64,000 nt of DNA, taken from contig NZ_FOVI01000013.1 of the NCBI RefSeq assembly GCF_900115115.1, forward strand, positions 1 to 64,000, given 5' to 3'. The notes below the pieces were generated by a model. That model saw only the letters and a list, made by a program, of their open reading frames with translations. It was not told where the DNA came from and did not search any database. Below are positions 1 to 64,000 of this stretch, one piece after another. The translations under genes and the position numbers were made by a program. This DNA is from Paenimyroides ummariense (GTDB taxonomy: Bacteria > Bacteroidota > Bacteroidia > Flavobacteriales > Flavobacteriaceae). Every line of letters starts with the position of its first letter. The first letter of the stretch is position 1.

Positions 1-1748
1 AGTACTTTTCTGTAATCTCCTTTTACGTATTCGTAGAAACCGTTGAAAGAAGGAAGTAACTGATGTTGTTTGATACAGTCTATGTATCCGCTTACTGCAT
101 TGGACAAGGCTACTTCTTCTGAACGGGTCGGTGGTTCGTCGTCGCGCTTCCACAGGGTCAGTATCAGTGTTTTGATGCTCTCCCGTTTTTCGATGTCGAA
201 CACACCATCGTCGGTGTAAAAGGGGTTAAAAGCAATGGGATTGTCTTCGGTGTAGGTGAAATACACTCCGTCTTCGCCTTTGGTTTTTCCTTTGATGAGT
301 TCACATAATCCCTGATAGGAATTACCCGTATCAACTAATAGTACGTGCGCTCCCTGCTCGTAATACTGCCGTACCATATGGTTAGTGAAAAAAGATTTAC
401 CGCTACCGGATGGACCTAATATGAACTTGTTCCTATTGGTAATGATCCCACGTTTCATTGGCAAATCCGATATATCCAAATGGATTGGTTTTCCTGTAAG
501 GCGGTCAGCCATTTTAATACCGAAGGGAGAAGGTGAATTGTGGTAGTTCGTCTCCTCAGTAAAAAAACACAATGCGGGTTCGATGAACGTGTAAAAGCTT
601 TCTTCACTTGGAAAATCACCTGCATTGCCCGGCATTGCTGCCCAATACAAGGTTGCGGTGTCGGTAGTGTTTTGCCTTGGTTTGCATTCCATCAGTGCCA
701 GGGCACTACCGCAATCGTTTTTCAGCTGCTTTAACTCTGAAGGGTCTTCTGACCATGCCATTACATTGAAATGTGCCCGAACAGACGACAACCCGAAACT
801 ATGAGCTTCATTCAGGTACTTTTCAATCCATTCCTTATTGATCTGGTTCGCTCTGCTGTATCTCGCCAGTGAATGCATATTTCGTGCGGATTTCTCGAAT
901 TTCTGCAGGTTGTCTTCACTGTTGTCCAAGAACAAGTATTGGTTGTAAATGTGGTTGCAGTTGAGTAGTAATCCTACAGGAGCTGCGAAAGATAATCGGC
1001 AGTCACTTCGGTCGGTTGAAAGTTTCTCAAAACGGGTATCTGCTGCTACGGTTGCTGGCAGATCATCGGTATCTGAAAGGGTGTGAAGAGCCAATCTTTT
1101 GTTTCCGATGCGTACTTCCTCTGTTCCCAATGCAATATCCTGCATCGGCATTCCAGGTTCTTTTGAAAGAGTGAGGTACTGTTCCAATAGCCCTTGTTTT
1201 TGATCGGTTCCAATAAGGTCTTCTTCAGTAAGTCTGTCCAGACCTATAAAACCGCTGTCGTTTACAATGCGCTCAAACTGTGCAACTGCTTCCATAAAAC
1301 GACTGATGTTTTCCCTGTTTCGGATTTCTTTCGGAATCAGCGTGCCTTTGCATAGTGATGAAAAGTTGCTTTCTGTCCGCATACGTTCTTTGGTTGTTTT
1401 TGTCAGAAACAGATAACAGTAATGGTTCAAAAACGGTCGTTCGTTGAAATGCTGTTGGTAAGACCGAGCTAAAAATGTCTGATCTTCTTTAGTTAAATCC
1501 GGGCTGTATTTTTCCTTTATGTACCAGTCCTGTTTATGAATGATGGTATAGTCAGGAAGCGTTTTTATCGCCTTATGCCATGCGGAATGAATGGCTTCGT
1601 ATTCGGCGGAAGCGACTGTGAACAGCTCGGGCAAGCGTACTTTAAAACAAACCGTAATATCCGCTTCTTTTGAAATGATGCAGTTGTTTTCAACTGCCAG
1701 CAGTGGAAACTTGTTTTCCAAAGTCGTTGTTTTTGCTGTATTTCTCAT
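1..1748 (-). CDS. traG: TraG-family conjugative ATPase (VirB4-like), partial
   Basis: Open reading frame starting at ATG 1748 and still open at the window edge, so the C-terminus is missing (about 582 residues visible). It encodes the conjugative-transposon TraG ATPase, the VirB4-like motor that powers assembly of the mating-pore type IV secretion system at the inner membrane. A Walker A motif, GPSGSGKS followed by FFTN, lies at about 384-420 (roughly residues 444-451). The Walker B and C-terminal lobe would lie outside or at the very edge. The ATG overlaps the stop of traF by four bases, indicating translational coupling. Order traE-traF-traG matches CTnDOT-like elements. Family assignment is from recognised sequence pattern and context; function is inferred from the family. 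Confidence 0.93.
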   Translation of the reverse strand, partial: MRNTAKTTTLENKFPLLAVENNCIISKEADITVCFKVRLPELFTVASAEYEAIHSAWHKAIKTLPDYTIIHKQDWYIKEKYSPDLTKEDQTFLARSYQQHFNERPFLNHYCYLFLTKTTKERMRTESNFSSLCKGTLIPKEIRNRENISRFMEAVAQFERIVNDSGFIGLDRLTEEDLIGTDQKQGLLEQYLTLSKEPGMPMQDIALGTEEVRIGNKRLALHTLSDTDDLPATVAADTRFEKLSTDRSDCRLSFAAPVGLLLNCNHIYNQYLFLDNSEDNLQKFEKSARNMHSLARYSRANQINKEWIEKYLNEAHSFGLSSVRAHFNVMAWSEDPSELKQLKNDCGSALALMECKPRQNTTDTATLYWAAMPGNAGDFPSEESFYTFIEPALCFFTEETNYHNSPSPFGIKMADRLTGKPIHLDISDLPMKRGIITNRNKFILGPSGSGKSFFTNHMVRQYYEQGAHVLLVDTGNSYQGLCELIKGKTKGEDGVYFTYTEDNPIAFNPFYTDDGVFDIEKRESIKTLILTLWKRDDEPPTRSEEVALSNAVSGYIDCIKQHQLLPSFNGFYEYVKGDYRKV

Positions 1749-2074
1749 TTGACAGTTTGTTTAGTGTTGTTCTTCAGATAGCGGTGTACCGGTTTCCTGC
1801 AGATGATGTACTTGGGATGTCTTTTGTTCGCTGCGATCTTCATCAGCCCGTGTTCTCCATACTTTCGGTTTAAAGAGAATGTCTGCCATACGATGAGCGA
1901 TGCACTGCCAGTTCCCAAGACAATGCAGATAAAGGAGTTTACACCAATCATGTACATGATCATTACAAGAATGAGCATACCGAGCAATCCCCCTGCAAAG
2001 ATGAAGAGGTACTGTGCTTTGAGTCCTTTAAACTCTACCGTCCTGCCAATACCTTTATTGATGTTGTAGTTCAT
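1745..2074 (-). CDS. traF: Conjugative transposon protein TraF (DUF4133)
   Basis: Small two-helix inner-membrane protein of about 109 residues, the VirB3-like component of Bacteroidota mating pores. I chose ATG 2074 (MNYNINKGIGRTVEFKGLK) because this is the conserved N-terminus of the DUF4133 family. A longer frame back to 2137 would read through the traE stop region without similarity. Two adjacent hydrophobic segments follow the basic N-terminus. It starts 11 bases after the traE stop and its own stop overlaps the traG start, so traE-F-G form one translational unit. Confidence 0.9.
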   Translation of the reverse strand: MNYNINKGIGRTVEFKGLKAQYLFIFAGGLLGMLILVMIMYMIGVNSFICIVLGTGSASLIVWQTFSLNRKYGEHGLMKIAANKRHPKYIICRKPVHRYLKNNTKQTVK

Positions 2075-2085
2075 AAGGCATTTGA

Positions 2086-2388
2086 TTAAAGGAAGAAGGA
2101 GCGTAGGATGGTTGCAGCAACGATTAAGAAGATACACGCACCAAACCAGCTGGCTGCTGTTTTGCTTGTATCCGGATCTCCGGAGCTGAATTTGTTGTAG
2201 ACTTTTACGCCACCGATTAGTCCTACTACGGCACCGATGGCATAAATAAGTTGTGTGGCTGGATCAAAATAGGAGGTAACCATCTGGGTTGCTTCATTGA
2301 TTCCTGCGTTTCCGTTTCCTTGAGCGGATGCCGTAATTGCTGATAGCATTACTACTGCTGTAAACAGCATTTTTCTTTGTTTTTCCAT
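2086..2388 (-). CDS. traE: Conjugative transposon protein TraE (DUF4134)
   Basis: 100-residue protein with a Sec signal peptide ending near ITASAQ and two hydrophobic helices (about residues 45-65 and 80-98). This is the DUF4134/TraE family, the VirB2-like pilin or pore subunit of Bacteroidota conjugative elements. It is the first gene of the traE-F-G unit. The expected upstream gene in canonical elements would be the traA-D group, here displaced by the plus-strand pair at 2697-4257. Confidence 0.9.
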   Translation of the reverse strand: MEKQRKMLFTAVVMLSAITASAQGNGNAGINEATQMVTSYFDPATQLIYAIGAVVGLIGGVKVYNKFSSGDPDTSKTAASWFGACIFLIVAATILRSFFL

Positions 2389-2696
2389 AATTGTAAGTAT
2401 TATTTGTTATGTTATCCCACACGTTGCGGGCTTTGGGAACAAATGTCTTAAGGAAGGAGTGTTTGTTTTTTGAAATGGAAGTGTGGGGCAGAAGTTGGAA
2501 GGTTGTTTCTTAAATTAACTATTCATTTTTTTAGTAATTCTTAGATACTTGAGATTTCCCAATATTCATTATTATCAGGTAATCTCTCAACACCGTCAGT
2601 GATACGTCTCCTTTAATAAGCCTTCCATATAATTCACTTGTTTTTTAAAGATATTATTGTTATTTTTAAGGATATTAACCTTTAATACAATATATT
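2389..2696. other. Intergenic region between divergent traE and lipoprotein gene
   Basis: About 300 bases separating traE (leftward) from the lipoprotein gene (rightward). It must hold promoters for both, but I see no perfect TAnnTTTG box. No reading frame or strong repeat is visible. Sequence composition drops from moderate GC near traE to very AT-rich near 2640, which fits an insertion boundary. Confidence 0.4.
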
Positions 2697-3509
2697 ATGA
2701 AGAAACTGTTATCTATTATCATGCTATTTATTGGTATCACATCCTGTACTACAGAAAATGATATCGGTACGAATCAAGAAGGACAAAGGCAAAAGGACCT
2801 AAAATCCCGAGACGGTATAAATTATGGTGAAATGCATAATGATATTCTAGAAATTTATTATGCCGATTATGACTATAATTCTAATGATGTATCTTTAATG
2901 GAAAATGCAGTAGAAGAATATCTAATAGAAAATGAGTCAACTGTAACTTTCAATGACGTCAAATCATCTAACTCGGTATTATATTATTACAGCCAAAAGT
3001 TATATGCGACTGCAGGTAATGTTAATGACATAAAAAATTTGTTTAAAGAAATTAATGAAGAAGGACTAAGTACGCAAAAGGCTTACGACTATTCGTTAGA
3101 ACTACTAGAAATTTTTGAACTATATGAAGGTGATGTAGTTACTTTTACTGAAAAATTGAATATCTATCGAATAAAAGTAAATTCAGATAGTTCAATTGAT
3201 GGAAACCTTAAGAATAATTTGTTGAAGGCTGTAGAAATAGGGGAGTATTCGCATATGTATTGGTATGAAATTGTAGGAATTGATGCGAATTTGGATTCGA
3301 ACTCAGCTAATGCAGCTAATTACGGTGGAAAGGTTGATACACGGAGAATTGCAGTGATAGCAGGTGGAGATGTTGCTGGAGCTTTAACGGGTATTCAAAG
3401 TGGATTGGTTGGATATGCTTCGTTAGTATTTGGTCCTTGGGGAGGAGCGATTGCAATGGCAGGTACTGCTGCGGTTGGTTCTTTAAACGCTGCAAGAGTA
3501 TTAAGATAG
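2697..3509 (+). CDS. Lipoprotein with glycine-rich hydrophobic C-terminus
   Basis: 270-residue predicted lipoprotein: signal peptide with lipobox ending in TSC at Cys17, then a largely acidic helical body, then a distinctive final segment (about residues 222-268) rich in Gly and Ala with repeated small-residue spacing (for example GGDVAGALTG and WGGAIAMAGTAA). Such a C-terminus resembles class II bacteriocin-like or membrane-inserting segments; this is a visual resemblance, not a family match. A motif GEMHND near residue 43 is echoed by GELHNQ in the decayed gene at 23906, so the two are likely related. It forms a plus-strand pair with the membrane protein 40 bases downstream and is inserted inside the leftward tra operon. 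No known function recognised. Confidence 0.75.
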   Translation: MKKLLSIIMLFIGITSCTTENDIGTNQEGQRQKDLKSRDGINYGEMHNDILEIYYADYDYNSNDVSLMENAVEEYLIENESTVTFNDVKSSNSVLYYYSQKLYATAGNVNDIKNLFKEINEEGLSTQKAYDYSLELLEIFELYEGDVVTFTEKLNIYRIKVNSDSSIDGNLKNNLLKAVEIGEYSHMYWYEIVGIDANLDSNSANAANYGGKVDTRRIAVIAGGDVAGALTGIQSGLVGYASLVFGPWGGAIAMAGTAAVGSLNAARVLR

Positions 3510-3549
3510 TTTTAATAAATGAATGTAAATATAATTTAAATTACTTATT

Positions 3550-4257
3550 ATGATTTTAAATGTAAAAGCTAGTTTTGTATATGGTTGGTTTTCTTTTAGA
3601 AATATAAGTATTTACGCAGATAATATATTATGTGGTAGTATCACTGGAACTGGTAAAAATGTAATTGAAATCCCGCATAATACTAAAGTAATTAAATTTG
3701 AATTAGGTAAAATTTACCCTTACACAACAACAGTTTATTTAAAACCTGAAGATTATGATTTAAATGAGGTCTTTGTAGGGTTATCACTAAATCATAGGGG
3801 AATAGCTCTCGCATTATACGATAGTCTGAAAACTAACTATTTAAAGAGCACAAAACTGTCCGAACAAGATTATATGCTTTTTGGCAAAAACGTAGATGAT
3901 GAACAGTTAATCGAACTAAAGAATTATAAAACATCAATTTTAATGTTGCTTATTTCATTACTTATTCTGGTGTTTTCGGTCGTTCAGCAAAATAATGATT
4001 TAAGTCCTTTCGCATTTCTTATTGGTCTTTCTTCTCTCGTTACATCTTTAGTGTATTTTAGGGAAAGAAAAGTGGTAAAGAGTAATTACATGGTCAGAAT
4101 TATTGCCAGTGTATTGCTCTTTATATTGGCGGTCTGTTTTTTGGAGAACAGTTACATGTACTTGAATTGGATTATTTTATTGTTTACTGCTCTCTTAGTA
4201 ATGTTCTTTATTGAGAATTTAAAAGATAACAATAAGACAAACATAAAAGAAGCTTAA
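3550..4257 (+). CDS. Membrane protein with N-terminal soluble domain and four C-terminal helices
   Basis: 235 residues: a soluble N-terminal part (about 1-125), then four hydrophobic segments (about 128-145, 152-168, 182-197 and 204-221) and a Lys/Asn-rich tail. I recognise no family. It lies 40 bases after the lipoprotein gene on the same strand and ends inside a terminator hairpin, so the two probably form a bicistronic unit. One speculation is that the membrane protein protects against or partners the glycine-rich lipoprotein, but nothing in the sequence proves this. Confidence 0.7.
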   Translation: MILNVKASFVYGWFSFRNISIYADNILCGSITGTGKNVIEIPHNTKVIKFELGKIYPYTTTVYLKPEDYDLNEVFVGLSLNHRGIALALYDSLKTNYLKSTKLSEQDYMLFGKNVDDEQLIELKNYKTSILMLLISLLILVFSVVQQNNDLSPFAFLIGLSSLVTSLVYFRERKVVKSNYMVRIIASVLLFILAVCFLENSYMYLNWIILLFTALLVMFFIENLKDNNKTNIKEA

Positions 4258-4274
4258 CGGCTTCTTTTGTTTTA
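4245..4274 (+). terminator. Intrinsic terminator of the lipoprotein/membrane-protein pair
   Basis: Inverted repeat AAAAGAAGC (4245-4253) and GCTTCTTTT (4260-4268) with a 6-base loop and a following T-rich stretch. The stop codon of the membrane protein (4255-4257) sits in the loop. Confidence 0.75.
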
Positions 4275-4286
4275 ATATAAGTCTTG

Positions 4287-4376
4287 ATGTATTTAAAATA
4301 AATGTGTTTAAAATAAATGTGTTTAAAATAAATGTGTTTAAAATAAATGTGTTTAAAATAAATGTGTTTAAAATTA
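4287..4376. repeat. Six-copy 15-bp tandem repeat
   Basis: Six head-to-tail copies of ATGTGTTTAAAATAA, with one variation in the first copy (A for G) and one in the last copy (final bases). Each unit contains TTTAAA. It lies between the terminator of the plus-strand pair and the 3' end of the leftward gene ending at 4400. Near-identity of the units indicates recent slippage expansion. Confidence 0.95.
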
Positions 4377-4399
4377 ATAAGTATTAAGTGTTTAGATCT

Positions 4400-4912
4400 T
4401 TATATTTTTGATTTCAAAATTGGTTTATTCTTTTCAGATTTTTTTAGTTTATCTATATTTTCCGTAATTTGTTGAGTTATATAGATATCTTCCCATTTCC
4501 CGTATTTAGATTTGAAACCCATTTGTAAACCTGATTTTTCTATTCCATTTTTTAAATCGTATCCGTGCTGTCTCTTCCAGCCGACCGGATCTAATTTATG
4601 CACATTAGGTATTTTGAGAACAATAAGGTCTTTAGGAATTTCAGTGATGGTCTCGTAGTCTATTTTGCCAAGTTCTTTCTTCTTTGGATCATAGGGAGTA
4701 ATGTATAGCTCCTTCTCATCATTCAAATAATCCTTAATTTCTGAAAAGACGATTCCCTTGGATAAGAAGTCGTCCTTTGGTCTTAATTTATCCATTCTAA
4801 TATCAACGTAGAATGTATGACCATGTATTTCTATTGTAGGTAATATTCCCTTGTTAACACGCATGTCAAACGCCTCGTCAAGTATTTCAGAGCCTGTTTT
4901 TTTACTTTTCAT
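4400..4912 (-). CDS. Unknown protein of the tra operon
   Basis: 170 residues, no signal peptide or membrane helix, mixed charge with a Lys-rich C-terminus. I do not recognise a family. It follows the TraD-like gene with a 31-base gap and is co-directional with traA-C-D, so it is probably part of the conjugative operon or a cargo gene appended to it. Confidence 0.65.
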   Translation of the reverse strand: MKSKKTGSEILDEAFDMRVNKGILPTIEIHGHTFYVDIRMDKLRPKDDFLSKGIVFSEIKDYLNDEKELYITPYDPKKKELGKIDYETITEIPKDLIVLKIPNVHKLDPVGWKRQHGYDLKNGIEKSGLQMGFKSKYGKWEDIYITQQITENIDKLKKSEKNKPILKSKI

Positions 4913-4943
4913 GTAGGTCTGGTTAATGTTAGTCTTGAGAATA

Positions 4944-5585
4944 TTAAATGAATTCCCCTATATCAAAATCCGTTAAATCGTTTTTCTGTATTGTAGTAGG
5001 ATTGCTGTTCGAATCTGACATAAGGCAATTGTTTAATAGTTTTGCGATTTTAGTAGATACACCTTCAATAGAGTTTTCCAACAAACTGAATAATTCTGTT
5101 CCCTGTAACCGTTGAACAATATCAACGGCTTTATCTTTTTGGTCTTGATTTAAATGCTCATTTTGAAGGAAGTTATTTACAGTTCCTAATTCTTCAAAAG
5201 TAACTCCCTGTGCAAAGCCGTTATCAGTACGAGAGATATGGTATTGATACCATTCTTCCTCTTCTTCCTCCAAATTCGGACGGTTTGTAAAAGCTTTATC
5301 CAGTTCTTCTTTTGGGATCTGACGGTATAATGTTTCGTTTTCATCATATTCGATGTCTAAATCTTCTGGATTTACTTCGGAGGTATTCTTGAATAGCTCA
5401 ATTTCTGTAGTTTTTTCAGATGATGAAATTAATGGCTGAGATTTTGGCTGCCCCATGATATCGGGGAGATTAGGATTTGCTTTTGGTATTCTTGATGGTT
5501 TGTTTGCTTTTTTATTTAGAAAGCCTCTGTCTTGCAATAATAGTATAACTAATAATATCAGGCTTAGGATGATGATTTTTTCCAT
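4944..5585 (-). CDS. TraD-like conjugal transfer protein
   Basis: 213 residues with one N-terminal hydrophobic helix (about residues 4-20), a Pro- and Ser-rich linker, an acidic segment with a Glu run near residue 105, and a helical C-terminal region. Position directly after the DUF3408 gene (3-base gap) and before traE matches the gene called traD in flavobacterial CTnDOT-like elements. Sequence-level similarity is weakly conserved in this family, so the assignment leans on synteny. Confidence 0.6.
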   Translation of the reverse strand: MEKIIILSLILLVILLLQDRGFLNKKANKPSRIPKANPNLPDIMGQPKSQPLISSSEKTTEIELFKNTSEVNPEDLDIEYDENETLYRQIPKEELDKAFTNRPNLEEEEEEWYQYHISRTDNGFAQGVTFEELGTVNNFLQNEHLNQDQKDKAVDIVQRLQGTELFSLLENSIEGVSTKIAKLLNNCLMSDSNSNPTTIQKNDLTDFDIGEFI

Positions 5586-5588
5586 AGT

Positions 5589-5999
5589 TTAGATGATTGG
5601 TTTGAAATGCTGATTGAAGTAGTCTGTAATCTCATCTCCGAATTCTTTGAAATGATGCTCTAGTATGTTGTCAATGTACGAATAAAGCGTTGTTTTTTCT
5701 TCTTTTGTAAGTTGTACCATGCGGATAAGCCTTTCGTGATATTCTGGTCGTATATATACAACCTTTCCATTTCTACCGGAATGATAACTGTTGACCAAAA
5801 AGGTTTCCTCGTAGTTGACTTTTTTTGAAAAATTGGATTTAGGTTTTTCTTGTTGTTGACGCTTAATTTGGTTTTTCTTTTCGGTTTTTGAATTATCTTT
5901 TGGTTCAGAAATATTTTCATCCCCACTTATGACGTTCATAAGATAATCTTCGTCAATATTAGGCTTTTTAAAATCACTGTTTTTGTTTTCTGTGTTCAT
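5589..5999 (-). CDS. traC: DUF3408 conjugal transfer protein (TraC-like)
   Basis: 136 residues: a low-complexity Lys/Gln/Asn-rich N-terminal half and a conserved C-terminal domain (about residues 65-130) containing VVYIRPEYHERL, typical of DUF3408, a ribbon-helix-helix-like domain found next to ParA homologues in Bacteroidota conjugative transposons. It lies 8 bases after traA. It probably acts as a DNA-binding partner of the ParA-like protein; that role is inferred. Confidence 0.8.
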   Translation of the reverse strand: MNTENKNSDFKKPNIDEDYLMNVISGDENISEPKDNSKTEKKNQIKRQQQEKPKSNFSKKVNYEETFLVNSYHSGRNGKVVYIRPEYHERLIRMVQLTKEEKTTLYSYIDNILEHHFKEFGDEITDYFNQHFKPII

Positions 6000-6007
6000 A
6001 ATCTTAT

Positions 6008-6775
6008 TTATAAATGGGTTATTTTTAAGAATTCTTCGATGAACTGATCCATTCTGGTGGCTTTCAGTAATGGTATTTCCGCTGGGAGCAGACTTGATCT
6101 AAATATGTAATTTTCCGTACCGTCTGTTTCTTTTCTAAAACGTTTGCTGTCCATAATCCTTGTTTCCATCAATGGTAGTTTAAGTTCTGTAATTACTTTT
6201 TGATAGGCTTCGTAGAGTTCGGTTTTTTCCCTACCATCTACCTGATTCCAGAATAACCATAACTCTTGATCTTTATTTCCTTCTATTGTTTTAGGTAGAT
6301 CCAAAAATGCTTTGCTGAATCCCAGCGAACTTTCTACTACCTGTCGGTCGGCAGTGATGGGTGAAAAGATGTAGTCCATCATTTTTAAGGTAGTAAGCAC
6401 ACCTGTGGTATTTGCAGTTCCTGGAAGATCAAAGAAGATTACATCGGGAACAACAACTGATTTCTCCTCATATTCTGCTGCTTTTTCCAAGGCATGCTCG
6501 GCCTTTATCTTAATGATAGGATATGCCTTTTTGTTGATTGTCTGAAACTGCTTCATGGCTGCTTTCTTGTGATATTCGTTCTTCATGATATTGTTTTTGT
6601 CCCGTTCCCGCATATTGGTCAGACTGTGCTGGGGAAAGTCGCAGTCGATGACAACGACATTGTAACCTAAACGGTAATGAAGTACACTTGCTACCAATGT
6701 TGTTAGGGTAGATTTTCCGACACCTCCCTTTTGGGTTGAAAAACTGATTTTTAAAGGTTTTTTGTTTGTTTTCAT
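6008..6775 (-). CDS. traA: TraA, ParA-family ATPase
   Basis: 255-residue MinD/ParA ATPase. The deviant Walker A motif KGGVGKST is at residues 16-23, followed by a DCDFPQHS segment at about 44-51 (switch I/Walker A' region) and FFDLPG near 114 (Walker B-like). It is the first gene of the leftward tra operon in CTnDOT-type elements. It likely partitions or positions the element or its transfer complex together with the DUF3408 protein. The upstream region carries short direct repeats and hairpins. Confidence 0.92.
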   Translation of the reverse strand: MKTNKKPLKISFSTQKGGVGKSTLTTLVASVLHYRLGYNVVVIDCDFPQHSLTNMRERDKNNIMKNEYHKKAAMKQFQTINKKAYPIIKIKAEHALEKAAEYEEKSVVVPDVIFFDLPGTANTTGVLTTLKMMDYIFSPITADRQVVESSLGFSKAFLDLPKTIEGNKDQELWLFWNQVDGREKTELYEAYQKVITELKLPLMETRIMDSKRFRKETDGTENYIFRSSLLPAEIPLLKATRMDQFIEEFLKITHL

Positions 6776-6986
6776 ATTTTAAAAATTTAATGTTATATGC
6801 TTTGTTTGCTTTATATTTTGATTGCTTTGAATTTTAGTGTATTACCTTATTAGTATAGTGTTGCTTATATATATCCCTTAATTGGAATGTGTAAATTAAA
6901 ATTGCTGTAATTCAGTATCTCTTACTGTATTTCTTTAAATATCATTTTACCATTGTATCTCTTTGTATATAACAATATGTCTTACT

Positions 6987-7034
6987 GCTTTTACGCTTTT
7001 ACATTTTTATACTTTTAAAACTTTATGCTTTTAC
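6987..7034 (+). repeat. Three GCTTTTAC direct repeats
   Basis: Copies of GCTTTTAC at 6987-6994, 6995-7002 and 7027-7034 in the divergent traA/mob control region, just before a 13-bp-arm hairpin. They could be binding sites for the ParA/DUF3408 pair or for relaxosome proteins; this is inference. Confidence 0.6.
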
Positions 7035-7035
7035 A

Positions 7036-7416
7036 TTAAACTGCTTTTGTTTAAAAGCAGTTTAATTGTTTAATTCCTTCGAAATTTTACAGGTAACTGC
7101 AAAACCATACAGCAAATAAAGTGTATGGTTGAGCATAAATCTTGCGAGCGGCTTTATTTGGCTTTACCAGGCTTTCTTTGTTACTTATTCGGAAAACAGT
7201 GTTTTAATCTGGTAGGTTTTACTTTGTATTTGAAATTAAAAACCTAGATAATGCAAAACTTAAATGATAGATTTAAGATCAAAGGGAATCACACAAAGAT
7301 GTTTTTCCCTCTTACTTCCAATCCGTCCCGAAGGGCGGATTTTTGTGTTCGAAAGAACACGGCAAGTTGTGTTTTGAGCATCCCGAAAAGATTTTCGATG
7401 CGCAAAACAACTTGCC
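7036..7416. promoter_or_regulatory. oriT: Candidate oriT / relaxosome region with five hairpins
   Basis: Non-coding stretch between traA and mobA packed with inverted repeats: 7036-7065 (perfect arms TTAAACTGCTTTT), 7103-7130 (arms AACCATACA), 7321-7340 (ATCCG...CGGAT with a CGAA loop), 7345-7360 (arms GTGTTC) and 7361-7416 (arms beginning GGCAAGTTG and ending CAACTTGCC, continuing through TTTTG/CAAAA and GCATC/GATGC). The last three are GC-richer than the flanks and lie about 60-160 bases upstream of mobA. In this element type the transfer origin lies next to the mob genes. The nick site itself cannot be read from sequence alone. Confidence 0.65.
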
Positions 7417-7479
7417 CTTTGCAGGGGGCAGAAAAACCTCCGAAGTCTGTTTTTTTAGCGAATTTAGGGAGGATTGGTT

Positions 7480-7923
7480 ATGGAGGAGAACAATAAAAAA
7501 CAATTGAGAAAATCGGGTAGACCTTTGAAGAAGGACCCTGTGAAATTTCGATACACGGTTTCGTTTAATGAGGAAGAACATGCACGGTTTCTAGCCCTGT
7601 TCGATAGTTCGGAAATGAAGGTTAAAGCACATTTTATAACATCCTGCCTCTTTGAAAAGACGGTTAAAACCATTCAGATTGATAAAGGGACTGTAGATTT
7701 TTATATGCGGCTGACCTCTTTTCACAGCCAGTTCCGTTCGGTTGGTGTAAACTATAACCAGATTGTAAAGCTATTATACCGTCATTTTTCAGAAAAAAAA
7801 GCAGCAGCTTTTCTTTTTAAGCTGGAAAAACAGACGGTTGAATTGGCTGAACTGTGTAAGAAGGTTATTCAGATCAGTGAGGAATTTGATTTAAAATATT
7901 TGAAAAAAGAGAATGAGAAATGA
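7480..7923 (+). CDS. mobA: MobA relaxosome accessory protein
   Basis: About 147 residues, basic, with an N-terminal Arg/Lys-rich region and a helical body (MobC/BfmB-like fold expected). Matches the small accessory protein that precedes the relaxase in flavobacterial conjugative transposons and is thought to bind oriT. ATG 7480 is chosen over an in-frame TTG at 7474 because a GGGAGG stretch at 7467-7472 is well spaced for it. Its stop overlaps the relaxase start (ATGA). Confidence 0.85.
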   Translation: MEENNKKQLRKSGRPLKKDPVKFRYTVSFNEEEHARFLALFDSSEMKVKAHFITSCLFEKTVKTIQIDKGTVDFYMRLTSFHSQFRSVGVNYNQIVKLLYRHFSEKKAAAFLFKLEKQTVELAELCKKVIQISEEFDLKYLKKENEK

Positions 7924-9206
7924 TTGCAAAAATAGGAAAGAGTGCAAATTTGTATGGTGCATTGGCGTACAATAATATTAAAGTTGATAATGAGGAAGGA
8001 AAGATACTGATGATTAATAAGATGATTGAAACTGTAAACGGACAATATTCTGTTGGGCAACTATTCCGATCTTTTGAGCCTTATCTGCTTGCTAACCGCA
8101 ATACCGAAAAGCATACGGTGCATATTTCCCTTAATCCTGATCCAAAAGATCTAGTAAGTGACGATAGATTTCGACAAATAGCCGAAGAATATATGGACGC
8201 AATGGGATATGGTGAGCAGCCTTTTGTTGTCTTTAAGCATACTGATATTGACCGTACGCATATCCACATCGTATCTGTTTGTGTAGATGAAGAAGGTAAG
8301 AAGATTTCTGACAGGTTTGAAAAAAGGCGGTCCATGAAAGTATGCAGGGATTTGGAAACCAAATATGGACTGATTTCCGCAATTGAAGAGAAAGGGGAAA
8401 TAAAGAGTGCTATATTTAAGGCTGTCGATTATCAGGCCTTCGATGTTAAAGAACAGATAGCTTCTATTGTAAGGCATCTGCCTAATTATTATCAGTTTCG
8501 TACACTAGGCACATATAATGCTTTGCTATCACTTTTTAATATTGCTGCTGAACAAGTGAACGGAGAAATCGATGGACAAACAAGGGAGGGGCTCGTTTAT
8601 TTTGCTTTAGATCGTCAGGGTGAAAAGGTTAGCAATCCGTTCAAATCCTCATTATTAGGAAAAGAAGCTGGATTGATTGCATTGCAAAAGCATTTTGAAC
8701 AATCAAAAGAAAGAATGAAGGAAAGTCCTTCAAGGTCATTATTGAGTAGTACAATAGAAACAGCGATGAATATTACCACTAATGAAAGGGACTTTAAAAG
8801 CTTGCTTATTGAACAGGGAATAAACTGTGTAATAAGAAGAAATAATGAGGGGCGTATTTATGGGATTACATTTATAGATCATGAATCCAGAACTGTTTGG
8901 AATGGTTCTCATTTAAGCAAGGAACTTTCCGCCAATACTTTTAATGATTATTGGAATAATAATATAAAAACTGAGAGAAAAGAGTTTGTACAACATCAAT
9001 CTAAAACATGGCAATCAACCGATACTGAAAATATACCAGATGAAAAGCCGCATCACTTATTTGATTTCCTAAACTCGACCGAAGAAGAAGACATTTTGAT
9101 TGAAGGATTAGGTGCTTTATTTATTCCCGAAATTCAAGGCGAAGATTATGAGGAACTGGATTTTGCTAATCGGATGAAGAAAACAAGGAAAGGAAGGAAG
9201 CAATAA
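7920..9206 (+). CDS. mobB: MobB relaxase (MOBP-type)
   Basis: 428-residue relaxase that nicks oriT and leads the transferred strand. The three-histidine metal site is visible as HTDIDRTHIHIV at residues 107-118. A second conserved stretch, HTVHISLNP, is at 65-73, and the N-terminal active Tyr is likely Tyr12 (SANLYGAL). The C-terminal third is variable and acidic. It is translationally coupled to mobA by a 4-base overlap. In related elements mobC follows at once; here four unrelated genes intervene. Confidence 0.93.
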   Translation: MIAKIGKSANLYGALAYNNIKVDNEEGKILMINKMIETVNGQYSVGQLFRSFEPYLLANRNTEKHTVHISLNPDPKDLVSDDRFRQIAEEYMDAMGYGEQPFVVFKHTDIDRTHIHIVSVCVDEEGKKISDRFEKRRSMKVCRDLETKYGLISAIEEKGEIKSAIFKAVDYQAFDVKEQIASIVRHLPNYYQFRTLGTYNALLSLFNIAAEQVNGEIDGQTREGLVYFALDRQGEKVSNPFKSSLLGKEAGLIALQKHFEQSKERMKESPSRSLLSSTIETAMNITTNERDFKSLLIEQGINCVIRRNNEGRIYGITFIDHESRTVWNGSHLSKELSANTFNDYWNNNIKTERKEFVQHQSKTWQSTDTENIPDEKPHHLFDFLNSTEEEDILIEGLGALFIPEIQGEDYEELDFANRMKKTRKGRKQ

Positions 9207-9210
9207 ATTT

Positions 9211-9549
9211 TTAGATTTTTTTAGTTTCTAATAATAAATTACCCCAGTCATTCAATTTCCAAAGGACATCTATCAATTTCTTTCCAAGCGGGGTAAGTGA
9301 ATATTCCACACGGGGTGGCAATTCATTAAAGCTCTCTTTGATTAGAATTCCATCAGCCACTAATTCATTGAGTTGTTGGTTTAAAACCCGTCTGTCAACT
9401 TTTGTAATCCCCCTCAACATTTCACTTGGACGCTTTTCTCCTTCATTGATACGCCAAACAATTGGAATTTTCCATTTCCCACTAATAGCATTAACAGCAA
9501 ATTCCAATGGGCAAATTTTTTCTTCTATGGTTCGTTCCTTTGTTTTCAT
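9211..9549 (-). CDS. HxlR-family transcriptional regulator
   Basis: About 112 residues, winged helix-turn-helix of the HxlR/MarR-like family: CPLEFAVNAISGKWKIPI near residue 13, then the recognition region and wing containing PPRVEYSLTPLGK. ATG 9549 is the natural family start; an upstream in-frame start at 9579 adds no similarity. It is divergent from the peroxiredoxin gene, with 92 bases between starts. This is the usual arrangement for redox-sensing HxlR proteins controlling an adjacent oxidative-stress gene. The single Cys near residue 13 is in the position used for redox sensing in HypR/QorR-type members (inference). Confidence 0.88.
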   Translation of the reverse strand: MKTKERTIEEKICPLEFAVNAISGKWKIPIVWRINEGEKRPSEMLRGITKVDRRVLNQQLNELVADGILIKESFNELPPRVEYSLTPLGKKLIDVLWKLNDWGNLLLETKKI

Positions 9550-9641
9550 AAAATTGACTTTTTTATCCCATAGGGACAATTATATGCGGTATTGTGGTTC
9601 TGAATTTAGTTTCAAAACTTTGCAAAAATATAAAACAATTT

Positions 9642-10280
9642 ATGAAAAATTTAAGCCAACAGATTGAGGAACTAAATGAAAATTTAGCTCTACAACTTCC
9701 GCCAGAAGTACTACAAGTTTTTAGACAATCCATTCAAGACTTGAAAACCGAGAACATTGAAGAAAAATGTATCAACACAGGTGATCTGTTTCCTGATTTT
9801 AGCTTGCCAAATTCAAATAATGAAACCATACAATTAAAGGAGCTTCTTAAAAACGGAAAAGTAATTGTAGCTTTTTTTCGTGGCAATTGGTGTCCATATT
9901 GCAACCTTGAACTAAAAGCTTTACAACATAAACTCAAAGATATCGCTGACAATAAAGTAACTCTTGTAGCAATATCACCACAAAAAATCGATTATAACGA
10001 AGAATTAAAAGACAATCTTGATCTAGGTTTTGAATTATTAACGGACAGAGACAACAATTTGGCTAAACAACTTGGTATTTCGTTTAAACTTCAAGATTAT
10101 GTAATTCCTGTTTATGAAAGTTTAGGCATAGAGCTAGCTGAATACAATGGGAATAATGATAGCGAATTACCTGTACCTGCTGTCTTTGTCATAGATATAA
10201 ATGATAAGATTACTTATAAATTTACTGACTCCAATTATATGAACAGAATCAATATTCAGGAATTAATTGAACAGTTATGA
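9642..10280 (+). CDS. AhpC/TSA-family peroxiredoxin-like protein
   Basis: About 212 residues with a thioredoxin fold. A CXXC motif GNWCPYC lies at residues 81-87, preceded by GDLFPDFSLPN (about 47-57) as in peroxiredoxins. The N-terminal 45 residues form a helical extension. It would reduce peroxides or act as a thiol oxidoreductase in the cytoplasm. ATG 9642 is used; an upstream in-frame start at 9594 would overlap the divergent promoter. It overlaps the downstream alkylation-repair gene by 4 bases, so they are co-translated. Confidence 0.85.
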   Translation: MKNLSQQIEELNENLALQLPPEVLQVFRQSIQDLKTENIEEKCINTGDLFPDFSLPNSNNETIQLKELLKNGKVIVAFFRGNWCPYCNLELKALQHKLKDIADNKVTLVAISPQKIDYNEELKDNLDLGFELLTDRDNNLAKQLGISFKLQDYVIPVYESLGIELAEYNGNNDSELPVPAVFVIDINDKITYKFTDSNYMNRINIQELIEQL

Positions 10281-11077
10281 TAAAAAGAAAAGGTTCAAGA
10301 AGTACAAAGGATATTCCTACAGCTATTTTAGCAAGCCTTAATCGTGGAGAAATGGAAACTGCTAATCTTATAGAATGGTTGGCGGTGGATCAAAGGCTTT
10401 TGCTTGAAAATTTACTTATAGAAAATCAGAGGACGGAGTATTTAAAACCTATTCTGAATAAAATTGATCAATTAAAAAAGCAAACCGTAAATACTATAAA
10501 CGAAGCTATCGGAACTGAACTTTTGCAGTTGGTCAACCAAAATAATGATAACGAATTTTTATACCTACTCTCATATCATACTTCCGATTTGGTGCGCTGT
10601 TGGGCTACCTACATTATTGGGAAGAACGAAGCTTTAAGCATAACCGAAACTCTTAATAAAATTCAGCCCTTTGCAGCAGATAAGCATTTTGGTGTAAGGG
10701 AAATTAGCTGGATGTCTGCAAGAAATAAGATAGCTTCTGATATAGAGAAAAGTATTGCCGTTCTTTCAAAGTGGGTGTCAAATGATGATGAGAATATAAG
10801 AAGATTTAGTACAGAAGCAACTCGCCCCCGTGGAGTTTGGTGCGAGCATATTATTGAACTAAAGAACAATCCTGAGTTAGCTTTGCCCATTTTAGAGCCA
10901 TTAAAATCAGACACTTCAAAATATGTTCAAGACAGTGTAGGGAATTGGTTAAATGATGCCAGTAAAAGCAATCCCGTTTTTGTAACGGAACTTTGTAAAA
11001 AAAGGGAGAAAGAAAGTGATACGAAAGAAACAAAGTACATTATCAAAAGAGCCTTGAGGACACTAAACAATGTTTAG
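10277..11077 (+). CDS. DNA alkylation repair protein, AlkC/AlkD-like HEAT repeat
   Basis: 266 residues, all-alpha HEAT-like repeats. The middle region includes HFGVREISWMSARNKI (about 134-149) and FSTEATRPRGVW (about 176-187), characteristic of AlkC/AlkD-type DNA glycosylase superfamily members, followed by LPILEPLKSDTSKYVQDSVG. Likely removes alkylated bases from DNA. Coupled to the peroxiredoxin gene by a 4-base overlap; its 3' end overlaps the convergent ATPase gene by 4 bases. Confidence 0.8.
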   Translation: MIKRKGSRSTKDIPTAILASLNRGEMETANLIEWLAVDQRLLLENLLIENQRTEYLKPILNKIDQLKKQTVNTINEAIGTELLQLVNQNNDNEFLYLLSYHTSDLVRCWATYIIGKNEALSITETLNKIQPFAADKHFGVREISWMSARNKIASDIEKSIAVLSKWVSNDDENIRRFSTEATRPRGVWCEHIIELKNNPELALPILEPLKSDTSKYVQDSVGNWLNDASKSNPVFVTELCKKREKESDTKETKYIIKRALRTLNNV

Positions 11078-11604
11078 TAGTTCATCACAAAATTGCATCT
11101 CTCGGCAACAGTAGTTTTTGGGACTTCAATTATTTCGTAGCCGTATTTCAAATAGGTTTCTTTCATTTTTTCAAAGGTGTAAACAGCCTCTTCCCAACTT
11201 TGTTTCCTTTCATTGTCTGTCGCATAAATATCTTTCCAAGGCGGAAGTATAAAAACTTTTCTATTGTAAGGACATGACTTAATTAATGTATTCAATTCTT
11301 CTGTTATAGGTAAGTTCTCCATCTCCATATAACAAATGGTATCCAGAATTCCTCTATCGAAAAATACAATTTCGGAAGATGCTTTGCTAACGACTCGTTG
11401 ATAGATTTCTAAAGAAGCTCTTAACATCAGTTCCGAATAATATGCTTTATTTTTCCATGGTAAACCTTCTCCATCTACTCTCATTTGCTCTTTAATAATT
11501 TGTCTTGCATCTTCCGGAACAGTTATAAAACCTTTATTTTCAAGAGCATTTAATAAGGTGGTTTTTCCTACTCCAGGACCTCCGGTAATTACAAATAGAT
11601 TCAT
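11074..11604 (-). CDS. P-loop ATPase (AAA_28, NadR/Ttd14-like)
   Basis: About 176 residues. Walker A GGPGVGKTT lies at residues 8-16, followed by VPEDARQIIKEQ, the AAA_28 signature region, and FFDRG near residue 85 (Walker B-like). Family members are small nucleoside/nucleotide kinase-like ATPases of uncertain substrate. ATG 11604 is preferred over GTG 11607. It is the last gene of the cargo cassette and faces the alkylation-repair gene. Confidence 0.8.
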   Translation of the reverse strand: MNLFVITGGPGVGKTTLLNALENKGFITVPEDARQIIKEQMRVDGEGLPWKNKAYYSELMLRASLEIYQRVVSKASSEIVFFDRGILDTICYMEMENLPITEELNTLIKSCPYNRKVFILPPWKDIYATDNERKQSWEEAVYTFEKMKETYLKYGYEIIEVPKTTVAERCNFVMNY

Positions 11605-11747
11605 CACATTTATCTTTTATTTATACAAATTTATTTATTATTCAAGCGTTTGGCAAAACACGACCTCTCAAAGCCTATGACTACTAAATTGTTATGACAA
11701 TTTCATAAAGCTATTAATTTCACGCCCGAACATTAAGACTTAAAAAA

Positions 11748-13745
11748 ATGCAAGGAGAAGACGATTTAAGAGGTCTTGCCAAGATAATGGCATTTATGAG
11801 GGCAGTAAGTATCCTTTTGGTATTGATGCACCTTTACTGGTTTTGTTACGGATTCTTTATGAATCGTGGTTGGACGTTAGAAATCATCAATAAGATTTTA
11901 GGAAACTTTAATCGAACTGCTGGTTTATTTGAGCATACTTTATACACAAAAGTATTTGCAATAATATTACTTGCTTTAAGTTGTCTAGGAACCAAAGGTG
12001 TAAAGAATGAGAAAATTACTTGGGTAAAAATATATATAGCTTTGAGCATTGGGTTTGTATTATTTTTCCTAAACAGCCCATTATTGAAATTATCATTAGA
12101 TATAGGAATATTCTTATACATCTTGACTATTTCCTTGGGCTATATTGCCTTAATAATGGCTGGAGTTTGGATGAGCCGTTTGCTTCGTACCAACTTGATG
12201 GACGACGTTTTCAATAACGAGAATGAAAGTTTCCAACAAGAAACCAAGTTGATGGAAAATCAATACTCGGTCAATCTGCCCACTAAGTTTTACTACAAAG
12301 GCAAATGGAACAACGGTTGGATAAACATTGTCAATCCATTCAGGGCATCAATCGTGCTGGGTACCCCAGGTTCAGGAAAATCGTATGCAATTGTAAACAA
12401 CTACATCAAACAGCAGATTGAAAAGGGCTTTAGTATGTACATATATGATTTTAAATTTGACGACCTTTCTACTATCGCCTACAATCACTTACTGAAGCAC
12501 AGGGATAAGTATGAGGTACAGCCTAAATTTTACGTGATAAATTTTGATGATCCACGCAAGAGCCACCGTTGCAATCCACTTAATCCCGACTTTATGACGG
12601 ATATTTCTGATGCTTATGAAGCGGCTTATACGATAATGCTGAACCTCAACCGTAGTTGGATACAGAAACAAGGCGATTTCTTTGTGGAAAGCCCCATTAT
12701 CTTGTTGGCTGCAATCATTTGGTATCTGAAAATTTATGAAAATGGAAAGTATTGTACATTTCCACACGCTATTGAATTGCTGAACAAGAAATATTCAGAT
12801 GTTTTTACGATTTTAACTTCTTATCCTGATTTGGAAAACTATTTATCACCTTTTATGGATGCATGGCAAGGTGGGGCACAGGATCAATTACAGGGACAAA
12901 TTGCATCGGCAAAAATTCCTTTGTCAAGAATGATTTCTCCACAGCTGTATTGGGTAATGACTGGCGATGATTTTTCTTTAGACATAAACAACCCTAAAGA
13001 ACCAAAGATTCTGTGTGTAGGTAACAATCCAGACCGACAGAACATTTATTCTGCTGCTTTAGGTTTATACAATTCGCGAATTGTAAAGCTTATAAACAAG
13101 AAAGGACAGTTAAAGAGTTCGGTCATAATAGATGAATTGCCAACAATTTATTTCAGAGGATTGGATAATCTCATTGCAACAGCCCGAAGCAATAAAGTTG
13201 CAGTCTGTTTAGGTTTTCAGGATTTTTCTCAACTAATCCGGGATTACGGAGATAAAGAAGCTAAAGTTATTCAAAATACAGTCGGTAATATTTTTAGTGG
13301 TCAGGTAGTAGGGGAAACGGCAAAAAATCTTTCAGAACGTTTCGGTAAGGTTCTTCAAAAGCGCCAAAGCATATCTATTAATCGTAATGATACTTCAACT
13401 TCTATTTCTACACAATTAGACAGTCTGATACCCGCTTCGAAAATCTCTAGTTTGACGCAGGGAATTTTTGTGGGATCAGTATCGGATAATTTTGATGAAC
13501 GAATAGATCAAAAGATATTTCATGCTGAAATAGTTGTAGATAATGAAAAGGTTGCTTCTGAAATGAAAGCTTATCAAAAGATTCCAGACATTTTATCTTT
13601 TGTAAATGACCAAGGTGAGGATAAGATGAAGGAGGAAATTGAAGCTAACTATAAACAGATAAAGTTGGACATTCTCAACATTGTAGGAAGTGAAGTGGAG
13701 CGGATTAAGAATGACCCTACTTTACAACACTTGATGAGAGATTAA
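11748..13745 (+). CDS. mobC: MobC, VirD4/TraD-type coupling protein (YWFCY domain)
   Basis: 665 residues. The signature YWFCY is at residues 30-34 within the first of about four N-terminal membrane segments. Walker A GTPGSGKS is at residues 205-212, and a Walker B-like segment (VIIDELPTIY) is at about 461-470. It is the type IV coupling protein that delivers the relaxase-DNA complex to the mating pore. It is separated from mobB by the HxlR-peroxiredoxin-AlkC-ATPase cassette. About 140 bases upstream are non-coding. Confidence 0.93.
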   Translation: MQGEDDLRGLAKIMAFMRAVSILLVLMHLYWFCYGFFMNRGWTLEIINKILGNFNRTAGLFEHTLYTKVFAIILLALSCLGTKGVKNEKITWVKIYIALSIGFVLFFLNSPLLKLSLDIGIFLYILTISLGYIALIMAGVWMSRLLRTNLMDDVFNNENESFQQETKLMENQYSVNLPTKFYYKGKWNNGWINIVNPFRASIVLGTPGSGKSYAIVNNYIKQQIEKGFSMYIYDFKFDDLSTIAYNHLLKHRDKYEVQPKFYVINFDDPRKSHRCNPLNPDFMTDISDAYEAAYTIMLNLNRSWIQKQGDFFVESPIILLAAIIWYLKIYENGKYCTFPHAIELLNKKYSDVFTILTSYPDLENYLSPFMDAWQGGAQDQLQGQIASAKIPLSRMISPQLYWVMTGDDFSLDINNPKEPKILCVGNNPDRQNIYSAALGLYNSRIVKLINKKGQLKSSVIIDELPTIYFRGLDNLIATARSNKVAVCLGFQDFSQLIRDYGDKEAKVIQNTVGNIFSGQVVGETAKNLSERFGKVLQKRQSISINRNDTSTSISTQLDSLIPASKISSLTQGIFVGSVSDNFDERIDQKIFHAEIVVDNEKVASEMKAYQKIPDILSFVNDQGEDKMKEEIEANYKQIKLDILNIVGSEVERIKNDPTLQHLMRD

Positions 13746-13751
13746 AGAAGC

Positions 13752-13880
13752 GATACTGATTTAGAAAAATCTATGATACATCTTCAGTCAATTCCTGTTA
13801 TGTACAATAAGGCTAAAGAATTAGATAAGCTGTTTTTAGAATTTCTCGATAAATTTATTCAAAACTATTTATCTAAATAA
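13752..13880 (+). pseudogene. C-terminal remnant of the small gene found intact at 17884
   Basis: Just after mobC an open frame without a proper start encodes about 42 residues ending in YNKAKELDKLFLEFLDKFI. The intact 109-residue protein at 17884-18213 ends with YERTKELDILFLEFLDKFI. The remnant begins mid-protein, so it is a truncated paralogue. It marks a recombination or deletion junction downstream of mobC. Confidence 0.75.
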
Positions 13881-13947
13881 AATTTGGTAGTTTACAAATA
13901 GTAAAGTTGCAGTTATTAAAGATCATTAATGCACTTTTCTGAATTAG

Positions 13948-14253
13948 TCAACACTTAATCTGACAGTTACAATAAAATTGAATAACAAAAGTATCTATAA
14001 TCATTCCCGGTAAAACCAGAAGGGTACCTGCAAGTACATTTTCTAGTCCTATTAGTTTGAATTTCTTGAAAGTGAAAATCGAAATTAATGATAAAGCAGG
14101 TATTACCGCCAAATACAAAATACTTAGTATAGTGGGTGAATCTGTTATAAAGAATAATTGCCCTGCAAAACGAAAAGCCAAAGTTGCTAAAAACCAGATT
14201 AAAAATCCTATACCAAGAATCGGTAACATATATGATGTGCTTTTATTGTTCAT
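13948..14253 (-). pseudogene. DUF5367-like membrane protein, C-terminally truncated
   Basis: 101 residues with three hydrophobic segments (about 9-30, 40-58 and 72-90) and the family-like end segment LVLPGMIIDTFVIQF. Family members continue about 30 residues with a fourth helix; here the frame ends abruptly in a short Cys/Asn-rich tail. The break lies close to the gene remnant after mobC, consistent with a deletion joining two sequences. It may still be expressed. Confidence 0.6.
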
Positions 14254-14399
14254 TTTTTTAATTTTTAAATCAAATATTATTTTAAATCAAACATGCCTCT
14301 TTTTTATATTACTATAAAGTTTGTTAGTTAATAGAAGATTATAACATTTTGTCGTCTCATTTTGGCTAATAAAATATACTAGATAGTTAAAGATATAAA

Positions 14400-14792
14400 T
14401 CAGTTGGTGTGTATCTGTTTTAATGCAATACGGTTTCCTTCGCTGTCTTCAATTTCAGCAACGGTAAAGCCATACTCACTGTTAACGGTTTTAGGATACA
14501 GAATTGTTGCTCCTAATATTGAAGCTTTTGCTAAAACTTCATCAATATCATCGGTATTAAAATAAAGTATGGCTCCCTTGTGTGAAGGTTGGTAAACATC
14601 TCCTTTCGCTAAAGCTCCAGTAATGCCATGTGCACTTTCATCCAACGGAAAAAAAGCCATCTCGTAACCATCCAGAATTTCAAACTCAAAAGTAAAACCG
14701 AATAAGACTTTGTAAAATGCAATTGCGCGCTTCATATCGGTAACCGGCAGTTCAAAATAGGCAACTGCATTTGGTTTTATAGATTTTTTCAT
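14400..14792 (-). CDS. VOC-family (glyoxalase/bleomycin-resistance-like) protein
   Basis: About 130 residues. The VOC fold is recognisable from AVAYFELPVTDMKRAIAFYKVLFGF near the N-terminus and YGFTVAEIEDSEGNRIAL near the C-terminus. It likely binds a divalent metal and a small substrate; the substrate is unknown. ATG 14792 is chosen because it lies 5 bases after the stop of the acetyltransferase gene, indicating an operon. Confidence 0.87.
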   Translation of the reverse strand: MKKSIKPNAVAYFELPVTDMKRAIAFYKVLFGFTFEFEILDGYEMAFFPLDESAHGITGALAKGDVYQPSHKGAILYFNTDDIDEVLAKASILGATILYPKTVNSEYGFTVAEIEDSEGNRIALKQIHTN

Positions 14793-14797
14793 TATAA

Positions 14798-15247
14798 TTA
14801 AAGCATTATCTGATAGATTCTCGATTCTTCCTCCCATGGGTGATATCCTTGCCCGATGTATTCAAAACCGTACTTTTCGTAAAAGCCTGTAAAATCTGTA
14901 CAAAGATTAAGATACTTAAAGCCATAGTGCTTACTGTCTTTTTTTGCTTGCTCAATCAACAGGCTGCCATAACTCTTTCCGCGATACTGCTCGTCTATAA
15001 ATAGTGCACATAACCACGGGTAAAGATCCATTCGGCTTATAAAATCATTAGTTATAAGCCCTGCGCAACCAATTATTTCGTCATCTTTTTCCAATAAGTA
15101 CCATTGTGGTAAAGCCTGTTCAGCATTTATACTGTGGCTTATGCAGTTTTCGTATACTACGGGAGACACCCCCGGCCAACTGTTTTGCAGATATTTAATG
15201 GCTTGTTCTTTATATTCGGGATTATTCCTTACAGATATTATATTCAT
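14798..15247 (-). CDS. GNAT-family N-acetyltransferase
   Basis: 149 residues. The acetyl-CoA-binding motif A is seen as EQYRGKSYGSLLIEQA (about 96-111), and FYEKYGFEYIG near 125 is the usual motif B. It resembles AAC(6')-like acetyltransferases but the substrate cannot be read from the sequence. It starts the GNAT-VOC pair. Confidence 0.87.
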   Translation of the reverse strand: MNIISVRNNPEYKEQAIKYLQNSWPGVSPVVYENCISHSINAEQALPQWYLLEKDDEIIGCAGLITNDFISRMDLYPWLCALFIDEQYRGKSYGSLLIEQAKKDSKHYGFKYLNLCTDFTGFYEKYGFEYIGQGYHPWEEESRIYQIML

Positions 15248-15435
15248 AATTTAATTTTTTATTAATGTGCTTATTGTTTCACGGAGAATTGTATTTTTTT
15301 ATAAAGTTTATTTTTACGCATTCCCAAATAAGTATGTTTTATTGATAGATGTCTAGATTAAAATTGTTTTTTAAAATTTATTTCAAAAAGCTAATGGTCT
15401 ATATAAAGAAATATATTTTTCGTATTAACATTGTT

Positions 15436-16080
15436 TCATTCACAGTCAACCGCCGTTAACACTTCCTGTCCGTCTTCGTTGGGTATCATCTTAAAACCAT
15501 TGTTCAGCATATCGTTTATGTCTTTCCTTCCGTTAAGATGCCAAAGTATATGCCCGTACTCACAGCGGCTTAAATGTTTCGCATCCAATTCTTCATGCAA
15601 AAGTGTTTTTAATTCTTCCCAATATTTTTTAGGCGCATGAACAATCAGTATATAGGGATTAAATTCCTCATCAAGTATTCCCTTATAATATTTTTTTATT
15701 CTGCTTAACGATGGAAATCCATACTTGCTGGTCATATCAATAATGCGTTTGGTATTCAGTTCGTCAATTGGCAATAGGTACTCTTTATTGATTCTTTTCG
15801 CCAGATCGTCCGATTTGAATTTTTTTAATTTCAAATAAGAACGCATTTCTTCATGCGGAAGTCGTTCAATACTGTCTGTAATAGCTTTGTTGTAAGTTTT
15901 AAACAGGGTATATTCCCTTAATGCCTGATCTGTATCATACATAAAGACCAACTCTTCAACTATAAGATCAATGTCTTTTTCAAAGTTTATTTCTTTTTCT
16001 TGCTTTGTAATTTGCTGGCAGAAACTCTTTGTGCTCATCAGCAACATTACAGTTAGCAGCATCAATACTTTTTTAGTCAT
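15436..16080 (-). CDS. Secreted protein of unknown function (DUF6624-like)
   Basis: 214 residues with a clear Sec signal peptide (cleavage after SFCQ). The C-terminal half has a segment KYGFPSLSRIKKYY followed by NPYILIVHAP and CEYGHILWHLNG, which loosely resembles the DUF6624 layout (conserved Gly-Phe-Pro, then a histidine-containing strand, then a Tyr-Gly helix). This is a weak visual match. It lies 31 bases downstream of xseB on the same strand, possibly co-transcribed. Confidence 0.65.
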   Translation of the reverse strand: MTKKVLMLLTVMLLMSTKSFCQQITKQEKEINFEKDIDLIVEELVFMYDTDQALREYTLFKTYNKAITDSIERLPHEEMRSYLKLKKFKSDDLAKRINKEYLLPIDELNTKRIIDMTSKYGFPSLSRIKKYYKGILDEEFNPYILIVHAPKKYWEELKTLLHEELDAKHLSRCEYGHILWHLNGRKDINDMLNNGFKMIPNEDGQEVLTAVDCE

Positions 16081-16111
16081 TTATAATTTTGTAAATTTTG
16101 CTTTGGGGCAT

Positions 16112-16306
16112 TTACAGTCCCAGCTGTTTAACAATATCTTCCACTTTCTTTTCCGTAGAAGCAAGTTTCTCCTTGCAGAATATAATCAGTTTCGATGCGC
16201 GCTCTACCTTATCGGCTAATGCATCTATACCAATGCGGTCGTTTCTTAAATCATCTAGAATCTGTTCTAATTCGTGTTCTGCTTTTTCGTATGTAAGGTC
16301 TTCCAT
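16112..16306 (-). CDS. xseB: Exodeoxyribonuclease VII small subunit
   Basis: 64 residues, the usual size for XseB: helical hairpin beginning LTYEKAEHELEQILDDLR with the family pattern of regularly spaced acidic residues, followed by ASKLIIFCKEKL. It forms exonuclease VII with XseA, degrading single-stranded DNA. It overlaps the end of xseA by 40 bases. Confidence 0.92.
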   Translation of the reverse strand: MEDLTYEKAEHELEQILDDLRNDRIGIDALADKVERASKLIIFCKEKLASTEKKVEDIVKQLGL

Positions 16307-17742
16307 GTTGGTGTATCTTCTATTTTAGCGTTAATTGTTCGGTCGTAAAGTTCAATTTCTATAAAGTCACCTTTTTTAAGCGTGGTGGTTGGTTTTATAA
16401 TTTCGTTTTCTTTTCTTACAAGGGCGTATCCTTTTTTTAATAATACTTCAGGATGGTAAAGGCTCGGATAATGTTCCCACTCTGTTAGTTTGCTGTTCGT
16501 TGCTCTAAGCTTCATTTTTGTAAGGTAGGGCAGTTGTTCCGCTTTTTGTTTTAATGGTGTTCTGGCTTCTCTTATTATATAGCTGCTGTATAACTGCAGT
16601 TGTTCTGCCTGTTCGTTTTTTAACTGTAAGGCTTGCTGTGCCTTTTTGTTTGGTAACAGGTTCAACTGTTGCACAACCTTGTTTAGTAACGAATGTGCCT
16701 CTACCTGCTCTTCGTTTACCAAATTAATAATACGGTTGGAAAGAGTATGCAGGTTTCCGCGTTCTGTACGGGTCTGCGCTTTGCTTAATGCTGCAAATTC
16801 CGTAATATGGTGCTTTAGGTCTTTGTTCAGCTGCTGCAGTTTCTGGTCGTAAATGCGTTTAATGTTCAGATAGGCTAGATGTATATTGTTTTCAAATTCA
16901 ACTGTACGCTCCACTATAAAGGCACCTGCGGCACTGGGTGTTTTTAGGGAGGTATGTGCCGTAAGGTCTGCAATGCTGGTATCGGTTTCATGACCAATAC
17001 CGGTAATAACGGGTAGGGGGCAGCAGCCTATTGCTTTTGCAAGGTCGTAATCGTTAAACGCCTCGAGGTCAAATTTCGATCCGCCTCCGCGCAGCAGTAC
17101 TACCGCATCAAAATCACTATAAGATATTTTTGCAAGCTGTTCAGCTATTTCTATGGCAGCGGTATCTCCCTGTACTTTTGCGGGAAAGGTTTTAACGTGG
17201 TACGCATAACCGTAGGAATTTTTTTTAAGCTGGTTCAAAAAATCTTCGTACCCCGATGTGTTGGGCGATCCTACAAGTGCTATTCGCTGAATTACTTTAG
17301 GCAGTTTGTGTTGTTTGTTTTTCTCTAAAATTCCTTCCTTCAGCAGTTGTTCCAGTATAGCCTTCTTTTTGCGTTCCAATGCACCTAGGTTGTAGTTTAT
17401 GTCTACTTTGGTAATAACGAATGATAACCCGTAAACGGTATGGAAAACAGCTTTGCAGTAACACATGATTTCGCTTCCCGGCTTAATGATCTGGTTAAAA
17501 TCAGTTGCCAGCTCTTCTTTCAGATAGGTTGCGGTATAGTTCCATATCTGGGCAGTGCTTTTAGCAAGTATGCTTCCGTCTTTTGTTTCTACCAAATCCA
17601 GATAGTAGTGTCCATTACGGTCGCTCTTCACATGCATAAGTTCTGCCTTCATCCAAAAGTACACCTCGTTCATACGTTCTTCAAACACTTGTTTGATGCG
17701 GTTCATTATGGTTGACAGGCTATAGCTTTTATCTGAAATCAA
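16267..17742 (-). CDS. xseA: Exodeoxyribonuclease VII large subunit
   Basis: About 491 residues: N-terminal OB-fold (about 1-105), catalytic domain with VLLRGGGSKFDLEAFND (about 215-231) and GIGHETDTSIADLTAH (about 245-260), then a long coiled-coil region and a C-terminal segment. The start is TTG 17742, because the conserved opening KSYSLSTI lies upstream of the first ATG (17706). With the adjacent xseB it makes a complete exonuclease VII. Divergent from typical core xseA and sitting beside conjugation genes, it is probably an accessory copy; a core copy elsewhere cannot be checked here. Confidence 0.92.
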   Translation of the reverse strand: MISDKSYSLSTIMNRIKQVFEERMNEVYFWMKAELMHVKSDRNGHYYLDLVETKDGSILAKSTAQIWNYTATYLKEELATDFNQIIKPGSEIMCYCKAVFHTVYGLSFVITKVDINYNLGALERKKKAILEQLLKEGILEKNKQHKLPKVIQRIALVGSPNTSGYEDFLNQLKKNSYGYAYHVKTFPAKVQGDTAAIEIAEQLAKISYSDFDAVVLLRGGGSKFDLEAFNDYDLAKAIGCCPLPVITGIGHETDTSIADLTAHTSLKTPSAAGAFIVERTVEFENNIHLAYLNIKRIYDQKLQQLNKDLKHHITEFAALSKAQTRTERGNLHTLSNRIINLVNEEQVEAHSLLNKVVQQLNLLPNKKAQQALQLKNEQAEQLQLYSSYIIREARTPLKQKAEQLPYLTKMKLRATNSKLTEWEHYPSLYHPEVLLKKGYALVRKENEIIKPTTTLKKGDFIEIELYDRTINAKIEDTPTWKTLHTKKQNTN

Positions 17743-17883
17743 TGGTAATGTAAAATTTAAATAAAGATATAAAATTTCATTTGCAAATTTTATAATTAAC
17801 TTTTTGAATCCGATATGTGATTTTTAGATGCTGATTTTCATTAAAATAGCGTAAATTTAAATATAATCTTCATTTTATTGTCT

Positions 17884-18213
17884 ATGGAAAGTGTTTATTC
17901 AGAACTGGAAAAGGTTATTTGTCGAAAGGTAGCAGAGTTTGAAATTTTCTTGCTTGAATTTCAGGACAATTTTAATGGTGCTGATTTGAATAAGGTTATA
18001 GCCAAGAAAAATGAACTCAAACTGTACTGTACGGAGCATGTAATGAAAAATGTTGTGACAGAAAATGATGATACCGAGGGAAGATTGTTCTATTTAGGCT
18101 CTGTAAGATATATGTATGAAAGAACAAAAGAACTTGACATACTGTTTCTTGAATTTTTAGACAAGTTTATCAATCTTCAGGTAAAAGAGGGTGAGGGGTC
18201 TATTTTTAAGTAG
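17884..18213 (+). CDS. Small helical protein of unknown function
   Basis: 109 residues, no signal peptide, mostly helical and charged. ATG 17884 is chosen over an in-frame TTG at 17878. Its last third, KELDILFLEFLDKFI, is shared with the remnant at 13752-13880 after mobC, so this family is associated with the conjugative element. The layout loosely recalls RteC-like excision regulators but I do not see convincing similarity. Confidence 0.7.
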   Translation: MESVYSELEKVICRKVAEFEIFLLEFQDNFNGADLNKVIAKKNELKLYCTEHVMKNVVTENDDTEGRLFYLGSVRYMYERTKELDILFLEFLDKFINLQVKEGEGSIFK

Positions 18214-18294
18214 TCTCTTTACTGTACACAATGATTTTCCCTTCAGGAGTCCTTAGAACCTTGCTCAAGACTTAATCTTTAAAAATATCATAAA

Positions 18295-18387
18295 AATAAG
18301 AGGTTGAAGTACGAAACTTGCAACCTCTTATTAACCAAAAAAAACACTTATGAGGTACAAAGATAATAATTTATATGCACGCATATG
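18295..18387 (-). ncRNA. Repeated small transcript-like unit, copy 1 (putative)
   Basis: Read on the minus strand: a palindromic ATGC..GCAT element, a TATCTTTG promoter -7 box (18365-18358), a short region containing CCTCATAAGTG, then a hairpin with arms AAGAGGTTG/CAACCTCTT followed by a T-rich tail. A near-identical copy lies at 57380-57474 and a diverged one at 58869-58930. Promoter, short body and terminator-like hairpin suggest a small RNA gene or mobile intergenic element; no function is known to me. Confidence 0.5.
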
Positions 18388-18480
18388 TTTTTTTTATTTT
18401 TTTTTTAGTGCTACTTTACACTATTCAAATTAACCTATTTTACAGGGGAGGCATCTCAAACTAAATCTAATTGAAGTTAG

Positions 18481-19404
18481 TTATACGAATAAGTCAAAAC
18501 TATATTTATGCTTTTCTTCTGATTTAAAATTACCTGTTTTAAATGATTCTACTTCTACTTTTCCGTTTTTGTCAATGGTCATAATTCGTATCATTGGGTT
18601 TTGGACCGTTTCGTCCGGAACTTTAGTTCGTTCCAAGGCTGGGATATGAAGATAATGTATATTGTCAATTTTTTTTGAATGTTTGGTTCTGTCCATATCC
18701 ATATGTAAATCGCCCGAAACAACAGCCACTAAGTTCGCCTGAGAAAGAACTTTAGATTTAAAAACGGCGTTGTCAATACCTTTGTCTGCGCTTTCTTCAT
18801 ACACGCCTTTTTGTGCACTGTGAACAATTAAGATCACAGGTTTGGGTGCTAGTCTTTCGATCTGTTTAGCGATCCTCGATGCTCCTTTATTATTAAAATC
18901 ACGACCAAAGTCAGGAGAAGCCAAAACAAAAGCAACTTTTTCGTGATTCAATATATTGTTGGGTGATTTAAGATTGGGGTTCCATTGCTTTGCGAATTCC
19001 ATGTAGCGTTCAACACTGCTTCCGTGCTCTTCATTTCCCATAATAGTGTAGAAGGGCGCAGTTAACTTTTTCAGCACTTTTGTCGCTTCTACATACTGTA
19101 GTTCTGTACCTTTATGGGCAACATCTCCGATCCCGATTACAAAATCTACAGCATCAGATTCTTTCATTTGGTTGATTTGTTCTACGGCTGTATTGGTATG
19201 TGGAAATTCAGCACATGGTTTGGGCTCTAGGTCTCCAATAAAAGCTACACGTAGTAAGTGATTGTCAGTTGTCTTTCTGTTCTCAATATGGTGTTCTATC
19301 CAACCATAGGACTGAACGGTATTCGAAGATTTTGATGGTGAAAATTTACAGCTTTGAACTGTAATGGTTAAAAGCAGTGCAAATGAAAAAAAACGGAATT
19401 TCAT
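18481..19404 (-). CDS. Metallophosphoesterase lipoprotein
   Basis: About 307 residues. Lipobox ends at the Cys in TVQSC (about residue 19) from ATG 19404. Calcineurin-like motifs in order: FIGDLEP, GIGDVAHKG, MGNEEH (GNHE variant), IVHSAQ and GDLHMDM (GHxH variant). It would be an envelope-anchored phosphoesterase with a binuclear metal centre, facing the periplasm or exterior. A longer in-frame start at 19446 would bury the signal peptide and is rejected. Confidence 0.87.
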   Translation of the reverse strand: MKFRFFSFALLLTITVQSCKFSPSKSSNTVQSYGWIEHHIENRKTTDNHLLRVAFIGDLEPKPCAEFPHTNTAVEQINQMKESDAVDFVIGIGDVAHKGTELQYVEATKVLKKLTAPFYTIMGNEEHGSSVERYMEFAKQWNPNLKSPNNILNHEKVAFVLASPDFGRDFNNKGASRIAKQIERLAPKPVILIVHSAQKGVYEESADKGIDNAVFKSKVLSQANLVAVVSGDLHMDMDRTKHSKKIDNIHYLHIPALERTKVPDETVQNPMIRIMTIDKNGKVEVESFKTGNFKSEEKHKYSFDLFV

Positions 19405-19486
19405 ATTATTGTAATAATTTAATTTGAAGTGAGAATTTATTATCAATAATAGTTTTAAAGCCGTATGTAGTTTTAAGTTTGTGTTA

Positions 19487-20863
19487 TCAATTAGTAGAAA
19501 CTTCCAGTTTTTTTATTCTTTTAAAAGCATAGTCCAGTGCTTTCGATGCTGATACCTTTACATGTGGTTTCACACCATGACGGCTTTCTGTCCTAGCTCC
19601 AACATTGTAATCTTTCGAAGTAGATACATTGAGCTGTAATTTTGAATGAGGAAGCACTATCTGGATTGTTTCTCCGGCCGATACTACAGAACCTCCGGTT
19701 TCTTCACCTATTGTGGTTCCTACTTTATAATACTTGCAGGCATTGGCAAAATCGGCAGCCGAAGAAAATGTCTGGCCGCTTATTAATATTAATACGTTTC
19801 CATTAAACCTTTGCTCTAATTTTTTGGGGAATGTCAATGAGTTCGATTTATCGGTAGTTTCAACTGTTCCTGATTTTTTCTCCAGAATATTTTGCCTGTA
19901 TTTATCTTCAGCATCAGTTAGGTTTTTTGTAAAGTGTTTTTGTGTATCGCTATACTTCGTTAATGTCTTTTCGTATTGTGTAAAGGGCTCTGAAATCAGG
20001 TAACTCAAAAGTTCGTCTCCAAGCTGTGAATTCCCACCACCATTTTCACGCAGGTCTATGACAAGATTTTTTATGTTGTTCTTCTTAATTGTTGAAAAAA
20101 AATCATTTAAAAATGTTTTAAAACTTTTCAAACCTGAAAAACTGTTAAGTGTTAATACGGCGCAATTTTTATCTTCTTTTAGTATATAACTGAAATTTTC
20201 AAATTTTCTTGCTTGTTGAGTTACGTTTTTTGTCTGGGATTTCTTTAAAATTTTAATTGTAAGTTCGTGTGATCTTCTATGTCAATACTTAACTCATCGT
20301 TTTTAGTTAGCAGTACGTTGAAGTAGTCGTTGAAGTAATACTAGCTTAAAGCGATGCTGCTTCGTGTATTTTCTGCACTTGTATACCGTCCAAAAAGTTT
20401 AATTATTTTACTGGAATTCTTGTGGTCTATTTTCCTTATACTTTTTCCAATGACAGATTTTCGAACATCGTTCCCGTAACCATTCGAAATTGATTTAATA
20501 TAAAGAGAATTTTCTTGCAATTCCACTTTAAAGGGGAATTCCTTGTAGTCCGTATCATAAATATAGTCCGATATGTTTAATTCTGTATGCCCGTCTCGCA
20601 ACTTGGCAATGACAGGTTGGAAAGCTGTATAAAAATCAATGGAGGTGACCGCACTTTTTTTTGAAATTCGTCGTTCTGCACGCTTTAAGAGTTTTTGAAA
20701 CTTTTTTTCTGAAATACCGCTGTAGGGGTTAACGCTGGCATCTTCAATAGTGTGCTTAATATATGCTAAGGTCCTCTTTCACTTCAAGATTAGAAATAGA
20801 TCCTAAATTTTGACTGTAAACAGTCGTCGCAAAAAATAAGAGGATATATAGGATTGGTTTCAT
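19487..20863 (-). pseudogene. Broken S41-family peptidase, paralogue of 42527-43879
   Basis: Aligned to the intact paralogue, the frame begins at ATG 20863 with a signal peptide ending VYSQ. It has a one-base insertion near 20770 (after the segment corresponding to EDL), an in-frame TAG at 20343-20341 replacing a Gln codon (SSIALS then stop then YYFND), and another frameshift near 20260. The catalytic region is intact in sequence: GENGGGNS-type loop and GQTFSSAADFA. Three independent lesions make it a true pseudogene. Confidence 0.88.
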
Positions 20864-20989
20864 GATGTACTTTGATACTTTTTAAAATCAACTGAGAAGT
20901 TGAAACTAAGAATGTTTTGTTTGCCTTGCAGTGTTTACAAAAAGCTGATGTTGTCCGTGTGTTTGCCGATAATATAAATTAATTTCATT

Positions 20990-21272
20990 TTTTTACCGCT
21001 ATATCTGGCTCCATCTTCACCTCATAGCTGGTAGTCTCAAGTGTCATATCTCAAGACAACCGCTTTTAACCGCATTCTAAAAATTCTTTTTCCCATGCAG
21101 AAAATTGTTATTGGGTTATACTGTGCTTTCTGCACAACTCTTCTACAGAAGTTTCTATACGCAAAGCTTCCATTACAATTAAGATCTTTTGTTCGGCTGT
21201 AAAAATACGTCATGTGTTTTTACGAATGTCTTTTACAAAATTCTCTGCTAATTTCTTTTTTGGTGTTGCCAT
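20990..21272 (-). mobile_element. IS3-family OrfA remnant
   Basis: From ATG 21272 the translation MATPKKKLAENFVKDIRKNT is followed by a stop, then FTAEQKILIVMEALR, a stretch containing ELCRKHSI, stops, and WEKEFLECG, which is the helix-turn-helix transposase OrfA of IS3-group elements. At least three stop codons interrupt it and no OrfB is present, so only a dead fragment remains. Confidence 0.8.
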
Positions 21273-21397
21273 AATTAAAGTTACATTTTTTTATGAAAAC
21301 ACTCCTTTAGCTTTTCTTACAAAATGGCTACTTTTTGCTGAGGATTTACAAAGCTTTTAGGTTTTACAATAACTCTTTTAGGAAATCTATTTGTAAC

Positions 21398-21499
21398 GGT
21401 GAGTTTCGGTGTCGAAGGTGAGTTAACCGAAATATTCTGTTAGTATGAATCTATCTTAGAGTATATATAGGGAAATCGGTTCGATACCGGGACTCACCG
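21398..21499 (+). pseudogene. Degenerate tRNA-like sequence (class II-like)
   Basis: The 3' part, CGGTTCGATACCGGGACTCACCG, has a T-loop (TTCGATA) and an acceptor arm ACTCACC that pairs exactly with GGTGAGT at 21398-21404, or with a second GGTGAGT at 21417. A D-arm-like pair CGGT/ACCG, a weak anticodon-like stem ATTC/GAAT and a variable-arm-like CTAT/ATAG pair lie between. The 102-nt length and a mismatched T-stem argue against a functional tRNA. It may be a decayed tRNA or an attachment-site remnant. Confidence 0.35.
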
Positions 21500-21505
21500 C
21501 ATTTG

Positions 21506-21533
21506 AAAAGGAGCTATTTAGCTCCTTTTTGTT
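21506..21533 (+). terminator. Intrinsic terminator after the tRNA-like sequence
   Basis: Arms AAAAGGAGC (21506-21514) and GCTCCTTTT (21521-21529), 6-base loop, then T-rich tail. It directly follows the tRNA-like sequence, as would be expected for a former tRNA transcription unit. Confidence 0.75.
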
Positions 21534-21694
21534 TTCTTTTGTATAAAAACTATCTTCACCTAGTTGCATTTACATTATCAGTTAAAATCAAAAGCACTTT
21601 TGTTAGGCTTTATTACTGGCTAAGATAAAAAATATTAGTATGCGATAAACTGGCAATTAGAATGGTTCGCTGACTGAAGTTTAATTTTGCTCTT

Positions 21695-21765
21695 TTTAAC
21701 CAAATTCGTTTTCTCATTACTCTTGTTTTGTTCCAAACCGTAGGATAGGGAAGTGTAAATTTCTA
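21695..21765 (-). pseudogene. Fragment of a helicase-nuclease C-terminus
   Basis: Reverse-strand translation gives HFPILRFGT followed, after a one-base shift, by SNEKTNLV. The helicase-nuclease at 62319 ends with HFPILRFGTNESNEKGKLV. The match covers only about 25 residues and carries a frameshift, so it is a remnant of a second copy of that gene family. Confidence 0.7.
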
Positions 21766-21887
21766 ACTTAGAGTTTATCTTATTGAAATGCAAACTGTTA
21801 TAATTGTGTTAAATGCTCCTATTTTTATTAAATAAAGTTTTTTAATAACGTATATTGTTCATAATTAATCATTTAAACATTTTTTAT

Positions 21888-22277
21888 ATGCAAAAAGTAC
21901 CATTGACACAAGAAGGTGTTGAACTAAAAAGACGAGAATTAGAAGCGCTTCCTGAAGCTGAATTTAGAAATCAATTGAAAGAAATCCAATTCAATTTTAG
22001 AGAGTGGGGTCTTGAAAATTTTAAATTAAATGAAGACCAAGTAGCCTATTTTAAGGAAATGCCTCAAGAAATAGTTGACCAACAAGGATTGGGAATTGCG
22101 ATAGGGTTTGATTACAAGTTAGAAATCAGGTTGACTACTCCTGAAACCTATAACGCTCCTTTGGCATCAAAGCGTAGAACCAAGGTTATTGCAGAAGGTA
22201 GCGGAACTTGGACACCAGGCGAACCTGTCCACGTCAATAAATACTACATTGGCGTAAGTTATACAATACCGTTTTAA
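21888..22277 (+). CDS. Small protein of unknown function
   Basis: About 129 residues from ATG 21888. The N-terminal two thirds are charged and helical (QEGVELKRRELEALPEAEF); the C-terminal third is rich in Thr, Pro and Gly with possible short beta strands. No signal peptide. No family recognised. It precedes the retropepsin-like protein by 70 bases on the same strand. Confidence 0.65.
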   Translation: MQKVPLTQEGVELKRRELEALPEAEFRNQLKEIQFNFREWGLENFKLNEDQVAYFKEMPQEIVDQQGLGIAIGFDYKLEIRLTTPETYNAPLASKRRTKVIAEGSGTWTPGEPVHVNKYYIGVSYTIPF

Positions 22278-22347
22278 TTTAAATTAATTTTTATATAAAA
22301 AAGTGTTTCATTATGTTTTATGGAACACTTTTTCTAATTTTATTACT

Positions 22348-23508
22348 ATGAAGAAGTTATTTGTTTTATTATTGATCTTTTGCTATATAAACTTAAAAGC
22401 TCAGAACGCTAGTGAGTTGATTTATTCAGGCAAGCTGTCCGCTACAGAAAAAAGTACAGATATTCCTGCTGTTTTTACAGAAGATGGTTGGATTTTTATC
22501 AAAGGTAGTATTGATGGCGAAGAGGGGCTGTTTTTGTATGATACAGGAGCAATGATTACTGTTTTGTCAAAGGAAATTGCAAGTACTGAGGAAAGTGAAA
22601 ATAAAATTTCATTAGAAGATCCTACAGGTAAAACATCTGATAGTAACCTGATCTTAAAGAATATCCGTTTTAATGATTTTAATTTTGAAAATATAGTCTG
22701 TACAATAGCAGATCTATCTTCTTTTCAAAATCAATCTTGTAGGAAAATAGACGGTATTATTGGCGGTAATTTATTAAAGTTGGCAAATTGGAAGGTAGAA
22801 CCTTCTATAGGTAAAGTGTCTTCTTCAAAAGAACCTTTCATTCCGGCCTTTAGTAGTTCCGGAACTGATATCGGATACTATAATAAGCTTTTACCTTTAA
22901 TAGAAATTTCTTTGGATAATAAAAAGCAGTGGGTGCTAATAGATACAGGCAGTACTTCGTATTTCGAGCTTAACAATGATTTTATAAAAAGCAGCAAGTT
23001 CAAAAAGCAAAAAAAAATTACGGGAGAAGGTATAAGTATAACCATAAATGGACAGGATAGGCGAACAACAGAGTTGCTTTATGTAGATGAATTCACTTTA
23101 CAGGGAATATCGTTTAAAAACCTGCCTACCTTAATATCAAAAAATAAACCTATTATAGGTTCAAAATTTTTTAATGGATTTACTACAATCTTTAATTTTT
23201 CGGAGAATAAGTTATACTTAGATTCACAAAAAAAATCAGTGGTATTCAATTCTTTGAAAAATTTCGATATGAATTTCTGCCTCAATGAAAAGAATCAGTT
23301 GTCAGTCTGTTTTCTGTGGGATAAATCTAATTCAGGAATCAAATATGGAGACCAGATAATTAAGATTAATGGCAAATCAATAGATGTTTTAAATCACGAT
23401 GATTACTGTAAGATAAAGGACAATATTTTGAAGCAAGATAATATCGATGTAACAGTTAAATCAGATGGAAAGGAAGTAAGTTTCAATTTGACTAAAAAAG
23501 TCAGATAG
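22348..23508 (+). CDS. Secreted retropepsin-like aspartyl protease with PDZ domain
   Basis: About 386 residues from ATG 22348: signal peptide ending LKAQ, then two retropepsin-type repeats, each with an active-site triad, LYDTGA (Asp65) and LIDTGS (Asp199). A C-terminal PDZ-like domain (about 305-385) contains IKYGDQIIKINGKS. This architecture matches the aspartyl protease/PDZ family common in Bacteroidota. Exported, probably to periplasm or surface. Confidence 0.87.
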   Translation: MKKLFVLLLIFCYINLKAQNASELIYSGKLSATEKSTDIPAVFTEDGWIFIKGSIDGEEGLFLYDTGAMITVLSKEIASTEESENKISLEDPTGKTSDSNLILKNIRFNDFNFENIVCTIADLSSFQNQSCRKIDGIIGGNLLKLANWKVEPSIGKVSSSKEPFIPAFSSSGTDIGYYNKLLPLIEISLDNKKQWVLIDTGSTSYFELNNDFIKSSKFKKQKKITGEGISITINGQDRRTTELLYVDEFTLQGISFKNLPTLISKNKPIIGSKFFNGFTTIFNFSENKLYLDSQKKSVVFNSLKNFDMNFCLNEKNQLSVCFLWDKSNSGIKYGDQIIKINGKSIDVLNHDDYCKIKDNILKQDNIDVTVKSDGKEVSFNLTKKVR

Positions 23509-23591
23509 ACTTTTAACACATTAACAATCTGTCAGCTAAAATTTTTAAATTTAAAACCTAAAATCATAAAGTATTTTTTTTTATTACCATC

Positions 23592-23714
23592 TTACTTTTC
23601 CAAATATCGTATTCTCAATCGCAACAAAATGATTTAACAGTGACGACCGATGCAGTGGCGATTTATAAAAATATGGTGAAGTCGGTTAGTTTTAGTTCTT
23701 TATCATATTGTTAA
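23592..23714 (+). pseudogene. Possible N-terminal remnant of a secreted protein
   Basis: A short frame reads LLFQISYSQSQQNDLTV and ends after about 40 residues. It looks like the end of a signal peptide and the start of a mature secreted protein, but has no in-frame start codon; a plausible start lies in another frame about 20 bases upstream. The surrounding 23509-23905 region holds nothing else that I can identify. Confidence 0.3.
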
Positions 23715-23905
23715 TTTAAATTTAATAGTATATATCTCTCTCTTAAAGTAAAATATCACTCGCGCTAAATATCATCTTTATTTTAGAAAATTAAATACTG
23801 TAACAACAAAATATTATATTTTTTTGTTAATTAATAGTTAATTATTTAAGGTTATGTGATTGATTATTAGCATATTGTGTTGATAACTTTAAATTATGTA
23901 TATTT

Positions 23906-24216
23906 ATGAAAAAAATTTTTCTAATTTTTATTGCTGGTATTATGGGTACGTCTTGCAATAACGATGACACAAAGGAAAAAAATGATTCACTAGAAGGTAA
24001 TTTGGTGAATAAGACAGCTGCAACTCCATCAATTGGAGAATTGCATAATCAAGGCTTAGAGAGTATGTACTCAAATTTATGAAGTATTCCAGATTTGAAT
24101 TCGACAAATATCCACGACTATTCAAAGAGCATCTGAAGCTATAGTTTTTAACCAGTTGCGGGGTAGTTTTAGGAGCTTCTGCTGCTGCAGTAATTATTGA
24201 TTTAATTGTTAAATAA
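23906..24216 (+). pseudogene. Decayed lipoprotein related to the 2697-3509 gene
   Basis: From ATG 23906 a lipoprotein signal peptide (Cys at GTSC) is followed by a short segment containing IGELHNQGLESMYS, then TGA at 24080-24082. Downstream, in another frame, CGVVLGASAAAVIIDLIVK resembles the small-residue-rich C-terminus of the lipoprotein at 2697, which has YGEMHNDILEIYYAD at the equivalent place. Most of the middle has been deleted. Confidence 0.6.
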
Positions 24217-24222
24217 ATAGCT

Positions 24223-24726
24223 ATGAATTATATATTATTAACTTTCATTTCTTTTTTATCTAGTTTTAGTGCTCAAGCACAGAATATAGAAATACTGAGT
24301 TCAGATAATACTGAATTTAAGGTTAAGCTGACTGATGGTAAAAATATGTCTGTTCCAATTGAGAGATATAGAATTACAGGAGATGATATATCATTACATG
24401 ACTATTTTGTTTATAGAAATGGAGATAAGATTGGAAAGTATAATCAACGGAGATTAAAACTGGAGAATGGTGAAAAATTTAAATTTCGCATCCAAGGCAA
24501 CGAAGTAATCCTTACAGATAATAATCGAAATGTTGTAACAGGTGAACTTATCTTCGACGAAAAATACAATTACCTTAAAACCATTAAAATAACTGATAAT
24601 AAATCTGCTGATAAACAAATTGCAGAATCGTGGTTAGTATTGAAGGTAGTACATCATCTACAGCCCGATCAAAATAATAATGATTTTATACATGGTTTGA
24701 TAATAGGCACAGCTATTGGTAATTAG
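24223..24726 (+). CDS. Secreted protein of unknown function
   Basis: 167 residues with signal peptide (cleavage after AQAQ). The body is predicted beta-rich (alternating polar/hydrophobic, many Lys/Asp). The last residues, FIHGLIIGTAIGN, are hydrophobic and Gly-containing. It starts 6 bases after the decayed lipoprotein gene and ends before a strong terminator. No family recognised. Confidence 0.65.
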   Translation: MNYILLTFISFLSSFSAQAQNIEILSSDNTEFKVKLTDGKNMSVPIERYRITGDDISLHDYFVYRNGDKIGKYNQRRLKLENGEKFKFRIQGNEVILTDNNRNVVTGELIFDEKYNYLKTIKITDNKSADKQIAESWLVLKVVHHLQPDQNNNDFIHGLIIGTAIGN

Positions 24727-24776
24727 CCAGCATAAATTATTTTTTATGTTTAAAACTTAGAAATTTAAATATTAGT

Positions 24777-24819
24777 TAAACGGTTGTAAAATGTATTTTA
24801 GCAACCGTTTTACTTTTTA
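24777..24819 (+). terminator. Intrinsic terminator
   Basis: Long hairpin with arms AAACGGTTG and CAACCGTTT, extended inward by TAAAAT/ATTTTA around a GT loop, then a T-rich tail. Follows the gene ending at 24726. Confidence 0.8.
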
Positions 24820-24888
24820 TAGCGTGATAGAAGATCCTAGATTGAATGTAAAAGCATGATTTTTCTAAATTTAGAAACCTTTCTATTA

Positions 24889-25370
24889 TCATAGTTTTAA
24901 GAGCTCTTTTTGTTCTTTCGTCCAGTTCCAAGACTCATTAATGTCCAGATTCAGAAGAAAAACTTTAATGTTACTTCCATAGTTTTGTTTGATATAGGAG
25001 TAATTTCCAAAAGATTCTTTGTTGCTGTTTTTTGCTGCAAAGCCAGCCCAGGTTATAAATATAGTAAATTCATGACTTTTTAAATCTTTATTTTCTTCTA
25101 TAAAAGCGAGACGTTCAATAAAAGTTTCTAGTGTCTGCTCTTCACTAATTTTGAATAGCTTTTCATCAAGTGTTCTTATCAGAGATCCACATTCGTCCTT
25201 GCTCATTCCCTCATTTATTAAATATCCCTGTTTATTGTAGATAAAATAATCTGGGACAATCAATTTTCTATTATTGAAATTAATGAAACTCTTAAGATAT
25301 TTGAGGTATGCCAAATCTTCTTTAGCATATTTTACTTTTTGTTTAGTTAAATCTGAGAATTTTTTATCAT
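24889..25370 (-). pseudogene. C-terminal fragment of an unknown protein
   Basis: An open frame of about 160 codons ending at 24889 has no ATG or signal. The usable first start would be TTG 25314, but coding-like sequence (DKKFSDLTKQKVKYAKEDL) continues upstream until it meets the truncated serine-hydrolase gene in another frame. Contents are helical with a WAGFAAKN motif; a thioredoxin-like fold is possible but unproven. It looks like the 3' part of a gene fused to another by deletion. Confidence 0.5.
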
Positions 25371-25682
25371 AGGGTAAAAATCACTAAGCTTGTCACCTAA
25401 TTTTAATAATCCTTCTTCAGCAGCTTTCAACACTAAGACGGCAGTGTAGGTTTTAGTTAACGAAGCAATTCGGATTTTTGTATTTTCATCTATTTCTTTT
25501 TTTATATTAGCATCAGCGTATCCCAAAGACTTTGAATAAATAATGCGTTCATTATGAGAAACTGCTACACTTCCCATCACTTTTCTATTTTGAAAAAGAT
25601 GTTCCATATAGTTGTCTAATCTATTTTGCGCTAAACAACAGGTACTTGATAGCAAAACAAGTGGCAGGATAAGATTTTTCAT
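25347..25682 (-). pseudogene. Serine hydrolase (beta-lactamase-like), C-terminally truncated
   Basis: From ATG 25682: signal peptide ending CLAQ, then the N-terminal part of a class C beta-lactamase/DD-peptidase-like fold with the catalytic SxxK seen as ASLTKTYTA (about residues 74-82) and LKLGDKLSDFYP. The frame ends after about 111 residues, before the YxN and HxG elements, so it cannot be catalytically complete. It overlaps the fragment at 24889-25370. Confidence 0.75.
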
Positions 25683-25821
25683 TTTTATGGATATTAGTGT
25701 TTTGTAATTTAGAAGTTGCCAGGAATTCAAGTGAAACTTTCAGTTAAAGTAAGATCATTTACTATAAAGTTAAATTTTATACGTAACCTTTCCGCTCCTT
25801 GGTCATTCTTTTAATAGAATC

Positions 25822-27060
25822 TTACTTCATTTCTTCGATTGGTATTTGATTTTTGGAGTTTCTTATCAAGATAGCGTAATCAATATAATCAGTTGTAGCT
25901 TTTCCTTTCAGTACGCTGCTGTTGCTCCTTTTTAAAAATAGTTTAACTGTCTTAAGGTCTGTTCCCGAATTATACGGAGAATTTTCCTCATTCAATTTAT
26001 ATAAGGTAATATCAGAGAGTTTTGTTTTCTTTAGATTTTTTATGCCTTTAAAATACTCTCTCCAATAATCGCCAATTCCATAACCTTTTTCAACTGTATA
26101 CGTTTTGTAGTTTTTCTGTTTGTCATATATTTTATCCCAAAGAACTTCGCTCTTAGTTAAATATCCGATTACAGTAATTACCTTGTCTCGTTTATAAACA
26201 TTTTGTTCTATCAGCCTTGTGAAAAAGGAAGGGTAGTTCTGTTCACGTTCTTTTTCCAAGTGAAAAAATCCGTACTTGGCGAATTGTTTTCTTGTTTCAA
26301 GGTGATAAATGTCTTTGAGATAAATATAGTTATCTACAATTATTTTTTCTCTATCCCTGCTTTCTTCAAAGTTGTAGTTAATGTTTTTAAGAATGTGATT
26401 GAAGCTTACAGTATCTTTAATTTTATAAACATAAAGATTTTTATTCATGTTATAATCCGTAATAAGGTTTTTTAATAACTGGGTAGTTTCCTTATTACTG
26501 ATGCTGAAATCAAAATTTTTTTCTGATAATTTTGCTCTTAATTCTTCTTTCAATTTCCAATTTTCAATATTTTCCGTTAAGTACAAAATATGCTTTATCG
26601 GAAAATAGTATTCGTTAACAACATCAAAGCCTATTACTTTTATCGGATTGTCTTTATGTGATTCATTAAGTAATCTCAAGCTTTTCCAATGCTCAAAAGT
26701 TTCAATTGTTCCTTCTTGATTTACAATTGTCTGGAAAGCTAAAACCAGTTTTTTTAAAAGCTCTTCGTCTGCTGTTTCCAAGTATTTTTGAAAAAAAAAT
26801 GCCTGACTGAAGCTTGTTTCTGGAATGTAGTAATCCAATGCATTTTGCTTTTTTAGGCTCTTAATCAATTGCAGTTCGGCATCATAAGTTTTTGCACTTC
26901 CGTGATATGCTCCAAACCCAATGATATTAAAGTCTGTTTGCGGAAATTTAAAGTCAGATTTTTCAACATCCAATCTATTTTGTTTCAGATAAGCTTTTTT
27001 ACTTTGTGGATATACTGATAGTGAAATTGCTATGATAAAAATTGTAATTATATTTTTCAT
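25822..27060 (-). CDS. Secreted erythromycin-esterase-like protein
   Basis: 412 residues with signal peptide ending VYPQ. Residues about 45-95 read IIGFGAYHGSAKTYDAE and then YYIPETSFSQA, a pattern like the erythromycin esterase/succinoglycan-type superfamily (His-Gly-Ser followed by an acidic helix and a Glu-containing strand). A later VITVIGYLTKS segment fits the distal strand. Substrate unknown. It heads a leftward group with two small secreted proteins upstream. Confidence 0.55.
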   Translation of the reverse strand: MKNIITIFIIAISLSVYPQSKKAYLKQNRLDVEKSDFKFPQTDFNIIGFGAYHGSAKTYDAELQLIKSLKKQNALDYYIPETSFSQAFFFQKYLETADEELLKKLVLAFQTIVNQEGTIETFEHWKSLRLLNESHKDNPIKVIGFDVVNEYYFPIKHILYLTENIENWKLKEELRAKLSEKNFDFSISNKETTQLLKNLITDYNMNKNLYVYKIKDTVSFNHILKNINYNFEESRDREKIIVDNYIYLKDIYHLETRKQFAKYGFFHLEKEREQNYPSFFTRLIEQNVYKRDKVITVIGYLTKSEVLWDKIYDKQKNYKTYTVEKGYGIGDYWREYFKGIKNLKKTKLSDITLYKLNEENSPYNSGTDLKTVKLFLKRSNSSVLKGKATTDYIDYAILIRNSKNQIPIEEMK

Positions 27061-27069
27061 ATTAAGTTT

Positions 27070-27507
27070 CTAATTCATTATAACTCTATAATAGCCATCT
27101 TGTTTGGTTGATAATGTATTTTCAATAGTTACGTCGTCAATTATATAACCGCTGCAGTTATTTTTTATTTTTGATGATCTAATGCTGAAATTAAATGATT
27201 TTACCGAATCTAGAATTAGGTAAACAGTATAATTCCTGGTTCCATCGAACCAGCCTACATTTTCAAGTAGGGCTTTATTATCTTCCGTTATCTGTACATT
27301 AATTCTTAAACTGCTACCATTACCTAGGTCTTGCTGAATAACAATTTCACCATTTGTTAATAGCCCGCTTGCTATTAAATTATCTCCATCAGCATTTACA
27401 AATTCAAAAACGATAGGTTGGGGTGGTGTAAAGCAGTTTTCTTCTTCACAGCTAAATAGGCTTAGTGCTAATAGAATTGTTGTAAAGATTATAAGTGTTT
27501 TTTTCAA
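27070..27507 (-). CDS. Lipoprotein of unknown function
   Basis: 145 residues with lipobox ending SLFSC, followed by EEENCFTPPQP and a beta-rich body containing WFDGTRNYTVYL and KIKNNCSGY. The start codon appears to be TTG 27507; no in-frame ATG is available. A degenerate paralogue lies at 58269-58705. Ten bases separate it from the downstream esterase-like gene. Confidence 0.7.
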   Translation of the reverse strand: MKKTLIIFTTILLALSLFSCEEENCFTPPQPIVFEFVNADGDNLIASGLLTNGEIVIQQDLGNGSSLRINVQITEDNKALLENVGWFDGTRNYTVYLILDSVKSFNFSIRSSKIKNNCSGYIIDDVTIENTLSTKQDGYYRVIMN

Positions 27508-27543
27508 TTTGTCTATTTTTTTGTGTTATGTATTTACAGTTTT

Positions 27544-28140
27544 TTAATTAGGTATTATAGTTGTAGCATTAATGAAATCAAGCTTTTTGAATGTATTGGA
27601 TAATTTTTTGTCAAGTTTTGTTTTATCGTCCGTGAACGAAACTAAACCTTTGTTAAAATGCCATGTGCCTAAATAATTTAGCGAGTTTTCAGTAATTGTA
27701 AAAGTATATTTTATAAGATCTTTTTCTGTCAGCTCTCCCGATTTAATTTTTTCTTCGAAATCTTTAGTTGCATCAATGTTCTTATAAATGGGTTCGGTAA
27801 ACATTTGTCCTCCGTACCATTTACTTTCTGTCCACCAATAATTTAGAATAGCGTATTCTCCTGGTTCTATTACATAGCAAAAACTATTTTCCTTTGCGGT
27901 TTTAAAAATTGGCTTTACCCTAAAAGTAGAAATCTCATTAGATTCAAGATTTATTATCCTGATATCCTGCGAAAAACCACCACTGCTAAAACCAAGTCTT
28001 TGTATAAAATTTCCATATATCACGGCTTGTCCTTCTGGAACTGTATCATTTGCACTAATATTGTTTAGTGACTTCATACTTTGTGAGTAAACCGAAACGC
28101 TAAAGAAAAGTGAGATTATAAATAGTAGATTTTTTTTCAT
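27544..28140 (-). CDS. Secreted protein of unknown function
   Basis: 198 residues with signal peptide ending VYSQ. The body contains QAVIYGNFIQRLGF, then VIEPGEYAILNYWW, a layout like small periplasmic beta-domain proteins (DUF2846-like impression only). First gene of the leftward trio 28140-25822. Confidence 0.65.
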   Translation of the reverse strand: MKKNLLFIISLFFSVSVYSQSMKSLNNISANDTVPEGQAVIYGNFIQRLGFSSGGFSQDIRIINLESNEISTFRVKPIFKTAKENSFCYVIEPGEYAILNYWWTESKWYGGQMFTEPIYKNIDATKDFEEKIKSGELTEKDLIKYTFTITENSLNYLGTWHFNKGLVSFTDDKTKLDKKLSNTFKKLDFINATTIIPN

Positions 28141-28382
28141 AATTTTTTGTGGTAATTATCCTATATGATTTGACTGTATCAGTTATAAGTAGCAAAAATA
28201 TGTACTATTCAAGAAGTTTTAATAATGTACATCATTGTTTTTTAACTATTGACACATTACTTTTTTTCAACTTATTGTAATAGCTTTTTGATTTCTGTCA
28301 TTATCGATGCACAAGATTTTGTGTAAAGTTACATTTTATTGTGATGGCAGTTCTTTTACCTACTTTCACGATAAATTTGCCA

Positions 28383-30179
28383 TCATTTCTTTCTTTTTTC
28401 TTGTAAATCCCTTAACTCTAATTCTTTAATAAAATACGAAGGAGTTAGTTCTGTTTCTGCTTTAAATTGGTTGGTTAATGTCTTAGCGTTTGAAAAACCG
28501 TACATTTCGGCAAGCTCTGTAATGGTAAGCTTACGAATTTCCGGCTGATCTGTTAAATCTTTAAGCAGGTCGTTAATACGTAATTTGTTTATGTAGCTGT
28601 TGAAATTACCTTTATGTTCGTTTATAAGGGCTGATAAGGTGTTTCGATTGGTACCGAAATCTTTAGCCAGATCATCTAGTTTTACGGTAGTTAAAAAAAC
28701 TTTTTCTTTCTCAAAACGTTCCAACTCTCGCAAAAGTCTTTTCTCGGTTGCCTTTAAAGCGACACTTTTATTGTCTTGAATGGATGCCTCTTTTGTAGCG
28801 AATATTTCAGGCTGGTTCTCTGTACCTTCTTTTAAATTTATTTCTTCTTCTAAATTGACTTTTTGTTTATTAGCATCTTGTAAAACCGTTTCAGGTTTTC
28901 TTTCAGATTGAATTTTTTGTAATAGACCTTCAAATTTTGTTTTAAACTTTTTCTTCTCCTTGTCTTGCCAATAAGAGTAGGCGGTAAGTACCAGTAAACC
29001 GGCACCTAAAATGCTTAACCAGAAGCCGTAAGTCTTTTTACTGCTTTTTAATTGTTTGTGCAGTCGCACCCGTTCTTTTACCAGTTTTTTTGTATCCAGT
29101 TCGGCGTGTAATGTCTTGGTTATATTATGCTGCTCTTTTTCAAACTGACGGTTTAAGGCAATTAAGCTTTCAGTAACCTGTAATTGTAATTGGGGCTGTT
29201 TAGTTTCTTTGTAATAGGAAATAAGGTATTCGTATGTTTCACGCAGTTCATAATTTAAAAACTTCTTTTCCTGAAAAAGCTGGTCTACTTTATTAAAATA
29301 AGTTACCGCTGTAGCTTTTTTATTTTGGTTCCAAACAATTTTACCTAAATAAAGGTAAATAACATGTTCGTTGGTAAAATCACCGTTTTTTTGTATTATA
29401 GTTAAGGCAGACTCAAAATAATCTTTAGCGCTTGCATAATCACTTTCTAAAAAAGCTAAACCGCCTTTAATATAATTTAAGTAGGCAGTTTCAAATATTT
29501 GGTGTTTAGGCTGTAAAAGTTTAATGGCATCTTCGCTTTCGCTAATAGTTTCTTTCAAGTGCTGAACATCTTCCAGCTGCCAGTATGTTTTACCTAAACT
29601 ATATAAAGCTATAACGTAACTTCGTCTATGGTTTTCATCCTTAAAGGTTTTATGGTATTCTTTTGCTTGAGTAAAATAGCTTAATGCCTTTTCGTAACTA
29701 CGGGTATGGTAATAAATATTGCCGATATCAATTCGTACAGCATTAAGATTATATAGGTTATTTGTTTTTTCATTAAAGCTTTCTGATTCAATAGCATATT
29801 CTAAAGCTTTTTCAAAAACTCTATGTTCATAATAAAATACTGTATTAAGATTTAAAAAATCGCCGGCTAAACTGTCGTTCTTTAACTCACTAACTAAAGG
29901 CTGCATTTTTTGCAGTAATACCACAGCATCATTAAACGGAACCAGGTACGATTTTTTTTCCAAGGCGCGGTATGCTTCCAATCCATTTTTTTCAATCTGT
30001 GCTTTACGGTAATAAACCTCTAAATATTGAAGTTTGTTTTCTTTAGAAACGCTATCATTTCGTATTATACTCCACAATTTTTCATATGAATCAGTAGTCG
30101 TTTGGGCAAAAGAACCTATGGGTAACGGAAAAATCGTCAATAATAGAGTAATAAGTAAAATCTTTTTAAATGAAATCAT
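28383..30179 (-). CDS. TPR membrane protein with C-terminal AraC-type DNA-binding domain
   Basis: About 598 residues from ATG 30179: signal peptide/anchor (to about 28), TPR repeats (about 60-345), a transmembrane helix near 385-403 (FWLSILGAGLLVLTAYSYW), a charged linker, and a C-terminal AraC-type double helix-turn-helix (about 490-590) including ITELAEMYGFSNAKTLTNQFKAET. This is the family of flavobacterial one-piece membrane regulators that sense with TPRs outside and bind DNA inside. Target genes are unknown; the divergent lipoprotein gene at 30433 is a candidate. Confidence 0.87.
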   Translation of the reverse strand: MISFKKILLITLLLTIFPLPIGSFAQTTTDSYEKLWSIIRNDSVSKENKLQYLEVYYRKAQIEKNGLEAYRALEKKSYLVPFNDAVVLLQKMQPLVSELKNDSLAGDFLNLNTVFYYEHRVFEKALEYAIESESFNEKTNNLYNLNAVRIDIGNIYYHTRSYEKALSYFTQAKEYHKTFKDENHRRSYVIALYSLGKTYWQLEDVQHLKETISESEDAIKLLQPKHQIFETAYLNYIKGGLAFLESDYASAKDYFESALTIIQKNGDFTNEHVIYLYLGKIVWNQNKKATAVTYFNKVDQLFQEKKFLNYELRETYEYLISYYKETKQPQLQLQVTESLIALNRQFEKEQHNITKTLHAELDTKKLVKERVRLHKQLKSSKKTYGFWLSILGAGLLVLTAYSYWQDKEKKKFKTKFEGLLQKIQSERKPETVLQDANKQKVNLEEEINLKEGTENQPEIFATKEASIQDNKSVALKATEKRLLRELERFEKEKVFLTTVKLDDLAKDFGTNRNTLSALINEHKGNFNSYINKLRINDLLKDLTDQPEIRKLTITELAEMYGFSNAKTLTNQFKAETELTPSYFIKELELRDLQEKRKK

Positions 30180-30432
30180 CAATAACAAGCATTCTTTTCA
30201 ATACAAAAATACAAAAAAAACATTATTTAATAATTAGATTTAAAGTGCTGATATTAAAGTTTATAATGTGTTTTTAAATTACTTATTTTCCCTTTACTTG
30301 ATGATTTTTCTGTTCCTAAATTATCTCTTGTCTTAAATCGTGATAATTTTTCCGTTCGGTTTTTTCCGGGCGTGCCATCTTTGCACCGAAACAAAAACGC
30401 TACCCGGGCAGCACTATAAAAAATCCGAAACA

Positions 30433-31023
30433 ATGAAAAAATTTTTTTTAGCGGCTGTAGCAATTTCAGCTTTATGTAGTTCGTGTGAAACTACTGACGA
30501 TACTTTACTAAGCGAAACAAATTATAAATCATTAAACGCGCAAAAGACCAAAGGTTTAACTAATACCGATTACGAAACCTACAGAAATGTTGTTGAGAAT
30601 TTTGTTTATAATAGTGATCAAAGTTATATAGATAATGTAGTAAGTTTTGAAAAACATGTGAATCGAACTTTAAAAAGTGACACACAGGCAAATACCTATG
30701 AATCAATTAACCTGGAACAATTAAAAATGTTACTTGAAAAACATGAAAATATTATTGATGAATTACATTATTCTGCAGAGTTTAAGGAGTATTTATATCA
30801 TATTGTACATAAAAATAATGTAGTTGACTTTCAATTAAAAGATGAAAAAGAAAATCGTTTAATGTATACATTGTTTAAAGTGCATAACGATAATAAAGGT
30901 AATGGTAATGATGATAAATTAAATAAAAGAAGAACAATTGCCTTTGCTTACGGTAACCAATACAGCTTTAAGCAGGCTGTATTGTATGCAGGGGCAATAG
31001 AATTAAAAACTAAAATCAATTAA
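30433..31023 (+). CDS. Lipoprotein of unknown function
   Basis: About 196 residues from ATG 30433, lipobox ending CSSC at Cys18. Acidic, helical body; basic C-terminus (KRRTIAFAYGNQYSFKQAV). The upstream region holds CATCTTTG at 30376-30383, close to a -7 box, and a CCCGGG-centred palindrome. No family recognised. Confidence 0.65.
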   Translation: MKKFFLAAVAISALCSSCETTDDTLLSETNYKSLNAQKTKGLTNTDYETYRNVVENFVYNSDQSYIDNVVSFEKHVNRTLKSDTQANTYESINLEQLKMLLEKHENIIDELHYSAEFKEYLYHIVHKNNVVDFQLKDEKENRLMYTLFKVHNDNKGNGNDDKLNKRRTIAFAYGNQYSFKQAVLYAGAIELKTKIN

Positions 31024-31040
31024 AAGATTAAAAACCTGAG

Positions 31041-31190
31041 GATGAAGTCTAAAGTCTGCGGATTCATGAAGCAGTGTATGTGGGGAGCGAAGCTAAATTA
31101 GCAGTTACACCTTTAATAATAACCAAAACCATATAGAAATTTGTTTCGGAGACCGGTAGTCGCGAATGTCGGTTTTGCGAAACAAATTAG
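31041..31190. other. Structured intergenic segment
   Basis: GC-richer than its surroundings. Contains a small hairpin with arms ATGAA/TTCAT (31041-31067) and a large nested inverted repeat with outer arms AATTTGTTTCG and CGAAACAAATT and inner arms ACCG/CGGT (about 31138-31190). No U-tract follows, so it is not an ordinary terminator. Could be a structured RNA leader for the next gene or a small palindromic repeat. Confidence 0.45.
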
Positions 31191-31276
31191 AAGCCGATTG
31201 CAGCGGGATACCTGTAAAACTATTTTTAACAGCAGTCTTATAAATTATAAAAAAACTGTAAAGAAATTATTTTAAA

Positions 31277-31833
31277 ATGAGAGAATTAAAAATTTTACTT
31301 TAGGAATTTTAGGAGCAACTATTTTATCACTAGGTTTGTATGCCTGTAGTAATGACAATGAAACTACGGCAGCAAATTCTTCGGTAGAGCAGAAAGCAAG
31401 TGCTGCTAAAGGTTATAAATTTGTTAATATGAAATTACCTGTGAAAATGCGTTCTTATGATTCTGAATTCGATTTAATCGTAGAGAATGTAATTTATAAA
31501 GGTGCAGATAATAAAGAAACCGAAGGACAAATTAGGTTTAAAATACCTCACAATGACTTTAAGATTGTAAGCATGGAATTTTCAGAAAATTTGCTCGAAG
31601 CTGGAAAAATTAATCCAGATTTTTTTATAGAAAATTCAGAAAGTTTATTAAAAGCTTATGGAGATCCTGAAGACGATAAAGATAAACCCGCTGATCCATG
31701 TTGTCCTCCAACGCACGGACAGAGAATAAAAGAATGTTATGAAATGAAAAAAGGAGAAGGTAGAGGCTGGTGTGTTGCTGGAGAATTTATATCAACTATC
31801 GGTCATGCCTTCAAGGGGCTGTTCAAAAGATAA
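31277..31833 (+). pseudogene. Frameshifted lipoprotein with Cys-rich C-terminus
   Basis: ATG 31277 opens MRELKILL then TAG, while the adjoining frame continues LGILGATILSLGLYACSND, a lipobox. One base appears lost in a T-rich run near 31300. The rest (to 31833) is intact and ends with a Cys-rich segment, DPCCPPTHGQRIKECYEMKK and GWCVAGEF. If the frameshift is a sequencing error or is bypassed, the gene is functional. Confidence 0.6.
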
Positions 31834-31892
31834 AAAAATTAAATTTATAGGCAGAAGTGATTAGACTTCTGTCTATTCTAAATCTTTAAAAG

Positions 31893-32630
31893 ATGAAGCA
31901 AACGATTATTTTATTATTTCTATTTTTATCATGTTATGTTAACGCTCAAGGAATGTTGACCAAATTTGGTATCTACGCTGCAAACAAATCATTTGCTATT
32001 AGTTATTATGAGAAACAAGGTAGAGAAGTTGCTACCATTCCAATGATTCATGTAAACAAACCGGCATTCTACGAAATGACCAAACGAAAAATAGACAGTT
32101 TGCGCAATGATGGATTTGTAGTATTTTACGAAGGAATCAATTCTGATGTAACAGATTCACTACAATTAGATACTTTAATGCGAAAATTCCGACATGTAAC
32201 CGGTTTTGCACTTATGGATTATATGGATAGCGAAAATGAAGCTTTTAAATCATTGCAAAATAAGAAATATGTTTCACAGAGCGATGTTGATTATGGTGTA
32301 AACTTAGACACAGACCATCACGCAGATCTGTATTTAGAACAGATGATAGAAATGTTCGAAAAGCGTTACGGAAAAATTGTACTTAACAATTGTGATTATA
32401 AAACATCTTTAGGTAAGAAATACAAGTGTACTAAGATTGATGAAAATAAAGAATATTATATTTTAAACGGTATTAGAGACCAGCACGTTCTCAACAAGAT
32501 AGAACAATCAGATGCGCAAAAAATTCTAGTTGTTTTTGGGCGTAATCATATAAAAGATATTTACAGTAAAATTCAAAGCAAGGGGTGGCGTTTTCAAAAG
32601 GAAAAGTTTAAACGTGTTTTAGATTTCTAG
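31893..32630 (+). CDS. Secreted TraB/GumN-like (TIKI superfamily) protein
   Basis: 245 residues with signal peptide ending VNAQ. It contains TIPMIHVNKPAFYEMTKRKI, VVFYEGINSD and ILVVFGRNHIKDIYSKIQ, matching the pattern Met-Ile-His-Val, Tyr-Glu-Gly and Gly-x-x-His of the TraB/PrgY/GumN/TIKI superfamily, putative metal-dependent peptidases. Probably periplasmic. It follows the Cys-rich lipoprotein by 59 bases. Confidence 0.7.
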   Translation: MKQTIILLFLFLSCYVNAQGMLTKFGIYAANKSFAISYYEKQGREVATIPMIHVNKPAFYEMTKRKIDSLRNDGFVVFYEGINSDVTDSLQLDTLMRKFRHVTGFALMDYMDSENEAFKSLQNKKYVSQSDVDYGVNLDTDHHADLYLEQMIEMFEKRYGKIVLNNCDYKTSLGKKYKCTKIDENKEYYILNGIRDQHVLNKIEQSDAQKILVVFGRNHIKDIYSKIQSKGWRFQKEKFKRVLDF

Positions 32631-32757
32631 TAATTTCATTGTTTTATATTGATTTTAAATAGTATAACCCTCTATCTAAAATTGTAACACTGTCAGATAT
32701 CTTTAGTGACTCGGAAACGTTCTTAAAAGCAACAATAACGAATTATTTTTAAAAATT

Positions 32758-33166
32758 ATGAAAAATGTAACATATTTTATTCTAGCTTTAAGCATTCTAT
32801 CATTAATGTCATGTGATACCGAGGGAAAAGATCTAAGAAAATACTACAAAAATCAAAATCATTCGGAAGAATTGAAAGGTTGGTGGAGAAAAATAGATAG
32901 AGAGTTAGAACAGGGTTGCGCTTCAAAAATTTTATTTGAAAATTATAAAGCTATATTCCATAGTTACAATAATCATACGAATAAATACGATTCATTACAA
33001 TTATTGGTATAATGATGATACAAAAATATATTTTTTAACAGAACCAGATGGTATAAGCAAACCAGATAAAAGAAGTGTTAATTACATTTTAAATAATTCA
33101 AAAGATAAACTACAGTTATTTGCTCAATATCCGCCATACATTTTTGTAAAATATACGGGTATATAA
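32758..33166 (+). pseudogene. Frameshifted lipoprotein
   Basis: ATG 32758 opens a lipoprotein (lipobox ending LMSC). Near 32998 the first frame runs into a stop after YDSLQLLV, while the second frame continues YWYNDDTKIYFLTEPDG to a stop at 33166. Together they make one protein of about 135 residues with a single-base frameshift. Confidence 0.65.
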
Positions 33167-33167
33167 T

Positions 33168-33195
33168 AAAGCTGCCATTGGCAGCTTTAAAAATT
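33168..33195 (+). terminator. Intrinsic terminator
   Basis: Perfect arms AAAGCTGCC (33168-33176) and GGCAGCTTT (33180-33188) with an ATT loop and a following A/T-rich tail. Confidence 0.75.
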
Positions 33196-33202
33196 AAAAA
33201 AA

Positions 33203-34180
33203 ATGAAAACAAAAATTACATTATTTATTACTTTAATTATTAGCTTGTTTGCAAATGCTCAGCCTTTTTATACGTTCAACAAGCTTAACAGTACATACGC
33301 TGATTTGGTAAACCCTATCAGCATTAATAACAGCAAGCCTTGGCAAAAACATAATGTAAACAATGCTCTGTATTGGGATTATACCTTGCCATTTAACTTT
33401 AATATAAACGGCATCAATTATAAATTCATAACGTTCGATGGTGCTAATATTTCGTTACTTAGTATGAGCGCAAGCGAAGTGGAGCTTTACGGTACAGGTA
33501 TTCACATTGCCGATAAAAGTGCTGCTAATGCCACAACTTCAGTTTCGCCCATAGGTTATAAAATTGATGGATCTACAGGAAATCGTATTTTTAAAATGCA
33601 GTTTAAAAATGCAGGTTCTTCTGTTGAAAGAAACTTTTATTCAGGAAACACCTATTATCTAAATGTTCAAATTTGGTTGTATGAAAGCTCAAATGTTATT
33701 GAATACCGTATCGGTGATCATAATTTAATCACCTACAATTATCCAAATGATGAGCCTTATACCAATTTTGGTTTGGGTGGTGAGCCATCTTCAGGGGCTT
33801 TTGTGTGTATGTTGTATAACAATGCACAAAATCCTTTGTTGGGAGAGTATACAGATTCAAGTCAGGTGACGCTTGATAATTATGGGTTTACAGGATATCC
33901 GGTAAGTGGCACTGTTTTTCGTTTTGCTCCCGCAGCAAATGCAGGTATTAGTGATAATTTGTTCGATACCGTTAAAGTGTATCCTAACCCAACTGCCGAT
34001 TTCTTGTTTTTTGATCATCTGGCTGAAGCAAAAGAATATAAGATTTATAGTATAACTGGTAATGTTGTGAAAAAAGGAGCTATAAGCGTAGATCATAATA
34101 AAATTAGCGTATCCGAAATTCCTGCAGCAGTTTATCTTTTACAAATAGATCAATCAACCTTTAAGTTTGTGAAAAAATAA
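33203..34180 (+). CDS. Secreted T9SS type A sorting-domain protein
   Basis: 325 residues: signal peptide ending ANAQ, a beta-rich middle (about 20-245), and a C-terminal type IX secretion sorting domain (about 253-325) with VKVYPNPTADFLF, YKIYSITGNVVKKG and ending in FKFVKK. The mature protein should cross the outer membrane through the T9SS. Function of the middle domain is not recognised. Confidence 0.87.
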   Translation: MKTKITLFITLIISLFANAQPFYTFNKLNSTYADLVNPISINNSKPWQKHNVNNALYWDYTLPFNFNINGINYKFITFDGANISLLSMSASEVELYGTGIHIADKSAANATTSVSPIGYKIDGSTGNRIFKMQFKNAGSSVERNFYSGNTYYLNVQIWLYESSNVIEYRIGDHNLITYNYPNDEPYTNFGLGGEPSSGAFVCMLYNNAQNPLLGEYTDSSQVTLDNYGFTGYPVSGTVFRFAPAANAGISDNLFDTVKVYPNPTADFLFFDHLAEAKEYKIYSITGNVVKKGAISVDHNKISVSEIPAAVYLLQIDQSTFKFVKK

Positions 34181-34473
34181 TAGGTGGTCTTTTAAATACT
34201 GCTATCAATAAAGAAGGTAGTTTTAGATAAATTTCCAGTAACCTTTTGGTACTGGTAAATATACCTTTGGCATATTTTTATAGATATTTATACTTTGAAC
34301 AGTTATTCAACAGGTACTTTCGGTTTTAACTTTCAACCTTTAAGGGTTCAATATTTATTATATTCGTACTTTGCTTGATAAGCTGGATAGAACGGATAAA
34401 GTGAAGCACTCGCAGCGGATGAAAGTGAGCATAGTAAAGCAAGTGCTCAAAATCGATTCATCTGAGTATAAAT

Positions 34474-35208
34474 TTAATAATTATTTTTTAATTTTTTGCG
34501 CATAGATTCCCCTTTAATATCTATCCTATGTGCAGTGTGTACAAGGCGATCCAAAATAGCATCTGCTATAGTTTGTTCTCCAATAATATCATGCCATGCT
34601 TCAACCGGTAATTGCGAGGCTATGATAGTACTGTGTTTACCATGCCTGTCTTCTATAATTTCCATAAAAGAGTTCCTGTTGATCGTGTCCAAAGCTTTAA
34701 GCCCAAAGTCATCTAAGATCAGCAGATCTTGTTTTTCCAGTTTATTGATTTGTTTTAAATAGGAACCATCTGCTTTTGATGTTTTTAGCATTGTAAACAG
34801 TTTATTGGTGTTAAAATACATCACTTTGTACCCCAATGAGCAAGCTTGATGACCAATTGCAGACGCCATATAACTTTTCCCTGCACCGGTACTCCCGGTA
34901 ATAAGTATATTTTGTTTTTGGGCTATAAAATTGCAACTGGAGAAGCGTTGTATTTGATTTTTACCTAAAGACCTTGAGGCATCATAATCGATAGCTTCTA
35001 TTACGGCGCTGTACCTAAAATGTGCCGCTTGCGTTAATCGTTCTATCTTTTGATTTTGCCGGTCATCCCATTCACTCTGAAGAAGGTATGCAATTAGCTC
35101 ATCATTGGTGTAGAGGTTTGTGTTCTGTGGTGATAAACTCCCCTCAAAAGCTCTATACATTCCGTATAACCTTAGCTGTTTCATGTGTTCTAATGTCTGT
35201 GTATTCAT
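34474..35208 (-). mobile_element. istB: IS21-family IstB-like ATPase (orphan)
   Basis: 244 residues, full-length IstB: Walker A GSTGAGKS at 105-112, Walker B LLILDDFGL at about 156-164, and family motifs near IIASQLPVEAWHDIIGEQTIADAILDRL. IstB is the helper ATPase of IS21 transposition and is normally co-transcribed after istA. Only the last part of istA remains directly upstream (in 35228-35699), so the element is truncated and cannot move alone. Confidence 0.92.
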
Positions 35209-35227
35209 TGTTTATTTAAGTTTTAAT

Positions 35228-35699
35228 TTATTTATAATAATTACTGCCTCTTATATTGCCGTGGCGGGGTATATCGGGTTGTTCTTCAAGCTCTTCATCT
35301 AAAGTATCCCATCCGTTTTTAAGAATGCGTTCTATAATATTGTAATTATGGGCTCCGTATTCCAATGCGCGTTTACAGGCATTTTCCAATCGTATATTGT
35401 CTACTTTTTTGGCAAGATGTAATGCTCTTCTTATGTAATTTACATTAATATTGGAATTTATCTGTGAAAAGCTATTAATTTTATTTTTTGTGATTTCACC
35501 CGTTTCTTTGTTTTTTGATCTGAAAGCGAAGGGCGACTGCTGAGTAAAATTTATGTTAAATTGTAGAGATATTCCAAAGCGATCTGCCTGAAAAGCTGAT
35601 ACCTGACTAGAAGTAACTTTATCAACTAAATCATCAGTAGTTTGCGAGTAAATATTTCCGAAAATTGCAAAAGCTGAGAGCAATTATTTTTTTTTTCAT
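35228..35699 (-). pseudogene. Chimera: secreted-protein N-terminus fused to IstA C-terminus
   Basis: The first about 85 residues look like a secreted Bacteroidota protein (signal region LSAFAIFGNIYSQ, with a frameshift at an A-run beside ATG 35699). From about NVNYIRRALHLAKKV onward the sequence is the C-terminus of the IS21 transposase IstA (ENACKRALEYG and IPRHGNIRGSNYYK). A deletion joined the two. The stop lies 20 bases before istB, as in intact IS21 elements. Confidence 0.8.
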
Positions 35700-35946
35700 G
35701 GTTTTAAGTTATGCTTTACGATACAATAAAAAAGTTTAGTAAAAGAATGCAAAGAAATTGTATTTTGCAGATGAGGAAATAGTTTCTATATGAATAGCTC
35801 ATTTTTCTATACAAAACATGGCTTTTGTATTTTTTTCCTATTATCAAGCTATTAGTATAATTGAATAAACTGCGGTAATTTTGAATCTTAAAGTTTTTAA
35901 TAAATTACTATACTTATCTAGATATTTAAAAGAAGGTTTTAATTTT

Positions 35947-36010
35947 AGTATAGAAAAAAGTATGTCTAGTATAGTTTTTTATTGTTGAAGGTATATTTGA
36001 TGTTAATTTG
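35947..36010 (+). promoter_or_regulatory. LytTR-type direct-repeat promoter, site A (sensor kinase operon)
   Basis: Boxes AGTATAGA (35947-35954) and AGTATAGT (35968-35975) are 21 bp apart start to start. A -7-like TTAATTTG (36003-36010) follows after a 27-nt gap. A perfect TATATTTG also lies at 35992-35999. The kinase starts at 36038. Proposed autoregulatory site of the LytTR regulator. Confidence 0.7.
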
Positions 36011-36037
36011 TAAAATTAATTTAATGCTAAGATAGCA

Positions 36038-37123
36038 ATGAGGGAGAATTTTAATCTCATTTTCAAAGAGGAACAAATAAAGGAAGATTCATTATTGAGA
36101 CTTCTTATCGACAAGAAATTTAGATTGTTAAGGCATCTTATCAGCTTTTTATGCCTACTGTCTTTAATGCTTTCCGGAAAAAACTGGGGAGAATTTTATG
36201 GCATTTATGATCATTTAGATTGGATCTCAAGCGTGTTATTTATGTTGCTGGTTTTTTATGTAAATATGTATATTTTAATACCAACATTTTTATATAATTC
36301 AAAAGCATTGATCTATTTGCTGAATTTATTTTTAATAATTTTAGCAGGATCAATCATTCTACTTTTCTTTAAATCGTATGTTCTTGAAAACCACAGACTA
36401 ATTCAAAATCTGAATTTTAAAAATTCGATTCAGGAAATATTTTTGGTGACGTTTTTTCTGATACCAATTTTTTTATTTTCCAGCGGATTAAAATTATTTC
36501 AACATTGGATGTATGATACAGAAAAGTTTTATGAGTTGAAGAAAAAATCCATTGAAAGCGAACTGATTGCTTTGAGAAGTCAAATTCAACCTCATTTTCT
36601 GTTCAATATGCTAAATAACATAAACATTCTTACTAGAAAAGATCCTGAAAAAGCGTCATTTATTATAGTTAAACTCTCAGAATTTTTAAGATATCTTTTA
36701 TATGAAAATAGTGAAGAGAAAGTTACTATTGTTTCAGAAATTAAGTTCATACATAATTATCTTAGTCTGGAAAAAATGAGAAGAGATGATTTCGAATACG
36801 TGATTGATTCAGGGGAAGAAAATATAAAGCATTTAAATATACCGCCACATTTAATTTTAATATTAATAGAGAATGCAATCAAGCATAGTGCAGATACTAC
36901 AGATGAATCTTATGTAGATGTTGTTTTTACATTGGAGGCTGAATATTTGAAGATTCGTGTCACAAATTCGGTTCCTTTGTTGAGAATGGCTTCTGACAGT
37001 CAGCATGGAGTTGGGCTTACCAATCTACAAAGAAGACTTGAACTGATTTACAAAGATTCATTTACTTTGAATGCTAGTAGAAATAAAGACGAATATATAG
37101 CAATTTTAAAAATACCTGTATGA
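36038..37123 (+). CDS. LytS/YehU-type sensor histidine kinase
   Basis: 361 residues. Four hydrophobic segments (about 31-48, 61-85, 88-115 and 128-150) precede a short linker and the His_kinase domain (PF06580 type): LRSQIQPHFLFNMLNNIN with phospho-acceptor His186, then a LEKMRRDDFEY segment and an ATPase region with ILIENAIKHS and GVGLTNLQRRL. It overlaps the response-regulator gene by 4 bases. The membrane domain has little periplasmic loop, suggesting sensing within or near the membrane. A degraded paralogue lies at 53504-54529. Confidence 0.93.
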   Translation: MRENFNLIFKEEQIKEDSLLRLLIDKKFRLLRHLISFLCLLSLMLSGKNWGEFYGIYDHLDWISSVLFMLLVFYVNMYILIPTFLYNSKALIYLLNLFLIILAGSIILLFFKSYVLENHRLIQNLNFKNSIQEIFLVTFFLIPIFLFSSGLKLFQHWMYDTEKFYELKKKSIESELIALRSQIQPHFLFNMLNNINILTRKDPEKASFIIVKLSEFLRYLLYENSEEKVTIVSEIKFIHNYLSLEKMRRDDFEYVIDSGEENIKHLNIPPHLILILIENAIKHSADTTDESYVDVVFTLEAEYLKIRVTNSVPLLRMASDSQHGVGLTNLQRRLELIYKDSFTLNASRNKDEYIAILKIPV

Positions 37124-37821
37124 ACTGTATAGTTATAGATGATGAGCCAGTAGCAAGAATGGGGATGGAAGATTTGATTACCAACTCACCTCCTTTGGTT
37201 CTTTTAAAGTCATTTAGAAGTGCGATCGGTGTTGATGAGTTTTTAAAAAATCATCAGGTAGATATTGTTTTTCTAGATATTGAAATGCCAGATTTAAATG
37301 GGATTGAATTTGCAGAAAGTGTTCCCGGTAATGTATTGGTGATCTTCACCACAGCGTACTCACAGTATGCAATTGACAGTTATAATTTAGACGCCTTGGA
37401 TTATCTGGTTAAGCCTATATCACAAAAACGTTTTGATATTAGCATTTCCAAAGCGTCATCTTATCTGTCTTTAATGAAAAAAGAAAAGTATATTGTGGAA
37501 AATGCTATGGAGGATTATATAATTGTCCGTGCAGATAAACGTTTCCATAAGATTTATTTTGATGATATAATTTATATCGAAGCACTAAAGGATTATGTTA
37601 TAATTAATATAATTAAAGACGATCGCCATATCACTTGGATGAACTTAAAAAATATATACAGTAAGCTCCCTTCAAATAAGTTTTCCCGGATAAATAGAAG
37701 TTATATAGTGAATAATAAATATGTAACCTCATTTAACAACTTTAGTGTTTGGATAGATGATTTGGAAATAAATCTAGGTAAAAATTACCGGGAGGATTTT
37801 TTTAGAAATTATAATTTTTAA
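37120..37821 (+). CDS. LytTR-family response regulator
   Basis: 233 residues: receiver domain (1-118) with acidic pair Asp7/Asp8, phospho-acceptor Asp53 in FLDIEMP, Thr in FTTAYS and Lys in LVKPIS; C-terminal LytTR DNA-binding domain (about 130-230) with DDIIYIEALKDYVIINI and FSRINRSYIVN. LytTR proteins bind pairs of short direct repeats separated by about two helical turns, which fits the boxes found in this window. Translationally coupled to the kinase. Confidence 0.95.
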   Translation: MNCIVIDDEPVARMGMEDLITNSPPLVLLKSFRSAIGVDEFLKNHQVDIVFLDIEMPDLNGIEFAESVPGNVLVIFTTAYSQYAIDSYNLDALDYLVKPISQKRFDISISKASSYLSLMKKEKYIVENAMEDYIIVRADKRFHKIYFDDIIYIEALKDYVIINIIKDDRHITWMNLKNIYSKLPSNKFSRINRSYIVNNKYVTSFNNFSVWIDDLEINLGKNYREDFFRNYNF

Positions 37822-37865
37822 ATTTTTCCAGAAGAAAAATAATTAATCGGAAATGATCTTATTTT

Positions 37866-37929
37866 GGTATAGTAATATAAGGTGTTTGTATAGATTCTAA
37901 TTCTCACAATGTAAAGAGAGATATTTTTG
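37866..37929 (+). promoter_or_regulatory. LytTR-type direct-repeat promoter, site B (outer-membrane protein)
   Basis: Boxes GGTATAGT (37866-37873) and TGTATAGA (37887-37894), 21 bp apart, then a 27-nt gap and a perfect TATTTTTG -7 box (37922-37929). The ATG of the beta-barrel protein is at 37955. Confidence 0.75.
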
Positions 37930-37954
37930 ATAAAAATTTAACTCGTTTATAATT

Positions 37955-38524
37955 ATGAAAAAGATTCTATTGTTAACTGTATTTTTTATCGGATTAAGTA
38001 AAAGTTACGGTCAATTACATCTGGGAGTAAAAGCTGGAGCAAATCTTACAAAAATTGATGGTGAGGGTTTCAGCGATAAATTCGCTCTGGGATATCAGTT
38101 GGGAGGTTATACTTACTACGATTTCACTAAAGCATTAGGGTTACAGCTTGAGGTTCAATTCAACCAGACAAATACTAAAATTGAAGATAGGTATGTTGAT
38201 GTCTTGTTAAATACGTTTGACAAAAAGAAGAAGTTAAATTATGTATCTGTTCCACTATTATTACGTGTTAACAGTCAAGGATTTATCACGCTTCTTGGAG
38301 GTCCGCAGTTCAGTTTTTTGTCTAATAGTAATCAATCAATCCTGCAGAATAGTAAAAAACTCTTTAAGAAAACTGATTTGGGACTTGTCGCTGGTGTTGA
38401 GATTAATTTGAGACCTTTGAGAATTTACGGCAGGTATACTTGGGGTTTCAGTGATGTTAGTAACATAGGTGATTCACCAAACAGTAGACAAATTCAGGTT
38501 GGATTAGCTGCTAATTTATTTTAA
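37955..38524 (+). CDS. Outer-membrane beta-barrel protein (porin-like)
   Basis: 189 residues: signal peptide ending SYGQ, then repeated amphipathic strands beginning LHLGVKAGANLTKIDG, typical of the OMP_b-brl_2 family, and a terminal strand QIQVGLAANLF ending in Phe. Located in the outer membrane. The LytTR-type promoter immediately upstream makes it the closest likely target of the adjacent two-component system. Confidence 0.88.
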   Translation: MKKILLLTVFFIGLSKSYGQLHLGVKAGANLTKIDGEGFSDKFALGYQLGGYTYYDFTKALGLQLEVQFNQTNTKIEDRYVDVLLNTFDKKKKLNYVSVPLLLRVNSQGFITLLGGPQFSFLSNSNQSILQNSKKLFKKTDLGLVAGVEINLRPLRIYGRYTWGFSDVSNIGDSPNSRQIQVGLAANLF

Positions 38525-38561
38525 ATATTTTTTTTTCATTAATAATTGATCTTGATTTTTT

Positions 38562-38594
38562 ACTTCTTTCAGAATTTTTCTGAAAGAAGTTTTT
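38562..38594 (+). terminator. Intrinsic terminator after the beta-barrel gene
   Basis: Arms ACTTCTTTCAGAA and TTCTGAAAGAAGT with a short T-containing loop, then a T-run. Confidence 0.8.
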
Positions 38595-38931
38595 GATTAT
38601 ATACGACATTAATTAAAGGAGTATTTAAATTTGTTTTTTCTTCGATATTTGGAGTTGTCTTAGTAGTAGTATAGGTAAAATTAGTACTTAATTGGCTCGT
38701 AGTAATTTATTTATTGGCGAAATTCAGTATTAAAATCACAATTATTTCTCTCAAAGTTTCCTCGTCATTAATTACTAAAATGCTTAAAGATATTTACTTC
38801 GTAAAACGATACAGCAATCAATGAGATATTGATTAATTATGACTTTAACAGTAAAATACTATCTCTTCCTGATGGAAATCAGAATATATGTAGAAAGTTA
38901 AATTTGAGATTTACTTGCTTTGTAATATTAG
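38595..38931. other. Gene-poor spacer
   Basis: No convincing reading frame, hairpin or repeat. One isolated AGTATAGG (38668-38675) resembles a LytTR box but has no partner 21 bp away. Confidence 0.4.
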
Positions 38932-40324
38932 CTAAAAATCACGGATTATTTTATCTGCATTTTCAAAAGTGGTAGAACTTTCAAAATACTTATTTATGAT
39001 CAACTGAGTTAATTCTACGTTATTGAGTCCAGACTTCAGTGTAGAACATAAGAAATCGTAATTGGTATTTGTGTCGTTACTAACTATTAAGCCACAACCA
39101 CATTTTTTCTTCTCCAATTTCTTTTTCAATTGCTGTAAAAATTATAGGTGCATAATAATAAACATATAGTTTTCGGTCTAAATAGTCAGATTGTGACGTA
39201 ATCTTTGCAAATGGAATAATATGGGGTGGGAGAAATCCTTTAAATTTTACAACTTTTTACTGATACTGTTGTCGTACACTTTTTCTCCTATGTCATTTTT
39301 TGTGAGCTTAAGCGATAAGTATTCTGCAAAACCTTCGCTAATCATATCCCGAAGTTCCGAATTAAAGACTTTGTACTTTTCAAAATAGTAATGGCCTAGT
39401 TCATGAGCTATAAACGGACGGTACTAATTTTGTATTTTTTGGGTTAAACAAACTTTTAAGACCATTATCACCCCAACCAATACTGTATTGAGGGATAAGA
39501 TATATAAGCCAACCGTCTTTTGAGGTTGGTGTGGTACGGATAAATACCGTTGCCTGCTCAAAGGGAATGTTTAGTTTTGACTCGTAAAGTTTTTTAAAAT
39601 TGTTAACTAGACGACTGAATTCTTTGATTTAGTCTTTACTTAAATAGGGATTTAGTACGTAAGTACCGTTGTTTTCTGTCAAGGCATAATTATCTAGAAA
39701 AAGAGATAATTCTTGAGTTATATTGCTCTTAAAATTCTAAGACTTTTTATTTATAGGCAAATTACCATTAATGTAAAGTGTATTGCAATCGTCACAAACA
39801 AGGTCAATATCATACATCACCTTTTCAGAAGTTTTGTCTGCTTCTATATCATATAGAACAGGATATCAGGCAGATGAACACCATCGGTTCTCAATGAATT
39901 ATGGTTAAAAGCAATATTCCCTTTCCAATCTTTCCTACTGTAATTCTCAATAGTATCCTTAACAACAGGATATTTTCCAACATACTCAATCTGTACTGTG
40001 TTAGGTAAAAATTTTTCCGTTCTTGTATTATTGGTAAAAAAATAGGCATTTGTTTCACCAGTAGAAGTTATATCACTTAATGATTTACTGGGATAAATTA
40101 AAAAGTAGTTTGGCTCCATGCTTCTGAAGTGAAGGTGGTTCATTCCTGAATTAAGTCTTATGATGTAGTTTTAAATATCAGGGATGTTGCTTAAAGTAAG
40201 ATTGCAATCAAATGTTCCCTCTTTAACTGAAATATGTACTGTACCTGTAAGTAAAAGATTCTTTTGTTGAGCAAAAAAAATATTTGATAGCAAAAGTAGT
40301 TATGAAAAAAAATAGTCTTTCCAT
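38932..40324 (-). pseudogene. Decayed secreted zinc metallopeptidase (HExxH)
   Basis: Starts at ATG 40324 with signal-peptide sequence split over two frames (LLLLSNIFFAQQ). Multiple stops and frameshifts follow, but coherent pieces remain: NYFLIYPSKSLSDITSTGE, LVCDDCNTLYINGN, FKKLYESKLNIPFEQATVF and a zinc-binding segment RPFIAHELGHYYFEKY followed by MISEGFAEYLSLK. The HELGH plus downstream Glu layout fits a gluzincin (M1/M61-like) peptidase. At least four lesions. Confidence 0.8.
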
Positions 40325-40445
40325 TTAGATTTTTTTAATTTAAAATAGGTAATTTATTTATAGGTTAATCATTATTTTTACGTACGTAAACTAAATTATA
40401 CCTGCTTTTATGAAGAATAAACTGTTGATTATCCCATTCGATCAT

Positions 40446-40661
40446 TTATTTTAAGGTTCTCTTCTTATCACTTGAATTTTCGTAGTAGGACTCGGCAATT
40501 TTATAACCCGTCCAGTAAGCGATGTCACCTGGTATTTCCTTATGAATTTTAGAAGCATAAAAAAATATTTTATAAAATATCTTGTATAGTATTCGGCTTT
40601 TAATTTTTTCCAAAGAATCTTTTTTAATTAATTTACTGTATTTAAAATTATACTTTCTCAT
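40446..40661 (-). CDS. Short unknown protein, possibly a C-terminal remnant
   Basis: 71 residues; the segment IAYWTGYKIAESYYENSSD resembles LNYWLGYRIVSKYVEEYGED near the end of the peptidase at 43935. This suggests the C-terminal piece of a related decayed protease. It directly follows the gene ending at 40664. Confidence 0.4.
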   Translation of the reverse strand: MRKYNFKYSKLIKKDSLEKIKSRILYKIFYKIFFYASKIHKEIPGDIAYWTGYKIAESYYENSSDKKRTLK

Positions 40662-40663
40662 AA

Positions 40664-41107
40664 TTAAGACTTTTTATGAACAGACAGTACTTTCTCGTCT
40701 AAAAAAAATTTTATTTTTTTTCGTTTGAAAATCAAAAAATATAGGGATGCAATATTATTTTTAGAAGTAAAGTTATACTGCCAACTTATCCTGTGGCGGT
40801 TTTTGGACGTTTGGATAATGATGCGGTAATTTATACTAGAGCAATACCACCTAAAATGAAATGGCATTCCAGTTAAAATTCCATCTAATTTTGTAATATA
40901 CAAACCATCATCAATATCTGTTGACGTATTGTAAAAATGATTTATTTCACCGCCCTTATTAGCAGAAATTTTATATTTAAACGGTGTAAGTACGGTGATT
41001 ATGTCTTCAATCCATTGTTTCTGTATTTCGTGTAAAGTAGAATTTTCGAGTATTGAATGGTTCTCAAGTGGCATAAATGGAAATAGTAGTATGTTCCTTT
41101 TTTTCAT
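40664..41107 (-). CDS. Unknown protein
   Basis: 147 residues with a weak hydrophobic start (MKKRNILLFPFMPL) and a body with possible beta strands, ending in a Lys-rich tail. No family recognised. It may be a remnant, given the decayed neighbours and the fragment just downstream. Confidence 0.4.
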   Translation of the reverse strand: MKKRNILLFPFMPLENHSILENSTLHEIQKQWIEDIITVLTPFKYKISANKGGEINHFYNTSTDIDDGLYITKLDGILTGMPFHFRWYCSSINYRIIIQTSKNRHRISWQYNFTSKNNIASLYFLIFKRKKIKFFLDEKVLSVHKKS

Positions 41108-41437
41108 ATGGTATAATGTATAGCGTACAATTTTACGACAATCAATAACAGTATATGATTTAACTATACAAACTATTAGGTATTTTATACAATAGTAACT
41201 ATTTGCTCTACAAGAATGTCCAATCTTTCATCAAATTAAATTTTGTATTGGATTTTGTGGAGTGTAATACATTGTGCATTATTAATTTTATGCAGAGCTA
41301 TATTGAGTTTATAATAAAAAGCCAAAGTATGAAATAAACTTTGGCTTAATTGATCTTCTTTAACCAAAGCAATAAAGATCTATAGAGATATATGCACTAC
41401 ATAGTCCATATAGTATGTTGCAATAATACATGTTTAA

Positions 41438-42521
41438 CTAGCTATGTGATATTTTTTTATACCAAATGGATACAATTCTAGAGGAACTCTGTGAACTGTC
41501 TTGTTTGCTAGATACATCGTATAAATATCTTTCATTGTTATAATCTTCGAAATTATCTTTACTTACCCATATCGGTGACGCCGCAATGGGACTTTCATAT
41601 GTTTTACTGTCCATTATATATATAGGGAAGTAGGGGATATTAGCTTAAGTCACTTCCACCACCGTTGTTTTGAACATCTATGATTAGGTTTTTTACTGAT
41701 GTCAGGTTATCTTTGTGGTTTAGGATCAATGAATCTATAATCCTTTTTGTTTCAAAATCGAAAGTGTTAATTATGAAGTTATTAGTATTGCTGTCTAGCT
41801 TTACAAAGTAGGTTGAGTCGCGCAGATTATAAGCTTCACTTTTCTTGATTTTCGATTTACCACGGTAGAATGTGTTTGCTCTGCCTAACTTAAGAATATC
41901 TTTTTTTAAGACAACTTTAAACGTAGAGGACTTCTGAGCGAAGCTCCAGTAATTTGCGTAAAGTTCGCCTCCTGGATTTTTATAAAATGCGATTTTCAAA
42001 TCTCCTATCGAACCTAAAGCTGCCCGTTTTTCTATAGGTGTATTTGTAAGCAACCCTACAAACTGTCTTCCTTTTTTCTTGTTTTTCTATACATGAACAT
42101 CAAAAGCTCCGATACCATAATTACATGTTCTTTCAATTTCGTTTGTTTTAACGGGCTTTACAGTAAGTTTCTCGACATTTTCTGCTATAAATTTTGAAAC
42201 AGACAGTGTTTGGTTGAAGGTTTTAAAGGAATAGTAGCTGTCTGTTGTATAAATTTGTTGATGTACATCTCTTAAGAAAGAAAGATAAAACTGTAAAATT
42301 CCTAAACATTCTTTTTAAGTTCTGAGTTTTTTTGCAGCTTTTTTTACTTGATGCTTATGTTTTTGGTACTCTTTCATAAACCTGATGGGCAAAAGAAGCG
42401 GAGTTTTTTTCAATTTGCTCTGTCACATAGTTTATTTTTTCAGAGCAGTTACAACTTTTCTGGGAAAATACTGAAATGGAAGAGAGAGTAAAAAATAGAA
42501 TAGTGATAATTCGTATTTATA
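41438..42521 (-). pseudogene. Decayed S41-family peptidase (second type)
   Basis: Coherent pieces over several frames: a signal-peptide-like start leading to SCNCSEKINYVTEQIEKNSA, then SYYSFKTFNQTLSVSKFIAE, the long frame 41640-42053 ending NLIIDVQNNGGGSD, and after a frameshift YIMDSKTYESPIAA. NNGGGSD is the S41 core loop. The C-terminal catalytic Ser/Lys region is absent, so it is truncated as well as frameshifted. Confidence 0.75.
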
Positions 42522-42526
42522 GTTGT

Positions 42527-43879
42527 TTAAAAGTTTTTTAAAATATAATCTAGTGCTTTTGCAGATGGAACGTGGATATCTGGTCTTACACCATGGCGGT
42601 CTCCTTCATTGGTTCCTACATCATAGTCCATTGAAGTAGATATGTTGAGGATCAGTTTTGAGTTTGGCAGTTTAATCTGTATGCTTTCTCCTCCAGATAC
42701 TACGAAACCGCCCGACTCTTCACCTACCAGAATCCCTGTGCGGTAATACTTAAGTGCATTAGCGAAATCGGCTGCAGAGGAAAACGTTTGCCCGCTTATA
42801 AGGACTATTACACTTCCCTTAAACTTTTGATCTTCTCCTTTTGTATTTATCAAATTGGACGATTTAATTTCTGTTCCAATTTTTCCTGATGTGTTACTCA
42901 AAATTTTTTGCGTATATTCTAAGTCTGTGTAGCTGCTGTTTTTTAAAAACTGTTTCTGTGTTTCACTGTATTTTGTTACTGTCTTATTATATTGCGTAAA
43001 CGGTTGTGATACCAAGTAGCTTAGTAGTTCATCTCCAAGTTCTGAGTTTCCGCCTCCATTTTCCCGTATATCTATTATAAGGTTTGTTATATTTTCTTGT
43101 TTTAACCTATCAAACATTTCAAGTAAAAATGTTTTAAAAAACTCTAAATCTGAAAAACTTCTAATAGTAAGTAGCGCATAGTTTTTATCTTTTACTATGC
43201 AGTAACTAAAATTTTCAATTTTATTATTTTTTTGAGATGTATTTTTTAATTGTGATCGCTTTAATATATTAATATCTACATTAGTCTCGTCTTCAAATAC
43301 TATCTTTAAGGTGTCTTTTTTTTCGATGAAAAGATTGTAGTAGTCGTTGAAGTAATATTGGCTTAAGGCGATACTACTTTTATTTGTTTCGGCACTTGTG
43401 TAGCTTCCAAAAAGTTTTATGATTTTATGTACATTTATTCCGTCTATTCGCACTATTTTTTTTCCAATAACATTATCTGGAACAAAATTCTGGTAACCGT
43501 CTTTTATTGACTTTATAAACAGTGAGTTATTTTGAATCCCTACTGTAAAAGGAAAGATGAGGTAGTCTGTTTCAGAAATGCGGTCCGCTATGTTAAGTTC
43601 TGTATGACCATCCCTTAATTTAGCGATAATTGGTTGAAAAGCAAGATAAAAATCAAAGGGACTAATTATATCTTTCTTTAAAATTCTTCTATGAGCACGG
43701 TTGATGAGGCGTACAAATTTTTTTTTTGAAATTTGGCTGTAAGGACTTACGCTTGCGTCTTCGATGGTGTATTTAATATAATCAACATCTTCATCTACTT
43801 CGTCTTTTGAAATAAGTTTTACAGTTTGGCTATAAATATTTAGCGTAAAAAGTATCGGAAGGTATAGTAATATCTTCAT
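42527..43879 (-). CDS. Secreted S41-family peptidase
   Basis: 450 residues: signal peptide ending IYSQ, N-terminal helical region, a PDZ-like middle (VIGKKIVRIDGINVHKIIKLFG), and the S41 catalytic domain with LIIDIRENGGGNSELGDEL, then VLISGQTFSSAADFANALKYY carrying the candidate nucleophile Ser, and EESGGFVVSGGESIQIKLP. It is the intact paralogue of the pseudogene at 19487-20863. Likely degrades or processes envelope proteins. Confidence 0.9.
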   Translation of the reverse strand: MKILLYLPILFTLNIYSQTVKLISKDEVDEDVDYIKYTIEDASVSPYSQISKKKFVRLINRAHRRILKKDIISPFDFYLAFQPIIAKLRDGHTELNIADRISETDYLIFPFTVGIQNNSLFIKSIKDGYQNFVPDNVIGKKIVRIDGINVHKIIKLFGSYTSAETNKSSIALSQYYFNDYYNLFIEKKDTLKIVFEDETNVDINILKRSQLKNTSQKNNKIENFSYCIVKDKNYALLTIRSFSDLEFFKTFLLEMFDRLKQENITNLIIDIRENGGGNSELGDELLSYLVSQPFTQYNKTVTKYSETQKQFLKNSSYTDLEYTQKILSNTSGKIGTEIKSSNLINTKGEDQKFKGSVIVLISGQTFSSAADFANALKYYRTGILVGEESGGFVVSGGESIQIKLPNSKLILNISTSMDYDVGTNEGDRHGVRPDIHVPSAKALDYILKNF

Positions 43880-43934
43880 TGGATGTGTTCTTATATTTTA
43901 TACTTATAAAGAGCTGTTCAAATTACGAGATTTT

Positions 43935-44948
43935 CTAAAGATTGTTTATATATTGTTCGTACTTACTTTTTTCAAAAACTTCTTTAGCGGTCAGTTCGTA
44001 AATGTCTTTCCATGAGTCTTCACCATACTCCTCTACATATTTGCTAACAATTCTGTATCCTAACCAGTAATTTAAAGTTTTCGGAGCTTTTGGAAATAGT
44101 TTGAATTTTTCATTTCTGAGGAGGGGATTGTTGCCGGAATTATCTGAAAAGTAAATTTTGCTTTTCAGAAAGATTTCTTTTTCATTCTCTATAAACCAAC
44201 TCCATTCCTCTCTAGTCATATTTTCAACTGCCTCATATTCTGTTATTTTTTTATCAAAAAATATGTATGTGAAATAGCAGGCAAATCCTTCGTCAATTGT
44301 TTGGCTTAGTGCAGAATGACGTTCGCTATCATTATTTCGAAACTGTTCATATACGAAATGATTAAGTTCATGTGCAAATCCTTTTTCTAACGTATAACGC
44401 AGATCCAGAGATTCATTATTAATTTCAAACGCAAATTCCATAGAACTGCATCCTCCAAACCCAATTCCGGTAATCGGAGTAAATAACATACTTACCTTTG
44501 CTGTAGGCTTATACGGAACAAGTCTGTTGAACTTTTCTAAATTTGATCTCAGCAGATGGTTTATATTAATGCTTGTAATTTCTTTTGTGTGGTCGACGAA
44601 TTGTTGCTTATTCTCTTTAAAAAGAATTTTATTCCATTTTATCATTCCGTTTTTATTATTGAACAGATAACTGTTTTCTTCGCCAAATATTGAGCCGTAG
44701 CAGTTATCCCATAAGCTTTTATGGGGGAGATATACCTTGCTTTGAATCATTAAGGAATCAAATTTAGATTTTTTATGGGCAAGAATCTGGTATTTAAAAA
44801 GATTGTGTACAGTAATATTATCTACCACAATGCTGTCCGATATTTTTTCAATTTGCTTGTAGTTGAAATCTGACTGTACAATTTTTTTAAGTTTGCAAGA
44901 ACTCGCAATTGCACAAAATGTAAAAAGCAATAAATATTTTGAATTCAT
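43935..44948 (-). CDS. Lipoprotein Zn-dependent peptidase (DUF2268-like)
   Basis: 337 residues with lipobox ending ASSC (Cys18). The zinc motif HELNH (GFAHELNHFVYEQF, about residues 191-204) is followed about 20 residues on by TIDEGFACYFTYIF, giving the third Glu ligand, as in DUF2268/gluzincin-type predicted proteases. A C-terminal helical region includes TLNYWLGYRIVSKYVEEYG. It sits just upstream of the S41 peptidase gene on the same strand. Confidence 0.8.
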   Translation of the reverse strand: MNSKYLLLFTFCAIASSCKLKKIVQSDFNYKQIEKISDSIVVDNITVHNLFKYQILAHKKSKFDSLMIQSKVYLPHKSLWDNCYGSIFGEENSYLFNNKNGMIKWNKILFKENKQQFVDHTKEITSININHLLRSNLEKFNRLVPYKPTAKVSMLFTPITGIGFGGCSSMEFAFEINNESLDLRYTLEKGFAHELNHFVYEQFRNNDSERHSALSQTIDEGFACYFTYIFFDKKITEYEAVENMTREEWSWFIENEKEIFLKSKIYFSDNSGNNPLLRNEKFKLFPKAPKTLNYWLGYRIVSKYVEEYGEDSWKDIYELTAKEVFEKSKYEQYINNL

Positions 44949-45869
44949 TTTTTCTCTTATAGTTCGATTAAAAAATTATACTGTGAAGACACCGCTTTAA
45001 AAGTAGTACTTTAAAGCGATCTAATAGGAAGATTTAAAATACAAAAATAACAACTTCTTTTGATTAAAGAATATTTTTTTTCAAAAATTAGGTGGTATTT
45101 AATAATCCATACGGAGAAATAATAGACCGCGATATACGTTACATTAAAGCATTATGAGGAAAACAACCTGCAAACTTTTTTGTGAAAATTCACAAGTTCT
45201 TTATCGTATTGTTAGATAAAATGGAAGAAATGTATAGCGATTCTCTTTGGATCGTCAATAAAGCGTTAACAATAGTGCACAAATGTAGTACGTTTTTCTT
45301 ATATAATAAATAACAAGATCGCCATATTTTTTTAAGCTTATAACTGATAGCAGTACTAAATTAATACTTAGGACGATACAGCTTATTTATCTGGGTCAAG
45401 AATTTGTTGGTACTGTAAGAAAGGTGTTTCGTCTAAAATAAAGGTATATTGGTCTAATAAAGAAATACCGTTAGATTTTATTTACTAATATTGAAATCAG
45501 ATAATACAGCTTTTTATATCTAAATATGCATTTTCTAGCTTATATAGTTGTTACAAATGAAAAAAATAGAAAAAGAATAAATAGTTTTGTTATTGATTGA
45601 TTGAAAGGCTGAAGGTTTTTACCTTTGGCTTTTTTTCTATATAAGAGTATTGACAAAAGCGTATTAAGTTTAAGTTGTTTTACCTCTTCATTAATTGCTC
45701 TAGTATATTGTTCTTTTACCTTAAATCTTTTTGAAGATTTTATTTGATTGGAATCAAATGTTTTTATTGAACTAAAACTTTTCCTTCTACACATTATAAT
45801 AATCTTATGCTTCGCGCAAGTAAGTTTTTATCTCTTATGGTTCTAAAAATAGTAAGTCCTTAACTAACC
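44949..45869. other. Gene-poor region
   Basis: About 0.9 kb with no gene I can support. A short frame (45540-45794, minus) lacks similarity and signal. A few short possible remnants (for example MEEMYSDSLWIVNKAL at about 45219 on the plus strand) are too small to assign. Confidence 0.45.
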
Positions 45870-45954
45870 GGTATGGTAATATGTTGTATTGGTATAATTT
45901 AAGGTGTTGTTGGTATAGTAAATAAAACATTGTTTTATAAATATAGTAATATTG
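45870..45954 (+). promoter_or_regulatory. LytTR-type direct-repeat promoter, site C (three boxes)
   Basis: Boxes GGTATGGT (45870-45877), GGTATAAT (45891-45898) and GGTATAGT (45912-45919), each exactly 21 bp from the previous. A 27-nt gap then leads to TAATATTG (45947-45954), one base from TAnnTTTG. The gene starts at 46042. It is the only site with three boxes. Confidence 0.75.
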
Positions 45955-46041
45955 TATCAGTACTTTATATATAGTGAAATGTAAGGTAGTATTAAGGGTT
46001 TAACATAACCATTGTTTAAGAGATTATTGTGTGAATATTAT

Positions 46042-47553
46042 ATGAAAATAAATAAATCTATGAAAATTATAATTTCTGTAGCTGTTTTATTTGCAGCTGC
46101 TTTCTTTGGGGGCAAGTATGCACTGAAAAATACGGGAGTGGTATGGAATATTATGTGGAAGAAGTACCAGTCAGAACTTAGAAAAGAAGAGTCTTATCTT
46201 TTAGTTAAATCAGAATTTAACAGTAACACTGCCATTTTCGATGGAACATTTAACAATTGGAATGATGCTAATATCAATACACATCGTGTAATATATCTGT
46301 CACAAACCGAAAATGGTAAGATTTCAAATGAAGACCTAAACAAAAGGTTGTCAGGTACAGAAAAAATTAAAATAGAAGGAAATTTAAAAACGGATGATGG
46401 AAAAGCGGGTATTTCTAAAGCAGTCGTATATTACGGAAAACATAATTATGAAGTAGTGTTTACGGATCTCCCGTTTTACAACAGTCCAACTGACGCGCTT
46501 TACGAAACAGGAGGTATACTTACTGTAGACCTGACCGTTACAGGAAACAAAATTCTGAAACAAAATTTACTGTCTACCGGAAAAATAATAATTGGCAAAG
46601 AGGCTGTTTTGGAAGTTCAGGATGGAACAACACTGGTAACGGCTCATACCGAGGTTAATGGTACATTAAAAGGTTTTGTAACCGGATATGTATTTATGAA
46701 AGATAATAGCGTGTTCAACGGCAGTCTATTACTAGGGCGTATGAGCGTTTCGGGAAATTCTACCATGATAGGAATGTTTATCGGGGAACAACTTAAAGTA
46801 GATGATAATTCCGAATTATTAATGAAAGAGTTTGGAGGGCTGTTTACTTCTGCAGATCTAGGTAAGAACGTAACACTAAAGTTTCATGATGGAGAGCCAT
46901 TGTTTTTAGGTGTTAATGCAAATGAATGGACAGTGGATGAAGGTGAAAGTACAAGTACAGGACCAAATCTGGCGGGTGAAAACACTACAGGTAACTCGTG
47001 GTATATATCTTACACAAAGACGCCAACCGACATGCTTGGAAGAAAATGGGCAGGTAGCTTGAATGGGAAGGGGGCATTAAGAGCTGGAATTGATGGTCTG
47101 GGGTATGTGAAGAATGAACCGGATCTGAAACTAGAACTTGTAGGTGGCACAGAACATAATTTTGCACTTATGATTATGAACAAGTATCCGATAGTAAATG
47201 TGAAGGGAAATGTGGAAGCATATGTAAATGAAGGAATTGCTTGCCCACCAAATGATGCTCAGGTTATCAAATTATCTAAATTGATCAAAAGAGATGCAAA
47301 AATAAAGACTTTTGATGTGGATTTTAGCTTAAGTGCGCCAAACTATGAATTTCTTTCATCTGAAAAAATTGCAGTACATAAGGTTATGATGCCGTTATTG
47401 AAAAAAGCAGCAAAAGAAGTTTCTGATTTTTCTTGGAAAAGCGCAAAAACGGAAGCTGGTTATGTGTTTTACGGTTATACGGGTGATCAGACCAATCATT
47501 GGACTGGTCCTACAGGCGGAGAAGAATGCATTGTCTATGTAAATAAGAAATAA
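46042..47553 (+). CDS. Unknown membrane-anchored beta-rich protein
   Basis: About 503 residues from ATG 46042; an in-frame TTG at 46012 is less likely. One N-terminal hydrophobic anchor (about 5-22, ISVAVLFAAAFFGG) is followed by a long extracytoplasmic part. Residues about 165-290 show short strand repeats rich in Gly, Asn and Val (VNGTLKGFVTGYVFMKDNS, FNGSLLLGRMSVSGNS), like a beta-helix or bactofilin-type repeat. The C-terminal part is mixed and ends near EECIVYVNKK. No family recognised. Three LytTR-type boxes upstream. Confidence 0.8.
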   Translation: MKINKSMKIIISVAVLFAAAFFGGKYALKNTGVVWNIMWKKYQSELRKEESYLLVKSEFNSNTAIFDGTFNNWNDANINTHRVIYLSQTENGKISNEDLNKRLSGTEKIKIEGNLKTDDGKAGISKAVVYYGKHNYEVVFTDLPFYNSPTDALYETGGILTVDLTVTGNKILKQNLLSTGKIIIGKEAVLEVQDGTTLVTAHTEVNGTLKGFVTGYVFMKDNSVFNGSLLLGRMSVSGNSTMIGMFIGEQLKVDDNSELLMKEFGGLFTSADLGKNVTLKFHDGEPLFLGVNANEWTVDEGESTSTGPNLAGENTTGNSWYISYTKTPTDMLGRKWAGSLNGKGALRAGIDGLGYVKNEPDLKLELVGGTEHNFALMIMNKYPIVNVKGNVEAYVNEGIACPPNDAQVIKLSKLIKRDAKIKTFDVDFSLSAPNYEFLSSEKIAVHKVMMPLLKKAAKEVSDFSWKSAKTEAGYVFYGYTGDQTNHWTGPTGGEECIVYVNKK

Positions 47554-47633
47554 TGATCACATAAAAACATAATTAGAATATTGTGATAAACAGAATAAAA
47601 GAGTAATAAATAGTGTGAAATTGTTTGATTGTT

Positions 47634-47665
47634 AGGTTGGAGTTTTTTAGCTCCAGCCTTTTTTG
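47634..47665 (+). terminator. Intrinsic terminator
   Basis: Arms AGGTTGGAG and CTCCAGCCT (one G-T pair) with a T-rich loop and a T-run after. It lies 80 bases after the beta-rich protein gene. Confidence 0.75.
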
Positions 47666-47851
47666 TTTTCTTAAAATGTAGTACTCATAGAGACTACTAT
47701 GTTTTTTTATTTCAGGTTTTTTTGACCAGTAATACCGAATATTGGGTAAGTAATAATGAACCGTGGAGGGTAGCTTTGAGTAATAGTCGGTACACATTAC
47801 TTTACGAACTAATTTCTAACTAGAGATTTTACTAATTTAAAACGATTAATA

Positions 47852-48232
47852 ATGAGCAAAGTAAAAAAAACTTTTGGCAACGGAGTTGCCGTTATCACAG
47901 GTTCTGGTTCTGGCGTTAGTGAAGGTCTGGCACTCTAACCGTCTTCACTAGGGATGGTGGTAGCAGTAGTAGATAAAATGCTGAGAGGGTTGCGGCAGAT
48001 ATCAACAGTATAGGAGGACGTGCTAAAGCATTTAAGATTGATGTACGAGACGCAGATGCCCTGGTAGTGTTAGCTGAAAAAGTATGCGGTAGTTTAGGCG
48101 AAGTAACCTTACTGATAAATAATGCCGGAATTGAGCAGTTTGGCTATGTTTGGGATGTACCTGTAGCTAACTGACAAAGTCTGGTCGATATAAACATTCC
48201 CGGAATATTTAATGGTGTTAATGCTTGTTTTA
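47852..48232 (+). pseudogene. Truncated short-chain dehydrogenase
   Basis: ATG 47852 opens a Rossmann start, GVAVITGSGSGVSEGLAL (the TGxxxGxG nucleotide motif), followed by a stop. Recognisable SDR sequence continues in shifted frames: VAADINSIGGRAKAFKIDV, LLINNAGIEQFGYVW and NIPGIFNGVNA. The catalytic YxxxK half is missing. Several stops and frameshifts. Confidence 0.8.
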
Positions 48233-48886
48233 CGATAAAAGCTTCATCTTTGTTTAAGCTCCACAAGGGAGTGGAAACCGAATGAAAGTAGGAAGTTAGC
48301 CTATTATTTTCTGAGTACGGTAACTGCAAAAGAAAGTCAAAAGTGAAGCTTATTCCCGAAATTACGGTATCTTTTTCTAAGTGCACAATTTTACGAACCG
48401 ATCCAGGGCTGCTCAATAAAATATCATTTTTTCAACAGTTATATTTTTCTTGATTTATTGACTTCTGAAGCTCGCCTTTATCTATACATAGTAAATAGAA
48501 ATAGCTTGTGTTAAAATTATCCTTGTACTTTTAATTAGCAACGGCTTCTACACCTGTCATCATCGTAAATCCTTCAACATCCGTATACCCTCTACTATGT
48601 ACATGCCTTCTTAATTCTGATATCAATTCTACCTTTAAATCGTTTGATGAGAATGTTCTGTTCATAAATATTTATTTTCATTAATCCGGTAAACTTCGGT
48701 ACTGTAGGAATGTGACTACGGCACTACTCAGATTAATTTCATTTTTTTCTAGAGAATCATCTAGGTAGCATAAGATTTTTTTATAACAGAATTTTAAAAC
48801 AAAACCAGAAACAGCCCTTTTCGAGAATTTCTGGTTTGTCAGTAAAATTACAATTATAATTATAACATCTTTAGTCCATTGATGTA
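48233..48886. other. Remnant-bearing spacer
   Basis: Contains a minus-strand stretch (up to 48416) reading KDTVISGISFTFDFLLQLPY that looks like part of a secreted protein but lacks a proper start or end, the small frame at 48531-48665, and otherwise nothing assignable. Confidence 0.35.
48531..48665 (-). CDS. Very small unknown ORF
   Basis: ATG 48665 to TAA 48531 encodes 44 residues (MNRTFSSNDLKVELISELRR and on), charged N-terminal helix, ending EAVAN. Coding-like composition but no recognised family; may be a genuine small protein or a remnant. Confidence 0.35.
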   Translation of the reverse strand: MNRTFSSNDLKVELISELRRHVHSRGYTDVEGFTMMTGVEAVAN

Positions 48887-49657
48887 TTATTCCCGATAGC
48901 CTGCACCTCCGTTAATAGACCACACCTGACCGGTTATCCATTCTGCTTCATCCGATAGTAAAAATGCAATAGTATTTGCAAGGTCTTCTGGCTTGCCTAA
49001 TCTGTTAAGCGGTGTTCCTGCTAAAATCTGTGCCTGAAAATCTTCAGATAGTTTTGATAGTCCGGTTTCAGTCAGCACAGCACCAGGGCTTACGCAGTTA
49101 CATCTCACATCATCTTTACCGTATGTTGATGCTATGTGTCTTGTAAGGGTATTAACACCTGCCTTTGAAGCAGCATATGCCGGACGAACTTTTTCTCCAA
49201 TATGAAATGCTGCACTTGTTGTATTTACGATATATCCTCCACCAGCATTTTTAAGATGTGGTAAACCATACTTTATTACCAGCGCGTATCCGATTAGGTT
49301 TGTATTAAGTGTTTTTTCCCATATCGGCAACTGCATTTCCAGAACTTCAATGTCATTTCCTGCCGTAGCATCCGATACGTCTGCACCTATGTTTGCGATG
49401 CCGTCTAATCCTCCAAGTTTTTCAATTGTAAAATCAATCAACGAACGGATGCTGGTTTCGTCAGCAAGATCGAACTTGAATGCATAAGCTTTACCACCAT
49501 TATCCTCAATAGATCTGACAACAGATTCTGCACCCTCTATGTTTATATCTCCAATTACAACAGCTACACCTTCTGATGCTAATCTCTTGGCTGTCGCAGC
49601 TCCAATACCTGTTGCCCCTCCGGCAATAAGAATTCTCTTATCTTTTAAACCTCTCAT
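48887..49657 (-). CDS. SDR-family NAD(P)-dependent oxidoreductase
   Basis: 256 residues, classical SDR: nucleotide-binding GGATGIG at 13-19, the NAG-like position is NIGAD (89-93), catalytic Ser148, and YAASK at 161-165. C-terminal LLSDEAEWITGQVWSINGGAG is typical. The Asn-Ala-Gly motif is replaced by Asn-Ile-Gly, a mild deviation. Substrate unknown. It faces the MscS gene divergently across about 500 bases. Confidence 0.93.
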   Translation of the reverse strand: MRGLKDKRILIAGGATGIGAATAKRLASEGVAVVIGDINIEGAESVVRSIEDNGGKAYAFKFDLADETSIRSLIDFTIEKLGGLDGIANIGADVSDATAGNDIEVLEMQLPIWEKTLNTNLIGYALVIKYGLPHLKNAGGGYIVNTTSAAFHIGEKVRPAYAASKAGVNTLTRHIASTYGKDDVRCNCVSPGAVLTETGLSKLSEDFQAQILAGTPLNRLGKPEDLANTIAFLLSDEAEWITGQVWSINGGAGYRE

Positions 49658-49901
49658 ATTATATAAATTTTGTTTAGAATTAAACCTAAGTTACATACTT
49701 TAAACATGAATTAAATACAAATCTATACGAAGCTGTTGTTGTGCTATACCAATACACGATGTTTTCCGATAAAATTTTTGTCTTAATAGAAATTGCTGGA
49801 ATTATTAAAGTTACTTATTGTCTGCTTGCTTGCTGTCTGAAAAATCAGCTAAATTATATACCATTGATGAAGAAGTATCAATCAAACTACAGGGAAATGT
49901 T

Positions 49902-49965
49902 GGTATAGTAAAAAGAACCGTTAGTATAGTTTTTAATTCCGGCTATCTTATATATTTTAATTTAG
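49902..49965 (+). promoter_or_regulatory. LytTR-type direct-repeat promoter, site D (mechanosensitive channel)
   Basis: Boxes GGTATAGT (49902-49909) and AGTATAGT (49923-49930), 21 bp apart, then a 27-nt gap and TAATTTAG (49958-49965), one base from TAnnTTTG. The downstream gene starts at 50153, leaving an unusually long leader of about 180 nt. Confidence 0.7.
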
Positions 49966-50152
49966 CTGGTTGCTTTTAATGTCGTTTTGAGGATTAAAAA
50001 GCTTTCTGAAGTTAGGGCATATTTTAGGTAAAAATAAAACGGATATTTTAACGCTTAATCGAACAAATGAAGTTTTTTGAAGACCAGACTAAAATGTTGT
50101 AAAATCCTAATCAATATTATAAAATAATTATCAATTTTAAATTCAGTTATAT

Positions 50153-52489
50153 ATGAAATTTAATAAAAGAAGCATCATTAAATTTCTACTTTTACTTGGA
50201 GTAACATATTTACAGTTAAGTATGTGTGCATCTGCCCAAGTAAAAGGTAAGAAGCCTTCTCATAACGTAAGCCTTTTTTCCCAACGCGATACTACCGATG
50301 TCAAGAACAAAGATTATGTAGAACATATAGAAAAGGCATTTCTTGAAATAAGTGAAATACAGGAAAAAATTTCAGTACCCGTTAATCGGCAGAATGCTAT
50401 TAATATACTGAAGACTGAGGAGTTGATAAACATCATCAATGCTTCCATAAAATTGCACTCTCAAATTAATGCAAGAGACCTTCAGTTATACCTTAAATTA
50501 TTAAACAATTCCGAACGGGAACAGAACAGACTTAAGACTGACAATTTTAAACTTGACACCATCTTCAAATCCGCTCGTAAATCATTGTACGATATTTCCG
50601 CCGATCCTGTTCTTGCAGAAATTGCTAGTGTTATGAGTATTCAAGATAGGGAAAAACTTAATTCTTTAAGTGGAAGGTGGGCTTCTTTAGACAGTATTAT
50701 AGCCGAGAGAATATCTCTTATTGATCAGCAGGGGATACAGCTGTCTACCATAAATATACAGCTTAAAGACTTGCAAAAACAAACAAGGGATCTCTTGTTT
50801 GAGAGCAATATTGCAACATTTAAAAAAACAAATGCAAAACCTAATAACTCAAGTGGCAGTGGTGGAGTGATTACACAGTCACAAATAAATGCCAAAATTG
50901 TTGGTATGTACATGCAGGATAACTTATTTCTTTTCGTGTTTTTACCAATATTATTGGTTTCAATCGTATACTATTGGACTAACCGTAAAGTTAGGTTCGT
51001 GAAAGATAAGGTTACTGACACTTATTTGTCTTCGGTTTTCAGCGAAGGCATATTTATGCGTCCCTTTACTCATATTACGTTTATGGTGCTAAATTTAGTG
51101 CCTCTGTTAGATCTTAACACTCCATCTTTTTACCAATTCTTAATACAGTCATTGTCAGTATTTATGTTTGTAAAAATGCTTGACAAACAAGAAAGAAAAA
51201 AATATGGGAAGTTTTATCTTGGTTTTTTTGCGTTGTACATTGTGATATTATTTCTTAACGCACAAAATTTTACTGTTGTTCATAAGGTTGTTCTTACAAT
51301 TGTTAGTATCTCCACGGCAGTAATTGCAGTTATACTGATGTCCAAGGGTATAATAAAAAATAACGTGCAGAAGACATATGGAATAATTTCATTATTGATT
51401 ATATTAACAACTTTACTCTCTCTGTTCTGTCTTTTCACTAATCGTGTCTTGGTGAGTTATAATTTAATTTATGCTTCTATTGTCTGTGTATTGCAATTAA
51501 TTTGTTTATTTAAAGTTAAAGATATTATATTGGATCTTTTGAAATTGCAAATGTTGCAAAGGAGGTTAAAGCTCGCAATTGATAATACTGTTAATACATC
51601 CAATATGGTCTCTAATCTTTCAAAACCACTAAATATATCTGTGTACATTTTTTGCTCTATAAGTTTTATAAGTAATTTGAATCTGTATGTTGCGCTGGAA
51701 TCTCTAATAGATGCCATAATGGATCTTCCTATTAATATCGGCAGTATCCACATCACTGCAGGGAGTATTATTTATTTTATTATCATCGTATTTATAGCTC
51801 ATTTTATCAGAAAACACATCGGGTATGTGTTCGGGAATGTGGGTATTGAAGAGGAAGACGAAAAGTTTGAACAGTCAAGTTTAGTTATTACAAGACTGCT
51901 TATAATATGTTTGGGCTATATTATAGCAGTGGCTGCTTCCGGGCTGCCTGTTGACAAAATAACAGTGGTTCTTGGTGCGCTTAGTGTTGGTGTAGGTATG
52001 GGATTCCAAAACATCGTTAATAATTTCGTGTCGGGACTTATCTTACTCTTTGAACGACCTTTAAAGATTGGGGATAATGTGCAGATCAACGGAAAATCGG
52101 GGAGGGTGAAGGAGATGGGTGTAAGAACAAGTACACTGCAAACCGATGAAGGTGCCGAAGTAATTATTCCAAATGGGACAATTCTCTCTCAGGATATTAT
52201 AAACTGGTCTTATAAAAACAATAAACGTAGAGTTGAACTTTCATATTCTATAAAAAGTTCTAAAAATGCTGTTCAACTCGAAGCATTTATTGTCAATTGT
52301 TTAGTCCAAATTGAAGATGTACTGTCTTTCCCAAAACCGACAGTGTTATTTGATACTGTTTCGGAAGAAGATTTTAAGATTAGAATACAGTTTTGGTTTA
52401 AAGATTCTGGCAATTTCGAAAAAGTGATGAGTAATACTAAAAGCTTTCTTTATACCGAACTAAAACAGAATGAGATGTTCGTTCAATAA
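50153..52489 (+). CDS. MscS-family mechanosensitive ion channel (large, MscK-like)
   Basis: 778 residues: signal peptide (ending CASAQ), a long periplasmic helical domain (about 35-260), multiple transmembrane helices (about 265-590), and the MscS core with VLGALSVGVGMGFQNIVNNF (TM3, about 606-625), FERPLKIGDNVQI and VIIPNGTILSQDIINWS. The C-terminal vestibule domain is present. It releases solutes on hypo-osmotic shock. Its promoter carries LytTR-type boxes. Confidence 0.93.
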   Translation: MKFNKRSIIKFLLLLGVTYLQLSMCASAQVKGKKPSHNVSLFSQRDTTDVKNKDYVEHIEKAFLEISEIQEKISVPVNRQNAINILKTEELINIINASIKLHSQINARDLQLYLKLLNNSEREQNRLKTDNFKLDTIFKSARKSLYDISADPVLAEIASVMSIQDREKLNSLSGRWASLDSIIAERISLIDQQGIQLSTINIQLKDLQKQTRDLLFESNIATFKKTNAKPNNSSGSGGVITQSQINAKIVGMYMQDNLFLFVFLPILLVSIVYYWTNRKVRFVKDKVTDTYLSSVFSEGIFMRPFTHITFMVLNLVPLLDLNTPSFYQFLIQSLSVFMFVKMLDKQERKKYGKFYLGFFALYIVILFLNAQNFTVVHKVVLTIVSISTAVIAVILMSKGIIKNNVQKTYGIISLLIILTTLLSLFCLFTNRVLVSYNLIYASIVCVLQLICLFKVKDIILDLLKLQMLQRRLKLAIDNTVNTSNMVSNLSKPLNISVYIFCSISFISNLNLYVALESLIDAIMDLPINIGSIHITAGSIIYFIIIVFIAHFIRKHIGYVFGNVGIEEEDEKFEQSSLVITRLLIICLGYIIAVAASGLPVDKITVVLGALSVGVGMGFQNIVNNFVSGLILLFERPLKIGDNVQINGKSGRVKEMGVRTSTLQTDEGAEVIIPNGTILSQDIINWSYKNNKRRVELSYSIKSSKNAVQLEAFIVNCLVQIEDVLSFPKPTVLFDTVSEEDFKIRIQFWFKDSGNFEKVMSNTKSFLYTELKQNEMFVQ

Positions 52490-52613
52490 TTCTAGTGAAA
52501 CCTCGTATCGTTAAAATTGCGTAGTTAATACTAAAAATTAAATGTTTTGACAATTGGAAGGTGTTGTAATTTGATTTGTACTTTGTTTCTAACATGCTCA
52601 TTTAGCTTTCCGA

Positions 52614-53155
52614 TCAGATCTGTTGCCGGAAAAATCTTTGTTTGCTGTGATACATACCTAAACTGTCATAGTAAATCGTAATAAAATCAAACGGTAACAT
52701 ATTGTCTTTGTAGGCACTTGTTACTCGGCCGTTATGATAATTAATATGGTCTAACATTATGTTGTTCTTCCACGTTTCTTTTCTAATCAGAGTTCCTTGA
52801 ACGTCATAGAAAAAGAGAAGTTAGTGAGTTAATATAAAATGGCTAAAATCGTTGATTGCTATTTTGAATACTTTACCATTTATATATAAATTCGTCTAAA
52901 TGACTAAGGTCAATAACCTCACCTGCTTCCGGCATCTTACCTGTAATGTTTTTAGTAAGCTGTTGGTGATTGCTGTCGTAAGTAAATTCAGCTGTTGCGA
53001 AATTTGTTGAATCGTAGTATCTGGAAACAGTCTCCACGAGAAAATCTTCAAATACGCATTGTGAGTTGCATTTATACTGTAAAAAATTTAATAAAAACGG
53101 TTATTGCTACTAGACGTAAACTTTTTAATGCAGATAAATTAGTATAAGTTATCAT
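52614..53155 (-). pseudogene. Decayed secreted protein
   Basis: ATG 53155 opens a hydrophobic signal-like segment, then frameshifts into KCNSQCVFEDFLVETVSRYY, followed by SNHQQLTKNITGKMPEAGEV, LIRKETWKNNIMLDHINYHNG and FITIYYDSLGMYHSKQRFF, with at least two more breaks. Unknown family. Confidence 0.6.
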
Positions 53156-53503
53156 AATCTTTGTTTCTTTTTGGATTAGTGGAGTTCTCCATTTGTTGTG
53201 TTAATTTTTCATAAATGTATGAAAATACTGTTTTTAATGAGTTTCTTTTTATAAGATAATTCCACCATCTTATTTTGCTATGCAAAATACTTGAAACAAT
53301 ATATGAGCGTTGTTCTCACACAGTATAGATGTCTGGTTAGCAATATCAAATTATATTGTAACAATTGATATTTTTTTGCCTATACATTTCTAGTTTTATA
53401 TTGACTAAAGATTTTCTTTTACAGAGATTAATTTCCTACTGTGACAGAGTCTATAAGGGAATAGTTAAATCAACAATATACTCTTGCGAGTTACTGGTGA
53501 TTT
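53156..53503. other. Gene-poor spacer
   Basis: Nothing I can assign. One isolated AGTATAGA (53322-53329) has no partner box 21 bp away. A short frame at 53365-53589 overlaps the decayed kinase antisense and is not supported. Confidence 0.4.
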
Positions 53504-54529
53504 TTAACTGCGTCTTTTTATGTTCGCTAAACCCAAACCATTGCTTTTGTTTTTTGAATGATGTTGGTTTTTTTCGGTTTTTGAATTGATACACACAAAA
53601 TGCAGCTACGTGTCTTTAATATCGATACTTATCTTCAAAAATGTTTGATCACCATTAGGGGCTATACTATGCCTTACGGTATTTTGTTTAAAAACGGTAA
53701 ACAAACCGGGCGAAATAAAAGTATAATTCAAAGTGTTTTTAGCGATATAATTTTCAATTTCAATCTTAAAACTATCTTTTCGGATTTTTTCTAGATTTAA
53801 AAAGTTCGAAATAAATTAAATTTCTGATGCTAAAGTATTTTTCTCGCCACTGTTTTCGTACAACTGATATCTTAAAAATTCTGACAGACGAATGATCACG
53901 GAATTTGCCATTTCTGGATTTGTTCGAATCAATGCTTTAACATTATTCAACATATTAAACAGAAAATGCTGACATACCTAAATTAACTCGTTTAAATTCC
54001 ATCTCAAACGTTATGTTGTTTAGTTCGGTAATACGCTCATTATCTTTAAGCCAGCGCTGCAATAATTTTATGGGTGTTGAAAGCGAAATTAAAGATGCAC
54101 AAACAACTATCACTCCGTAAAAATCAGATCTTATATTAATTTCCTTATGCATTAATGGGTGTGCCTCGGCGTAATCTTGATGTAAATGCAGATTGAAATA
54201 GTTTTCATGATAAAAAATTAAAATCTGAACACCTGAAACAGCCATCAAAATTAAAAAAACCGCTTATCCTAAATATTTAGATCTAAACAAAAACAAGGCA
54301 CCAGCACATGCATATTTACATAAAACATAAGTACAAAAATTATGTAAACGGTTGCTGCAGCGTAATATCCGTAAGGAGTTCCGAACGATTCTACAAAACT
54401 TCCCCCATAAAGCATCAATAAAAAACCGTTGGAACAGCACCTGACGTTTAATACGGTAACATTTTTGTATAAAAAAAGCCAGTACTTTATTATCGTTGGT
54501 ATTCTGGCATTCTGGCATTCTGGAATCAT
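53504..54529 (-). pseudogene. Degraded LytS-type sensor histidine kinase
   Basis: From ATG 54529, pieces in shifted frames match the intact kinase at 36038: MLYGGSFVESFG and VLMFYVNMHVLVPCF (membrane part), HFLFNMLNNVKALIR, RLSEFLRYQLYENSGEKN and LEKIRKDSFKIEIENY (dimerisation domain), and VRHSIAPNGDQTFLKIS with NGLGLANIKRRS (ATPase domain). Several stops and frameshifts. No response-regulator gene adjoins it. Confidence 0.87.
54500..54523. repeat. Triplicated 8-bp repeat in decayed kinase
   Basis: Three consecutive copies of ATTCTGGC (last one ending in A) within the first codons of the degraded kinase. An 8-bp unit shifts the frame when copy number changes. Confidence 0.7.
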
Positions 54530-54550
54530 TTATACGAACAAAATTAAGTG

Positions 54551-54614
54551 TAAACTTAAGGTTTGAACTATTACCAACTTCTTATATTATACAAACTTCC
54601 CAATTTACTATATA
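54551..54614 (-). promoter_or_regulatory. LytTR-type direct-repeat promoter, site E (degraded kinase)
   Basis: On the minus strand: TATATAGT (54614-54607) and TGTATAAT (54593-54586), 21 bp apart, then a 27-nt gap and TAAGTTTA (54558-54551), one base from TAnnTTTG. The decayed kinase starts at 54529. Confidence 0.65.
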
Positions 54615-55084
54615 AAACCACTTACATTTATGTTTGGTATAAAAAAAACGGAGGTTAATCTAAAAAATCAATTTTGCGTGCTGGTATTTAATTTCTTTGC
54701 AACTGATAGTTATAAAAATGGTTCATTCAGTACAGCTGGTACTCAGAAATTTTAAGAAAGAATTGATGAGGATTTAGCCAAATATCCTGAAGTATGAAGT
54801 CATAACAACCGGTATGTTCTTTTGTGATTTAGAGAGGCTGAAAATAGAGTCTTTTAACCTTTAGTTGAATATTCCATTTTGTCTGTATGCTTTAGGTCGC
54901 AAACAAATATATACGATTTTTGGTTTGTTTTGGTTGAGAAACTACCAATACGCCTCTTAAAAAGTAGATGTTTTTACAGATAATAACCATTTTACAGAAT
55001 GTTTGTGAAATTTTCTATTAAGCTATTTTGGATGAACCTTCATCAGTTAAAATAATCACTGCTTTAAATTTAAGACGATTGATC
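54615..55084. other. Gene-poor spacer
   Basis: AT-rich, stops in all frames, no convincing repeat or hairpin. Possibly remains of an old gene but nothing recognisable. Confidence 0.4.
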
Positions 55085-55297
55085 ATGATAAAGATTTTTA
55101 AAACAAACGTTACACATGCCACAGACGGAAACCACTTGTTGGAAAATGTTCTGCAGCAGAAATATCCGCATTTTAAAATTAATTTTGATTTGGAAGATTG
55201 TGATAATATCTTAAGAATTGACGGTGCCGATTTTGATTCAAACGAATTACTTGCTTTAATGGATACCAACGGTTTTTTGTGCGAAGAATTACATTAA
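55085..55297 (+). CDS. Small HMA-like domain protein without metal-binding cysteines
   Basis: 70 residues from ATG 55085. The pattern MIKIFKTNVTHATDGNHLLENVL, FKINFDLEDCDNILRI and LLALMDTNGFLCEEL has a ferredoxin-like heavy-metal-associated-domain layout, but the CxxC metal site is absent. It lies 15 bases before the cyclase gene, so the two are probably co-transcribed. Confidence 0.7.
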   Translation: MIKIFKTNVTHATDGNHLLENVLQQKYPHFKINFDLEDCDNILRIDGADFDSNELLALMDTNGFLCEELH

Positions 55298-55312
55298 CAT
55301 AAAAACACACCC

Positions 55313-56440
55313 ATGTTTAAAGATTACGCAGTTTGGTTTAAAAATAAAATCAAAAATAATTTAACCTACAACTTACGGCAGGTTTGCTACATTGTTAGCA
55401 TTTGGGTTTTTGTTACCTTGTTTTTTATTTACATAAAATTCAACGATATTCCCGAAAATTATTTAAACGAAATCTACAAGATAAAGCAAGGCATCACCAA
55501 AAACTGGATGTATCAAACCGCACTGTTCATAGGCTTGGGTTTTGGCGTGGTTTTAGGTTTTTTACACATTTTTGTGTATCCGTATATAGAACGCACGCAA
55601 AAATTTTGGTTTAATATTTTTATACGAATTGCCGTTTTCTGCATACTTTCTCACATAGTTTATTTTACACTGTTAACAACCTACGGTTATTCTATGAACA
55701 CCAAACTTATTCTTTTGGGTTTTAACGATTCCGGAACGATAAACATTTTAGTGTATGCTTTTGTAACCGAAACTTTAGTGGGATTATTGATGCTTTTACG
55801 ACGTAATCTGGGAAGAAAATATTTCATAAATACCATTAAAAATACGTACAGACACCCAAAAGAAGAAAACCGCGTTTTTATGTTTTTAGATTTGGAAGAT
55901 TCAACGGTTATCGCCAAAAAAATTGGACATTTGAATTTTAGCAGATTTATCCAAGATTGTTTTTGGGATTTATCGGATATCACACTGAAATATGGTGCTG
56001 AAATTTATCAGTTTGTAGGCGATGAAGCTGTAATAACCTGGAAAGTTTCTAAAAATTTCGATTATGAAAAATGTATTGCGCTTTATTTTTGCTACAAAGG
56101 ACTGTTAGAAAGTAAAAGTGATTTTTACATGCAGAAATACCAGACAAAACCAAACTTTCGCTGTGCTGTTCACAGCGGAAAAGTATCTGTAGTTTTGGTT
56201 GGCGATTATAAAAGAGAAATTGCCTATTACGGAAACGTACTAAATTTAGGATCACGCCTGCAGAAAAACTGTAAAGAACACGATGCCGAAATTTTAATTT
56301 CTGAGGATTTTTCAGAAAATCTAAAAGATCAATGGTACGGTTTAACACCAATAACTTTACATCATTTAAAGGGTATCAATGATATACAAACCGCTTATAA
56401 AGTGAGCGAAGAAAACAAGAAGTATTATTTTTATTTATAG
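55313..56440 (+). CDS. Membrane class III adenylate/guanylate cyclase
   Basis: 375 residues: about four transmembrane helices (about 25-45, 65-85, 105-125 and 145-165), then a class III cyclase catalytic domain (about 185-365) with FMFLDLEDSTVIAKKIG (metal-binding Asp pair region), YQFVGDEAVITW and CAVHSGKVSVVLVGDYKREIAYYG. It makes cAMP or cGMP, or may be inactive; the purine-specifying residues are not certain. Partner: the small HMA-like protein just upstream. Confidence 0.88.
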   Translation: MFKDYAVWFKNKIKNNLTYNLRQVCYIVSIWVFVTLFFIYIKFNDIPENYLNEIYKIKQGITKNWMYQTALFIGLGFGVVLGFLHIFVYPYIERTQKFWFNIFIRIAVFCILSHIVYFTLLTTYGYSMNTKLILLGFNDSGTINILVYAFVTETLVGLLMLLRRNLGRKYFINTIKNTYRHPKEENRVFMFLDLEDSTVIAKKIGHLNFSRFIQDCFWDLSDITLKYGAEIYQFVGDEAVITWKVSKNFDYEKCIALYFCYKGLLESKSDFYMQKYQTKPNFRCAVHSGKVSVVLVGDYKREIAYYGNVLNLGSRLQKNCKEHDAEILISEDFSENLKDQWYGLTPITLHHLKGINDIQTAYKVSEENKKYYFYL

Positions 56441-56707
56441 TTAAAATCCAGAAACTACATTGCTAATTCAGAATGTGCTGAGTATTTCGAGAGAAATTTA
56501 TTAAAGCGTAGTTAGGTAATTCAAAAGCAAAGTGAAGAAACGTTATATCTCCTTTTGCGTGCACTCAACTACATTGTCCTTAACATATTTAATATCAATT
56601 CGATCGATAATTATTTCGATGGATCCGTTATCTATAGATTATGAAAATACACTATGTATCACTGATGAAATATTTTCTAACTTTAATTAAATAATAACAT
56701 TTTAACA

Positions 56708-57004
56708 ATGACATTAGAACAAGCTTTGCAAATTGTGCATAATAATCAACATTTAAAGGGAATGGACCTTAATGGAGTATTAATAGATGATTTGTTAATA
56801 CTTCCAACTGATCAGGAATTGCGGGATGTCTATATGGGTATATATATTCGCACATTAAGCGCTGTCAATGTAATAAATAGTTTGCAGATTAGTATTGATG
56901 TTGATGTAATTGTAATTTTTAATAAAGCTATGATCTATAGTAGAGGCATGATTCTTGAACGAACCATTGATAGTTTGCCTGATAATTTTAATGTTAAATT
57001 GTAA
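56708..57004 (+). CDS. Small unknown protein
   Basis: 98 residues, no signal; MTLEQALQIVHNNQHLKGM followed by mixed alpha/beta sequence. No family recognised. Preceded by about 265 bases that include a minus-strand fragment reading IDRIDIKYVKDNVVECTQKE (about 56547-56645). Confidence 0.55.
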   Translation: MTLEQALQIVHNNQHLKGMDLNGVLIDDLLILPTDQELRDVYMGIYIRTLSAVNVINSLQISIDVDVIVIFNKAMIYSRGMILERTIDSLPDNFNVKL

Positions 57005-57056
57005 TTGCAAAAATTATTAAAAACCTTTTCGCCACTACCTGTTTGTATGTGAGTTA

Positions 57057-57274
57057 TTAAATTGTAAGTACAAGTGAGGTGTTTTCTGTATTAATCTGTA
57101 GCAAGACTATTTTCTTTTTTAAGATGCGCCCATCTATTATTCTATAATTTTTTAGAACATTTCCATACTTATCTGTTTGTATGTTGGTGTGAGACATTTT
57201 AATAATTTCAACTTCCAACTCCAGTAAGTCATCTTTGATTTCTTCCTCAGGAAAGAGTTCACTGGTTGTACTTG
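57057..57274 (-). pseudogene. Gene fragment, unknown protein
   Basis: Minus-strand open segment SELFPEEEIKDDLLELEVE to TENTSLVLTI and stop, about 70 residues. No proper start: a stop precedes it and the first Met is internal (MSHTNIQTDKYGN). Looks like the C-terminal end of a secreted or regulatory protein. Confidence 0.4.
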
Positions 57275-57379
57275 CTCATAATTATTATAATGTATATGGA
57301 TTTTAAGCTAGAATTGCAAGTTTAATACAGATGTTTAACGACTCTTTATTACTTTGAAAATCAATTTTACAATAAACAG

Positions 57380-57474
57380 AAAAAGAGGTTGCAGTACGAA
57401 ACTTACAACCTCTTAATAACCAAAAAAAACACTTATGAGGTACAAAGATAGTTATTTTTATATGCACGCATATT
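57380..57474 (-). ncRNA. Repeated small transcript-like unit, copy 2 (putative)
   Basis: Near-identical to the unit at 18295-18387: hairpin arms AAGAGGTTG/CAACCTCTT, conserved CCTCATAAGTG stretch, TATCTTTG box (57450-57443, minus) and ATGCACGCAT palindrome. Long conservation of promoter-like and terminator-like parts at two loci supports a function or mobility. Confidence 0.5.
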
Positions 57475-57560
57475 TTTTTTAGTTTTATTTTACAATTTTC
57501 CGATTTAAAGTCTAGACATCATTCCTATTATATTTTGAATAAAAAGGTTTATGCCTAATA

Positions 57561-57860
57561 CTAGCGTGTTATAAAGAACAGCATAAAATCTTTACACAAT
57601 TTATTTTTTATGTCGTACCATGAATAATCAACTTTAACTTCATGACCTGTACCATAGCTTAAAATTCCTTTTCGATTAAAATAATGGTCTGTACCTGCTT
57701 TAGAAGTAAAGTCGATCTTTACGTTACTTTTAGCATGGTATTTTATCTTTTGTAACTCGTTAAAAAAAGTCTCTATCGAAACATTTAATTCTTTTAAAGT
57801 AAATATAGTATGAAGTTCATCGTCTATTTTCTTTATCTGAAATATAAATTGTGAATTCAT
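57561..57860 (-). CDS. Small unknown protein
   Basis: 99 residues, ATG 57860, no signal. Mixed sequence with FTSKAGTDHYFNRKGILSYG and WYDIKNKLCKDFMLFF. No family recognised. Divergent from the next gene. Confidence 0.5.
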   Translation of the reverse strand: MNSQFIFQIKKIDDELHTIFTLKELNVSIETFFNELQKIKYHAKSNVKIDFTSKAGTDHYFNRKGILSYGTGHEVKVDYSWYDIKNKLCKDFMLFFITR

Positions 57861-57906
57861 ATCTAAAATATTTTATCCTAAAATACAACTTTATTTTTGT
57901 AATTTA

Positions 57907-58251
57907 ATGAAAATAAATAAATTTTTTGCAACAATAAAATGTTTGCGCTTCCTTTATTTAAATCAGTTGATCACAAGAAGATGCCAACTGAGCTTTTTGC
58001 CGTTCAAAACTCTTTTAACAATAGAATTTAAAGTCATAATCAAATTTTTAGTTAATCTCAGAATTCCTGATTTTTCGTCAAGTTATCAGTTTGTGTTATC
58101 GGTTACCTTGAAGTCTCTGTTTCTGAACAACAATTTACAGTTGCACTTTTTTAAAGATAAGGGGAAACTATATAATTTGCCTCAAACAGTAGAAGCAGGG
58201 GAAGAAATGAGTATACTAGCTTTTGTTTACATTTACTTACTGGATTTATAG
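57907..58251 (+). CDS. Small unknown protein
   Basis: 114 residues, ATG 57907, hydrophobic and basic in the first half, with a final LAFVYIYLLDL. Coding character is uncertain; may be a genuine small membrane-associated protein. Confidence 0.35.
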   Translation: MKINKFFATIKCLRFLYLNQLITRRCQLSFLPFKTLLTIEFKVIIKFLVNLRIPDFSSSYQFVLSVTLKSLFLNNNLQLHFFKDKGKLYNLPQTVEAGEEMSILAFVYIYLLDL

Positions 58252-58268
58252 AATGTGTATGGTGTTAT

Positions 58269-58705
58269 CTATTCAGTTGTTAGCAAGTAGCGGCCATCTT
58301 TTTTGATTGAATTTATAATTTCTATAGTTACATTATCAATTTAATAGCCACTACAATTATTTTTTATTTTTGACGATGTTACCGTAAAATTAAAAGTCTT
58401 TAACGAATAGAGAATAATATAAGCGGTATCGTTTCTGGTTCCATCAAACCAGCTTACATTTTCCAGTTGTGCTTTATTATCTTTTGTTATGTGTACATTA
58501 ATTCCTAAACGATTTTCATTGCCCAAGTTTTGCTGAATAACAATCTTACCTTTGGTTAATATTCCACGTGCTATTAAATTATCTCCATCATCATTTTCAA
58601 ATTCAAAAACGGTAGGTTCGGGTGGTGTAAAGCAGTTTTCTGCCTCACAGTTGAAAAGGCTAGTGGCAATAGGATTGATGTAAAGATTATAAGTGTTTTG
58701 TTTAT
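58269..58705 (-). pseudogene. Degenerate lipoprotein, paralogue of 27070-27507
   Basis: Matches the intact lipoprotein at 27070: signal region KTLIIFTSILL in one frame, shifting near 58670 into SLFNCEAENCFTPPEP, then WFDGTRNDTAYI and KIKNNCSGY followed by a stop where the paralogue continues IIDDVTIEN. The expected start codon is ATA instead of ATG/TTG. Confidence 0.8.
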
Positions 58706-58868
58706 TTTTTGTACTTTTTTTTCGCTGTAAATCGAAGGTTATATATTGAGTAAAATATTTTCTACTTTGCAGATATTCCAAGTCTACCGAATTATTTCTT
58801 CTATTATTAGTTTGAACTTAGAAACCTTTTTACATACGTTAAAGGAAACATAAAAGTTTTTTTAGACC

Positions 58869-58930
58869 AAAAGAGGCTGAAAGTAAAAACTCGCCACCTC
58901 TTTATAACCAAAAATACTTATGAAATAAAA
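58869..58930 (-). repeat. Diverged third copy of the small transcript-like repeat
   Basis: Hairpin arms AAAGAGG/CCTCTTT followed by AACCAAAAATACTTATGA resembles the units at 18295 and 57380, but the TATCTTTG box and palindrome are no longer clear. Confidence 0.45.
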
Positions 58931-58977
58931 TGCAGAATCTTTAGGTTGTGGTACTAACTATTTTTAGCTTTATTGTA

Positions 58978-60264
58978 TTAAAACTCTTTTATCAAGGTCA
59001 TATCAATACTATGGGCCAGATTGCTCTCTACCTTATATGTGTGGGCATAATCCATCCAATTTTTAACAGTTCCCAATACTCCGTTAATAATACCTTCAGG
59101 GTTTCTTATATTGTTTAGCTTGGCAATTTCCAAAAGATCTTCTTTTACGAAACCTTTTCTTTTTCCATTGATACTAAGGTTATGCTGGCTTACCCATTCA
59201 CTATCTGGTCGGTAGGCGTGGCAAATATCATATGCTGGTGATAATTTCCATTTGCCATCTGGTTCCATAAGGAAAGCAAAGTTTTTTGTGTGGTCGTCAC
59301 AGTTTCTGGCGAAAACATTAAACACCATACGTCTGTACATCTGCTCTGCTTCAGGATAGGTAAGTTTCAACTGCCGCATGGTTTGGAACAACTGCTCATA
59401 GCTATAGCTACTAATCTTATTGAAATCATAATGCTGTATAGCGCAGAAAGTCTGCATATGCAATTTTTCATTTCCGTTTCTACGATCAAATCTTTTGGTC
59501 ATAAAGTGTGCTCTACTGTCTTCCTCAATTAGGCGGCTTTCGGTCATTTCAATTCCGGCATCGATAGCCATTTTATAATAAGCCATTTCTACTCTTCCAT
59601 ATCCATAAGTAGCACCAAACTGTGTGTCATTTACCCCGTCAAATTTGATAAGCCAGTGTTCATAGCCTTGATCATGTAAGGTTTGTCCTGAGCGGATCAT
59701 GCCTGTATCTTCATTGTAGGCTATGATCGCTTTTGGTCTTGCTCCACCTGCAGAGGTTCCCATTTTCAAGACGTCAAGCAGTACATCCTGCATGTCATTG
59801 TTCGTATGGGCTTCAAATTGTTCCCTGCTCTCCAATAGTTTCATAGTCGTTTCTATCAAACTGGATAGTTCCAAAGATTGTGTATTGGATTTTGTAGTTA
59901 GAGTAGATGGTTCAAATTCTAATGCTCCCATACCTCGGTTACCAATAAAGCAGAGTAGTTCTACCGGATTTAAAGAGTTTTCTGGGCGACCATTACGAGC
60001 AAGCCAAATGTTAATAAGCTCATTACCGTACCGGTCTGGCAATGCATCAGCAAGTAATCCGGGCAGTCCTTTAAAGGTTGGTGTATCCCTAAGTTCTGGG
60101 AATGAAAAAATCTGTGTACTCAAAGGCATGCGTACAGGAGCTATATTAAGTTTACCCGTTATAAACTTCTTTTCATATTCAAAGAATCCCAGTTTCTGGT
60201 TTTCATCCCAGGCTACAGCACCAATACGTTCACCCCATAGTTTTATAAAAGCAGTTTTTACCAT
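58978..60264 (-). CDS. hipA: HipA-family toxin kinase
   Basis: 428 residues. Conserved kinase elements: GTSAGGARPK at 169-178, HWLIKFD at 203-209, NCDDHTKN at 321-328 (catalytic Asp region) and LSPAYD with Asp346 (metal binding). HipA kinases phosphorylate an aminoacyl-tRNA synthetase (GltX in E. coli) and cause growth arrest. It overlaps the upstream HipB-like gene by 7 bases. Confidence 0.92.
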   Translation of the reverse strand: MVKTAFIKLWGERIGAVAWDENQKLGFFEYEKKFITGKLNIAPVRMPLSTQIFSFPELRDTPTFKGLPGLLADALPDRYGNELINIWLARNGRPENSLNPVELLCFIGNRGMGALEFEPSTLTTKSNTQSLELSSLIETTMKLLESREQFEAHTNNDMQDVLLDVLKMGTSAGGARPKAIIAYNEDTGMIRSGQTLHDQGYEHWLIKFDGVNDTQFGATYGYGRVEMAYYKMAIDAGIEMTESRLIEEDSRAHFMTKRFDRRNGNEKLHMQTFCAIQHYDFNKISSYSYEQLFQTMRQLKLTYPEAEQMYRRMVFNVFARNCDDHTKNFAFLMEPDGKWKLSPAYDICHAYRPDSEWVSQHNLSINGKRKGFVKEDLLEIAKLNNIRNPEGIINGVLGTVKNWMDYAHTYKVESNLAHSIDMTLIKEF

Positions 60265-60602
60265 CCTACACTATCTTTGTCATTTTCTTTATTATTGCGA
60301 GAAGCTCTTTTACGTTTTTTCTCGTCTTCTTTTGCCAGCTTAATCGGACTAATTTGCTCTATAACCTTAAACTGTTCAAACACATAAAGCGTATCTAGTA
60401 CTCTTAGTACTTTAAGCAGATTAGATAGAGCTGTGTTTTCACCGCGTTCCAGCAAGCTGAGGGTAGAACGGCTTATTGCTGCTTTTTCTGCTACCTCATC
60501 CTGTGTCAGATTTTTTTCTATGCGTTTTACTTTTATAAATTCGCCAATTTCTTTTAATATTGCTGCATCACTCATAGATGAAATGTATGATAAATCATTC
60601 AT
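60258..60602 (-). CDS. hipB: HipB-family antitoxin (XRE regulator)
   Basis: 114 residues with an XRE-type helix-turn-helix (about 20-75: LTQDEVAEKAAISRSTLSLLERGENTAL). It neutralises HipA and represses the operon. A later in-frame ATG (60575) is possible; the first is kept. A perfect TATATTTG -7 box (60648-60641, minus) and flanking operator-like repeats lie just upstream. Confidence 0.92.
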   Translation of the reverse strand: MNDLSYISSMSDAAILKEIGEFIKVKRIEKNLTQDEVAEKAAISRSTLSLLERGENTALSNLLKVLRVLDTLYVFEQFKVIEQISPIKLAKEDEKKRKRASRNNKENDKDSVGW

Positions 60603-60630
60603 AAAACAGGCTATTATTAGTTAATGAGTA

Positions 60631-60732
60631 AAATCTCATACAAATATACAAAAATAATTAAAAAATATATTTTGTATGAAATTTCATTCACTAATCATTA
60701 AATGGGTTGTTTATGTATTAAATTTCATACAA
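60631..60732 (-). promoter_or_regulatory. hip operon promoter and operators
   Basis: The sequence GTATGA(A/G)ATTT occurs as AAATCTCATAC at 60631-60641, around the perfect palindrome ATGAAATTTCAT (60675-60686) within TTTGTATGAAATTTCAT, and as AAATTTCATAC at 60720-60730. The first overlaps the TATATTTG -7 box. Likely HipB operators for autoregulation. Confidence 0.75.
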
Positions 60733-60798
60733 TTTTAGAAACTGAAACAAAATGTGAATATTTAAGACTTGTATTTGTGAAAAATAAAGAGTACCTTC

Positions 60799-60832
60799 GT
60801 TAACACAATAACACATGTGTTATTGTGTTAAC
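60799..60832. repeat. Perfect 34-bp palindrome
   Basis: Arm GTTAACACAATAACACA (60799-60815) is followed directly by its exact reverse complement. No loop and no U-tract. It lies between the hip promoter region and the 3' end of the AbiEi-like gene. Confidence 0.95.
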
Positions 60833-60848
60833 AGGTATTTACTGTGTT

Positions 60849-61706
60849 TTATAATCTATAATCTAGTGCTTCAGGATAAAAAACACCCCACTTTTCAGAA
60901 TATTTTTTATACTTAATATTATAGTCTAGATAAAAATCAATCTGTTTGCCTAGTTCTAGGAAACTCTTGAAATCCTCGGTACTGTACCCGGACTTTTCTA
61001 AATAAAGTCCTATTGCTTGATGATAGGGGTAGGTAAAATGCATCTTTAATAAATATTCGAATAGCTTTTTAGTATCTAATTTTCCTTTTGCTTTTTTAAA
61101 AGCTTCCATAATTACACTAGTACCTCCTGCATAAAAAGGGCGCACAACACAATCAATTAAGGTTCTTTCAAGATCAGTGACAAGATAGTGCGTCCTAAAT
61201 ACAGTTACACCGATTTTATTCTGAAACTGACCATTAATCACATGAATTTTATTCTTTTTAAAGTTCTTATCTGCAACAGAAACTCTGGGTGCTTTAGAGA
61301 AAGATGTATCTACATCTTCTTGCTTCAACACTTTGCTAATATTGTTACTTGGGGTATTTCTTTCTTTGTTCAAATAGATTTCCAAAGGTAGCGATTCCAC
61401 TAATCCATTAATGTACAATGCGCTTTGGTAACTAAAAACGGACATCCTGTTAATAGTGGAAGAAACATCAAAAATGTCTATATCGGTATTCCTTAAAATG
61501 TATAAAGTAAAATCTCCTTCTTTGATTTTTTTTAAAAATTCGTTGATTAAGTACCTTTCAATATCATCACTGGAGCGAGACTTTAATCCGTGGTTAGATT
61601 TAATTTTACCCATCATTTCAATGAACTCTTTTCTGTTAAGAATTTTAAATACTTCTTTTGATATAAAAAACTCAAATAAATCATGATAATAATCTAAACT
61701 TCTCAT
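60849..61706 (-). CDS. AbiEi-like antitoxin/regulator (orphan)
   Basis: 285 residues. The central region SYQSALYINGLVESLPLEIY and the segment THYLVTDLERTLIDCVVRP followed by FYAGG match the AbiEi family (type IV antitoxin/transcriptional regulator). The N-terminal part may hold the winged-helix domain. No AbiEii nucleotidyltransferase gene adjoins. An inverted repeat (61747-61794) upstream could be its operator. Confidence 0.72.
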   Translation of the reverse strand: MRSLDYYHDLFEFFISKEVFKILNRKEFIEMMGKIKSNHGLKSRSSDDIERYLINEFLKKIKEGDFTLYILRNTDIDIFDVSSTINRMSVFSYQSALYINGLVESLPLEIYLNKERNTPSNNISKVLKQEDVDTSFSKAPRVSVADKNFKKNKIHVINGQFQNKIGVTVFRTHYLVTDLERTLIDCVVRPFYAGGTSVIMEAFKKAKGKLDTKKLFEYLLKMHFTYPYHQAIGLYLEKSGYSTEDFKSFLELGKQIDFYLDYNIKYKKYSEKWGVFYPEALDYRL

Positions 61707-61746
61707 AGTTCCTTTTCGAATAATCCTGATCGGTAATTTATAATTA

Positions 61747-61794
61747 AAATAGTATCTAAATGTACGAGTAATATTTAGATATCAGATACTATTT
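61747..61794 (-). promoter_or_regulatory. Operator-like inverted repeats before the AbiEi-like gene
   Basis: Outer arms AAATAGTATCT (61747-61757) and AGATACTATTT (61784-61794). Inner arms TATCTAAAT (61753-61761) and ATTTAGATA (61773-61781). A -7-like TACATTTA (minus, 61764-61757) overlaps. This fits an autoregulated TA promoter. Confidence 0.65.
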
Positions 61795-61800
61795 CACTTA

Positions 61801-62289
61801 CTATATATCTACAGCTCTTTTTGCAAGGTTTTTAAGAGAATTTCTCTCTTCTTCGGTCAGTAAGACAAAACGTTCACTCTCTTTTTTCTTGCTGACACCC
61901 ACGCCCTTATATGGATTTAAGAACGTTATGTTTTTACTCGTCTTAATATTTTCCTGAATATAAGTATTTAGTTTTCTTTCAAGCTCATTCACTTTATCTC
62001 TGAAATCCAAATGGTTTTCTTCTATATATTCTCCAAATGTTGAATACAGAACTCTGTAATCATATTTTGTAGGATGTACTATTTTAGTTCGCATTTGAGA
62101 ATGAATTTTGTTATGCGAAAAATGATTGCCTATACGAGAGATGATCGGATTGCAGCCTGCTCTGTTATCGCCAACTTTACCAACATAAAGTGTTTTTATA
62201 TTCGTTTCTTTGCATGTGGCAATAATTACGTAAACAGCCCACTCACGTCTTGTAGTATGTGAAGGAATTTCAAATTCGAATATTTCCAT
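61801..62289 (-). CDS. GIY-YIG-like nuclease
   Basis: 162 residues. Early motif WAVYVIIATCKETNIKTLYVG (GIY-like and YIG-like strands), then NPIISRIGNHFSHNKIHSQ and a basic region with a later Glu; C-terminal half helical and charged. The layout fits a GIY-YIG-type endonuclease, although the first motif is degenerate (VYV instead of GIY). It follows the helicase gene by 29 bases. Confidence 0.6.
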   Translation of the reverse strand: MEIFEFEIPSHTTRREWAVYVIIATCKETNIKTLYVGKVGDNRAGCNPIISRIGNHFSHNKIHSQMRTKIVHPTKYDYRVLYSTFGEYIEENHLDFRDKVNELERKLNTYIQENIKTSKNITFLNPYKGVGVSKKKESERFVLLTEEERNSLKNLAKRAVDI

Positions 62290-62318
62290 AGTGTTAAGTT
62301 TGTTTTTAAAGCGATGTA

Positions 62319-64000
62319 TTAAATAGTTTTAGTTACCTTCTGTATTTCCTCCAACATCCCAACCAACTTCCCTTTCTCATTACTCTCATTAGTTCCGAAC
62401 CGTAAAATAGGGAAGTGGTACTTATTAAGTATTTCATCCTTCATTCTATCCCGTTTACTTTGAGTACTCCCTTCTTTATGAAATTCAAAACCGTCCACTT
62501 CAATACCCAATACCGGGACTTTCCCAAGCTTGTTGTAAATAATAAAGTCTAAATGTGTCAATGGGTTCTTGGCGTATTTAATTTCTGGTTCAGTAAGTTT
62601 GCTAAAATCTCTGATCAGGTTGCGAATAGGGAAGTGCATCAGCACATCATACTTCAAGTACGGTTCCGTATTTAATACCTCTTTAATCAATCCATACATC
62701 AGGTTCTCACTGTCGTATTCCGACACTTTACCCGATTTCTTAATGCTTTTAGCCCGCTGCTTCTCATAACCTTTGTACAGTAAATCAAAGACCGAGTTTA
62801 CTTCACTTTCAATAACCGAGAAGTTGTTGTATTCTATATACTGTATCAGATCGGCAATGTTTCCGTCGTTTCCGCTTTCGTTTCCGTTAACTACTAAAAT
62901 CAGCTGTTCCTGTGCACGTGATACCGCAACGTTCAATCTGTTGGGGTTGTCAGTAAATTCCGAAATTTCATTGTCAACGGTCGATAGTATAATCACCTCG
63001 TTCTCCCTGCCTTGAAACTTGTCAACCGTATCTGCTTTTACGGTACTTCCTCTAAAAGCATGTTGCAGGGCATTCGTCTGGTTGCGGTAGGGTGTAACAA
63101 TTCCCAAATCAGTATCGGTAAGCTGTTCTTTTTCTATGATTTCGTCCCTTATAACATCTATTTGTCGTTGGTTTATCAGCTGTCGTGCATGGTTACCAGC
63201 TGTGGTTTTATATACCATAAGCGGTTGTCGGTTATTGGTATATTCAGATAGTGTAATCAGCTGGTTATCGTAAAATTTCTGATTGCAAAATTCAATAATC
63301 TTAGGGTGGCAGCGGTAGTGTTCCCTTAACAACGTTTTGGGTATCTCAGGAAACAATTCCAGTAAAGCCGATAACAGGCTGTTACTTGAATAACGGTAAG
63401 CTTCCTTCAGTTTGTAGGTGCTAAAGATAACGTCTGTTCTAAATTTCAAATCATCGGTAACTACATTGGGCAGCTGTTTTATATCGCCTACAATTACTGC
63501 ACGTTTAGCACATGATAATGCCAGAGCTCCCGTTGCCAGATCAACCTGCGATGCTTCGTCTATAATGACATAATCATAAAGGATTTCTTTATCGAGACAC
63601 CGTTTTAACGAGTAGGTGGTACTCATGATTACCGGATAATCCGTAATAAATTGGTTCGATCTATAATAAAGATCGGGTAGGGAGTAAGTCTCTCGTTTTT
63701 TATTGAAAAAGTTCTCGTACAGTGATGCCTTAAATAGCTTCATCGTTGCATCGGTATACTCTTTCATTTTTGTGTCGAATGAAAAATGTTCTAATGATGC
63801 TTCTAACGATGCAATACTTTTTTCCAGTTCCGATATTTTAGCAGGATAATACTTCAATTGCAAACTCAAAATCATCTCGTCATAAGAATTCACATAAAAC
63901 GATGAATCTTTGACGCCGTACTTTGTTCGGTAAATCAGTTTCTTTATAAAACCAATCGACTTTTGTTTTTCAACCAGTTTTTCAATCGATAGCCAAAACC
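62319..64000 (-). CDS. SF1 (Dna2/UPF1-like) helicase with C-terminal PD-(D/E)XK-like nuclease domain, partial
   Basis: Open frame of about 559 codons, still open at the window edge on the 5' side. Visible helicase motifs: YVIIDEASQVDLATGALAL (Walker B, DEAS), GDIKQLPNVV (motif III), VTPYRNQ (motif IV), TVDKFQGRENEVIILS (motif V) and NVAVSRAQEQLILV (motif VI). The Walker A is outside the window. The C-terminus LDFIIYNKLGKVPVLGIEVD with EFH is a restriction-endonuclease-like core (Asp...Glu-x-Asp), then HFPILRFGTNESNEKGKLV. Likely a defence or repair helicase-nuclease. A fragment of a related gene is at 21695. Confidence 0.9.
   Translation of the reverse strand, partial: FWLSIEKLVEKQKSIGFIKKLIYRTKYGVKDSSFYVNSYDEMILSLQLKYYPAKISELEKSIASLEASLEHFSFDTKMKEYTDATMKLFKASLYENFFNKKRETYSLPDLYYRSNQFITDYPVIMSTTYSLKRCLDKEILYDYVIIDEASQVDLATGALALSCAKRAVIVGDIKQLPNVVTDDLKFRTDVIFSTYKLKEAYRYSSNSLLSALLELFPEIPKTLLREHYRCHPKIIEFCNQKFYDNQLITLSEYTNNRQPLMVYKTTAGNHARQLINQRQIDVIRDEIIEKEQLTDTDLGIVTPYRNQTNALQHAFRGSTVKADTVDKFQGRENEVIILSTVDNEISEFTDNPNRLNVAVSRAQEQLILVVNGNESGNDGNIADLIQYIEYNNFSVIESEVNSVFDLLYKGYEKQRAKSIKKSGKVSEYDSENLMYGLIKEVLNTEPYLKYDVLMHFPIRNLIRDFSKLTEPEIKYAKNPLTHLDFIIYNKLGKVPVLGIEVDGFEFHKEGSTQSKRDRMKDEILNKYHFPILRFGTNESNEKGKLVGMLEEIQKVTKTI

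Follow-up and report, generated by a model that had tools for sequence, protein, structure and literature searches.

LytTR DNA-binding domains generally recognize two repeats of 9–11 nt with spacers of 11–13 nt, and the YpdB target is a directly repeated 10-bp motif, as described in the available text of PMC4847170; in that of a BtsR/YpdB comparison (PMC5552118) motif letters were not found. Within the LRS (HdrRM, BrsRM and relatives), a LytTR regulator is paired with a membrane inhibitor protein and autoregulation proceeds via direct repeats, and the LRS-like operons of Bacteroides carry 11-bp repeats separated by 11 bp and placed 11 bp upstream of the promoter (available text of PMC6193735). 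The window analysed here, the whole 64-kb stretch of Paenimyroides ummariense DNA, encodes a LytS/LytTR two-component system, a PF06580 kinase together with a regulator that combines receiver and LytTR domains (Table 1). The matches to PF06580, PF00072 and PF04397 all exceed the gathering scores, and the two genes overlap by 4 bp. Against the curated NCBIfam cut-offs the regulator scores 95.9 of 246 bits for BtsR, and is therefore not BtsR, and 93.8 of 375 bits for LytR. Its LytTR domain is intact; the LytTR profile also matches the AgrA 3bs1 sequence (E = 4.5e-6), and among the best 60 of 96 matches in a PDB search with the regulator protein almost all were to receiver domains.

Table 1. Positions of the regulator pair, the repeat sites and the genes associated with them in the window
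Feature	Position	Strand	Details
LytS-type sensor histidine kinase, 361 aa	36038-37123	+	PF06580, E 1.5e-24
Response regulator, 233 aa	37120-37821	+	receiver PF00072, E 4.5e-16; LytTR PF04397, E 6.9e-14
Site A	35947-36010	+	boxes 35947-35954, 35968-35975; -7 box TTAATTTG at 36003-36010
Site B	37866-37929	+	TATTTTTG; presumed promoter of the gene at 37955-38524
Site C	45870-45954	+	three boxes from 45870, 45891, 45912; -7 box TAATATTG at 45947-45954
Site D	49902-49965	+	TAATTTAG; 5' of MscS-type channel gene
Site E	54551-54614	-	promoter of LytS remnant; homologous to contig-49 LytS promoter
Site F (additional)	49686-49750	-	boxes GGTATAGC, CGTATAGA; 21-bp period; gap 28 nt; TAACTTAG
Site G (additional)	35750-35813	-	boxes TGTATAGA, CATATAGA; gap 27 nt; TTTCTTTG
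Site H (additional)	41128-41191	-	TGTATAAA, TGTATAGT; gap 27 nt; TAAAATTG
Outer-membrane beta-barrel protein (OMP_b-brl)	37955-38524	+	presumed target of B
503-aa protein from ATG	46042-47553	+	behind C; first listed start TTG at 46012
MscS-type mechanosensitive channel, 778 aa	50153-52489	+	presumed target of D
Short-chain dehydrogenase	48887-49657	-	presumed target of F
N-terminal gene part	35441-35683	-	behind G; similar to barrel-like gene with such a site in L035, L238
IS21 helper ATPase IstB	34474-35208	-	adjoins the broken gene of site G
147-aa protein	40664-41107	-	presumed target of H
Broken LytS kinase remnant	53454-54529	-	behind site E

An earlier note on this DNA had described five sites, A to E, built of boxes close to RGTATAGT with a period of 21 bp, a gap of 27 nt and a -7 box. 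Re-measurement agrees for all five: box starts lie exactly 21 bp apart, and TAnnTTTG begins exactly 27 nt past the last 8-bp box, matching at six of six bases in B and five of six in A, C, D and E. The list was nevertheless incomplete, with F, whose gap is 28 nt, and G and H overlooked, and the box was drawn too short: its core and period hold, but the box consensus is TTnGTATAr, the flanking TT being kept in homologous sites. The layout is that of a LytTR operator, with direct repeats of 8–11 bp paired at a distance of about two helical turns upstream of the promoter, joined to the -7 box of Bacteroidota sigma-A promoters. Weak matrix matches at 54636+, 45430+ and 41484- were rejected as sites.

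Homologous sites define the box further. Eighty sites were accepted, 71 with a gap of 27 nt, 5 with 26 and 4 with 28, and in the 71 (the window's own sites included) the two T ahead of nGTATA are conserved 70, 69, 67 and 71 times; independent evidence comes only from these flanking TT columns and the A columns, because GTATAR and TAnnTTTG were selection criteria. Apart from an A/T preference beside the box, none of the gap columns in the 71 sites is strongly conserved. Bacteroidota sigma-A promoters also possess a -33 TTG element; here TTG is found 17–19 nt before the -7 box in 13 of the 71 sites, at 17 nt in ten of these, and is not consistent.

Could the boxes be chance matches in AT-rich DNA, or a functionless repeat family? 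With a G+C of 0.33 the window is rich in A and T, and loose patterns turn up often: RGTATAGT pairs without a -7 box, at up to three mismatches, gave 119 matches against 239 for the reversed pattern that served as control, so this pattern is not enriched and single degenerate matches are uninformative. In the whole-genome scan (3,492,418 bp) that the earlier note had proposed, strict matches exceed chance and concentrate in the window. Exact GTATAG-N15-GTATAG occurs four times, always within the window (A, B, D and F; reversed control, 2), and GTATAR-N15-GTATAR-N28-TAnnTTTG with at most one mismatch occurs six times, at B, A, H, C and D and once on contig 49, where it precedes a paralogous LytS; the binomial chance of finding four of four, or five of six, in the window is about 1e-7 and 1e-8, respectively. 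Allowing two mismatches yields 10 matches against 4 in the reversed control, the newcomers being G, E and two apparent background matches on contig 45, and the total at this threshold across eight genomes is close to that of the control (45 versus 34). A sequence-profile search of eight genomes ranked the sites top among the candidates scored, which were 150 of 3,406–15,617 per genome; since site H was also missed, this search yields no counts.

The same two distances recur in other genomes. In 39 loci surrounding homologous regulators, 62 exact GTATAR pairs have a distance of 21 bp and no other distance is seen more than 8 times; TAnnTTTG lies exactly 27 nt downstream in 63 of 99 pairs, two of them contributed by L262, one of the 39/40 loci, which was fetched for its pattern matches. 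A de novo search near 80 LytTR homologues (57–30% identity) for repeats of any kind with a -7 box, which was dominated by coding repeats and by long repeats counted repeatedly, also made period 21 stand out; gap 27 did not stand alone in it. Spacer sequences vary while boxes and distances stay constant. Of 395 genomes sampled from the order, 30 contain a close homologue of the regulator (seven candidates scored per genome in the protein search), and the longer pattern is present in 24 of these 30 as against 3 of the 365 without a close homologue, counts that, like those of loci, overstate independence because genomes and loci are related. With the window's own genome excluded the figure is 23 of 29, and by coordinate comparison all 24 pattern places in those 23 genomes are no more than 2 kb away from the gene for the regulator. 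Six regulator genomes lack the longer pattern; four (G018, G089, G165, G230) carry sites under a looser rule, and two (G198, G412) have none even then. Taken together with the confinement of exact matches to the window, this co-occurrence, the 21/27 spacing peaks and the constancy of boxes amid differing spacers make an origin by chance or as a functionless family extremely improbable.

A site also precedes LytS in 34 of 40 regulator loci including the window, at a gap of 26–28 nt and up to two mismatches in total (LytS genes were identified from gene length plus a text rule rather than by profile; the rule gave 33 and the site in L035 adds one). Under that rule six loci have no site before LytS. 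The layout is absent from L233 and L259, and no site was accepted on the LytS side of L036, L037, L148 or L242, although L036, L148 and L242 show good boxes there, followed by a -7 box that is weak or out of place. When 31 of the 80 loci were scanned with a matrix built from the window's sites, sites appeared 5' of the regulator in L035–L038 and possibly L054, but not in L039 and L040 (regulators 48% and 46% identical), and the other 24 gave nothing convincing; several genomes with 42–46% identical regulators nonetheless carry sites. Orthologue promoters had been proposed as a check, and in one relative, Chryseobacterium soldanellicola, conservation extends to two target genes, the barrel and MscS, with a site preceding the orthologue or its presumed operon: in L035 the orthologue of the B-target barrel (64% identical) carries a site of this type, and the MscS orthologue (53% identical) lies downstream of a tannase-family gene that bears one. 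The view that the boxes are operators of the adjacent LytS/LytTR pair is very probably correct, given the co-occurrence across genomes, the sites on the LytS side and those kept at orthologous targets. For the putative binding by the regulator, the observations are co-occurrence and co-variation.

Which regulator reads the sites? The genome holds 16 matches to the regulator, and a paralogue on contig 49, 47% identical, has its own promoter with the same layout and nearly the same box, so the pairing of sites with the window regulator is still putative. The sites might be read mainly by this paralogue, or be common to both, and site E would fit that, since it stems from the contig-49 system yet its first box reads G at base 6. 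Window sites, however, have GTATAG in at least one box, whereas the contig-49 promoter and nearly all other relatives have GTATAA, and five of the six strict sites cluster round the window regulator; we therefore regard such shared or foreign reading as quite unlikely. Site E had earlier been taken for an independent member of the regulon. Instead, it is the promoter in front of a decayed copy of LytS that shares 83.5% identity with the contig-49 paralogue across 1227 bp, and given this descent a chance likeness to the window system was rejected. Because E belongs to the contig-49 system, seven sites (A–D and F–H) are credited to the window regulator.

Base-6 G is common only to the sister regulator of C. 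soldanellicola, one long-branch case (L261) and a weak site (L257). In the window and C. soldanellicola regulators it replaces A together with altered residues of the DNA-binding domain, including K to R at 169 and A to W at 173, two changes whose aligned positions in AgrA lie on either side of the DNA-proximal E181. We tentatively suggest, at somewhat less than even odds, that after a LytS/LytTR duplication this lineage switched its operator from GTATAA to GTATAG along with these substitutions, which would have insulated it from the paralogue, and that it gained a local regulon of seven promoters; most relatives' loci examined show two sites. The regulator tree has 17 open forks and long branches, including the window's own, and the placement of L261 in it is unsure. 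If true, the genome would hold a naturally evolved orthogonal circuit with both copies present and the decayed remnant of another.

Our preferred reading, to which we assign a probability of roughly 0.85 on sequence evidence, is an autoregulated LytS/LytTR circuit acting by activation on seven Bacteroidota-type promoters (A–D, F, G and H), in which we infer binding, activation as opposed to repression, phosphorylation and the signal. LytS would phosphorylate the regulator, two molecules of which would occupy the same helix face on head-to-tail TTnGTATAr boxes every 21 bp, two helical turns. The -7 box consensus of Flavobacterium psychrophilum occupies -12 to -5 (available text of PMC9723704); with this placement the 8-bp boxes would fall near -68 to -61 and -47 to -40, and the bound boxes would compensate for the absence of a -33 element and bring in sigma-A polymerase. 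Site A is most likely the promoter of the LytS-LytTR operon, i.e. autoregulation, and the regulator would thereby drive its own operon in positive feedback as well as the local genes at B, C, D, F, G and H.

The same operators might instead serve repression, the boxes holding off polymerase until a signal frees them. Box 2 ends at about -40, adjoining the -33 region, and there is a precedent for a LytTR repressor in CoxC, which acts on three direct repeats overlapping the -35 box, but the majority of LytTR regulators are activators that bind upstream of -35 (both from the available text of PMC11347149). Here the sites are found 5' of the -33 region and a -33 element is not consistent, as in activator-dependent promoters, for which reason activation is favoured and repression appears unlikely.

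The set of genes under this activating circuit would comprise the outer-membrane barrel, the 503-aa protein, the MscS channel, the dehydrogenase, a broken barrel-like gene and the 147-aa protein; Pfam and NCBIfam searches gave no match for the 503-aa and 147-aa proteins. The tblastn comparison of the barrel-like relatives of L238 and L035 with the gene behind G gave E-values of 1e-9 and 5e-4 ('barrel-like', for these proteins of 339–348 aa, was judged by eye, with no Pfam match), and the remainder of the gene has no significant tblastn match within the window. Because the similarity stops beside an IS21-type element the gene is presumably disrupted, and it was probably broken by this element, whose terminal inverted repeats were not found by a 14-base exact search. 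Given the barrel and MscS targets, and the TonB-receptor-like and TolC-type genes among the site-linked genes of relatives, an envelope role is plausible; the osmotic-stress role suggested in the earlier note is hypothetical.

LytTR operators and autoregulation are already known; the box TTnGTATAr with this gene set was not found described among the listed titles and abstract openings of open-licence papers on Bacteroidota LytTR regulators, operators and spacing. An operator word, a spacing rule and a promoter geometry are now defined for one Bacteroidota LytS/LytTR group, and the two-number signature (21 bp, 27 nt) enables targets of such regulators to be predicted by sequence alone. The paralogue pair with its differing boxes offers a clean system for studying specificity change in LytTR regulators.

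Like BtsR and YpdB of E. coli, the window system joins a LytS kinase to a LytTR response regulator, and the operator layout of BtsR is 8-N13-8; unlike theirs, its box is TTnGTATAr, its -7 box is the Bacteroidota TAnnTTTG and its presumed targets are others. It differs from the LRS in pairing a receiver-bearing regulator with a PF06580 kinase where the LRS have a membrane inhibitor, and from the LRS-like operons of Bacteroides (period 22) in its period of 21 and its several further target promoters. With AgrA of S. aureus it shares the LytTR family of DNA-binding domain, while box and promoter type are its own, the AgrA box being different from TTnGTATAr.

Candidate operator-promoters of a single layout, a box pair or triple followed by a -7 box (TAnnTTTG), cluster around the LytS-LytTR operon of the window and are conserved in relatives. 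The five sites reported in the earlier note (A-E) are present as it described them: each has boxes 21 bp apart, and exactly 27 nt separate the last of these from a -7-like box. Three further sites (F, G and H) were found. The genome scan proposed there was run over 3,492,418 bp in 75 contigs, of which contig 54 supplies the window as its bases 1-64000. GTATAG-N15-GTATAG matches four times, each time inside the window, and its reversal twice. The full pattern GTATAR-N15-GTATAR-N28-TAnnTTTG with at most one mismatch gives six matches. Five fall inside the window and the sixth precedes a LytS paralogue on contig 49; two mismatches give ten against four in the reversed control, and the two added matches outside the window (contig 45) are at background level. 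Across eight genomes, coordinate comparison puts a regulator homologue no more than about 12 kb away from every one of the 18 matches with at most one mismatch, the homologue of the second Chryseobacterium soldanellicola cluster (376 kb) being recognised from the local stretch itself and not from prior homologue coordinates. At two mismatches the total of 45 approaches the 34 of the reversed control, and weight is therefore placed only on strict matches. Boxes alone, with three mismatches allowed, showed no enrichment in the genome scan.

Candidate operator-promoters of the window and repeats of the second class in loci of other LytTR genes
Feature	Location	Position	Strand	Box arrangement	Gap to -7 box	Sequence	Gene behind
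Site A	window	35947	+	21-bp period	27 nt		LytS-LytTR operon
Site B	window	37866	+	21-bp period	27 nt		outer-membrane barrel
Site C	window	45870	+	three boxes, 21-bp period	27 nt		
Site D	window	49902	+	21-bp period	27 nt		MscS channel
Site E	window	54614	-	21-bp period	27 nt		
Site F	window	49750	-		28 nt		short-chain dehydrogenase
Site G	window	35813	-		27 nt	TTTCTTTG	barrel-like
Site H	window	41191	-		27 nt	TAAAATTG	147-aa protein, family unknown
Repeat	L066	3812-3848				AGTGTAGACGAATGG type	
Repeat	L070	4454-4492				AGTGTAGACGAATGG type	
Repeat	L078	4458-4496				AGTGTAGACGAATGG type	
Repeat	L081	3809-3844				AGTGTAGACGAATGG type	
Repeat	L088	4462-4493				AGTGTAGACGAATGG type	
Repeat	L105	5772-5806				AGTGTAGACGAATGG type	
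Repeat	L114	6889-6924				AGTGTAGACGAATGG type	

Do all eight sites belong to one regulon? The earlier note counted E with A-D, but what follows E is a fragmented LytS remnant (53454-54614, with its promoter), 83.5% identical over 1227 bp to the promoter and kinase of the contig-49 system, whereas DNA similarity to the window's own pair covers only 197 bp, at 69%. These identities mark E as a degenerating copy of the contig-49 system, from which its layout match is inherited, and thus leave A, B, C, D, F, G and H for the window regulator. The barrel-like gene behind G loses its likeness to relatives beside an IS21-type element (IstB), with remnant similarity present; positions 34474-35683 hold the IS21-type helper gene and the apparent insertion that broke it. 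Between H and C (42527-44948) lie S41 peptidase and DUF2268/GldB-like genes, surrounded by shorter ORFs that look broken.

The comparison with relatives' promoters that the note had called for bears out both spacings. In 39 loci around regulator homologues (740 kb, window left out), exact GTATAR pairs number 62 at 21 bp, 8 at 42 bp, the distance expected from triple boxes, and 0-3 at each other distance from 8 to 60. With up to one mismatch allowed, 99 pairs have the 21-bp period, and in 63 of these TAnnTTTG follows exactly 27 nt on at 5/6 or 6/6 (34 perfect), against five at 26 nt, three at 28 nt and 0-4 at the remaining distances up to 69. The longer pattern TTnGTATAG-N12-TTnGTATAG-N28-TAnnTTTG (up to two mismatches) occurs at 32 places in 27 of 395 genomes of the order, its reversal at three. 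It is found in 24 of 30 genomes with a regulator homologue (E 1e-50 or better; the window's own genome included) versus 3 of 365 without (Fisher p about 1e-29, inflated by relatedness); in the other 23 regulator genomes, coordinates show the regulator gene no more than 2 kb from each of the 24 places. A site precedes LytS in 34 of 40 loci, window included (gap of 26-28 nt, no more than two mismatches overall; the text rule gave 33, and L035 of C. soldanellicola, which has a site that the rule missed, was added). By this rule none precedes LytS in L036, L037, L148, L233, L242 and L259.

Column counts over the 71 sites with a 27-nt gap revise the box itself. TT stands ahead of nGTATA (70, 69, 67 and 71 of 71) and each box tends to be followed by A (65/71 and 56/71), neither having been used in selection; the operator word is therefore TTnGTATAr followed by A, in place of the RGTATAGT read previously. 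No strongly conserved element lies in the 27-nt gap of these sites; TTG stands 17-19 nt from the -7 box in 13, ten of them at 17 nt. In most cases the first suitable ATG comes about 10-40 nt downstream of the -7 box. Excerpts of the Flavobacterium psychrophilum transcript map (PMC9723704) place this box at -12 to -5, from which arithmetic would put the 8-bp boxes at -68 to -61 and -47 to -40.

The last base of the core (base 6) varies with the regulator. In the regulator tree, the proteins of the window and L035 group together as a clade (99/93), and their 12 accepted sites, which include E of the other lineage, all have G in at least one box and seven in both. Other loci have A, except L257 (weak sites, G and C in one box each), one box of L238 (T) and the long-branch L261 (G, with C in a weak second site). 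R169 and W173 are common to the window and L035 LytTR domains, where 36 and 35 of 37 others (L261 left out) have K and A; R169 recurs in L261 and in L233, which is without a site. The pair also shares Y180, S189, N218 and two C-terminal N residues in the domain, and three residues outside it. In a HMMER alignment, R169 and W173 fall on AgrA R178 and Y183 (numbered from FFRCHNS at 196-202), either side of E181, a residue near DNA whose alanine mutant binds DNA poorly according to part of PMC4227749. Between base-6 G and these residues we see a correlation, involving one clade and one uncertain case, and we infer the direction of change.

Presumed targets in the window include an outer-membrane barrel, an MscS channel, a dehydrogenase and two unknowns. 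In L035, sites precede LytS, a gene orthologous to that behind B (64% identical), a barrel-like gene (TTAATTCG, 4/6 at the -7 box), a hydrolase gene, and a tannase-family gene followed by the MscS orthologue (53% identical), presumably in one operon. Elsewhere, the second site of a locus faces genes for proteins resembling TonB-dependent receptors or TolC, for barrel-like proteins or for small unknown ones (one example of each type was run against Pfam). Many genomes of one family carry, divergent from LytS and with a like site, a conserved gene for a 142-149-aa protein (L232, 8428, and related loci); the L232 member has no Pfam match. L262, a second C. soldanellicola locus of the group (G060 C4:366300-386200), has a divergent site pair, one site facing a gene resembling the TonB-receptor-like gene of L258. 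An envelope theme for these genes is a reasonable reading; that the system senses osmolarity is a guess.

How might such a circuit operate? LytS would phosphorylate the LytTR regulator on some signal; the regulator would bind two boxes on one helix face and recruit sigma-A polymerase to promoters that have no recognisable -33 element, so that more of the regulator itself and of the neighbouring gene products is made. Layout, clustering and conservation are observed in the sequences; the binding, the activation and the role of a signal are extrapolated from the LytTR family as portrayed in excerpts of PMC4847170, PMC11347149 and PMC6193735.

A second class of intergenic repeats with a 21-bp period (AGTGTAGACGAATGG type) occurs around other LytTR genes of Flavobacteriaceae, which have ~35% identity. 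In 76 loci, period 21 gives 80 matches versus 3-30 at other periods (both strands counted), and these repeats are possibly another LytTR operator family. Searches of an open-licence library brought up no description of the TTnGTATAr box, of its 27-nt spacing from the Bacteroidota -7 box or of the window gene set. Operators made of direct repeats some two turns apart and lying upstream of the promoter are well documented for LytTR regulators, as is autoregulation; excerpts of PMC6193735 also report direct repeats for the LRS-like operons of Bacteroides, and the window system is likewise of the direct-repeat kind.
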